Below, in pieces: positions 1-33,653 of a stretch of 33,653 bases of DNA. Origin of the DNA: a virus; IMG/VR virus record IMGVR_UViG_3300031962_000019, positions 1 to 33,653 of that record. The stretch is one strand, 5' to 3'. Numbering within the stretch: the first letter of the stretch is position 1; each line of letters opens with the position of its first letter. The notes under the pieces were generated by a model, which saw only the letters and a program-made list of their open reading frames with translations, was not told the DNA's origin and did not search any database. A program made the position numbers and the translations under genes.

Positions 1-1088
1 GGGAGCAACTTTTGCCCGATGACGATGAGGAGCGCATTGAGTCCCTCCTTCACGCGATCCAGTTGGAAGTTGAGGTTTTGCTGAACGGTATCCCACCCCA
101 TCACGGCGTCGCCATTACTCTGTATAGCAGACGTAACCTTCGCGATGTTATCTTTGGTCGTTTGCAGACTATCACCAGTGAGCATAGCGGCTAATTTTAG
201 CCCAACGATGCCCCCCATGATGTTTTTCAGGGCGGTCTCGTACTCAACACTGCTCTTGGGGAATTTACTCCCAACGTGATCCTCGATCATCTGTAATGCT
301 TCAGGGAGTCCTTGATTGACGAGCGCATCTTTGACCTGCTGTGCGGAGAGCCCCACGGCGGTCATTGACTTTACCGCCACGCCGGAAGGCGATTCCAACG
401 CTACCAGGACATGGGCTAAGTTCTGCGCCGCTTGCCTGGAAGACATACCAGCATTGGTCATCGTGTCCATTGCCCCTGCGACCTGTGGAAAGGCAATCCC
501 CATTGCCGAGGCTATGGGAAGGACCGCACCCATCGATGATGACAAGTCCTGGAGGTTGGTTTTACCGTTCTGGACCGTGGCGATCAGCCCATTCATCGCC
601 TTTGCGGCATCACCAGCAGACATGTGATAGTCGGTCATCACCGTGGTGACCGCTTTTGCAACAGTTGCCAAATCTGCATTTTCTGTCTTAGCCCCCATTG
701 CGGCAGCACCCATCACCTTGAGTGCATCGGCCCCATGATAACCGGCACTCTCGACGTAGTACATGCCTTGACCGAGTTGTTGTGTTGAGGTGCCGGTATC
801 CGCACTCATTTTCAAGATGCCAGCAGATACCGCAGCGATCGCGCTCTTGCTCTCACCCGCACTCGTAATTAAGAGATTCATACTGGACTGGAAATTTCCA
901 GCCGCTTTGACCGCAGCCACACCGACACCTACGACAGCCACACCCGCAACCACGCCAGCAGCAGCGACAGCGCCCAGTGGACCGGAACCAGCAAGGCCCA
1001 TAAGAGCTTTGCCGATGGAGCCAATGACGCCGCTGGCCGAATCGCTGGCCGATATGGCAATATTTAACGCGATGTCACCTGCCGCCAT
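1..1088 (-). CDS. Tape measure protein, N-terminal part (runs off left edge)
   Basis: Reading minus from ATG at 1088 gives 362 codons that stay open to position 1, so the gene is cut by the window. Seen: the N-terminal 70 residues contain an Ala/Gly/Val-rich hydrophobic stretch (roughly residues 28-58), followed by a long Ala/Ser/Met-rich helical region with AKAMNGL- and KALKNIMGG-like segments. These are typical of the N-terminal conserved domain of phage tail tape measure proteins, which set tail length and sit in the tail lumen. GAGG lies 8 bases before the ATG. It follows the gpG/gpGT-type chaperone genes, the classic siphovirus order. It has its own extended -10 promoter and a structured leader (1191-1283). 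Function is sure at family level; total length is unknown. Confidence 0.92.
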   Translation of the reverse strand, partial: MAAGDIALNIAISASDSASGVIGSIGKALMGLAGSGPLGAVAAAGVVAGVAVVGVGVAAVKAAGNFQSSMNLLITSAGESKSAIAAVSAGILKMSADTGTSTQQLGQGMYYVESAGYHGADALKVMGAAAMGAKTENADLATVAKAVTTVMTDYHMSAGDAAKAMNGLIATVQNGKTNLQDLSSSMGAVLPIASAMGIAFPQVAGAMDTMTNAGMSSRQAAQNLAHVLVALESPSGVAVKSMTAVGLSAQQVKDALVNQGLPEALQMIEDHVGSKFPKSSVEYETALKNIMGGIVGLKLAAMLTGDSLQTTKDNIAKVTSAIQSNGDAVMGWDTVQQNLNFQLDRVKEGLNALLIVIGQKLL

Positions 1089-1190
1089 ACACTACACCTC
1101 ACTTGTGCCAATAAAAAAGCGGCACCCCTTCACCTCGATAAAGAGGCAGAGAGACACCGTTTCTATTACAGTCAGGGCGGTGATTGCAGA

Positions 1191-1251
1191 CATCAAAAAG
1201 GCCATCCTTCATTATGAAGCGATGGCCTATGCCACTAGGGGCTAAAGCACT
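1191..1251 (-). promoter_or_regulatory. Structured leader RNA element, copy 3 (ahead of tape measure gene)
   Basis: On the minus strand this starts with AGTGCTTTAG (1251-1242). Next comes a GCC/GGC mini-hairpin, then a 7-bp stem GGCCATC/GATGGCC (1227-1221 with 1206-1200) whose loop holds a further CTTCA/TGAAG stem. TTTTTGATG follows, so this copy looks like an intrinsic terminator or attenuator. The tape measure start codon lies about 100 bases downstream. The same decamer and hairpin layout recurs at 3546-3593 and 16453-16496. Function is inferred. Confidence 0.7.
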
Positions 1252-1274
1252 GGTTTCACTCTTTTTCTGGCACT

Positions 1275-1283
1275 ATTATAACA
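1275..1283 (-). promoter_or_regulatory. Extended -10 promoter ahead of tape measure leader
   Basis: The minus strand reads GTGTTATAATAG: a perfect TATAAT (1280-1275) preceded by TGT, an extended -10 motif. No TTGACA-like -35 box is visible 16-18 bases upstream. The predicted start site falls about 15-17 bases before AGTGCTTTAG of the leader. A near-identical motif lies ahead of the capsid operon (16517-16525) and at 32856-32864. Confidence 0.6.
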
Positions 1284-1304
1284 CGCTTGTGGCACGGTGT
1301 GGCG

Positions 1305-1529
1305 CTATGTTTGTGGTTCTTTTATCCGATCCTCAAGCTCCTCTTGCCTCTCCGCTTCAACTTCCCACCGAGCGACGATCCTGAGTCGCTGTCTAAGTGC
1401 AGTGGTTGCGGGTGCTGCCCTATAGCCGTGATAGCCACCAAAAAGCGGCCACAGTTCGCCCTCTATGATGTCAGGTGGTGATGACTCGCCAATTCGTAAC
1501 TCTCCACGGTATGCCCGTTTGCAGAGGGC
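1305..1529 (-). CDS. Frameshift extension of tail assembly chaperone (gpT-like part of gpGT)
   Basis: This reading frame has no start of its own. It is entered by a -1 slip at the T-TTT-TTG heptamer at 1535-1529. Continuing in the -1 frame from 1529 gives 74 residues ending at TAG 1307-1305. The fused product would be about 199 residues (125 + 74). The extension begins ALCKRAYRGELRIG and ends in a charged helical segment (VARWEVEAERQEELEDRIKE), as in other siphovirus gpT-like tails. It fills what would otherwise be an unexplained gap after the 146-residue chaperone. In lambda-type phages the short and long chaperones act together to load tape measure and tube subunits. The shift itself is inferred from sequence. 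Confidence 0.8.
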   Translation of the reverse strand, partial: ALCKRAYRGELRIGESSPPDIIEGELWPLFGGYHGYRAAPATTALRQRLRIVARWEVEAERQEELEDRIKEPQT

Positions 1530-1903
1530 AAAAAATCGTCCTGCTCCTCCTCGCTCATCGGCTGCGAAATCGCGTCAATCACCTCCAGGATGCGGTTGCT
1601 ATAATGGGCAGGCAACTTTCGCACGGTGTTTCTGTTAAATGGCACAGGCATCCCATTCTTCGTAAAGGTCCAGCGTAAAATCATGCGATCAAGCAGCGAG
1701 AATCGCCCGGTGCCCATCTGCACCTCGATGCTGGTATCCTTGCCTGTTGCTGTCTTGCTGTAATTGTTGGTCACGTACTCCTGATCCGCGACGGTGATAG
1801 AGCCTTTCAGGATGACCTGCTCGTGTGGCTCCCACCCCCATGACTTGCGTTCCTCCTCAGAGCGCGGAATGATCATCTCTGGTACGTCGTCAAATGCTCC
1901 CAT
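1463..1903 (-). CDS. Tail assembly chaperone, short form (gpG-like)
   Basis: This 146-residue protein sits between the tail tube gene and the tape measure gene, where gpG-type chaperones lie. The N-terminal part (VPEMIIPRSEEERKSWG) resembles a substrate-like start, followed by a mixed alpha/beta body and an acidic region MSEEEQDDF at residues about 115-124. Directly after the acidic region comes a slippery heptamer in the correct frame. The normal frame ends in a His-rich tail (ASHHHLTS). Family assignment rests mainly on position plus the frameshift arrangement; similarity by eye is weak. AGAGAAA upstream is a modest ribosome binding site. Confidence 0.75.
   Translation of the reverse strand: MGAFDDVPEMIIPRSEEERKSWGWEPHEQVILKGSITVADQEYVTNNYSKTATGKDTSIEVQMGTGRFSLLDRMILRWTFTKNGMPVPFNRNTVRKLPAHYSNRILEVIDAISQPMSEEEQDDFLPSANGHTVESYELASHHHLTS
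1529..1535 (-). promoter_or_regulatory. Programmed -1 ribosomal frameshift site T-TTT-TTG
   Basis: On the minus strand the normal-frame codons are GAT TTT TTG, giving the X-XXY-YYZ heptamer T-TTT-TTG in phase. A slip of one base backward re-pairs on TTT TTT and opens a 74-codon frame. The zero frame continues for another 21 codons to a stop at 1463. The position, near the end of a gpG-like gene and before the tape measure gene, is the one used by many siphoviruses. Confidence 0.78.
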
Positions 1904-1932
1904 ACTGTTTCTCTTTCTACGTATTGTTCAGT

Positions 1933-3543
1933 TTACGAGGCGTAAGTGGGCGGCTGTGTAGTCACCACGACCAACTTATACGCCGCTGCGATTCCCGAAT
2001 CGTACTCCGCGCGAAATTTTGCTTGAGCATACACGTTGCCCTTCGATGGATCTGATGTTACATCGAAATCTCCGTCGGTTTTGATTGGGAAGGTCCACGT
2101 CCAGCTTTTGAAGTAGTTCGTGCCTGCTGACGTGCCGATGTATTGCCCCAGGAATTGGAAGGCGAGATACTGTTTCAAGTTCTGCCTGAACTGTTCCCAT
2201 TGCAGCATGTCGGTAAAATCAAGCTTGGCATCCACCAGGCACTCGCGCTTTTGCGGGTAGGCACGGTTAAAGGTCTGGGTATTGGTAAAAGTAAAATGGT
2301 CTTCTTGTGGCACCTTGAGGTCCACCTTCAGTTCCTCGACTGCGGTATAGGCCGTGGTGAGCGATGTGCCAGTAATCGGATCGAGATACACGACCGTTTG
2401 CCAGCCGACCAGGGGTTGATCGTTGAGGTTGACCCCAAGCGACGCGATGCGGTTGGTACCAGAGAGCGGCGTCGTGGTGCGATCCCCGATGGGCAATTTA
2501 TCTTGTGCCTTCCCCTTCAATGTCAAGGTAGCCTCAGTCTGAACCTTGATGTCAAAGCTTCCATCCGTCGCGAAGCTGAAGGGATGTGTCCATGAGCCTG
2601 TACCGTCAAACCATTCCACAGCAGCGGTATAGAGTGCCTGCCCGCTGAGGAAGGTGAGCGACCAACCGAACACGCCAGTGATCGCCATAGTTGCCGCTGT
2701 GCTAGTGTTGGCGATGCCCGATGCATTGACCGAGCTATAGACGTTGGCGGAGTAGAAGGTACCTGCCCCAGTGATGGAGACAACCTCCGATGTGTTCGCG
2801 ATGCCGTTGACTGTCCCGGTAATGGTGAGTGTTCCCGCCACCGTGAATGACGTGATCGTGAAGATGAGGCGCATGCCTGGTGCGGTCGGTTGCGTCGCCA
2901 AACTTTGTGTTGATGAGATCGCCGCCGCCGCAAAGAGTGAGGTCGGCGCCGCCGGGATAGACGCGGTGGTCGTGGGTGCTCCCATCATCATGTACGGCCA
3001 CCAGAGCGAGATATCGGCGTACACGTCCTGTTTGATTTCATCAATCGTGGTGTTGTTGACTAACTGCAAGAGCTTTTTATCGCGCTCAATCAGCGAGTTA
3101 TGTTCGTTGGGGCTGTACGGCTTGATGAGGCGCTTCGATTTCATGATCGAGGGTATTTGGAACTTGCCCGCCTGGATGTAGTAGACAACAATCGTGCCGT
3201 TGGTGAGGCCGGTGGTCGTGATGTTAGTGATCGCGGTGTACGCGTTGGCGCTCACATACTCATTGTTGGCAAGTTGGGCACTCTGCGACTGTTGGGCGGT
3301 CGGTGCGGCAATGCTGTAGGTCTCGGTATTGTTCGGTGTCCCGGTCCCAGTGATAGTTACGGTGCCGCTGGTGGTCCAGTTTGAAATCTTGAGATAGTAT
3401 CTTACGCCCGTACTGCCCACGGGCGCAGTGATACCGGTCAGCGTCGCGATTACAGGCGTTGAGGCAAGAGCCAGTTGCAGGCCATTGCTTGCCTCCAGCA
3501 TAATATTGCAAATTCCCTTAGCTGCGGTAGCTGTGATGGGCAT
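1933..3543 (-). CDS. Major tail tube protein with two Ig-like/beta-sandwich domains
   Basis: This 536-residue protein is very Thr/Ser/Ala/Gly-rich. Two related beta-rich segments are visible. Residues about 40-123 contain WTTSGTVTITGTGTPNN, and residues about 215-292 contain FTVAGTLTITGTVNGIAN. They share the pattern T-x-x-GT-x-TITGT followed by a YSAN/YVSAN-like motif. The remaining segments (about 125-190 and 300-536) would form the tube fold, with WTHPFSFATDGSFDIK and YPQKRECLVDAKLDF. It sits directly before the tail chaperones, where the major tail protein is expected. The start is fixed by AAGGAG, which lies inside the leader hairpin 3546-3570. A minor role cannot be excluded, but size and position favour the tube subunit. 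Confidence 0.72.
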   Translation of the reverse strand: MPITATAAKGICNIMLEASNGLQLALASTPVIATLTGITAPVGSTGVRYYLKISNWTTSGTVTITGTGTPNNTETYSIAAPTAQQSQSAQLANNEYVSANAYTAITNITTTGLTNGTIVVYYIQAGKFQIPSIMKSKRLIKPYSPNEHNSLIERDKKLLQLVNNTTIDEIKQDVYADISLWWPYMMMGAPTTTASIPAAPTSLFAAAAISSTQSLATQPTAPGMRLIFTITSFTVAGTLTITGTVNGIANTSEVVSITGAGTFYSANVYSSVNASGIANTSTAATMAITGVFGWSLTFLSGQALYTAAVEWFDGTGSWTHPFSFATDGSFDIKVQTEATLTLKGKAQDKLPIGDRTTTPLSGTNRIASLGVNLNDQPLVGWQTVVYLDPITGTSLTTAYTAVEELKVDLKVPQEDHFTFTNTQTFNRAYPQKRECLVDAKLDFTDMLQWEQFRQNLKQYLAFQFLGQYIGTSAGTNYFKSWTWTFPIKTDGDFDVTSDPSKGNVYAQAKFRAEYDSGIAAAYKLVVVTTQPPTYAS

Positions 3544-3545
3544 CG

Positions 3546-3593
3546 GGCCACTCCTTATACGGAAATGGCCTATGCCACTGGGGCTAAAGCACT
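3546..3593 (-). promoter_or_regulatory. Structured leader RNA element, copy 2 (ahead of tail tube gene)
   Basis: Minus strand: AGTGCTTTAG (3593-3584), then CCCCAGTGGCATA. A hairpin follows, with GGCCATTTC (3570-3562) pairing with GGAGTGGCC (3554-3546), including G-U pairs. The 3' arm overlaps the Shine-Dalgarno sequence AAGGAG, and the ATG starts 2 bases after the hairpin. Folding would therefore hide the ribosome binding site of the tail tube gene. No clear extended -10 promoter is seen here; the upstream gene ends only 25 bases before the element. Confidence 0.7.
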
Positions 3594-3617
3594 TGGTGGA
3601 TGTTTAGATAAATATGC

Positions 3618-3848
3618 TTATTGCTGCGTCTCTATTGCCACAACAGGGATTTCTCCCTCTGGCACCTCTTCGATGATCGTCGGTGGACTGCCAGGCTCTA
3701 TCATAAGCCCCATCCTTACAATTTGTCCAGTATCCAGGTCCACCACGACCTTTTGCCCTGCGTGAAATTGTCCATCGGGACTGGTAGGGTTGGCGATCCC
3801 TGGAATGATACCCGTCTCATGAAAGGTGTAAGTTTGCAGATTACTCAT
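3618..3848 (-). CDS. Small protein of unknown function in tail cluster
   Basis: A 76-residue protein preceded by AAGGAGGATGTC-ATG, an excellent ribosome binding site. Its ATG overlaps the stop of the preceding gene by 4 bases (ATGA). The sequence is acidic and Pro/Gly/Ile-rich (DGQFHAGQKVVVDLDTGQIVRMGLMIEPG), suggesting a small beta-structure, and the C-terminus is rich in Glu/Pro/Val. No family is recognised. Position between tail-completion-like genes and the tail tube suggests a virion or assembly role, but that is only context. Confidence 0.7.
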   Translation of the reverse strand: MSNLQTYTFHETGIIPGIANPTSPDGQFHAGQKVVVDLDTGQIVRMGLMIEPGSPPTIIEEVPEGEIPVVAIETQQ

Positions 3849-4147
3849 GACATCCTCCTTACCCCTGCCATTCGTGCGTGTTGAGCTATACGGCGCTCAA
3901 CACGCCGTGCGATCTCATCGTAGTCTGCATCTGAGAGCGTTGAAGTAACGTGTGTTGGCGCGACCATCTCGCCTTCAATCTCATCGATATGGACAACTAG
4001 TCGTGCTTCACAAACGCCATTATTCACATCTGACGTTACCCAGTCCACACGCTTGACGTTTTGAATAGGCTCATCGGTCTCTGCATCATGGGCTGTTGCC
4101 ATATAGTGCGGTCCATGAAATTTGATCTTAATACGTTTTGGTATCAT
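3845..4147 (-). CDS. Hypothetical protein in neck/tail cluster
   Basis: About 100 residues from ATG 4147 (MIPKRIKIKFHG). This start is chosen because it overlaps the stop of the upstream gene by ATGA, although the frame is open further upstream. The N-terminal half is beta-rich with an acidic middle (VHIDEIEGEMVAP). The C-terminus is a basic amphipathic helix (YDEIARRVERRIAQHARMAG). No family is recognised. It is probably translated by coupling with its neighbours on both sides (ATGA overlaps at 4144-4147 and 3845-3848). Confidence 0.7.
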   Translation of the reverse strand: MIPKRIKIKFHGPHYMATAHDAETDEPIQNVKRVDWVTSDVNNGVCEARLVVHIDEIEGEMVAPTHVTSTLSDADYDEIARRVERRIAQHARMAGVRRMS

Positions 4148-4626
4148 GCGATGACTCCTGGTGGTGTAATAACCGCCCACTCTTGGCGCGTAAATATCCT
4201 TACACGGTATCCCCTAAGCCACTGCTCATTGCGCTTTACGTCAACATACATCCCTGACCCTGGCTTGATTTGCGCATGATACACAGTGCCAGCATTGCCG
4301 AGCGTAGCATGTGTCTGAAAGGGTACGACTAGTGCATCCCTGATCACATAAATTTGCTGTGCCTGTACATTGGTATCCTTTGATACCAATGCCAAGAGCA
4401 TCCATTCCTGCTCATCTTTCACTTTACCGCCGAAATTCTTATGCTGGCTATCGTCGGCGGTGCCGTAAATCTCTAAGCAGGCTCCTGTCCCTGCGACTAA
4501 ATTTGTAACATCCTTGATTTCCTCAATGGATACCTGAGCAAAACTTTGTCCAGTTCCCCATGTTAGAGATTGCATGTATCCTTGAATTGCTGCCAAAATA
4601 GCAGGGCTGTTGGGTGAGTTTGCCAT
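4144..4626 (-). CDS. Probable neck or tail-terminator-type protein
   Basis: A 160-residue protein that begins at ATG 4626, overlapping the previous stop by one base (TAATG). It sits directly after the HK97 gp10-like gene and ahead of the tail tube, where tail terminators and tail-completion proteins are encoded. The central part (DEQEWMLLALVSKDTNVQAQQIYVIRDALV) and the C-terminal strand-rich part (GYRVRIFTRQEW) fit an alpha/beta tail-completion fold. No diagnostic motif is visible, so the role comes from gene order. Confidence 0.55.
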   Translation of the reverse strand: MANSPNSPAILAAIQGYMQSLTWGTGQSFAQVSIEEIKDVTNLVAGTGACLEIYGTADDSQHKNFGGKVKDEQEWMLLALVSKDTNVQAQQIYVIRDALVVPFQTHATLGNAGTVYHAQIKPGSGMYVDVKRNEQWLRGYRVRIFTRQEWAVITPPGVIA

Positions 4627-5048
4627 TACAGAGGCACCCCCAACTTCGCAATGGCTTCCGCTACGGCGAGGCTCATCATGACCGCAATCTTATCGCTATC
4701 AGCCTCCAGTGTCGGCATCGCGTATGGCTTGCCCTCTTCATCATAGACGCGACCCAGGCTATCCGCGCCGTGAAAGCCTTCCTCCATCCTCCAGCTATAT
4801 GGAACGTCTACCTCAATATTCACCGCCATTGGGCCGCCCGTTACCGCACGAATATTGTCAGCGAGATTCCCGGTCGGATTGGCGAACACGCTCCAGGTCA
4901 TCGATTGCATATCAGGCACCAGCATATCGCCAATCTGGATCATCGTGCCGCCCACTTCCGCCTCAAGGATCGCCTGAAATCCAGCGAACCGGGCGATGGT
5001 GCCAAGGCTAGCCTCGTCAAATGCTGCTGTAATGAGTGGATCAGCCAT
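4626..5048 (-). CDS. HK97 gp10-like neck/tail-completion protein
   Basis: About 140 residues. Start taken at ATG 5048 (MADPLITAAFDEAS), with GGGAGTTGAC just before it and one base after the previous stop; the open frame runs further upstream but lacks a site. The C-terminal motif MEEGFHGADSLGRVYDEEGK followed by YAMPTLEADSDKI is the characteristic HK97 gp10-type pattern, in which the aromatic-Gly and D-x-x-GR-x-Y residues precede a final Pro. Such proteins sit at the neck/tail end in siphoviruses. The helical C-terminus (VMMSLAVAEAIAKLGV) also fits. Confidence 0.75.
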   Translation of the reverse strand: MADPLITAAFDEASLGTIARFAGFQAILEAEVGGTMIQIGDMLVPDMQSMTWSVFANPTGNLADNIRAVTGGPMAVNIEVDVPYSWRMEEGFHGADSLGRVYDEEGKPYAMPTLEADSDKIAVMMSLAVAEAIAKLGVPL

Positions 5049-5049
5049 G

Positions 5050-5376
5050 TCAACTCCCGCGTTGCCGCACGCAAACCCATCTCCAGCTACCGGTGAGCGG
5101 GTTTGGTTCGGGATCACTAATAATCAGATATTTACGCAATGCATTCGTAATCGGGTCAATCACGACTTGATCTATCACATAATCACGGAAGAGCACTAGT
5201 TGCGGGTTTCCCATTGGTAACATGAAAGTGAATGCGTTGTACGTAAAATGTGGGTCGCTCCCCTGGAAAGACGCTGCTTCCGCTGCCTCCATTTTGTCCA
5301 GTTGTACCACGAAGTTTTTTGCAATCGGATTCGCAACCCCTGCACGTGTAATGATGGCCTGGACAAATTCGCTCAT
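5050..5376 (-). CDS. Probable head-closure (neck) protein
   Basis: A 108-residue protein between the adaptor-like gene and the gp10-like gene, the usual slot for the head-closure (stopper) protein. The C-terminal half (RDYVIDQVVIDPITNALRKYLIISDPEPN, then GSWRWVCVR) matches the common pattern in these proteins of a defined-reference/units strand, an ISDPE turn and a final strand with W-x-W. A weak GGAG lies 11 bases before the ATG. Assigned from position plus pattern, without a catalytic motif. Confidence 0.6.
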   Translation of the reverse strand: MSEFVQAIITRAGVANPIAKNFVVQLDKMEAAEAASFQGSDPHFTYNAFTFMLPMGNPQLVLFRDYVIDQVVIDPITNALRKYLIISDPEPNPLTGSWRWVCVRQRGS

Positions 5377-5379
5377 GTG

Positions 5380-6288
5380 CTAATGCGTCTCCACTGCATA
5401 CTTTGCCAGTATCTTGAGTGCTCGCTTGATTAGGATCGATTCCCCTGTCATGTCACCACGTAGCACCGCAGAGAGATGTACACCACCACTGCCAATCTCA
5501 GGCGCACCAATCGGGTTGTTACGTTTGGCTAACAGGTCAGATGTTGCCAGAATTGTCGCCTCCTTCAAGTCTCCTGGTAATGCGCTATAGGTATATCCCG
5601 CACTATACGTCACAAACAAATCCGCTTCTGTGTTTCTATCGAATGGCACCTGCACCAGATTGGTCGGCTGGTTTTGCTGCTGCTGGTTCCCAGGCAAAGC
5701 AACTAGTGTGCGAATGCTACAGAGCCGATGATTGCCGTCATAGGAGATTGTACTTGTGTCATAGCTCACGTTGAGTTGTGACGCCGTGGTGATCGATAGC
5801 CCTGTGACACTCACCACAGGCCAGTGACGTGGGCGAAACATCAGGCTCCCGCGATTGCTAATACAGGCGCGCGGCGTCGGCATGGTCAGTTGTTCAGTAG
5901 TATAGGTGGTGAGTAAAAGCGACTGGTAGCACTCTTTCTCCATCCACCCGGAAGCCGCGATAATCTGAGTTGCTAAACTTCCGAGCACTCCGTCAGTGCA
6001 GTATGGTGTACCATTCACATGCCCAAATGTCGTCGCCGTGGTCGTGATACTCGATGCTCCTACTACTGCCGTCGTGGTTGCGGTCACAATTTCTGTACTT
6101 GAGCCATCAAATATACAGATTTCATCATCCTGGTTGATCTGCACTGTCAAGTTAGGACGCACTGGCAGCGACGTAACACCGAGGGCAAGCGTACTGTTGA
6201 GTCTGCCGGTATTTCCAACGAGACTGCCCCACTCTAAGCCAGAGGTTGCGCGTTGCCAATCAACCCAGGAGATGTACGTATTGACCAC
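5380..6288 (-). CDS. Head-tail adaptor/connector-like protein with extended N-terminal beta domain
   Basis: A 302-residue protein with a GTG start at 6288, fixed by GGAG 7 bases upstream. The last third (SAGYTYSALPGDLKEATILATSDLLAKRNNP, then a Gly-rich loop and helix ending LKILAKYAVETH) is the usual helical core of gp6-like head-tail adaptors. In these, the L-P-x-DL-x-x-A motif precedes a long helix. The first two thirds are Thr/Ser-rich beta, which is longer than usual for the family (often about 100-200 residues). It is the first neck gene after the decoration block. High confidence in a connector role, moderate for the exact class. Confidence 0.75.
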   Translation of the reverse strand: MVNTYISWVDWQRATSGLEWGSLVGNTGRLNSTLALGVTSLPVRPNLTVQINQDDEICIFDGSSTEIVTATTTAVVGASSITTTATTFGHVNGTPYCTDGVLGSLATQIIAASGWMEKECYQSLLLTTYTTEQLTMPTPRACISNRGSLMFRPRHWPVVSVTGLSITTASQLNVSYDTSTISYDGNHRLCSIRTLVALPGNQQQQNQPTNLVQVPFDRNTEADLFVTYSAGYTYSALPGDLKEATILATSDLLAKRNNPIGAPEIGSGGVHLSAVLRGDMTGESILIKRALKILAKYAVETH

Positions 6289-6291
6289 TGA

Positions 6292-6651
6292 TCAACTCCA
6301 AATGATAGTCATAGCCGGATTTGCAGCATTTCCCGCCACGGTTATTCCAAGAGAGGCTGGAGCCTGGCACTCAACCATCGTGCCTGCAACCGCATTAGCC
6401 GCAACAGCCCCGATAATCGTGCCCGTATGCCCACCAGCGTTGTCGTAGATCGCGACCGCACCCGTCCCGGCCGTCGTCACCAGCACACGACAGAGACGCC
6501 CCTGACTGGTCTTCACGGTCGTATCCGCCGTCGCCCCGGCCGTAATGGACTGCGTGAATGTCCCGGCGACGAGCCACCCGTTCGCATCGACTAACATCGT
6601 GGGTTGTGAGACGAGCGGCGATCCCGAAATGCTTTGTTGTCCCGCAGTCAT
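6292..6651 (-). CDS. Small beta-sandwich protein, homologous to the C-terminal module of the 712-residue adhesin-like protein
   Basis: A 119-residue protein with AGGAGAAAGTT before the ATG. Most of it (from about residue 35) aligns by eye with the last 80 residues of the protein encoded at 9968-12106. Shared landmarks are a GRL-x-RVL strand, AIYDNA/LIYDNA, GT-x-IGA and P-A-x-LGIT near the end, with a final I-x-WS/V-x-WS. It is therefore a free-standing copy of a beta-sandwich module, probably a decoration or adhesin-tip domain on the virion. The function of the module is unknown. Confidence 0.75.
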   Translation of the reverse strand: MTAGQQSISGSPLVSQPTMLVDANGWLVAGTFTQSITAGATADTTVKTSQGRLCRVLVTTAGTGAVAIYDNAGGHTGTIIGAVAANAVAGTMVECQAPASLGITVAGNAANPAMTIIWS

Positions 6652-6705
6652 AACTTTCTCCTACTCCATAGCTTACTTTTAATCTCACTCTTACAAAAAA
6701 GTAGG

Positions 6706-7581
6706 CTACTCTTCTGTCCACTCGACATACACGTCGCAACTTCCACCCGTTAGCGTGACAGCGTTCAAATTGATTGAGATGCTTTGTGTAATACCTCGCA
6801 AGACATGGGCCTGACTTGGGCGGTTGCCGTAGTCCATGATGACTTTATCGGAAGATGAGGTGGTGGCGGCTGCGGCTACAAAGACTTTGGCAGCGAAAAG
6901 ATTGCCGACTGTTGTACCAAGTGAAGCGGGGTTGGCGGTATAGGTCTGCACCAGGGCTGACGCCGTTGGATTATTCGAGTCGTTGGCAACAATGTTAGCC
7001 GCGCCCGATGTACCAGCCGATTGTGTGCCGCCGCTGCGCTTGATCACCTGCACGTCGATACTACCTGCCGTGGTTTGCAGCGCAGAGAAAACCAATCTGG
7101 TAAGGCGAACCGTCTTTGATGCCGATCCGGTGAGGTTGAACACATCGGTCGGACTAGCGGCAGGTGCCAGGCCAATGATGGCAAAGGAAAAGGTAGCCTT
7201 GCCTCCATCAATCGCGCTCGTGACCGATGGCACCATTGCAGGCGGATTGGAGGCTGCGGCAACATAGGTCGTCGTGCCTGCGCCTGCACTATCGGTATAG
7301 GACACGAGGCCCGCCGCCACATTGGCAAGGAGCGCGCCATTTTTTAGGACGCGATAGCCGCCCGTTGCGGCAGGAATGGCAATCCATGAGACGGTATTGT
7401 TTGCCGTGGACGCATTGTTTGCGGCGGTCGTGGTTGCCGCAGATGGTACGGAGTCCTGCCCTGCACCATTCACAGCAACGATAGCGTAACTAATTGCGGC
7501 CCCTGCGCCAACCGCGTTTTGCAGTACTGTTGGTGCGGCAGGACTGGCAAGTAGATCGACTGCACCTGGATTTAAAGGCAT
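6706..7581 (-). CDS. Virion decoration-like protein with fibronectin III-like domain
   Basis: About 291 residues from ATG 7581, chosen because AAGGAG lies 6 bases upstream; the frame extends 10 codons further without a site. The N-terminal ~110 residues (SYAIVAVNGAGQDSVPSAAT ... YRVLKNGALLANV ... YTDSAGAG) read as one fibronectin III-like domain, as is common in phage surface proteins. The middle and C-terminus are beta-rich (IDVQVIKRSGG, SISINLNAVTLTGGSCDVYVEWTEE). A surface or adhesion role is inferred from position after the adhesin-like paralogues and from composition. Confidence 0.65.
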   Translation of the reverse strand: MPLNPGAVDLLASPAAPTVLQNAVGAGAAISYAIVAVNGAGQDSVPSAATTTAANNASTANNTVSWIAIPAATGGYRVLKNGALLANVAAGLVSYTDSAGAGTTTYVAAASNPPAMVPSVTSAIDGGKATFSFAIIGLAPAASPTDVFNLTGSASKTVRLTRLVFSALQTTAGSIDVQVIKRSGGTQSAGTSGAANIVANDSNNPTASALVQTYTANPASLGTTVGNLFAAKVFVAAAATTSSSDKVIMDYGNRPSQAHVLRGITQSISINLNAVTLTGGSCDVYVEWTEE

Positions 7582-7611
7582 AAGAGACTCCTTGTTTTTT
7601 AGAACTAACAT

Positions 7612-9963
7612 TCATACAACGGTCATCGCACCAATTTGATAGGTGCAGGGGTTCGCGTTATTGGCATTCGCCAGAATGCGCCATGTGCGCGGCAAAAAGT
7701 CGTTGAGACTGCTATTGGCCGTGTTGAAAAGGCCAGGGTGAACCGTGAGCGTTGCGGTACTCACCGTTGTCATGGCCGTCGTCGAGAGCATCGTGACGTA
7801 GTTGCTGAAAGGGTCTTTGAACTGGATGGAAACGGTCACAGAGCCACCAGAACCGATACTGATCATGTTGACGAATATTTTAAGTCCACGTGCATTGATA
7901 TTGATCTGATCAGGTGAGATTTGCGTCGTAGTCACATTTACCGCATTGATGAGGGCGAGACTCTGATTGCCTACCATGCGGTCAAGTGAGACACCATTAT
8001 CCAGGCCAATCGCCTCTAGCGGACTGTTGGCGTAAGGCGCCGCATTTTGTGTTGCCACTTGCAGTATGCGTCCAGGCGGACCAGATACCGCAGTGAGGTC
8101 GATAGCCGCTTGAAATTCCGCACCCTCTCCTTCGGGGTAAAAGGCATTTCCAAGTGGTCCACCAGCCGCAAACGTCACGTATTGTGCAGATGTACGATTT
8201 GCTCCCACAACAGGTGTAGCAGGGTCAAGGATGACACTGCTACTGCCAGGGATATAGTTGAGTGCGGTAACGACACGTTCATAGCCACCTCCACCAGTGA
8301 GGTAGAGTGGCGATCCCTGCTGTAGTACCGTCGGTGCAGATGCAAGTGTAATGGTCGTTGATCCCGCGTTCCCGCCTGCGCTAATAGCAAGAGGAGCGGA
8401 AAGCCCCAGACCCTGTACACCTCGCTCTCTTACGGCAATGATGGGATTCTTGCTGCCCCCTTGACCTGATGAGATTGAGAGCATGGGCATAGCGGTGGCC
8501 ATACCAACGCCACGCGGCAGGTCTAGTTCACCATTCTGGTCACGTTGCTGGTTATAGACAAACCCGATCACCTGATAAGGGGCGGTATGTCCAAATGCAA
8601 AGGCGGGGGAACCACTCACGAGATTGGTGGGAACAATGGTAGCGGTGGTGAGTGTTGTTCCCACGGCTGTTACCACGGCTGTTTCTGTATTCGGACTCAC
8701 ATCTAATGTGAGGAGAGCGCCAACCTGAATACCCAGCATACTGAGCGGTGCGATGAGGGCTGATGCACTTCCTGCCACAATACTGCCAAGCGTCGGCACA
8801 ACCGTCTGAAATTGCTGTGCAAAGTTGACCGCACCCGCCGAGATGCCAAGTGGTGAAGCCTGGTCAAGCCCTGTTTCACGTTGTCTATCCAGGTTGCCGA
8901 GCGGATTGATGAGTTGTGCGGTGCCGCCAGTCAGTAACCCATAGGAGGCTGGCGTGGTGGGCAATGCCTGATTGTCCGTGTTATGGAATTGCGCAATGGT
9001 CGCCTTCCGCCACGGAAACACCCCGTCGCTCATTTGCTGGTTGTTACGTGCAGTGTCGCCGAGATAGACAGCATTGACCGTGACTTGCACATTGCTCAAG
9101 GGGGGGGTCGGTGCCGCAATAGCTACAAATTTAATCGGCAAAGCGTTGATGTTTGGGCCAGGACCGCCATTCACGGTTTGTGCAACGATATTATCGACAT
9201 TATCTATCGCCCAGAAGATCCTGTCTCCTCGGTAATAGATAATGTACGTATGCGAGAGGGCGTCTTGCGGCTGTTTGCTATTTCCTGTTGAGATAGACAA
9301 ATCCTGGATAAGCACCCTTGCGGTCGTTTGATAGGTGACTGCATACAATTTGCCATTGGTTGCTAATTCAAACCCGGCTGCTTCTACGACTGGGATGGTA
9401 GTCGTTGGAGTTAAGGGTGATGTGCCAAACCCCCAAAATCGGTAACTATTGGTAACAACAGGAAACTCAAGATTAATTGGCAAATACAGCGTGAGCCAAC
9501 CGGGATTAGCTTGCAGGAAAGACACCTGACTCTCTAAATAAGAGTAGCCATTGGCGACGGTTCCTGTGCCGAGCGCGGTGAATGTGGGGGTGTTAGAGGC
9601 GACTTGACCTCCACCTCCAAATGATGGCAGTTTCCAACGATTGACCGTATCTAGCCCCGTGTCAAAGGCATCGTAAAAGAGTTGCGTGGACTGCATAGCC
9701 ACACGCATCTCGTTGTTGACCCCGGTTACGGTTGCCTGATAGTTATCCGTTCCGGCTGGTCCCGCGACATTAGTGGTGATCGGGCCTGAAATTGTCGCAA
9801 TGTTCGCGCTCACCACCAATGGGGCGTAGGGTTGCCCCGTGGCATCAGTGAGCACCGCGCCACCTTGTGCCGCAACCGTGCCAACGTTAGGCGTGTACAC
9901 ACCCGCTGCTGGCTCGCCTTTAATATCCTGTGGTAATGCACCATTAATTGCCGGTCCAGGCAT
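7612..9963 (-). CDS. Large adhesin/fibre-like virion protein, paralogue A
   Basis: 783 residues, ATG 9963 with GGAG 8 bases upstream. Residues about 85-360 are strongly related to residues about 65-340 of the next upstream gene (9968-12106). Shared blocks include FYDAFDTGLDT-NRW, LGTGTVANGYS, YRFWGF-TSP, GDTARNN-QMSDGVFPWRKAT and NTDNQALPT-PASYGLL. The first shared domain looks like a concanavalin/jelly-roll-type beta domain. The C-terminal ~120 residues (VTVSIQFKDPFSNY ... LPRTWRILANANNANPCTYQIG) are a separate beta module also seen behind capsid genes in other phages. Probable virion surface protein; receptor binding is inferred only. Confidence 0.75.
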   Translation of the reverse strand: MPGPAINGALPQDIKGEPAAGVYTPNVGTVAAQGGAVLTDATGQPYAPLVVSANIATISGPITTNVAGPAGTDNYQATVTGVNNEMRVAMQSTQLFYDAFDTGLDTVNRWKLPSFGGGGQVASNTPTFTALGTGTVANGYSYLESQVSFLQANPGWLTLYLPINLEFPVVTNSYRFWGFGTSPLTPTTTIPVVEAAGFELATNGKLYAVTYQTTARVLIQDLSISTGNSKQPQDALSHTYIIYYRGDRIFWAIDNVDNIVAQTVNGGPGPNINALPIKFVAIAAPTPPLSNVQVTVNAVYLGDTARNNQQMSDGVFPWRKATIAQFHNTDNQALPTTPASYGLLTGGTAQLINPLGNLDRQRETGLDQASPLGISAGAVNFAQQFQTVVPTLGSIVAGSASALIAPLSMLGIQVGALLTLDVSPNTETAVVTAVGTTLTTATIVPTNLVSGSPAFAFGHTAPYQVIGFVYNQQRDQNGELDLPRGVGMATAMPMLSISSGQGGSKNPIIAVRERGVQGLGLSAPLAISAGGNAGSTTITLASAPTVLQQGSPLYLTGGGGYERVVTALNYIPGSSSVILDPATPVVGANRTSAQYVTFAAGGPLGNAFYPEGEGAEFQAAIDLTAVSGPPGRILQVATQNAAPYANSPLEAIGLDNGVSLDRMVGNQSLALINAVNVTTTQISPDQININARGLKIFVNMISIGSGGSVTVSIQFKDPFSNYVTMLSTTAMTTVSTATLTVHPGLFNTANSSLNDFLPRTWRILANANNANPCTYQIGAMTVV

Positions 9964-9967
9964 ACGA

Positions 9968-12106
9968 TTAACTCCAACTCACGGTAATAGTGCCAGCACT
10001 GGCGGTTGCCGCAATCGTGATGCCAAGCGCGGCTGGCATCTGAAGATCGAAGACTTGACCAAGAGTCGCAGTCGTCGGGATCGCTCCAATCACCGTGCCA
10101 GAGGCTGCCGAGGCATTATCGTAAATGAGAATAGCATTGGTCGCATTGGCCGTTGAACAGAGTACACGAGCGAGCCGCCCCGGTGTCGCCTTGATGACTG
10201 TCAGCGAGGTAGGTGTGACCTGCGTGGTCTGCAATCCGCCATTGGTGACCGATGCCTCCCCTGCGGTGTTCCCCTGGAATACGCGCGCAAACCCCACGTT
10301 CGCACGATCATTGAGCAAGATTCCCTCAAAGCCCTCACCTGTCCAGAGCACCGGATTTTGTCCAGGCCCATTCGCGCCAAAGGCATCCCAGGTCGCCAGC
10401 GTTTGCGAGGCGTTGACGACGGGCGAGGTCAGCGGGACGGTAGCGGGTGCAGCGGCAATGACATAGGAGTCAGCCACACGCACATACTCATTAGTGCCTG
10501 ATCCTGAGAGACGTATCCAACACCCAGGCGTCAGGGTCGCACCGTTGGCAGGTGTCGTCAGGGTGATGCTGGTGTTGCCCGCCGTGGTGCTGGTGATTGC
10601 ATAACCAGCACCGGCATTGACCGCGACCTTGCCAAGCGCCGCCACTTCACGGTCATACTGCAACTGTGATGGTGTACCGTTTGCGAGTGCAGGACCACCA
10701 GAGGCGTATTCATACTCAGCAGCAACGGCGGTCCCTTTGCCGCTCGCCCCTGAGTTTTCCCCAGATGCATCACGCTCCTGATTGAGCATAAAGCCTGTCA
10801 CGGCATAAGATGGCGTATGGGTATGCAGGAATGATGGCGCAGCAGGCGATCCATTGGTCGGTATCACGGTCGCAGTACTGCCAGATGGGAGCGCTGTCAC
10901 CACTACCGTTTCCGCGTTCGCGCCCGTATCTACCGTGAGGATAGCACCGACCTGGATACCCGTCATCGATGCGGGGGTGATCGTGCCAGATGCCCCGCCT
11001 GTGGTCAGCGTCCCGGTTGTCGGCACAGTCGTTGCAAAAGCTTGTGCGAAGGCGGTCGCGCCTAGACTGACGCCAAGCGGTGAGATTTGATCCTGCCCTG
11101 CTTCTCTCTGCCGATCCAGATTGCCAAGCGGGTTAATGAGTTGTGCGACACCACCAGTTAGCAAGCCATAGGAGGCCGGTGAAGTCGGCAGTGCCTGATT
11201 GTCCGTGTTGTGCAGCGCGGTAATGGTGGCTTTCCTCCACGGAAACACGCCATCGCTCATCTGTGAATTGTTGCGTGCCGTATCACCCACCCAGACGCTG
11301 TTGATTTGGAGTTGCACGTTGGACACAGGAGGCGTCGCAGCGCCAACGGCCATGAACTTGAGTGGCAGCGCATTGACATTGGGACCGAGTGCGCCAGAGG
11401 GAATCGATGCAACCACGTTATCCAGGGAGTCGATACACCAGAGAATGTTGTCACCCCGGTAGAAAATGAAATACTTGTGGACATTACTGTCCTGTGGTTG
11501 CTTCCCACTTCCAGAAGCAAGGGAAAGGTCAGCAATGGCTTGACGAGTGCCAGTCTGCCAGGTGACCGCATACATCTTGCCCGTGATCGCGACTTCAAAG
11601 CCTGCTGCTTCTGTCAATGGAGCGGTGGTAGTCGGCGTTGCGGGCGAGGTGGCAAATCCCCAGAACCTGTAGGAATTGACCACAATCGGGAATTCGAGGT
11701 TGATGGTGGCGGCAAATTTGAGATAGCCGGGATTAGCCTGCAAGAAGTTAAATTGACTGGTCAGTACGCTATACCCGTTGGCGACCGTGCCCGTTCCGAG
11801 CCGGGTATCTGCCACCTCTGAGACGGCAGCCACGCCTGAGTTGCCGCTAGTCGGAGTCAACCAGCGATTCGTAGTATCCAACCCTGTATCGAAGGCGTCA
11901 TAGAAAATCTGTGACGGTTCCAGAGCCACGCGCAACTCTCCAGGCGCAAAGACGGTGGCACTGTACGGGTCACCCGATGGTCCGATGATCTGCGTTTGTA
12001 TACTTTCGGTGCCGCCCTGGGTGATCGGATTCCCGTTCGAGTCGGTAAGAAAGACCGGCTTGGCTTCCTGCGGATAGGGCAACACGAACTCTTGTGGTGC
12101 TGGCAT
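9968..12106 (-). CDS. Large adhesin/fibre-like virion protein, paralogue B
   Basis: 712 residues, ATG 12106 with GAGGAG 8 bases upstream. Its N-terminal half matches paralogue A (7612-9963) block by block, so the two genes come from a tandem duplication. The C-terminal module is different and instead matches the free-standing 119-residue protein at 6292-6651. The sequence is poor in Lys and rich in Thr/Ala/Gly/Pro, as in secreted or virion beta proteins. It follows a 145-residue gene by 2 bases and precedes paralogue A by 4, so all are likely co-translated. Confidence 0.75.
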   Translation of the reverse strand: MPAPQEFVLPYPQEAKPVFLTDSNGNPITQGGTESIQTQIIGPSGDPYSATVFAPGELRVALEPSQIFYDAFDTGLDTTNRWLTPTSGNSGVAAVSEVADTRLGTGTVANGYSVLTSQFNFLQANPGYLKFAATINLEFPIVVNSYRFWGFATSPATPTTTAPLTEAAGFEVAITGKMYAVTWQTGTRQAIADLSLASGSGKQPQDSNVHKYFIFYRGDNILWCIDSLDNVVASIPSGALGPNVNALPLKFMAVGAATPPVSNVQLQINSVWVGDTARNNSQMSDGVFPWRKATITALHNTDNQALPTSPASYGLLTGGVAQLINPLGNLDRQREAGQDQISPLGVSLGATAFAQAFATTVPTTGTLTTGGASGTITPASMTGIQVGAILTVDTGANAETVVVTALPSGSTATVIPTNGSPAAPSFLHTHTPSYAVTGFMLNQERDASGENSGASGKGTAVAAEYEYASGGPALANGTPSQLQYDREVAALGKVAVNAGAGYAITSTTAGNTSITLTTPANGATLTPGCWIRLSGSGTNEYVRVADSYVIAAAPATVPLTSPVVNASQTLATWDAFGANGPGQNPVLWTGEGFEGILLNDRANVGFARVFQGNTAGEASVTNGGLQTTQVTPTSLTVIKATPGRLARVLCSTANATNAILIYDNASAASGTVIGAIPTTATLGQVFDLQMPAALGITIAATASAGTITVSWS

Positions 12107-12108
12107 AT

Positions 12109-12546
12109 CTATTGCTCCTCCTCTGGCAGATCAGCCAGCAGGATAATCTCACGGATGTATTGGCTATGCAGATAATGCTGTTTCGCGCGCGGTGGCTTTG
12201 GGCGTGCCGCACCCTCGATCGGGATAAAGAAGTTGGCGACTTCAGGATTGATCAGGGCACGCACAAGCGAGACAGGGAGCGACTCATCGAATGCGCGCAC
12301 GCCATCGGCATCAGAGCAATCGATACATAGGCGCACCAGGATCTTATCTTCACCAGGCGCACCAGAGAGGGCGTGGCGCTGATAATCGAGTGCACTCCAA
12401 CTACTCTGTGCTGGAGGTCCAGATGGCGGTGTATCAGTGGGCGTCACCGCCTGTGCAGCAGATGAAAACGATGGTGATCGTTTCTCTTTGGCCAGGTTAT
12501 CTGCTGCTCTCAGCGTCTTGTGTGATGATCGTGTTGCGCTTACCAT
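12109..12546 (-). CDS. Hypothetical protein downstream of capsid
   Basis: A 145-residue protein with GGGAG 6 bases before its ATG. The N-terminal ~50 residues are a Ser/Pro/Ala-rich unstructured stretch. The rest (DKILVRLCIDCSDADGVRAF ... VANFFIPIEGAARPKPPR ... YIREIILLADLPEEE) is a mixed fold with no family recognised. It is encoded 2 bases before the large adhesin-like protein. A role as anchor or accessory to the surface proteins is possible but unsupported. Confidence 0.7.
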   Translation of the reverse strand: MVSATRSSHKTLRAADNLAKEKRSPSFSSAAQAVTPTDTPPSGPPAQSSWSALDYQRHALSGAPGEDKILVRLCIDCSDADGVRAFDESLPVSLVRALINPEVANFFIPIEGAARPKPPRAKQHYLHSQYIREIILLADLPEEEQ

Positions 12547-12582
12547 GTGTCACTCCCTGCTCTCTGTGGACTACTCAGACTC

Positions 12583-12819
12583 CTATGCACTCGGCACGTG
12601 GTTCCAGGTGTGCACGCCACCTGTTGCGGAGTGTGGTACACTCGCGTGATGCGTGCCATCATGCGTCTTCAGATGAGCTACACCATGAGGGGTCAGATCC
12701 TCAATAGTCGCCTCGTGTTGCTGATTCTGAGGGTCAGTGTAGTGAACCGTGTGTCCCGGTGCTGTATGCTTACCGTTGATGACATGGCCGGAACGGGCGC
12801 TACTTGTATAGTCTGCCAT
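12583..12819 (-). CDS. Small His-rich protein of unknown function
   Basis: About 78 residues from ATG 12819 (MADYTSSARSGHVINGKH), chosen because AGGGGA lies 7-8 bases upstream; the frame continues 16 codons further without a site. His makes up about one residue in six (PGHTVHYTD, HEATIEDLTPHGVAHL, THHASVPHSATGGVHTWNH), arranged in strand-like alternation. This suggests a metal-binding or small beta-barrel protein. It is the first gene after the capsid terminator hairpins. No family is recognised. Confidence 0.65.
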   Translation of the reverse strand: MADYTSSARSGHVINGKHTAPGHTVHYTDPQNQQHEATIEDLTPHGVAHLKTHDGTHHASVPHSATGGVHTWNHVPSA

Positions 12820-12883
12820 GATGTGTTTCCCCTTTGACCACTTCCGCTCTAGAAGGCGTGTGGACAACGAAAATGAACTTAGG

Positions 12884-12926
12884 CTCTATGCTTAAACTGT
12901 CCTCGCAAGCCAGTTTAAGCATAGAG
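12884..12926 (-). terminator. Perfect 16-bp hairpin downstream of capsid gene
   Basis: CTCTATGCTTAAACTG (12884-12899) and its exact complement (12911-12926) are separated by 11 bases. On the minus transcript the hairpin is followed by CCTAAGTTCATTTTCG, only moderately U-rich. It may act as a leaky terminator or as an RNA stabiliser for the abundant capsid messenger. Confidence 0.7.
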
Positions 12927-12941
12927 TTACTAATGCGTCAT

Positions 12942-12968
12942 TTGGTTAACTAGCCATTTGTTAACCAA
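12942..12968 (-). terminator. Second perfect hairpin just after capsid stop codon
   Basis: TTGGTTAAC (12942-12950) and GTTAACCAA (12960-12968) form a 9-bp stem with a 9-base loop, starting 9 bases after the capsid stop. No T-run follows, so transcript stabilisation or processing is as likely as termination. Confidence 0.5.
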
Positions 12969-12977
12969 GTCTGCCGA

Positions 12978-14654
12978 TTAAACGCCAGCAGCCGGTTGAA
13001 TACCTTCAAGAATTCCCCAACCACCCTGGAATTGGTTCACCAACGTTTCGTCGACAAAAATTCCGAATCCCCACGTCTGCGGGCTGGCCTGTGTGGGCGG
13101 ATAATCGATGCTGGTGTAATCCTGGTTGATCATGAGCCTGAAGGGCGGGTCTTGCACATCGGGTGCGGGATACGGGATACTGAACGAGCCAGCGACCACC
13201 GTTCCTTGCGGCAAGTAGGGCAGAGTCACGACCTGCACCGTAGTACCCGTCACCTGATTGAGAATGTGCGTTACCTTCTGGCCTGCAACCAGGCTGGAAA
13301 TGCCGCCTGCACTCTGCGGTTCCGCCAGAATGCGGAAGTTGCTAGCAGTCCCGATCAGGTTGTCGATGGTGACCGCTTCCACAGGAGAGACAAACAGGTG
13401 TGACGGTTCAGCCATTGCCTGGCTGAACATCTTGCGGAAGAGCAACTGTAGATCCTGCAAGATCATCAGTCCACTGGTCTGCGAGGGCTGCACGATCACT
13501 GATGTCATCCCTTGCTCACCAACGGAGAGGCCGGTGCCTGCATTCGGGTTGAGGTAGCAGAGGCTCACCATACCGTCAAAGAGATTGGTCGCAGCCGTTG
13601 CGGTGCTCGTGGTCAGCGGGTTAGCACCCGTGGTAGGTGCAACCTTGAGCACCGTTGAAAGCGCCATAGAGCCAATGTAATCAGCAGGTTGGACAGGCAA
13701 TGCGCCAGATACCAGATCGCCAGTGACACAAATGAACATATTGGAGTTGGTCGGTTGTGTTGATCCGGTCCCGATGTAGATGTTATATCCAGTCGCGCCG
13801 ATGACCCCTGACCAGTTAATCGTGATACTGCCCGTCGAACCTGTGACCGGAACACTCACAATCGAGCTAGGGAGCGTTTCGCCTGCCGCATTGGTCGCGC
13901 TGATCTGGACCCAGTAGGTCGCAGTTGCGAGGCTTCCACCTGTGGTCGATGCAGTCAGCAATGGGCGAGCAGGACGCCAGATCTTTGTAGCGCCATTAAC
14001 GAGCCAGTTTTCCTCTTGCAATTTCAGGGCGTATACGAGTTCGACTTTACGTCGGGCCAGCATATCACCTTCCAATGCACGCGAGCGCCATTGGCTCTGG
14101 AATGTCACGCTGTTGTACTCGGCAATAGTCTGGTACGTTGCGGTATAGTTGTTCAGTACATAGACTGGACTATCGATGGTAGCACTGCCATCGGTTGTGC
14201 CACCCCAATGGCTCTGGCTGAATGGGCCACCCTGGTTGAAGATGGAAATGACACTTTTCCAGTGCTCAATATCGGTGCCACGTCCAACCATGCGCGGTGT
14301 GAGTTGTACCATCGGAGCTTGTACCGGAAAGATGACCTTTGCCGGGGTCTCCAGCACATACGGCGTGAATCCGGTTGATGTGGTGATTGCACGTTGCACG
14401 TCGCCCTGTGCCTGTTGGACCGTATCAGCGATCAGTTTAGAGCTGAATGGGCCGATCTGGTCACGGCGCATCGGGGCAATGCTGCGCGTCTCTTCTGCCG
14501 TCTGTAACATATCGCCATAGCGATGCTGATCGAGCGTGCGGATGTAGTTCATACTCTCCGCTGCCATGCGTGGATCGGGTCGATACGCATTGGCGCTCAC
14601 AATCGCATCAGGCGGTGTTTGTTCGCGGTGGATAACCGCAGGGGCGTCTCCCAT
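12978..14654 (-). CDS. Major capsid protein with inserted fibronectin III-like domain
   Basis: A 558-residue protein encoded 9 bases after the protease/scaffold gene, where the HK97-fold capsid protein is expected. The parts before residue 225 and after about 325 have the capsid-like mix of helices and strands, including the segment QSQWRSRALEGDMLARRKVELVYALKL and the region LVAGQKVTHILNQVTG-TVQVVTLPYLP. Between them, residues about 226-325 (TATYWVQISATNAAGETLPSS ... WSGVIGATGYNIYIGTG) read as a classic fibronectin III-like Ig domain, probably displayed on the capsid surface. The protein is longer than typical (about 300-450 residues), explained by that insertion. Hairpins directly follow the stop. 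Confidence 0.85.
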   Translation of the reverse strand: MGDAPAVIHREQTPPDAIVSANAYRPDPRMAAESMNYIRTLDQHRYGDMLQTAEETRSIAPMRRDQIGPFSSKLIADTVQQAQGDVQRAITTSTGFTPYVLETPAKVIFPVQAPMVQLTPRMVGRGTDIEHWKSVISIFNQGGPFSQSHWGGTTDGSATIDSPVYVLNNYTATYQTIAEYNSVTFQSQWRSRALEGDMLARRKVELVYALKLQEENWLVNGATKIWRPARPLLTASTTGGSLATATYWVQISATNAAGETLPSSIVSVPVTGSTGSITINWSGVIGATGYNIYIGTGSTQPTNSNMFICVTGDLVSGALPVQPADYIGSMALSTVLKVAPTTGANPLTTSTATAATNLFDGMVSLCYLNPNAGTGLSVGEQGMTSVIVQPSQTSGLMILQDLQLLFRKMFSQAMAEPSHLFVSPVEAVTIDNLIGTASNFRILAEPQSAGGISSLVAGQKVTHILNQVTGTTVQVVTLPYLPQGTVVAGSFSIPYPAPDVQDPPFRLMINQDYTSIDYPPTQASPQTWGFGIFVDETLVNQFQGGWGILEGIQPAAGV

Positions 14655-14663
14655 GATAATTCT

Positions 14664-16445
14664 TTATCTCCCATTGCCGCTGTACTGCGCTGCGCGTTTG
14701 CGTTCGAGGTACAGCACGGCATCTACTTGTTGATTTTTGTTCAAAATGCCTGCCCGTGAGAGTTGCTCCACCATGCGCGTTTCTTGAGTGAGTGGATCAT
14801 CTGTGTAGGCAGTCTGGTTGTGGAGTGCTGCGGAATTGATCAATGGGCCACCTGGCATCGGCTGCGCGGCAATCTTCTCGACTAAATCTTTTACCCCCGT
14901 CAGAACGGAGCGTACTTCATCTAGCTCGGTAAATTTCTGCTCAATAGCCCCAAGTCGGCGCGCCAATTCAGGGTCAGGTGTGACTGTTTGTGTAACCGTG
15001 GTCATGGTGGGCGTCTCAGTGGTGGCAAGGCGCGCGGCAATGCCATTCATCCGGGTGATGATCGGTGACAGGTGCCTGATCATTTGGGCCTCGACATACT
15101 TCAGCACGGTCGAACCATCACCGGACCCATTCCCACTTGCGCCACCATGATCGTTGTCAGTATCCAAGCTTGGAATAATATCGATATCGCCATCACCGTC
15201 AGGATCAAGGACTTTGAGGGCACTCTGGCATTCATCACAGGAACAATTTGCCAACTGCTCGCGTAGTCCTTGCATGGCGTGATCGCGGGATTTATGCATA
15301 GAAGTCATCGTATGCGCACCGACACGAGCGCCAATGCGGGTGATGTCTGGAGTAGTTTGCTGTTTTGTGGGCTGCTCTATCTCTTCGGAAAAGTCCAGGA
15401 TATCCGTGGCGAAACCGTCAGCACGGACCACCTTCACATCACAACCAGGACAGGACGGATTATCAACCAGAGAGACTTCTACGAGGTCGTAGCGCTCCAG
15501 GTACGGTACTTCCTTCCCATTCCATACCTTCTTGCCCCATTTGCCGTTACGCGCGCCAATAGAGGCACCCGCAAGTGTGCCATCAAGCACCTTCTCCCAG
15601 GTATCCTGCGCGCCTTTACTGACTCTGAGCACAATGTCGATGGCTTTGTCATCCTCGACCGGCTCCCACTTGAGCGCGCGCCCAACGGCTTTCGTTGGAT
15701 CGTGCATCTCACGGATGTTGCCGCGCCACTTGGCAAAGGCTTCTTTTGAGCCATCAAAGGAGATGACCGTCTCGTAGCTGTCAAAGGCTTCGGCAGTGGC
15801 ACGGACAACCACTTCACGCTTTTGCCGATCCACACGCAAAATAGGGGCATAGATGGATGTTTCAGTGGGCAGGGAACGCAGGATATCAGGGGTTGCGGCC
15901 TTTTGCGTATTGCTGCTCTCTTCACCTTTGGCTTTCCAGTCTCCGTCAAGGTGGGTATGTTCGTGATCGTGACTCGCATCGTTATGGTGGGTATGTTCGT
16001 GATCGTGTGTGTCATCTCCACCCTGTGAACCGAGGGCGCTGTGCGGGTGACTGTGCGTACCGCTAAACGCAGCATGGGTACCATCGGGATTGATGACCAA
16101 CCCTGGATCTCGTTCACGTGTCAGGTCAGGCGTTGAGGCGGTTTCTTTTTTGCCGTCTTCCTCATCCTGCCAGGTTTGCGGAAGAGTAAAACCTTTACGT
16201 TTGGCGATTCTGATGGCTTTCGCTTTGACCTCAGCGGGATCTGCTGCATGTCCGATGAGGTGGGCCGCAGCGTCTAAATGGGCCTGTGTGTCGATGGGGA
16301 ATGATTGGTCAGGACCAGCGAAATCCGAATCATCGATGGCATCTCGCTCTTTTTGTGAAAGAGACCGCGCAATGCCAAGGTGCTGACAGAGAGTTTCTGT
16401 TGCAGGAGGATATATTTCAATGCGCGTGAGCGTATTTTGGGGCAT
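14664..16445 (-). CDS. Prohead protease fused to scaffold, with His-rich linker
   Basis: About 593 residues. Numbers here count from a GTG at 16457; ATG 16445 (MPQNTLT, residue 5) is the more likely start because the GTG lies inside a leader hairpin. Order: an N-terminal SDFAGPDQSFPI-type module (residues 43-90); a His-rich linker with two HDHEHTH runs (132-172); a U35-type prohead protease (205-345) with the His of REMHDPTKAVGR (252) and the Ser of LAGASIGAR (299) as probable catalytic residues; a Cys cluster and the loop DPDGDGDIDI (about 403-427) resembling a calcium loop; and a C-terminal helical scaffold (450-597). It cleaves or guides capsid subunits during head assembly. The ribosome binding site lies in the leader hairpin. 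Confidence 0.88.
   Translation of the reverse strand: MPQNTLTRIEIYPPATETLCQHLGIARSLSQKERDAIDDSDFAGPDQSFPIDTQAHLDAAAHLIGHAADPAEVKAKAIRIAKRKGFTLPQTWQDEEDGKKETASTPDLTRERDPGLVINPDGTHAAFSGTHSHPHSALGSQGGDDTHDHEHTHHNDASHDHEHTHLDGDWKAKGEESSNTQKAATPDILRSLPTETSIYAPILRVDRQKREVVVRATAEAFDSYETVISFDGSKEAFAKWRGNIREMHDPTKAVGRALKWEPVEDDKAIDIVLRVSKGAQDTWEKVLDGTLAGASIGARNGKWGKKVWNGKEVPYLERYDLVEVSLVDNPSCPGCDVKVVRADGFATDILDFSEEIEQPTKQQTTPDITRIGARVGAHTMTSMHKSRDHAMQGLREQLANCSCDECQSALKVLDPDGDGDIDIIPSLDTDNDHGGASGNGSGDGSTVLKYVEAQMIRHLSPIITRMNGIAARLATTETPTMTTVTQTVTPDPELARRLGAIEQKFTELDEVRSVLTGVKDLVEKIAAQPMPGGPLINSAALHNQTAYTDDPLTQETRMVEQLSRAGILNKNQQVDAVLYLERKRAAQYSGNGR
15950..16007 (-). repeat. 22-bp perfect direct repeat within protease gene
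   Basis: The same 22 bases occur at 15950-15971 and 15986-16007 (period 36). They encode the two HDHEHTH runs of the His-rich linker and fit a short in-frame duplication of 12 codons. This is a coding repeat, not a CRISPR or regulatory repeat. Confidence 0.85.
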
Positions 16446-16452
16446 GAAGAAA

Positions 16453-16496
16453 GCCACCTCTCTCGAAGTGGCCTACGTCACAGGGACTAAAGCACT
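16453..16496 (-). promoter_or_regulatory. Structured leader RNA element, copy 1 (ahead of protease-capsid operon)
   Basis: Minus strand: AGTGCTTTAG (16496-16487), then TCCCTGTGACGTAG. A perfect 8-bp hairpin follows: GCCACTTC (16472-16465), loop GAGA, GAGGTGGC (16460-16453). The 3' arm contains the GAGAGAGG ribosome binding site of the protease gene, whose ATG lies 7 bases further on. The mini-stem reads GTC/GAC here but GCC/GGC in the other two copies, a compensatory change that supports RNA folding. Its 5' end is only about 14 bases after the predicted transcript start. Confidence 0.75.
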
Positions 16497-16516
16497 ATAC
16501 TCATGATATTGGTTGT

Positions 16517-16525
16517 AGTATAACA
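16517..16525 (-). promoter_or_regulatory. Extended -10 promoter of protease-capsid operon
   Basis: The minus strand reads GTGTTATACTAC: TATACT (16522-16517) preceded by TGT. No convincing -35 is visible. It matches the motif ahead of the tape measure gene (1275-1283) at 10 of 12 bases and lies 20 bases upstream of the leader element. A phage-specific or extended -10 promoter for late structural genes is inferred. Confidence 0.6.
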
Positions 16526-16567
16526 CGGTTCTTGTCAGGATGCTAGATTGTGCTACGAAGAAAACGT

Positions 16568-16597
16568 AGGGGTAGCCGTTGGTGCGGTACTACCCCT
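16568..16597 (-). terminator. Hairpin terminator after the small regulatory operon
   Basis: AGGGGTAG (16568-16575) and CTACCCCT (16590-16597) form an 8-bp stem with a 14-base loop. On the minus transcript it is followed by ACGTTTTCTTCG, a partly U-rich tail. It lies 9 bases after the stop at 16607, separating this operon from the capsid promoter. Confidence 0.65.
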
Positions 16598-16606
16598 CAT
16601 TCTTTA

Positions 16607-16879
16607 TTAGTAGTCGTACTCACCCTCTTGCCAAATCGGCGCACCTACCACATAGCCCAGTACAACTTTCACTAAATCGCGCTCTATTGCATTGGTAGAA
16701 TAGTAGGAGTTATTAAGACCATCCTCCTCCCCGTTAATCTTAACAATCATTCCGCCGCCTTGATAGCAACTGAAATCGCGTACTAAGATAACCACATCGC
16801 CGATAACTGCTTGCATATCTGCCCAATCAGCTAGTGCCAGTGCCAACGGTTGCATAGGCACCTTGACCTCGTTCTTCAT
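16607..16879 (-). CDS. Hypothetical 90-residue protein
   Basis: Start ATG 16879 (MKNEVKVPMQPLALAL) overlaps the upstream stop by ATGA; the frame extends 7 codons further back without a site. The protein has an N-terminal helix (LALADWADMQAV) and beta strands (GDVVILVRDFSCYQGGGMIVKINGEEDG), then a Tyr-rich tail (EGEYDY). The strand-rich middle resembles a small barrel (SH3/OB-like), but no family is recognised. It is co-transcribed with the DNA-binding-like gene before it and ends at a hairpin terminator. Confidence 0.65.
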   Translation of the reverse strand: MKNEVKVPMQPLALALADWADMQAVIGDVVILVRDFSCYQGGGMIVKINGEEDGLNNSYYSTNAIERDLVKVVLGYVVGAPIWQEGEYDY

Positions 16880-17070
16880 GCTAAGTCTCCTTGCTTCCAT
16901 ACCTCATAATTAGGATTTTGCTTGATCCATTTATCAACAAACGCGCTACGTTCACCAGATGGCATTGAGCGGAGGAATGCCGCCACCTCTTTCGAGAGCG
17001 TTAAATCAATCCGCTCAGTACCCTTACCACCTGGGGGCCGTCCTGGCCCCCGCTTTGCTTGCTGTTCCAC
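16876..17070 (-). CDS. Small DNA-binding protein (ribbon-helix-helix/AT-hook-like)
   Basis: 64 residues with a GTG start at 17070 and AAGGAG 6 bases upstream. RGPGRPPGGKG at residues 7-17 resembles an AT-hook (GRP core). It is followed by the strand RIDLTLS and two helices (KEVAAFLRSMPSGERSAFVDKWIKQN), the layout of ribbon-helix-helix repressors. It lies in the operon led by the consensus promoter at 17491-17519, whose spacer holds a perfect 12-base palindrome. Self-regulation through that palindrome is plausible but unproven. Confidence 0.65.
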   Translation of the reverse strand: MEQQAKRGPGRPPGGKGTERIDLTLSKEVAAFLRSMPSGERSAFVDKWIKQNPNYEVWKQGDLA

Positions 17071-17080
17071 CTACAACTCC

Positions 17081-17452
17081 TTAAACATAATTCCTGCCGT
17101 GGTTTTCGCCTCCACACTGGCAGTCGCATGACGGGCCAACCGCACCCATGCACTTTGCTCCACACTTATGGGACTCGCTGTAGTGACCTTGCACCTGTCC
17201 ACCTTTGGGAAGATTGCACCCACACTCAGGGCAACACAGCGCACCCATCACGTCATTGGTATAAGAACGACGGCCACCGTCAGAGCGGTCGGCACGATCC
17301 TCGCGCTCACCCTGCTTTAGTTCGCGTGTTCCATGTTTACCACCATATAGGGATGTTCCCTCTTCGCGATATTCCAACGCCCATACATGTTTGCAATTGC
17401 GATTTCGGCACTTGAAGATCGCTCGAAATGTAGTGGTGGTTGCTGTCGTCAT
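17081..17452 (-). CDS. Zinc-binding protein with C-terminal CxCxCGGxNHG motif
   Basis: About 123 residues from ATG 17452, chosen because AAGGAG lies 7 bases upstream; the ATG two codons earlier is only one base from that site. Metal-binding Cys pairs occur at FKCRNRNCKHVW and ALCCPECGCNLP. The C-terminus has the compact motif HKCGAKCMGAVGPSCDCQCGGENHG, a pattern I have seen in small phage and actinobacterial proteins of unknown function. The middle is highly charged. It is the first gene after the consensus promoter and probably binds two or three zinc ions. Role unknown. Confidence 0.75.
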   Translation of the reverse strand: MTTATTTTFRAIFKCRNRNCKHVWALEYREEGTSLYGGKHGTRELKQGEREDRADRSDGGRRSYTNDVMGALCCPECGCNLPKGGQVQGHYSESHKCGAKCMGAVGPSCDCQCGGENHGRNYV

Positions 17453-17490
17453 TTTCATTCTCCTTTGTTTTATTCATACCTCTTGTCTTA

Positions 17491-17519
17491 ATTATAATGT
17501 GTACACATATATTTGTCAA
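17491..17519 (-). promoter_or_regulatory. Consensus sigma-70 promoter with operator-like palindrome
   Basis: The minus strand reads TTGACA (17519-17514), a 17-base spacer and TATAAT (17496-17491): both boxes and the spacing are exactly consensus. The spacer contains ATGTGTACACAT (17508-17497), a perfect 12-base palindrome between the boxes, an ideal place for a repressor. It drives 17081-17452 and the two following genes. It is by far the strongest host-type promoter in the window. Confidence 0.88.
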
Positions 17520-17587
17520 GTCATTTTAGTCAATTCGGAGCCAATTTTCAGAAAGCCGTATTTTGTGATGTCTGTGATATAAATAAC

Positions 17588-17619
17588 AAGGGAGCGTCAT
17601 ACTTACATGACGCTCCCTT
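17588..17619 (-). terminator. Strong hairpin terminator
   Basis: AAGGGAGCGTCAT (17588-17600) and ATGACGCTCCCTT (17607-17619) form a perfect 13-bp stem with a 6-base loop. On the minus transcript it is followed by GTTATTTATATC. It lies 15 bases after the stop at 17635 and insulates the next operon's promoter. Confidence 0.85.
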
Positions 17620-17634
17620 TATCCACACCTCGCA

Positions 17635-17832
17635 CTAGATTGTGCTACCAACCCGTTCTCGATGTCGCCGTTGCCACTCTTCCCAGGTGACGATATGCTC
17701 ATGCTTGCAGTGTCGACACCGATAGCGTAACCCCTCCTCTACCCAGAAGAATTGGACAGAGTTGTCAGTTGGGCACCGCAGTTTATGAGACTCAGCGATT
17801 TTCACCGAGGGTGACTGAGATTGGTCAAGCAT
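17635..17832 (-). CDS. Small zinc-ribbon protein
   Basis: About 65 residues from ATG 17832 (MLDQSQSPSVK), preceded by AGGGGGAAGTATA; the frame continues 10 codons upstream without a site. Two CxxC-type sites, KLRCPTDNSVQFFW and YRCRHCKHEHIV, form a zinc ribbon. The C-terminus is a basic helix (EEWQRRHRERVG). It follows the exonuclease gene and ends at the strong hairpin 17588-17619. The fold is likely; the function is unknown. Confidence 0.7.
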   Translation of the reverse strand: MLDQSQSPSVKIAESHKLRCPTDNSVQFFWVEEGLRYRCRHCKHEHIVTWEEWQRRHRERVGSTI

Positions 17833-17845
17833 TATACTTCCCCCT

Positions 17846-18466
17846 TTACTGCCATGCATCATTTCTCACGATATAACCCCATAGCTTCTTCAGATATTTG
17901 GCATCGGCTAGCGCATGGTGTAACCCTGATTCTTGTTCAGGTAACTCGTCATCGGAGATGCCACGCTCATCAAGTACCTGCTGAAAATCCTTGATATAGT
18001 GCGGATAGCCGGTGGGCAAGTCCATCATGGTACCGAAAATCTGACAAAAGGCTACCCAGTCATAGGCAGAGCACCAGCCGATTAGTTCAGGCTTGCCATA
18101 TTCTTCGATATCCAGAAAGGTCAGGATCTCAGTTTTGATCTGTTCGAGAGTACGCCAGAAGCAGTCAGCGTAAGCGCCTGCAATACCCTTATCTGGTTCT
18201 TCAAAGGTACATTGCCCGTGTCCTTGATGGTATGCTCTATCTGTGCGATAAAGCCCAGTTATCTCCGATGCTGATACATTCGCCCAAGGGCATATCTCTA
18301 GATGAGCAAGTACATTCTCTTTCACCCACTGAGATGCTTTCCTATGGTCAAATTCAACCGATTGCAAGTACAATTCTCTACCATCCTCACACGCGATACC
18401 AATGCTCACCAGATCAATAGTCTTGCCGCTATCTATAAATTCGGTATCGATAAAATACCGTGTCAT
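17846..18466 (-). CDS. DEDDh-type 3'-5' exonuclease, Rv2179c-like
   Basis: 206 residues from ATG 18466 (MTRYFIDTEFIDSGK). GGAGG lies 5 bases upstream, so this start is preferred to one 4 codons earlier. Motif I is IDTEF (D7, E9), followed by TIDLVSIGIACEDGRELY. Motif II is SAYDWVAFCQ (D136). Motif III is HHALADAKYLK (H184, D188). These four acids and the His form the two-metal exonuclease site. The overall pattern, including IFGTMMDLPTGYPHYIKD, matches the Rv2179c-type exoribonuclease family, which degrades RNA 3' overhangs. Its 5' end overlaps the previous gene by 38 bases. Possible uses are RNA turnover or host takeover; these are inferred. Confidence 0.88.
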   Translation of the reverse strand: MTRYFIDTEFIDSGKTIDLVSIGIACEDGRELYLQSVEFDHRKASQWVKENVLAHLEICPWANVSASEITGLYRTDRAYHQGHGQCTFEEPDKGIAGAYADCFWRTLEQIKTEILTFLDIEEYGKPELIGWCSAYDWVAFCQIFGTMMDLPTGYPHYIKDFQQVLDERGISDDELPEQESGLHHALADAKYLKKLWGYIVRNDAWQ

Positions 18467-18722
18467 GCTTTCCTCCATCTCTTGCCCATTTGCTTAGAGC
18501 GCCTATGCACTCGGCTGCGGCGAAACTTCCGCAGGGCGCGTAGATTGAATATTGCCAGGATGTGCGAGGGTTGCCATCTGCATCGACATCGTGTATCTCC
18601 TCAACTACTGGTCGAGGCATAAGGAGAAATGGCCAGAACAGAGATGTATCAGGTCCAGGATCAGTTGTGTAAATGGGAGGTTTCATCTGCACGGAATGGT
18701 AAAAATCAAGATCATCCATCAT
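18429..18722 (-). CDS. Hypothetical protein overlapping the exonuclease gene
   Basis: 97 residues, starting ATGATGG at 18722 with GAGGAGG upstream and overlapping the previous stop. The frame reads sensibly to its end (SWQYSIYAPCGSFAAAECIG, then KHDTVFYRYRIYR), although its last 38 bases overlap the exonuclease gene in another frame. The long overlap lowers confidence in the exact end. No family is recognised. Possibly a small Cys-containing accessory protein. Confidence 0.6.
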   Translation of the reverse strand: MMDDLDFYHSVQMKPPIYTTDPGPDTSLFWPFLLMPRPVVEEIHDVDADGNPRTSWQYSIYAPCGSFAAAECIGALSKWARDGGKHDTVFYRYRIYR

Positions 18723-19096
18723 TTGTCCTCCTCAACCATATACACAACCCCTTTATACCGCTTACCCTCATGCCATATATCAATAGTTGCTGATTCACGT
18801 GGTTGTTTCTCAGGTGGTGTCGCTCGTTTCGCTTGAACCTCTTTACACTGTGCACATTCTGGCTCGGAACTGTGTAAGAGTCGCATCGAATTCTCTATCG
18901 AGGTTGCTTCGGTATCAAAATACGCTTCTAATGCATTGACCGTACGTATCTTGGCACAGTCATAACAGGTATCACAGCAAATGCCCCAATCTAATTCATG
19001 CTCAATAGCCGCAAGGAGCTTCCACATATCCTCCAGTGGCACACCAACACGGTCTAGTATCCTATGACTAAGGTAGTTCCAGTGTCCTCCGCTCAT
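18719..19096 (-). CDS. Small phage protein with SGGHWNY start and Cys motifs
   Basis: 125 residues, ATG overlapping the previous stop by ATGA (19093-19096). The N-terminus MSGGHWNYLSHRI follows the SGGHW-[DN]-Y pattern common in hypothetical phage proteins. The next helix (PLEDMWKLLAAIEHELDWGICCDTCYDCAK) and a later PECAQC carry Cys pairs that could bind zinc. The C-terminus is a small beta hairpin (IDIWHEGKRYKGVVYMVEE). Function unknown; conserved enough in phages to treat as real. Confidence 0.75.
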   Translation of the reverse strand: MSGGHWNYLSHRILDRVGVPLEDMWKLLAAIEHELDWGICCDTCYDCAKIRTVNALEAYFDTEATSIENSMRLLHSSEPECAQCKEVQAKRATPPEKQPRESATIDIWHEGKRYKGVVYMVEEDK

Positions 19097-19494
19097 TCCT
19101 CGCTCTCCTTCTTCGTCTCCAGTACGATCTGCGGTATCTGTTTACGCCATTGGGTCAATTCACGAGCTTTTATGACGATGCACTCTGGCTGATGTATAAC
19201 GCCATCATCACACGCCCATCCTTGCACCCCATCACAGAACGGGCAAGCCATATCATGGGAGTAATGCTCATGGAAGGTGCTATGCGTTTCGGCGACCTCT
19301 TGTGCAATTCGCCAGAGTTCCTCGATCCGCTGGAAGTAGTCGGTAGGATAGACTGAGGTGCAAAGTTTGATGATATCCTCTAAGCCACCAGCAAGAATGC
19401 CAGACCAATCAGACTCAGTAGCTTTATCGGTTCCACCTAATGCTTTCTGAGCAATGGCGATGACCGTCTGCCACGTTAGAGTTGATTCACTCAT
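19093..19494 (-). CDS. Hypothetical protein with zinc-knuckle-like motif
   Basis: 133 residues, ATG overlapping the stop of the portal fusion by ATGA. The N-terminal 85 residues are helical (TWQTVIAIAQKALGG ... YFQRIEELWRIAQEVAETH). A metal-binding cluster follows: ACPFCDGVQGWACDDG, then HQPEC. The C-terminus is a charged helix. It is translated right after the portal protein, but the sequence does not look like a head protein. No function can be named. Confidence 0.7.
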   Translation of the reverse strand: MSESTLTWQTVIAIAQKALGGTDKATESDWSGILAGGLEDIIKLCTSVYPTDYFQRIEELWRIAQEVAETHSTFHEHYSHDMACPFCDGVQGWACDDGVIHQPECIVIKARELTQWRKQIPQIVLETKKESEE

Positions 19495-22400
19495 GACTTC
19501 CCCTTCCCAAGCTGTTTATACTCACCATCGGCACCTGCCCACTCATATCGGTTACCAAGGCTATCGGTATACTGGCAAACGCAGTGATTGTGCCCAGGGA
19601 TGATATACGCACCCGATGGGAACCGTTTCCCAAGGGGAAGAGTGATTCCATCATTGATAGCACACTCAGGGCAAGCTCCCAGGTAGGCATGCCAGGTAAT
19701 GGACTCAACCCCTTTTTCTTTCAACCCTGTGAGAAACTGTTGAATCGGTGCGTTGGAATCTTGCCAATGGTATTCAGGTAATTGCGCATCTCTGAACACC
19801 TCGCGTACTTCGTCCTGCGTCGTACATCGCTCTAGTGCCGTGCTTATGTGGCTGTGGATGCGCTCAGGGATGAGTGTGCTGGTGAAGGTACGTATGGCTC
19901 GTCCTGCCTTGACATCATCGAATGCGCGGAGACGCCATCGCTTGTAGTCACCTCCCGCACTTCCTTGCGTTTCTCGATCCGTTTCAGCCTGATTTCCTTG
20001 CGCCGCAACGCTTTGGGTGAGACGTACAAGCTCCTCTGTGGTGAAACGGGACGCTTTCTCTTCCCCGTCAAGCGCCTCCCTGGCTTGTGTGATCCCTCTG
20101 TTCTGTTGCTCTTGAGTCTGCGACGGTGTGCTACTGTCATCCTTGTTCTCTCTCTGATTATCCGTGGAAATCCATTCATCCTCATCTTGTACTGAGCGTT
20201 GGAGCTGTTGTTGGGCGTGTGCCATCAGTTTATCTAGCACGCTAGCTCTGGCGGGTGTAATCCCATGCTGCGCTCGTAACGCATCAATCGATGATGCAAG
20301 GCTGTTCAGCAGTCCCGTTGCATCACTCTCATTGCCGTGTGAGTTGACATGATCGGTAAGTTGCTGTAGATCATTCGAGATCGCCTGTGCATCTTGCGCG
20401 TCCTGCGCGGTCCAACTCTTCCCTGTCTTGCGTGTTGACAAGGCTTGATAGATTTGTGCCTTTGAACTGATGGTTGAGACCAATGATTGCAGTGATTTGG
20501 CAGCTTTGGCTTGCGATTTGGCAGTCTTCGCCTCGGCGGCTGCCTGTTTCTTGTCTGCCGCTGCTTGTGCCCTGGATGCTTTGGCTACCGCTGCCGCTTG
20601 CTTCTTTTGTGCCGAGGCTGCCATACGTGCCGCCTTTGCTTTTGCCGCTGCCGCCTGGATGTGTGCTTTTTGCCTGGCAAGCTTGGCTTTGGCTACTGCC
20701 GTTCTCGCGGCGGTCTTGGCTATCGTTGCCTTGACTCTAGCCTGCGCTTTCGCGTTCTTCGCCTCCTGCCTCGCTTCTTTCGTTGCAGCACTCGCCTTGA
20801 TCTTCATGAGCTTCATCTGTGCCTTGACCTCGCGAGCAAGAGCGGCCTGTGCCTTCTTATCAGCAGCAGTAGTAGCAGGTTTGCGTCCCTTGGGCACACG
20901 TTTCGCGTCGAAGGCGGCCCAGTCGCGCTCTAAGGTGGTCAGTGGCTCATCTTCATCAGCATGAAGCATGGCGGTAATGAAACGCTCGGTCTGCTCGTGA
21001 TCATCTTCTTCCTCGTCCTCATCATCGCGCTCTCCAGGCAGTTCACCAAAATGGAACGGGAATCGCTCATCACCGATGCAGAGCCACACGGTATCAAAGC
21101 ACAATGGCAATTCTGGCACTTCATTGATAGGCATGGGATCATCGGCAGGGATGTAGTCCAGCGTGATATGCGGGAGGTAGCTATGGGTATGATCGATCTC
21201 GTAGCCAACCAGTTCCAGGGCATGGACAACATTCTCTCGCAGATGGTGTAGATGGTGAACATTCACCAGGGCGACCACTGGCGTCACGTTATCTTCCTCA
21301 CTGGGATTGAAGCGAGCAATGCCCGATACCTGACCCTCGACAGGACGGGCAGAATAGGCAAAGTTGGCAAGTACCTGGCAGAGATTGGCAACATTCCCGG
21401 TGAAATCCTCGACATCCCCAAGCAGACAGAGCGTACAGTGTAAATCTTCCGCAGGTTCTCCATCAGGTAATGCCAATTGCGCAGCCACGTCCTCATCGAG
21501 CATAAAGGCAACCATGATGCCGGTGCGTGGACCACCGACCTGGGTACGCACCTCCTCAGCGCGATTGAGACGGGCGAGAATGCCCTCTACCTGTGCCATA
21601 AGACGAGCGACAGCAGGACTCTCATTCTCGTCGCTCTCGCCTTCTGGTGGTGTGCTAGCCTCATCTGGTGATGGTGATGCACCACCTGCTGCGGGTTGCA
21701 GTTGTGGGTTAGTCGCCATGTCAAAACCTGCGAGTTTGGCGGCATTTTGCGCATCTCGCATCGCTGGGTTCGCCATGTCATCGAGGAAGATCGGCCCGTT
21801 TTGTGTCATGTACACGCGACCGATGTATTGCTCATCTGGATCTTCTGGCAGTTTGAGGAGCTTCTTCGCATCAGTCAGGCCAAGAATGCCAGCGCCAGTG
21901 AGCGTTGAGTAGGCGGTAGCATTGGATTGCAGGTCGGACGCCTCCTCATAACCCTTGAATGACACAATGAAGCGCTTTTCCCCGAAATACTTCTGCAAGA
22001 TCATGGTGAATAGTCGGGCATAGCGCTTCATGAGCGGTCCCATCGCACGCCGATAGACGACATTCTCTTGACTATCGCCTGTGCTACGGTTGACATCCCC
22101 AGTGAAGGCTAGCTCTGCCATCGTGAGACCGTGACAGGCTGCGGTGATGTTGAGGATGAACTGATCTAGCTCCATGTGGATGTCGTCATTGTCCGTGACA
22201 GCCTTGTACTCAAATCCGCGTGGGAGCACTCTGAGACGGGCGCGCAACTCATCGTTACCAGCGAGCAAGTTATTGAGTTGCATCTCCCAGGCTTCGATTT
22301 CCTCCTGTGACCACTGCACATCCATCGAAGGTGTCACAAAGCCTGGTGGGAGATTGCCATCGGTAAAGTGTGCGAGATCCTTGGTCTGTTTCCTGAGTGC

Positions 22401-23261
22401 GACGTTGATATTGAGGATTACCCGCTCAGTACGTGAACGACCATACAGGCTATCGGTGCGCTCGGTTTCTTTGACATAAATCAATTCCTCGGAAGTGAGC
22501 AGGCTGGCCGGGACACCATGCACAAACTGTGAGAAAGCCGGGAATGGTGGCAGAGGCTTGCGTCCTCGATCATCCAGAAGTGGAGTGAACATGGAGGCAT
22601 CAATAAGATCCAGGGCATAGAGGCGTCCTGCGCGATCTTTGCGTGGGTAAATAGCAACGGCGTCAATTTCTAGTTGATCTTTGACGGCCATCTGTATCCA
22701 TGAATGCAAGTCATGGTCTTTATCGGGGTAGGCGAAGAAGTCTTTGTAGGTTTGAATGTCATCCTCATACATGGAGGTGTCGCCATCCTCACCAATGAGC
22801 GAAGGGATAGGCTTGATATCCAACTCTAATTGGCTGATGTAGTCAAACCAGACCTGTTGACACATCTGGATACCAAAGTACATCGTGGACAAGGCTCTCA
22901 GGTCGGCAAAACTATATATTTCCGTTGAACGCGGCAATTGACCGATATTATACCCGACAGGATAGTCCTGAACACGCGGGCCAGTGATAGGTGTCAGACC
23001 AGGAACCGGGCGCAGCGGCACACCAGGAGCGTACATGTAATCCTGGTTAGCCTGCGGCCCCAAGTTCTGATACATTTGGTTCAAAACTTTGTCGCTGAGT
23101 GGCGTGTATGCCTTCATGGGGGCTTGCACCTGTGTTTGAGACGTGAGCGGCTTATAGTTCGTCGCGCCCGGCCTGATATTCGGTTGTCGTGCGGCACGCT
23201 GCTCTTGTGGTCTCTCCTGCGTGACCACTCTCGATGGTGGGCGTTTGCGTCGTCTGCTCAT
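19491..23261 (-). CDS. Portal protein fused to 2H phosphoesterase, Lys/Ala-rich segment and MuF-like C-terminus
   Basis: 1256 residues in one open frame, ATG 23261 with GGAGG 8 bases upstream. Residues about 110-510 form the portal core, which makes the DNA gateway ring (SMYFGIQMCQQVWFDY, then TDGNLPPGFVTP and ITAACHGLTMAELAFTGDVNRSTG). Residues about 580-740 form a 2H phosphoesterase (2'-5' RNA ligase-like) with both catalytic HxTx motifs, HCTL at 608 and HITL at 698. Residues about 790-930 are almost only Ala, Lys, Gln and Arg, resembling a histone H1 tail. Residues about 1104-1245 are MuF-like, with GACPECAINDG and PGHNHCVCQY. Portal-MuF fusions are known; the enzyme and the basic linker are unusual. 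Lower GC complexity in the linker fits internal repeats. Confidence 0.88.
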   Translation of the reverse strand: MSRRRKRPPSRVVTQERPQEQRAARQPNIRPGATNYKPLTSQTQVQAPMKAYTPLSDKVLNQMYQNLGPQANQDYMYAPGVPLRPVPGLTPITGPRVQDYPVGYNIGQLPRSTEIYSFADLRALSTMYFGIQMCQQVWFDYISQLELDIKPIPSLIGEDGDTSMYEDDIQTYKDFFAYPDKDHDLHSWIQMAVKDQLEIDAVAIYPRKDRAGRLYALDLIDASMFTPLLDDRGRKPLPPFPAFSQFVHGVPASLLTSEELIYVKETERTDSLYGRSRTERVILNINVALRKQTKDLAHFTDGNLPPGFVTPSMDVQWSQEEIEAWEMQLNNLLAGNDELRARLRVLPRGFEYKAVTDNDDIHMELDQFILNITAACHGLTMAELAFTGDVNRSTGDSQENVVYRRAMGPLMKRYARLFTMILQKYFGEKRFIVSFKGYEEASDLQSNATAYSTLTGAGILGLTDAKKLLKLPEDPDEQYIGRVYMTQNGPIFLDDMANPAMRDAQNAAKLAGFDMATNPQLQPAAGGASPSPDEASTPPEGESDENESPAVARLMAQVEGILARLNRAEEVRTQVGGPRTGIMVAFMLDEDVAAQLALPDGEPAEDLHCTLCLLGDVEDFTGNVANLCQVLANFAYSARPVEGQVSGIARFNPSEEDNVTPVVALVNVHHLHHLRENVVHALELVGYEIDHTHSYLPHITLDYIPADDPMPINEVPELPLCFDTVWLCIGDERFPFHFGELPGERDDEDEEEDDHEQTERFITAMLHADEDEPLTTLERDWAAFDAKRVPKGRKPATTAADKKAQAALAREVKAQMKLMKIKASAATKEARQEAKNAKAQARVKATIAKTAARTAVAKAKLARQKAHIQAAAAKAKAARMAASAQKKQAAAVAKASRAQAAADKKQAAAEAKTAKSQAKAAKSLQSLVSTISSKAQIYQALSTRKTGKSWTAQDAQDAQAISNDLQQLTDHVNSHGNESDATGLLNSLASSIDALRAQHGITPARASVLDKLMAHAQQQLQRSVQDEDEWISTDNQRENKDDSSTPSQTQEQQNRGITQAREALDGEEKASRFTTEELVRLTQSVAAQGNQAETDRETQGSAGGDYKRWRLRAFDDVKAGRAIRTFTSTLIPERIHSHISTALERCTTQDEVREVFRDAQLPEYHWQDSNAPIQQFLTGLKEKGVESITWHAYLGACPECAINDGITLPLGKRFPSGAYIIPGHNHCVCQYTDSLGNRYEWAGADGEYKQLGKGKS

Positions 23262-23277
23262 CAGCGTTGCCTCCGTG

Positions 23278-23481
23278 CTATAATACCCATGCGAGCATGG
23301 AGAAAGTAGTAGACTCTAGGATCGCCAGCGTAGAGCGGCTCTGTGGTTCGAATCCACGACTACCTGAGTAGTGTTGTATATACCATGAAACGGTAGGACG
23401 GCGTGTATGGCAAATAGCGTGCTGCTCCTGTAGGGTGCGATGCCCTACTACTCGCATAGACACCACTAACTGATCCCTCAT
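23278..23481 (-). CDS. Doubtful 67-residue ORF across a tRNA-like region
   Basis: The ORF has AAGGAG 6 bases before its ATG, and the ATG overlaps the previous stop by ATGA, as real genes here do. However, its middle translates the tRNA-like sequence in antisense (SRGFEPQSRS is the typical reverse read of a T-arm). Composition is odd (His/Thr/Arg-rich start, hydrophobic end) and no homologue is recognised. It may be a real gene with a recycled tRNA insertion, or a chance frame behind a good ribosome binding site. Confidence 0.3.
   Translation of the reverse strand: MRDQLVVSMRVVGHRTLQEQHAICHTRRPTVSWYIQHYSGSRGFEPQSRSTLAILESTTFSMLAWVL
23304..23366 (+). tRNA. tRNA-like remnant (truncated), opposite strand
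   Basis: On the plus strand a perfect T-arm TGTGG-TTCGAAT-CCACG (23342-23358) is followed directly by ACTACCT (23359-23365). The latter pairs with AAGTAGT (23304-23310) at 6 of 7 positions, like an acceptor stem. CTCTA/TAGAG (23314-23318 and 23331-23335) gives one further stem with a 12-base loop. The total of 63 bases is about 11 short of a normal tRNA, so one arm is missing. It is probably a decayed tRNA or tRNA-like element, not a working tRNA. It lies in the leader of the portal gene. Confidence 0.45.
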
Positions 23482-23723
23482 ACGTCACTCCTTATCACCG
23501 CAAATGGCGCTAGCAGCGCTTTAGCGACAGGATTCCATAGATATTCGCGAGAAAACTCGCCATCGTAAATCGTATAGAGATCGCTATTTTTATTCATATC
23601 GAATGCCTGTTCAAACACCTGACTATCCATTGAAATGTCATACCCAAGCGTTCGGAGATTCAGCCAGAAACCGTCACGTGTCAATTGCGCTCGTGCGTCT
23701 CGACGGGACTGATCCTCGATCAT
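23478..23723 (-). CDS. Hypothetical 81-residue protein
   Basis: ATG 23723 overlaps the previous stop by ATGA. The sequence is rich in Asp/Tyr/Phe (RDGFWLNLRTLGYDISMDSQVFEQAFDMNKNSDLYTIYDGEF) and ends YLWNPVAKALLAPFAVIRS. It has no Cys motif or membrane segment. No family is recognised. It follows the pseudo-protease gene and may belong to the same pair. It is the last gene before the 216-base gap that holds the tRNA-like remnant. Confidence 0.65.
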   Translation of the reverse strand: MIEDQSRRDARAQLTRDGFWLNLRTLGYDISMDSQVFEQAFDMNKNSDLYTIYDGEFSREYLWNPVAKALLAPFAVIRSDV

Positions 23724-24178
23724 GGCGTCACCTCATGCTTTAGCAACTCAGGATGGAACGGCGATTTATCGATGTAGGAGATACCAGTCACGGTGTAACG
23801 TGGCAAATAGGGGTAGGTTTTGCCCTGATACGCTTTCGTCGGCCATTGCTGCGGATCGTACCCATACTCAGAATCAGGAAAGCAGGACACGCCGTATGCC
23901 GTGAGTGACTCATCGAGAATGGCATGCCACGTCACAGGCACACCCTGCGATACCCTGGAGATGAGCGTGATCGCATGTTCCTCTGGGTGCGGAATGATCT
24001 CAAGTACTTTACCAGCGGGTTTGCTCGGATCGTACATCTCGTGAATAGCGCCACGCCATACAGTAAAGGCTTCGGGATAGTAGCCCAGGATAAAGCCGAA
24101 TCCATCAGGCTTCTCGAAGAATATTTTCCCCGTCACCTTACGGGAAGCTATCTCAACCTCAAATCGATGGTCGCTCAT
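23720..24178 (-). CDS. Paralogue of the prohead protease, catalytic residues lost
   Basis: 152 residues, ATG 24178 with AAGGAG 8 bases upstream. The protein aligns by eye with residues 220-345 of the protease at 14664-16445. Matching blocks are EAFTVWRGAIHEMYDPSKPAGK with EAFAKWRGNIREMHDPTKAVGR, LISRVSQGVPVTWHAILDESL with LRVSKGAQDTWEKVLDGTL, and YPYLPRYTVTGISYIDKSP with VPYLERYDLVEVSLVDNPS. At the catalytic His it has Tyr, and at the catalytic Ser it has Gly. It is therefore a diverged, probably inactive copy of the domain alone. It may bind or regulate the active enzyme, or serve another fold-based role. Confidence 0.8.
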   Translation of the reverse strand: MSDHRFEVEIASRKVTGKIFFEKPDGFGFILGYYPEAFTVWRGAIHEMYDPSKPAGKVLEIIPHPEEHAITLISRVSQGVPVTWHAILDESLTAYGVSCFPDSEYGYDPQQWPTKAYQGKTYPYLPRYTVTGISYIDKSPFHPELLKHEVTP

Positions 24179-24190
24179 GCCTCTTGCTCC

Positions 24191-24427
24191 TTACTCTTCT
24201 ATCCAGGAGATAGTACATCCCATGACATTTCCATCGCTATCTCTATTGGTTTCTTGTGTATGTATCCCAATTCGCGGGTACCCCTCTCGAAAAAGATGCT
24301 GTAGTTGCTCACACTCCTGCGCTGTATGATCAAGCGTTGCAAGGATGTGGAGCCGACACTGTGGGCAAAATCTGTACCCCGGCCAAGCGATTGATTGCAC
24401 CATCCCTGATGCTACTTCCTCACTCAC
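24191..24427 (-). CDS. Small zinc-ribbon-like protein
   Basis: 78 residues with a GTG start at 24427 that overlaps the previous stop as GTGA. It has one CxxC pair (YRFCPQCRLHIL) and further Cys at DHTAQECEQLQH and NVMGCTISW. The C-terminal half (GYPRIGIHTQETNRDSDGN) is polar. Probable zinc-binding fold; function unknown. It lies between the two-Cys protein after the terminase and the protease paralogue. Confidence 0.65.
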   Translation of the reverse strand: MSEEVASGMVQSIAWPGYRFCPQCRLHILATLDHTAQECEQLQHLFREGYPRIGIHTQETNRDSDGNVMGCTISWIEE

Positions 24428-24912
24428 CCATCTTGCTCCTTCACCAGTGTTTCAAGTGTCGCCTCTTCCTGTTTGAGCCACGCAAGAAGAGAGAGCGCTT
24501 GTTTCGGTGTCAGGCATATTGCTTCTGTATAGCGATTGGCAATAAACACCTGCGGATATTCATCGATTTTTACCGTTGCATTCCCTTCCTCATCCAACGT
24601 GCCATCATGCTTTGGTGTTGGCTCAGTGTCACTCGCCATCTTTTCTATATTCGTGCGGATATGTGCCAATTCCTCCAGATCTATGCCGGGGTTGCGTTGC
24701 AATTGCGTCATCACTCGGTGGTACTCAAATGCCGCCTCCATACCGCGATCTGGCGCAGGCACTGGCGCAGGATGACCAGGGCAAAGCGTAAACACATTAC
24801 CGTTGAGGTGAAGCGTTGATCCAGGTGGCACTGGGCGGAACTGGTAAGTGATATTGCCATCGCGTATCGATGTATAACCTCCACATTGTTCGCAGATGTT
24901 ACTCTCGCTCAT
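24424..24912 (-). CDS. Hypothetical Cys-containing protein after terminase
   Basis: About 162 residues. The start is at ATG 24912 (MSESNICEQCGG), 8 bases after AAGGAG, or two codons earlier at 24918; the frame extends upstream into the terminase gene. N-terminal CEQCGG with a later CPGHP could bind one zinc. The middle is helical (HRVMTQLQRNPGIDLEELAHIRTNIEKM). The C-terminus (YPQVFIANRYTEAICLTPKQALSLLAWLKQEEATLETLVKEQ) is a strand followed by a long helix. No family is recognised; it is coupled to the next gene. Confidence 0.7.
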   Translation of the reverse strand: MSESNICEQCGGYTSIRDGNITYQFRPVPPGSTLHLNGNVFTLCPGHPAPVPAPDRGMEAAFEYHRVMTQLQRNPGIDLEELAHIRTNIEKMASDTEPTPKHDGTLDEEGNATVKIDEYPQVFIANRYTEAICLTPKQALSLLAWLKQEEATLETLVKEQDG

Positions 24913-24925
24913 ACTCATCACTCCT

Positions 24926-26326
24926 TCACCAGTACCAATCATTGCGCTGCTGCACTTTGTCTTTGACCGTCGCTTTGGCCGCTGCACGCTCGATAAGATC
25001 CTTCGTGAGTACATATCCAGGAATGCCGCCACCTAACATTAGCTCAGTAAGCAGCCAAACCAATGCATCAAGGCGGTTAGGTGATGCTGCATCACCTTGC
25101 TCCCACTGACACATCTCATCTTCTAGCAATGAGAATATGCCCACATGATGCACCATCCCTCGCTCATAGAGTGATGCTACCGGCTCAGCTCTGGTATACT
25201 TGCCACGTTTCGCATGCACTCGTTTGAATGAGATAGTTTTATCGACCGTGCGTACTGTCGTTTCAATCAATTCGCCGCCCTGGTTGCCCTCTGCTACCAT
25301 GCGATCTGCCCTGAACTTGTGATACATGGCAACTGATTCACTGGCCCACTTCATCGGCGAGGCGCGTAGCGATGCGTCAGCCAGGATATAGCCATGCCCA
25401 TCACTACCGATACCACCAACAATCATGCCTGTTTCGTCGCTATCCTCTCCGCTCGTGACTGCTGGGTCAATGGCGACACCAACGCGTATAAGGTCAGGCG
25501 CTTTCGTGACGCGATACGCTTCGATCATGGTCTCGCGGTTCCAGAGCGCATTTTCATTGTCCTCGATCAGTTGTCCGAGCAGCTCTTGGCGTCCGAGACG
25601 AGTCCCCTCAAATCTGCGTATAATTTCACTAAAGAATGTCTCTGCCAGGTTTGCGCGGTTGTCATACACCGTACTGCGACTGATCTTTGTATTCGGAGAG
25701 GATACCAATCGCTTGATAAGTTTCGTGACCCGTGGTGTAGTCGTGAGGCACGCCTGCGGATTATCACCCAAGCGCAAACCAAATGACGCCATATCGTATG
25801 CCTCATCCGCATATTGCCAAGCACCAGGCTCGTCTGCCCAAAGCCCAAAACACTGTGGGCCGCGAAGTGACTCAGGCTCATCCGCGCTAAAGGTGATGGC
25901 CTGCGCGCCATTTTTCCACACGAGGCGACGCTGCGATCTCTGATAGTTTGGCTTATCCCACGGCGGAGAGATGGCAAGTATTCCCGACTCACCGTCTATC
26001 ATCACGTCACGCACATCAGCGGCAGTGCGCCCGATCAGGTGGAGAAATGGCGATGTATCCTTCTTCTTGCGTATCCACTCCGCACCTGCTCTGGTTTTTC
26101 CCGAACCACGACCGCCCATGTTGAGCCAAGTCACCCAGTGTCCTCGTGGTGGCAGTTGGTTATCTCTGGCCCACGCTTCCCACATGTAGCGTAGTTGTGC
26201 AGCTTCAGCATCGGTGAGCGTGGCGACGAATGCCTCCTTCTCTTCGATAGATAAGCAAGAGAAGTTGCGGGCATCATTGAATGAGAGAGAACTACTCAGT
26301 TTCTTATTCATCGTCGATTTCGCCAT
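24926..26326 (-). CDS. terL: Terminase large subunit (packaging ATPase/nuclease)
   Basis: 466 residues. The ATPase has Walker A GGRGSGKT (residues 71-78), preceded by WVTWLNM, and Walker B CFGLWADE (about 159-166). The motif TTTPRV (195-200) is a coupling motif. The nuclease has first acid D287 (VGVAIDPAV), then E346 (MVAEGNQGG) and a later NRLDALVW (D about 444), the RNase H-like triad. The start is 26326 (MAKSTMNKK) or M6 at 26311, which overlaps the small-subunit stop. The protein drives DNA into the prohead through the portal and cuts concatemers. It is complete at normal family length. Confidence 0.96.
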   Translation of the reverse strand: MAKSTMNKKLSSSLSFNDARNFSCLSIEEKEAFVATLTDAEAAQLRYMWEAWARDNQLPPRGHWVTWLNMGGRGSGKTRAGAEWIRKKKDTSPFLHLIGRTAADVRDVMIDGESGILAISPPWDKPNYQRSQRRLVWKNGAQAITFSADEPESLRGPQCFGLWADEPGAWQYADEAYDMASFGLRLGDNPQACLTTTPRVTKLIKRLVSSPNTKISRSTVYDNRANLAETFFSEIIRRFEGTRLGRQELLGQLIEDNENALWNRETMIEAYRVTKAPDLIRVGVAIDPAVTSGEDSDETGMIVGGIGSDGHGYILADASLRASPMKWASESVAMYHKFRADRMVAEGNQGGELIETTVRTVDKTISFKRVHAKRGKYTRAEPVASLYERGMVHHVGIFSLLEDEMCQWEQGDAASPNRLDALVWLLTELMLGGGIPGYVLTKDLIERAAAKATVKDKVQQRNDWYW

Positions 26327-26768
26327 CTGATGGTACAGTCCTCTTCATACTGGATAACTTGGCAAGAAGTTGTTCTTTCGCGCCGTTGATATCGATAGAT
26401 CCACTTAGCTCAACCTGTTGTTTATCACGATACTCACTCATGAGCGCCTTCGCATGAAAGATAAGTAGGGTATCAGAGAACTTACGCACGGTACCTGCAT
26501 AATGTCCAAGTTGATAGACTTCCTCATCCCATCCTTCCTTGCCACGTCGATAGATTTCAGCACGGATAGCGTCTTTCGCATCTTCCATTGCTTGGTTGTA
26601 TTGAACAAGAAAGGTATCGCTTTTCTCTTTCCAGCGATAGAGTGTACTGCGATTAATATTTGCTACACGGCAGGCCAGAGTGACATTTCCATGTTTGGCA
26701 AACTCTTCCAAGAAGATGTCTTGTTGCGCGTTTTTTTTAGGTGTTGCAGCACGTTGCGAATCACTCAT
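26304..26768 (-). CDS. terS: Terminase small subunit
   Basis: About 154 residues from ATG 26768 (MSDSQRAATPKKNAQQ); the frame extends upstream without a site. The N-terminal helix-turn-helix GNVTLACRVANINRSTLYRWKEKSDTF is typical for DNA recognition at the packaging site. A central helical oligomerisation part (VQYNQAMEDAKDAIRAEIYRRG) follows, then a C-terminal acidic tail that would contact the large subunit. It overlaps the large-subunit gene, as usual. It selects phage DNA and stimulates the ATPase. Confidence 0.9.
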   Translation of the reverse strand: MSDSQRAATPKKNAQQDIFLEEFAKHGNVTLACRVANINRSTLYRWKEKSDTFLVQYNQAMEDAKDAIRAEIYRRGKEGWDEEVYQLGHYAGTVRKFSDTLLIFHAKALMSEYRDKQQVELSGSIDINGAKEQLLAKLSSMKRTVPSDGEIDDE

Positions 26769-26775
26769 GACACAC

Positions 26776-27183
26776 TCACCGATACTCTTCACCGATCAAC
26801 TTTAGATCAACACGCACGACAGGACTTCGATAATGTAAAGGAAAAGCGTCTGGCGCAACTTCGGAATGGTCTACTCTCTCTTCAATGGACTTCATCAACT
26901 TGAGTAATGCACGATTAGATTGACCGCCTGGACCTTGGGTACCCAGTGCAGGATTAGGAGCACGATTGAGCAAGCGCTTCACAGGAATAGTGGCATCGCC
27001 CCCTTGTGGCGGATTGATGGGCTTAATGCCACCAGAACCGGAAGGCGGAACAAAGCCAGATCGCCCCAGAGGGAATTGAATACCCTTGTAAGATTTAGGC
27101 TTTTCCTCTGGACTCATCCTGTCCCATTCCGCCTGCATCGGATGATCTTCTTTCGGTTGTGACTTCGGTTTAAACCAACTCAT
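26776..27183 (-). CDS. Hypothetical Pro/Gly-rich protein ahead of terminase
   Basis: 135 residues, ATG overlapping the previous stop by ATGA. The protein is largely disordered: many Pro/Gly/Lys (SGFVPPSGSGGIKPINPPQGG, then TIPVKRLLNRAPNPALGTQGPGGQS) with one helix (NRALLKLMKSIEERVDH) and a final strand pair (SPVVRVDLKLIGEEYR). No family is recognised. It sits directly before the terminase genes and after the membrane protein, and may be a linker or adaptor. Confidence 0.65.
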   Translation of the reverse strand: MSWFKPKSQPKEDHPMQAEWDRMSPEEKPKSYKGIQFPLGRSGFVPPSGSGGIKPINPPQGGDATIPVKRLLNRAPNPALGTQGPGGQSNRALLKLMKSIEERVDHSEVAPDAFPLHYRSPVVRVDLKLIGEEYR

Positions 27184-27710
27184 CCTTGTCCTCCATGCTT
27201 CTGCATCTCCAGCAACAGATCAAGTACCTTATCATTCTGGGCAAAGATGGCATCGTTCTGTGCACCGATGATGGCCTGCTTCGTCATGATGGCGTCAAGC
27301 TTCGCGGCACTCTCATTATGCTGCGTGATAAGCGTCTCGGTATCTGCATACATTTTTTGCGTGGTGGCGAATGCTTCATCAGCCTGCAACTCTGCGTTTC
27401 GCCCCAAAACATTCTGACCCACCGCGAGCACTGGCAAAAGGACAAGTTGAAGGAACTGCTGCGATATCCAGGTAGTAAGCAGGAAGATAAATGGATTGAG
27501 CCAGCCAAGTAGTCCAAATAGGCCGATGATAGCAAGGACCGCAAAGGCATACGCCGTTACCATTGTCCCTGTGCCTTTGGTTAGCAGGACAGCAAGATGC
27601 GTATTAAAGCCAGCAGCCGCTAGTTCTGCCTGGTGGATGTGGTTGACATTCCTCGGCGTGTGCTTGTGAGGAATGCGTGGTCTCATTGGTGCATCTGCCC
27701 TCGTGCTCAT
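27180..27710 (-). CDS. DUF1003-type membrane protein
   Basis: About 176 residues from ATG 27710 (MSTRADAPMRPRI), which overlaps the previous stop by ATGA. After a basic N-terminus come FNTHLAVLLTKGTGTM and two hydrophobic membrane segments (AYAFAVLAIIGLFGLLGWL and FLQLVLLPVLAVGQNVLG) in the DUF1003 order. A long coiled-coil tail follows (ELQADEAFATTQKMYADTETLITQHNESAAKLD). DUF1003 proteins are common in bacteria with unknown function; carriage by a phage is less usual. It may be a host-derived envelope protein. Confidence 0.8.
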   Translation of the reverse strand: MSTRADAPMRPRIPHKHTPRNVNHIHQAELAAAGFNTHLAVLLTKGTGTMVTAYAFAVLAIIGLFGLLGWLNPFIFLLTTWISQQFLQLVLLPVLAVGQNVLGRNAELQADEAFATTQKMYADTETLITQHNESAAKLDAIMTKQAIIGAQNDAIFAQNDKVLDLLLEMQKHGGQG

Positions 27711-27979
27711 GTATTCCCTCCTACTTTCGGCCACTCAGTCAGGTCTGGCACTTCACTGATACACTCTTGTGATGTAACAAATCCTATGTCAAGTTCAGCC
27801 GCCATCGACTCGCTGACATAGGACATGACATAGCAGGCAAAATCGTAGCCACGTTGGGCTATGAGCTTTTTTGTATCCTCGGATGTGCGGTACCCTTCTG
27901 TGGGAAAGCCATCACCGAAGAGGTCGTTGATGAGCAGTTCAGCAAAACCTTGAAATTGTGTGTCACGTGGATTGCTCAT
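27707..27979 (-). CDS. Hypothetical 90-residue protein
   Basis: ATG 27979 (MSNPRDTQFQGFAELL) overlaps the previous stop by ATGA; the frame extends 12 codons upstream without a site. The sequence is mostly helical (LINDLFGDGFPTEGYRTSEDTKKLIAQRG, then ACYVMSYVSESMAAELDIG) with an acidic C-terminus. No motif or family is recognised. It belongs to the coupled early cluster. Confidence 0.65.
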   Translation of the reverse strand: MSNPRDTQFQGFAELLINDLFGDGFPTEGYRTSEDTKKLIAQRGYDFACYVMSYVSESMAAELDIGFVTSQECISEVPDLTEWPKVGGNT

Positions 27980-28437
27980 ACGTTCCCAACCTTCTTCCAA
28001 CCCTCGCTGGTCCATTGTTCAATATCGATGCGAACGAGATCAGTATCATATGTGCCTGTTTCCTCATTGAGTGTCTTGCAATAGATAGGCATCACCTGGA
28101 CATCGTGGAGATGAGCATTACTTACCGGAATCTCATCGCTCAGCAGGAATAGTTCATAGACCCCATCGCGTGTATCACCGTAATTGACCTGCTGTATATG
28201 CTCAATCTCGTAGGTATCGGGCAAGAGTAATGCTTTGCGTAAGGCATCGGTACTGCTACTGTCCAGTTCTGCCATAACAACAGCGGATACACGCAGGACA
28301 CCACGCCCCTTGAGTTTTGCCGACTTGAGAATATCATCGATGGGGATGTGTGTCTCAGCAATCGCGTCACCATCGATCAGGACGTGCAAGCAAGCGATAC
28401 CGTGATGATCGCCAGTGCTGAAGCGGTAATCACTCAT
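27976..28437 (-). CDS. Hypothetical 153-residue protein
   Basis: ATG 28437 (MSDYRFSTGDHHGIACL) overlaps the previous stop by 8 bases (ATGAGTGA). Strand-rich start (IACLHVLIDGDAIAETHIPI), then a helical/strand mix (GVLRVSAVVMAELDSSSTDALRKALLL) and an acidic C-terminus (TDLVRIDIEQWTSEGWKKVG). Two internal His/Cys sites are isolated. No family is recognised. Its coupling to both neighbours suggests a shared early role. Confidence 0.65.
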   Translation of the reverse strand: MSDYRFSTGDHHGIACLHVLIDGDAIAETHIPIDDILKSAKLKGRGVLRVSAVVMAELDSSSTDALRKALLLPDTYEIEHIQQVNYGDTRDGVYELFLLSDEIPVSNAHLHDVQVMPIYCKTLNEETGTYDTDLVRIDIEQWTSEGWKKVGNV

Positions 28438-28612
28438 GCGATGCCTCGCTACTCCATGCCAATGCGACATACCGCTTACTCACCTGTTCAACAGTGTCGC
28501 AAGTCTCAACGACTTCCCCATATCGTGTGATGTGATATTTATTTTCAAAGAGATAGATGGCATATCCCTTGATGCCGTGCCATGTACAAAGTCCATCCAG
28601 AATTATGCTCAT
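28430..28612 (-). CDS. Hypothetical 60-residue protein
   Basis: ATG 28612 overlaps the stop of the tiny membrane protein by ATGA. A compact strand-rich sequence (YAIYLFENKYHITRYGEVVETCDTVEQVSKRYVAL) fits a small alpha/beta fold. No family is recognised. Confidence 0.6.
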   Translation of the reverse strand: MSIILDGLCTWHGIKGYAIYLFENKYHITRYGEVVETCDTVEQVSKRYVALAWSSEASHE

Positions 28613-28713
28613 TCGACGCTACCTATCTTCCTGAGTATGCGGATCGCCATATACACGATTCCCGCAAGGAGGAGTCCGCAGACGATGCTTGCGATGAGCC
28701 AGGGTGTATTCAT
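28609..28713 (-). CDS. Tiny 34-residue single-span membrane protein
   Basis: A short gene found by reading the minus strand between two coupled genes: ATG 28713, stop TGA 28611-28609. It encodes MNTPWLIASIVCGLLLAG, then IVYMAIRILRKIGSVE. One membrane helix spans about residues 4-24 and a basic C-terminus follows. GGAGG lies 7 bases upstream. Its ATG overlaps the previous stop (ATGA at 28713-28710), and its own stop overlaps the next ATG (ATGA at 28612-28609). It could be a small holin-like, anti-host or regulator-anchoring peptide; the last two seem more likely because it is not in a lysis context. Confidence 0.75.
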   Translation of the reverse strand: MNTPWLIASIVCGLLLAGIVYMAIRILRKIGSVE

Positions 28714-29138
28714 AGCACTTCCTCCAACTCTTCGCGTGGCAGTATGATCGGCTCAACGTGCTCAACTTTGTCTACAAGATATGCACGTACCCGTTCCTCT
28801 GCCACCGTGAAGGTCTTGCGCCGATGTACCATACACGCTGAACAGATGGGTGCAATGTTGTCGTACACCAGCCCTTTAGCATGATCGATAATCTCGATAT
28901 GAGAGTGATGCATTTTGAGACAGAACGAGCAAAGCCCGCGAAAATCTGAGATTGTAGCAATCCACTGGACGAGTGTTAAACCGACGGGTGTGTGTGTCTT
29001 CTCCGCTAGCTCAATAGCGTTTTGCAGGCGATCCCATTCTCTCAAAGCCAGGTTCGAGCAGCACAACGGACACAGACCGTAGGAGGTGCGAGCGGTGAAG
29101 GTCTGCCCGCAGATAGCACAGGTGCAGGTGGTTGTCAT
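28710..29138 (-). CDS. HNH-like zinc-binding protein
   Basis: 142 residues from ATG 29138 (MTTTCTCAICGQTF), with GGAGG 7 bases upstream and ATGA overlap with the preceding stop. Two N-terminal Cys pairs (CAICGQTF and LCPLCCSN) form a zinc site. LCSFCLKMHHSHIEIIDHAKGLVYDNIAPICSACMVHRRKTF has the spacing of an HNH core: CxxC, DH, a run to N, then CxxC and H. It may be a nuclease or only a DNA-binding zinc module, because the catalytic His reading is not certain. It precedes the tiny membrane protein. Confidence 0.65.
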   Translation of the reverse strand: MTTTCTCAICGQTFTARTSYGLCPLCCSNLALREWDRLQNAIELAEKTHTPVGLTLVQWIATISDFRGLCSFCLKMHHSHIEIIDHAKGLVYDNIAPICSACMVHRRKTFTVAEERVRAYLVDKVEHVEPIILPREELEEVL

Positions 29139-29329
29139 GATTGCACCTCCCATGTGTCTATTTCTTTCTGAGCTTCCTTGATAAGAGCGTGTAGCCTTTG
29201 TATATTTTCGTCTTTTAACGCTCGTTTGTTTTCCATCTCATACCACGCAGAGTTTACCAGCTCACATGCAGATCTGAAATCGCTAAACACGTCGCCCCAC
29301 TTACGACGCGCCTCATCAAGTCTATTCAT
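29135..29329 (-). CDS. Hypothetical coiled-coil protein
   Basis: 64 residues, ATG 29329 overlapping the previous stop (ATGA). Almost entirely helical and charged (FSDFRSACELVNSAWYEMENKRALKDENIQRLHALIKEAQKEID), so probably one coiled coil or helical pair. No family is recognised. Confidence 0.6.
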   Translation of the reverse strand: MNRLDEARRKWGDVFSDFRSACELVNSAWYEMENKRALKDENIQRLHALIKEAQKEIDTWEVQS

Positions 29330-30030
29330 GCAGACTTCCCTTCACTATGGCAGCCGCATGTACAAGGAATATCAGGAAGCATGTCATCCTTATAATAGCT
29401 CGAATGGACATGTGCAAAATCTCTCAGGCAATACCATCGCATATTTCCAGGATGCTCTTTCTTCCGGTCATTAATAGGTAGTGGAACATCCAACGATTGA
29501 TAAGCGCAATCTCTTGAAGACTTGCGGTGAGCTAATTTATATTGCCTATCAACTACTGCCCTTTCGGTTTGAATATAGAGATCAAGGGCAATGGGAGGGC
29601 GACCACTGCGAGAAACAATAAGATCATGCTTGCTAAGTGCATCTGTAGCAGTATCAATAATACATCTATCAAACCATCCGGCCTCTACGAGCAAAGACCA
29701 TGCATGAAGCGTATTGATCATGGAGGGATACACATTACGGTACAATTTAGCTGTGATACCTTCGCGCATATCCTGATGAGCGAGTTTATCCCAAGTCTTC
29801 CACTGCTCAAAGCAATAATCCTTGTACTCTTCCTGAGTGAATAGCCCTTGTTTCTGCGCGACGAGAGAGAAAAACTCATAGACCATCGGAGTCGGGGGCA
29901 TACCGGCTTTATCACCAATGCCTCCGCGTTTTGCAAGTTCTGAGTTAGCCCATACAATGGGATGGCGAGCAATATAATTCTTGATTGCCTTGCTCCCCAA
30001 ATAGAGCAATGTAACGTTGTTTTCGCTCAT
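29326..30030 (-). CDS. Unknown 234-residue protein coupled to the ParB/methyltransferase gene
   Basis: ATG 30030 overlaps the methyltransferase stop by ATGA. The protein starts helical (YLGSKAIKNYIARHPIVWANSELAKRGG). A longer alpha/beta section follows (FTQEEYKDYCFEQWKTWDKLAHQDMREGITAKLYRNVYPSMINTLHAWSLLVEAGWFDRCIIDTATDALSKHDLI). The C-terminus has RWYCLRDFAHVHSSYY and a CTCGCHSEG tail that may bind zinc. Direct coupling to a methyltransferase could hint at a restriction partner, but no PD-(D/E)xK, HNH or GIY-YIG site is clear. Function unknown. Confidence 0.7.
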   Translation of the reverse strand: MSENNVTLLYLGSKAIKNYIARHPIVWANSELAKRGGIGDKAGMPPTPMVYEFFSLVAQKQGLFTQEEYKDYCFEQWKTWDKLAHQDMREGITAKLYRNVYPSMINTLHAWSLLVEAGWFDRCIIDTATDALSKHDLIVSRSGRPPIALDLYIQTERAVVDRQYKLAHRKSSRDCAYQSLDVPLPINDRKKEHPGNMRWYCLRDFAHVHSSYYKDDMLPDIPCTCGCHSEGKSA

Positions 30031-31442
30031 TTACTCATCACCGCCAATACACGACCTAAGCGAGCCAGACGCTTAGACTCACGAAACTTTTTAACAATAT
30101 CAGCATGGACACTCTGAGTAGTAAGAGGGGTCTGGATATATCGCTCTATCTTCCAGCCCTGAGAGATGAAGATATGTACGTAATCAGTAAACCAGATAGA
30201 CTGCGTAGAATTCTCTTCGTCCGTATAGTCACTCATGAGAAAGGCAAGACGCCCCTGGAATTCATCGGGAATAGTTCGGGCCATGCGTTCAAAGAAAGCA
30301 AGGTATGCATCACACCCATATCGGCTAATGCTATGCTCACCGTAGCCATCATCTTTCTTCTTGAAGTAGGGAGGGTCCCAGAAAATAAGTTTTGCGTCTG
30401 CCGTTCTCTCCGGCCATCCCTGTGTATCAAGGTTATGCAGTGCAATATCATCGCGGCAAGGATGTGCATCATAGGCCAATACCTGTCTGTTAAGTGCCTT
30501 GCACACATCTATGGTTGTCCCTGATCCTGCCATCGGATCAAGCACCATATCACCCTGCTCGGTCCAGAAGTATAAACAATGCGCTATCAGTTGACCAGGA
30601 ATGCGCCCTGGATAGTCACGCCCAAATCGATCATCGCATTTTGGGAAATTCCAGACATCATAAGGCTGGACGGTAATGTCTAATGTTTTCATGATTTCCA
30701 GATCAGTGAGTTGGCGATCTTGTGTTTGAAGTTGCTTGACCTCTTGCATCTGTTCCTCAGCCTTCACTTCCTGGTAAGCCTTCGTTAAGCTCATCGTCCC
30801 TTGCTTCACTGCTTCTTTGCGTTGTGGGTCTTTGGCGACTGCTTTAGCACGATACATGGTGCGAGGTGAGGAGCCTTTAGACGTGGCAGCTTTAGCTACG
30901 GATTTGCCTTGATCTTTCACCGTGTTAGTGCCTTGAGGCACTAACACGGTATCCTCTTTTTGTGTCTGACCAAATCTACCAGATGCACCACGTTCCTGAT
31001 GACTAGAAGTTTCCTTTGACTTTTGCTGTTTCCGAGTTAACGCCTCTTGCTCTAACTTCGCAAGCTCTTGCTGAAATCCTTCTAACTCTAAAAGCAGAAT
31101 AGCTTTTTGCCCTTCATTGATATGGCGACGTTCGATATTCGCGTTGAGTGCGTGAATACTTTCCTCTGCTTTGTGCTCATATCGGAAGACAGTCACAGGA
31201 AGAGAGGTGATATTCAGTTCTTGAGCAAATCGCCATCGATGAACACCGTCTAAAATACACCCATCGGGTGTAGTATGCAGGGGCGTCTGTACATATCCTG
31301 CTTTGGCAATACCAGTACGCAGGGATTGTGCATCCGTTTCTGACATAGGAATGCTTACCGCAACTGGATGCGGTCGTAGGTCACGAGGATGGACATATTG
31401 TATTGTCGGCTTCTTTTCTTGCGTCACAGTGCCTACAGCCAT
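30027..31442 (-). CDS. ParB-like domain fused to adenine/cytosine DNA methyltransferase
   Basis: 471 residues, ATG 31442 directly after the previous stop. The N-terminal ParB/sulfiredoxin-like domain (residues about 14-110) has the box GCILDGVHRWRFAQE (61-75) and RRHINEGQKAILLLE (105-119). A Gln/Lys-rich linker holds a perfect DNA inverted repeat at 30919-30950. The C-terminal methyltransferase has a YPGRIPGQLIAHCL-type motif X, motif I LDPMAGSGTT (301-310) and motif IV WDPPYFKKKDDGYG (355-368). The order motif I then DPPY fits an amino-methyltransferase acting on A-N6 or C-N4. It likely protects phage DNA from host restriction or marks it; the ParB part may direct it to a site. Confidence 0.85.
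   Translation of the reverse strand: MAVGTVTQEKKPTIQYVHPRDLRPHPVAVSIPMSETDAQSLRTGIAKAGYVQTPLHTTPDGCILDGVHRWRFAQELNITSLPVTVFRYEHKAEESIHALNANIERRHINEGQKAILLLELEGFQQELAKLEQEALTRKQQKSKETSSHQERGASGRFGQTQKEDTVLVPQGTNTVKDQGKSVAKAATSKGSSPRTMYRAKAVAKDPQRKEAVKQGTMSLTKAYQEVKAEEQMQEVKQLQTQDRQLTDLEIMKTLDITVQPYDVWNFPKCDDRFGRDYPGRIPGQLIAHCLYFWTEQGDMVLDPMAGSGTTIDVCKALNRQVLAYDAHPCRDDIALHNLDTQGWPERTADAKLIFWDPPYFKKKDDGYGEHSISRYGCDAYLAFFERMARTIPDEFQGRLAFLMSDYTDEENSTQSIWFTDYVHIFISQGWKIERYIQTPLTTQSVHADIVKKFRESKRLARLGRVLAVMSK
30919..30950. repeat. Perfect 14-bp inverted repeat inside the ParB/methyltransferase gene
   Basis: ACCGTGTTAGTGCC (30919-30932), a 4-base loop TTGA (30933-30936) and the exact complement (30937-30950) lie within the linker of the gene. 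Such a perfect 14-bp arm inside coding DNA is rare by chance. On the plus strand TATCCTCTTTTTG follows, so it could also act as a terminator for plus-strand transcripts. It encodes VPQGTNTV in the linker. Confidence 0.85.
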
Positions 31443-31715
31443 CTATAGCGACCTCTCTTCAATGAAGCGACGACATGCATAGACCAGGCTCAATCGAGCC
31501 GTTTCAATAGATAATTTATGCTCAGCAATAGGGTACGGGAATGCAAGTTCAATAATGCGTTGGCAGTTCTCAGCGTGTTCTTCAAGAAGAAGCAATTGCC
31601 GCCCAAACTCTATCCAGTCCTCATCGGCATTACTCTTCACCGCCTCGTCTCTACAGGAAGCAAGCCAATCAGCTTCTTTTTGTCGCCTCTTAAATTCGTC
31701 TAAGCTAACAAGCAT
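31443..31715 (-). CDS. Hypothetical helical protein
   Basis: 90 residues, ATG 31715 directly after the previous stop (GATATAG-ATG). Mostly helical and charged (LDEFKRRQKEADWLASCRDEAVKSNADEDWIEFGRQLLLLEEHAE) with a hydrophobic C-terminal helix (LSIETARLSLVYACRRFIEE). No family is recognised. It lies just before the ParB/methyltransferase fusion and may be part of the same unit. Confidence 0.65.
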   Translation of the reverse strand: MLVSLDEFKRRQKEADWLASCRDEAVKSNADEDWIEFGRQLLLLEEHAENCQRIIELAFPYPIAEHKLSIETARLSLVYACRRFIEERSL

Positions 31716-31925
31716 CTATATCTCGCTCTCATTGCGTTGTTTTAGCGTCGGTATATCATCGGTTGCCCCAGGTATCCGCTTGCCTTGCTCACGAAAACAC
31801 GCTGTCAATGGCGGTGTATCCAATCCGATGAGTTGGCGACCTATCCCGCTAATGATCTCGCTGGCTGATTCTATAGCGGCGATAGCCAGGGCAAGGTTGT
31901 TATCGCCATGTTTAGACTCGCTCAT
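31716..31925 (-). CDS. Hypothetical 69-residue protein
   Basis: Start ATG 31925 (MSESKHGDNNLALAIAAIES) is chosen because GGAGGAGGGCT precedes it directly; a longer frame upstream lacks a site. Helical N-terminus (LALAIAAIESASEIISGIGRQLIGL), polar C-terminus. It overlaps the previous gene by 14 bases. No family is recognised. Confidence 0.65.
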   Translation of the reverse strand: MSESKHGDNNLALAIAAIESASEIISGIGRQLIGLDTPPLTACFREQGKRIPGATDDIPTLKQRNESEI

Positions 31926-32229
31926 AGCCCTCCTCCTCAACCTGCTTCGCTAGCGGACCCGCAATCCAGGTGATGCGACACTCGCCAAGCTCTTGTAGAT
32001 AGTGCAGCATTTGTCGCAGCGTGGTGAAATCGGTCACCTGGAGCGATCTCGTATGCACATGTACCGTGCCATCGGGATACATCGAACCGAACGCAGTGAT
32101 ATACACGACAGGCTTCCCCGCGCGCTTCTTGCTGTTATCGCAGCGCAGTTCGAAGATGCCATGGGATGGCGTCGTGTGCGGGATAGGTTGTAGTTGCACT
32201 TTCGGTCTCATGCTCATGTGCGTCTGCAT
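31912..32229 (-). CDS. Hypothetical 105-residue protein
   Basis: ATG 32229 with GAGGG 5-6 bases upstream. Strand-rich start (HGIFELRCDNSKKRAGKPVVYITAFGSMYPDGTVHVHTRSLQV) and a helical, acidic end (TLRQMLHYLQELG ... AKQVEEEGYERV). No family is recognised. It is the first gene of the long coupled cluster; the 180 bases between it and the terminator at 32411-32461 hold no clear promoter that I can name. Confidence 0.65.
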   Translation of the reverse strand: MQTHMSMRPKVQLQPIPHTTPSHGIFELRCDNSKKRAGKPVVYITAFGSMYPDGTVHVHTRSLQVTDFTTLRQMLHYLQELGECRITWIAGPLAKQVEEEGYERV

Positions 32230-32410
32230 TAGCCCTCATCATCATGACTACAGTACAAGGGACGGTAGAGCGTGTGTCATCGAGCAATCGGGAACAACGA
32301 GGCTTGCAACCTGGGGATAGCGTACGTGCTGGTGTGGTGTGATCCTTGTGAGTCCCATAACCCCTCCTGCGGCCTCGCTGTTGTGTCTCTCGAAAGAAGG
32401 AAACCTCATG

Positions 32411-32461
32411 AAAAACAAAAAGGCGTTCAGCCTCAAGATGCTCTCCTGAGAACTGAACGCC
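32411..32461 (-). terminator. Intrinsic terminator
   Basis: On the minus strand GGCGTTCAG (32461-32453) pairs with CTGAACGCC (32430-32422) across a 22-base loop and is followed by TTTTTGTTTTTC. A good stem plus U-rich tail; it ends the short gene at 32493-32735. Confidence 0.8.
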
Positions 32462-32492
32462 TGGAATATCTCGTATCCTGAGATACGTTTAC

Positions 32493-32735
32493 CTACGTTC
32501 GGTGTTTTCTTGGCTTCCCCGGCGGTTTGATGGGTGCATCCCATTGGACCTTGCCAGGTTTGCCGCCAGACCAGGGAACACACATCCGTGCATTACCGCT
32601 GACCTTTTGCTTGAGCCAACTAATTGCCTCGTTAAGATCGTCCAATAAGGAAATAATCCAAAGGTGGTCAAGGTTAGGATACCGTTTTTCCAGGACAATC
32701 TTAAACTCCCCCGTCGTGATCATGTCTTCACTCAT
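32493..32735 (-). CDS. Hypothetical 80-residue protein
   Basis: ATG 32735 with GAAGG a few bases upstream. The N-terminal 45 residues are helical (TGEFKIVLEKRYPNLDHLWIISLLDDLNEAISWLKQ). The C-terminus is basic with Pro/Gly and a final KPRKHRT, suitable for nucleic-acid contact. It stands alone, between the promoter-like leader (32786-32864) and the terminator 32411-32461, so it is a single-gene transcript. Function unknown. Confidence 0.7.
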   Translation of the reverse strand: MSEDMITTGEFKIVLEKRYPNLDHLWIISLLDDLNEAISWLKQKVSGNARMCVPWSGGKPGKVQWDAPIKPPGKPRKHRT

Positions 32736-32785
32736 GACCTTCGCCCCTGTCGCGTCATAAGCTTGTTACAAATCATACCATACAG

Positions 32786-32845
32786 ATTGTGGCTTTACAA
32801 TGTGGATGTAGCACTAATCTCCCATCGACGTTGATGAGAAGCTAG
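32786..32845 (-). promoter_or_regulatory. Two-hairpin leader ahead of the 80-residue gene
   Basis: On the minus transcript CTAGCTTCTCATC (32845-32833) pairs at 12 of 13 positions (three G-U) with GATGGGAGATTAG (32826-32814). A smaller ATTGT/ACAAT hairpin (32801-32797 with 32790-32786) follows. The first hairpin starts only about 4 bases after the predicted start site. Possible stabiliser or regulatory leader. Confidence 0.45.
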
Positions 32846-32855
32846 TTGTCAGAAT

Positions 32856-32864
32856 AGTATAACA
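32856..32864 (-). promoter_or_regulatory. Extended -10 promoter ahead of the 80-residue gene
   Basis: The minus strand reads CTGTTATACTAT: TATACT (32861-32856) preceded by TGT, the same motif as at 16517-16525 and 1275-1283. No good -35 is visible. Third member of a phage-wide promoter family. Confidence 0.55.
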
Positions 32865-32894
32865 GAGATGTAGCATACAGAGTGCAATGAGTTT

Positions 32895-32947
32895 TGAGTC
32901 ACTGTGACTCACTCTTTACCCTAATTTCACATTGTCATAATGACTCA
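32895..32947. repeat. TGAGTCA half-sites: one inverted pair and one further copy
   Basis: TGAGTCA (32895-32901) and TGACTCA (32905-32911) form a 7-bp inverted repeat with a 3-base centre. A further TGACTCA lies at 32941-32947, across the stop of the upstream gene. The group sits about 35-90 bases upstream of the -10 box, so it may be an operator or activator site. Confidence 0.5.
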
Positions 32948-33268
32948 TTCTTCACCGCCAAATCCGCCCTCTTCCGTTTCGCCTCGCGCTATCTGCTGCT
33001 TTACCTCCTCCGCAAGACGGGCTAATCCCGATGGCATAGAAGCACGCAGCGCATCCAGGTGCTCGCTAAGGGCTTGCAACTTGGCCAACATGTCAAGTTG
33101 CAGATAGATCGGGAGTAAGTCGATCACGTTGTATCTGCGTGCGTCCCGGCGAAAGAGCGCCTCTTCCACCTCAGATTCGACATACGTTCTGAGTCTTGCG
33201 ATCACGTCGTCACGGCTGATCGGCACACTGCGATTGATCCGTGCCTGCTCTTTGGCGTGGTCATCCAT
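32945..33268 (-). CDS. Hypothetical helical protein
   Basis: About 107 residues from ATG 33268 (or 33271), overlapping the previous stop. Helical throughout (DDVIARLRTYVESEVEEALFRRDARRYNVIDLLPIYLQLDMLAKLQALSEHLDALRA), with a Gly/Glu-rich tail (GETEEGGFGGEE). No family is recognised. It is followed by the TGAGTCA repeats and a promoter for the next transcript. Confidence 0.65.
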   Translation of the reverse strand: MDDHAKEQARINRSVPISRDDVIARLRTYVESEVEEALFRRDARRYNVIDLLPIYLQLDMLAKLQALSEHLDALRASMPSGLARLAEEVKQQIARGETEEGGFGGEE

Positions 33269-33653
33269 CATTGTACTCCCAATGCTTCTTGAGGCTCCCT
33301 GGAAGCGGTGTGTCTCGCTCTACTGCTGACAGTCTGCCAGATACACGAGGTACATTCACCGTATCGGTCGGAAAAAGGACGTTAGCGGCCATGAGCCGAG
33401 GGTGTGAGTGCGATAGATCATAAGTTGGTGAGCCTGCCGCTGTAAGGGCACGCAGCACCGCGCTATGCGTTCGCGGCATGTGCAATACGGGCAGTGGACG
33501 ACTGGTCGCAGGTAACGGGGCTGCGAGCGCAAGGATTGCGACATCGACACATTTACCGCAGTTGGTACAGTAGTTACCACTCAGCGGAGTGCCGTGACGA
33601 CAATACGGACACATTTTTGTAGGGGGGCGAGGAGGGGTGACATCCCACTCCTC
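33261..33653 (-). CDS. Zinc-ribbon protein, probably partial (open to right edge)
   Basis: The frame is open from the window edge. The first ATG (33614) has no ribosome binding site, and the upstream codons read sensibly, so the true start may lie outside. CPYCRHGTPLSGNYCTNCGKC is a classic double CxxC zinc ribbon. After it come Pro/Ala-rich segments and a Val/Pro-rich middle. Many phage and bacterial proteins carry such a ribbon at one end; its role here is unknown. Confidence 0.6.
   Translation of the reverse strand, partial: EEWDVTPPRPPTKMCPYCRHGTPLSGNYCTNCGKCVDVAILALAAPLPATSRPLPVLHMPRTHSAVLRALTAAGSPTYDLSHSHPRLMAANVLFPTDTVNVPRVSGRLSAVERDTPLPGSLKKHWEYNDG

Follow-up and report, generated by a model that had tools for sequence, protein, structure and literature searches.

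The window, our term for the whole 33.7-kb stretch of viral DNA analysed, carries the sequence AGTGCTTTAGYCCC exactly three times, always on the minus strand, starting at positions 1251, 3593 and 16496 (Table 1). With two mismatches allowed, no further copies appear in the window; shuffles average 0.25. In each copy, a 3-bp mini-stem and then a strong hairpin come after AGTGCTTTAGYCCC, with a start codon close behind. The original prediction of three copies of one structured leader is thereby confirmed, including the mini-stem, which reads GUC/GAC in the copy at 16496 and GCC/GGC in the other two, and the positions of the terminal hairpins. Two of the genes that it placed behind these copies, the head maturation protease and the tape measure, were identified through PHROG profiles (the latter by PHROG 991, 1.3e-43). 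The third is called a tail tube by gene order only, because its 536-aa protein matches no family.

Between the third leader copy and the tape-measure gene lies a 33-aa open reading frame (ORF) that had not been foreseen. The tape-measure ATG itself, at 1088, has its own ribosome site. The region of the short ORF (1193–1086, minus strand) holds a second hairpin and a T6 tract, at about 1148–1113, just before this ATG, and the two hairpins in series possibly form a leader-peptide attenuator. Elsewhere in the window (19491–23261, minus strand), a 1,256-aa portal protein is fused to a 2′-5′ RNA ligase/LigT-like domain at residues ~577–717.

Table 1. Positions of the leader copies, their parts and the neighbouring genes in the window
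Feature	Coordinates	Strand	Basis or details
Source record (G000)	whole window, 33.7 kb		IMG/VR virus record; leader copies all on minus strand
Small zinc-ribbon gene, 75 aa, Com-like; proposed trans-acting factor	17635–17862	−	profiles; role inferred
Intrinsic terminator of preceding genes, upstream of protease promoter	16564–16602	−	−18 kcal/mol hairpin and T-rich tail
−10 promoter element TATACT (extended, TGTTATACT), protease leader	16517–16522	−	sequence
Leader copy, protease	16452–16500	−	R1 57.8 bits, E 5e-16; R1 seed
Parts of protease leader	5′ element from 16496; mini-stem 16487–16485/16479–16477; terminal hairpin 16473–16452	−	hairpin followed by UUUCUUC
Head maturation protease, first gene behind leader 16452–16500	14664–16445	−	ATG 16445–16443; PHROG 9427, 4.9e-31
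Leader copy, tail-tube-like gene	3546–3597	−	R1 64.4 bits; R1 seed
Parts of tube leader	mini-stem 3584–3582/3576–3574; hairpin 3570–3546	−	SD AGGAG in 3′ arm; no U-tract
Tail-tube-like gene, behind leader 3546–3597	1933–3543	−	ATG 3543; gene order; relatives L084–L098
−10 promoter element TATAAT (extended, TGTTATAAT), tape-measure leader	1275–1280	−	sequence
Leader copy, tape-measure region	1200–1255	−	R1 40.7 bits, E 1.9e-10; not R1 seed
Parts of tape-measure leader	mini-stem 1242–1240/1233–1231; hairpin 1227–1200; U5 at 1199–1195	−
33-aa ORF directly behind tape-measure leader	1092–1193	−	ATG after hairpin opens ORF

Because an initial pattern search across viral contigs yielded nothing but chance matches, relatives were sought through neighbouring proteins (capsid and tube) and with a covariance model; exact-pattern scans of IMG/VR also returned mostly chance matches. 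The nearest relative, G001 (67.6 kb, capsid 81%), carries diverged copies ahead of its tube gene and its fibre-like gene, and its protease is preceded by a weaker, rearranged copy. Near the fibre-like gene, two neighbouring tRNA-Sec-like matches (L200:2447–2618) fall below the gathering score. A looser pattern scan added L122, in which the leader precedes a protease of only 38% identity. The covariance model R1, built from four copies, found the leader in L097, L116, L144, L147, L150, L153, L162 and L171 (E ~1e-3 to 1e-8), in every case directly before the protease start, and a second model, R2, run on 40 whole records, confirmed this set and extended it to L158 (E 5e-7 for its record), where, as in L122, the leader again directly precedes the protease. 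Altogether, the leader is found in about ten diverged phages, with capsid proteins down to ~30% identity, and nearly always directly before the prohead protease. Relatives whose protease closely follows the preceding gene have no leader. Upstream of the leader's terminator in L158 (692–760) stand four tandem AAGAGCC units, which look like a multiplied 5′ element, and in L140 and L163 a 12-codon ORF overlaps the protease start.

The hosts are probably Ktedonobacteria, soil bacteria of the Chloroflexota. Related capsid genes occur in 13 of 47 Ktedonobacteria genomes, presumably in prophages, and the prophages of this kind that were examined have neither the leader nor the zinc-ribbon gene described below. 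A model search of the 47 genomes gave no convincing leader copy; the matches L224–L226 were dismissed as chance, being coding sequence or lacking the 5′ part. A Ktedonobacteria genome, G074, has two capsid genes 40 kb apart with identical capsid-profile scores (C1:5065915–5067492 and C1:5106102–5107679), which might belong to a prophage that is duplicated or in tandem. Our literature search turned up no description of a Ktedonobacteria phage.

Several observations establish that the copies share an RNA structure. First, in an alignment of 13 copies, which was fitted to the model's structure and so leans towards it, 96.3% of the cells are paired, and double-sided changes affect 11 cells in 5 pairs. 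The covariation score of 0.355 compares with 0.195 (s.d. 0.026) in shuffles, none of 500 of which reached it, and sliding the 3′ partners along the alignment lowers pairing to at most 57%. Second, in a hand-made alignment read with the stem in mind, 37 of 39 mini-stem pairs are kept, a result reached in none of 20,000 permutations (1.5e-4 with nine representatives). The mini-stem occurs as GCC/GGC, GUC/GAC, GUC/GGC, GUA/UAC, GCG/CGC, GCG/UGC and GAA/UUC, with L144 as the exception. Third, G–U pairs are present in all three helices, which together with the compensatory changes points to an RNA rather than a DNA palindrome. Sequence conservation is concentrated in the 5′ element (AGAGCC/AGUGCU..UAG) and in CAUAGGCC. 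The three copies and their relatives are one conserved, covarying structured RNA located before late genes.

This structure bears on two alternatives that do not involve a protein binding to RNA. The 5′ element and the AGNGGCRYAG that follows it form an approximate direct repeat, and GTAG or ATAG precedes the hairpin, which might suggest an operator acting at the DNA level downstream of the promoter, or a repeat of the IS605/REP type. The G–U pairs and compensatory changes speak for RNA, however, and the covariance-model matches always have the same orientation, ahead of late gene starts; this alternative is largely contradicted and we give it hardly any weight. The original prediction had raised an IS605/REP origin as a possibility and had proposed a covariance-model search as a check. 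That search returned homologous matches with compensatory changes ahead of late genes; the matches are not scattered, and all clear ones precede late gene starts, contrary to such an origin. The prediction's failure to recognize a known class also stands, as no Rfam covariance model matches at its gathering score. With a conserved unpaired 5′ element, a mini-stem and a platform hairpin, the leader has the layout of a ligand-binding riboswitch whose expression platform is a terminator or ribosome-site hairpin. Against this, the receptor part spans only ~25 nt, the mini-stem sequence varies freely, and the element is restricted to one phage group, with no match in the 47 host genomes, making a riboswitch extremely unlikely.

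Some further pairings and motifs proved less general. The alternative hairpin GTGGC-ATAG-GCCA, which had been proposed to open the last one, is present in the window but is not conserved, being incomplete in 7 of the 13 copies. Some minimum-energy folds pair the start AUGCC with GGCAU; this pairing was dropped because AUGCC is protein-driven (an MPI start is also found in leaderless tube relatives) and is missing from other copies. TRAP-like (G/U)AG repeats are not kept by the window copies. By contrast with the incomplete alternative hairpin, the GCY of the 5′ element could, in 13 of 13 copies, pair with the RGC at the start of the terminal hairpin, in columns that are nearly invariant (permutation 0.38).

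A TATAAT or extended −10 element lies within 55 nt upstream of 8 of the 13 copies, whereas random windows of the same loci average 0.25 and never reached 8 in 2,000 draws; the other five copies have no recognizable −10 in the 70 nt upstream. The terminal hairpin, at about −13 to −23 kcal/mol, contains in 12 of 13 copies the only Shine–Dalgarno (SD)-like sequence (AAGGA, AGGAG or AGGUGG), mainly within the 3′ arm and 4–14 nt before the start codon, although the arm sequence differs between copies. A U-rich tract and then the start codon follow the hairpin in 11 of 13 copies, the exceptions being the two tube copies. A hairpin covering the ribosome site had been expected in the protease and tube copies of the window and a U-tract in the tape-measure copy. 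Both features are there, and neither is confined to those copies: the 3′ arm in the tape-measure copy also has an SD-like sequence, and the protease copy is also U-rich (UUUCUUC).

The leader holds the stable GC-rich hairpin and U-tract of an attenuator as well as the paired ribosome site of a sequestering element, and the R2 type combines attenuation with a hidden ribosome site. Judged from these sequence features, the terminal hairpin is quite probably the OFF state in vivo, as attenuator, as hidden ribosome site or as both. Because relatives without an R2-type leader often still have a promoter and a terminator-like hairpin before the protease, we regard attenuation as the broader theme; in several of them (L140, L142, L145, L163 and L165), this hairpin is clear of the protease ribosome site. 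Control could instead be purely translational, with the hairpin hiding the ribosome site, the U-tract incidental, and the ribosome, a virion protein or temperature shifting the balance. Such control would explain why the SD sequence stays in the 3′ arm in 12 of 13 copies despite covariation of the arms, and why the tube copies retain a buried SD and not the U-tract. We nevertheless consider it improbable, given that U-tracts are kept in all non-tube copies and that related leaders have their ribosome site outside the hairpin.

Two adjacent stem-loops near a promoter, as seen in 8 of 13 copies, would also suit a put-like element, in which the nascent RNA modifies RNA polymerase to ignore terminators further downstream. 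This idea, one of the mechanisms originally offered, loses ground because a recognizable promoter is missing just upstream of 5 of 13 copies and the hairpin carries the ribosome site; the hairpin itself looks like a terminator, and the leader matches no Rfam family in sequence. Overall, we judge a put-like element very unlikely. A ligand switch, also among the mechanisms offered, gained no positive support, and a protein-binding operator or antiterminator fits best.

A candidate for the binding protein is encoded close by. A small zinc-ribbon gene lies within ~1.6 kb upstream of the protease in 9 of the 9 leader-bearing phages with enough upstream sequence, a count favoured by the zinc-ribbon profiles having been built partly from such phages. 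The profiles also match phages with other leaders. The leader occurs in none of 19 phages or prophages without the zinc-ribbon gene (Fisher 2.6e-4), and a terminator-like hairpin stands before the protease in 16 of 17 with the gene versus 7 of 19 without it (4e-4), where the hairpin scored for the window is the terminator that precedes the promoter. The capsid tree implies at least 5 changes of state of the gene; across independent pairs, gene and hairpin move together in 2.9 and in opposite directions in 0.1, so that the co-occurrence is not significant once phylogeny is counted, because five pairs cannot reach significance. In the window, a strong terminator behind the zinc-ribbon gene is followed by a perfect TTGACA-17-TATAAT promoter for two small genes (17619–17491, minus strand). 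Between the zinc-ribbon gene and the protease lies a second small cysteine-rich protein of 125 aa (17081–17458, minus strand; PHROG 6842), which is unrelated to the zinc-ribbon protein by profile comparison.

The zinc-ribbon protein has a distant resemblance to Com of phage Mu, which activates translation of mom when it binds a small stem-loop next to a hairpin that conceals the start region (PMC6483171). In an hhalign comparison, Mu Com is matched with 90.2% probability and 27% identity over 30 columns, versus 0.6% for a control protein, and a profile of the zinc-ribbon group picks up Mu Com at E 0.007. We do not claim membership of the Com family because the curated Com families, which recognize Mu Com, recognize no protein of the group: 0 of 12 zinc-ribbon proteins match PF10122 (Zn_ribbon_Com) even at E 10, where Mu Com scores 2.7e-9, and none matches the PHROG 13819 and 6417 Com profiles. 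Most members keep the second CxxC/CxxH pair, the first pair is down to one Cys in most, and several proteins are without one or more zinc ligands. Neither a fold search with the predicted zinc-ribbon structure nor a search of solved structures gave a significant match. The Com site defined by selection is a loop motif, CC(N)2–3GAG, carried on a hairpin whose stem is 3–4 bp long and variable (PMC6483171). This motif occurs in three mini-stem loops (G001 tube, G001 fibre and L153) and is absent in most mini-stems; the window copies have GUG instead of GAG in both repeats. On balance, the zinc-ribbon protein is a credible candidate for the effector of the leader, one that we hold with slightly less than even confidence.

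Taken together, these features suggest a model, to which we lend about even confidence, in which the leader RNA would keep late virion genes OFF until a trans-acting factor, proposed to be the zinc-ribbon protein, opens the hairpin. In most copies, transcription would start at a strong −10 promoter ~10–30 nt upstream, and the nascent RNA would present the conserved 5′ element and the variable 3–4-bp mini-stem first and the GC-rich hairpin next. Left unopened, the hairpin, with the SD sequence in its 3′ arm and usually a U-tract, would terminate transcription and/or hide the ribosome site. The zinc-ribbon protein, encoded upstream of the protease operon, would bind the 5′ element and mini-stem and so prevent or melt the hairpin, allowing read-through and translation of the protease–capsid, tube, fibre and tape-measure genes. 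One possible route is pairing of the GCY of the 5′ element with the RGC in the 5′ arm of the hairpin; were this fold held, the terminal hairpin would be excluded.

The same hairpin might be an attenuator opened in another way, by a host factor, by another phage antiterminator or by translation of the short ORFs found after some leaders. The hairpin and U-tract of 11 of 13 leaders are as expected from such an arrangement, as are the short ORFs behind the window's tape-measure leader and the L140 and L163 leaders; and in L140, L142, L163 and L165 the terminator-like hairpin is clear of the protease ribosome site, pointing to termination as the common theme. The co-occurrence of the zinc-ribbon gene with the leaders and the tube copies without a U-tract count against it, and we view an opener of another kind as unlikely, though deserving serious attention. 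More widely, a divergent Com-like zinc-ribbon lineage could switch on the late genes across an entire group of Ktedonobacteria phages, working in trans on leaders that unite a terminator with a hidden ribosome site, so that one small protein would release the capsid, tube, fibre and tape-measure operons together; we rate this wider proposal as somewhat less likely than not.

To our knowledge, late-gene switching in phages outside the well-studied hosts is mostly undescribed, and no account of a leader like this one came up in our literature searches. The present result provides a strongly covarying RNA family absent from Rfam and a testable candidate partner protein. It raises the possibility of a second role for RNA-binding zinc ribbons of the Com type, in the control of virion genes and perhaps through termination as well as translation, and a small protein–RNA pair of this sort would be a candidate tool for switching gene expression.

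The leader RNA family is new and represents, as a kind of system, a variant on attenuation or translational activation under protein control. In the RAT leaders of BglG, LicT and SacY, a 5′ hairpin overlapping the 5′ arm of a terminator is stabilized by an RNA-binding protein. Our leader may similarly have a 5′ element that overlaps the 5′ arm of its putative terminator and would be stabilized by an RNA-binding protein, but it matches them neither in sequence nor through Rfam, its terminal hairpin contains the ribosome site as well, and the putative competing pairing is short. The put RNA of phage HK022 likewise consists of two neighbouring stem-loops near a promoter, as in our leader, which differs in not always being promoter-proximal, in its terminator-like terminal hairpin and in sequence. 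At the late promoter pR′ of lambdoid phages, the terminator tR′ lies close behind and must be overcome by Q for virion genes to be expressed. The close succession of late promoter and terminator is shared, whereas RNA covariation, a buried ribosome site and a separate leader for each late operon set the present system apart, and no Q-like protein was identified. The SAS/ESAS elements of cluster K mycobacteriophages are reportedly repeated just before start codons, as the leader copies are; the leader, however, is unrelated in sequence, covaries as RNA stems, follows promoters and precedes late structural genes. Mu Com/mom shares a small phage zinc-ribbon protein and a target RNA whose inhibitory hairpin hides the translation start and is overlapped by a short stem-loop of variable sequence immediately on its 5′ side (PMC6483171). 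Unlike mom, the leaders precede capsid and tail genes, occur in several copies per genome and have a hairpin that is also terminator-like, and their candidate proteins fail the Com models.
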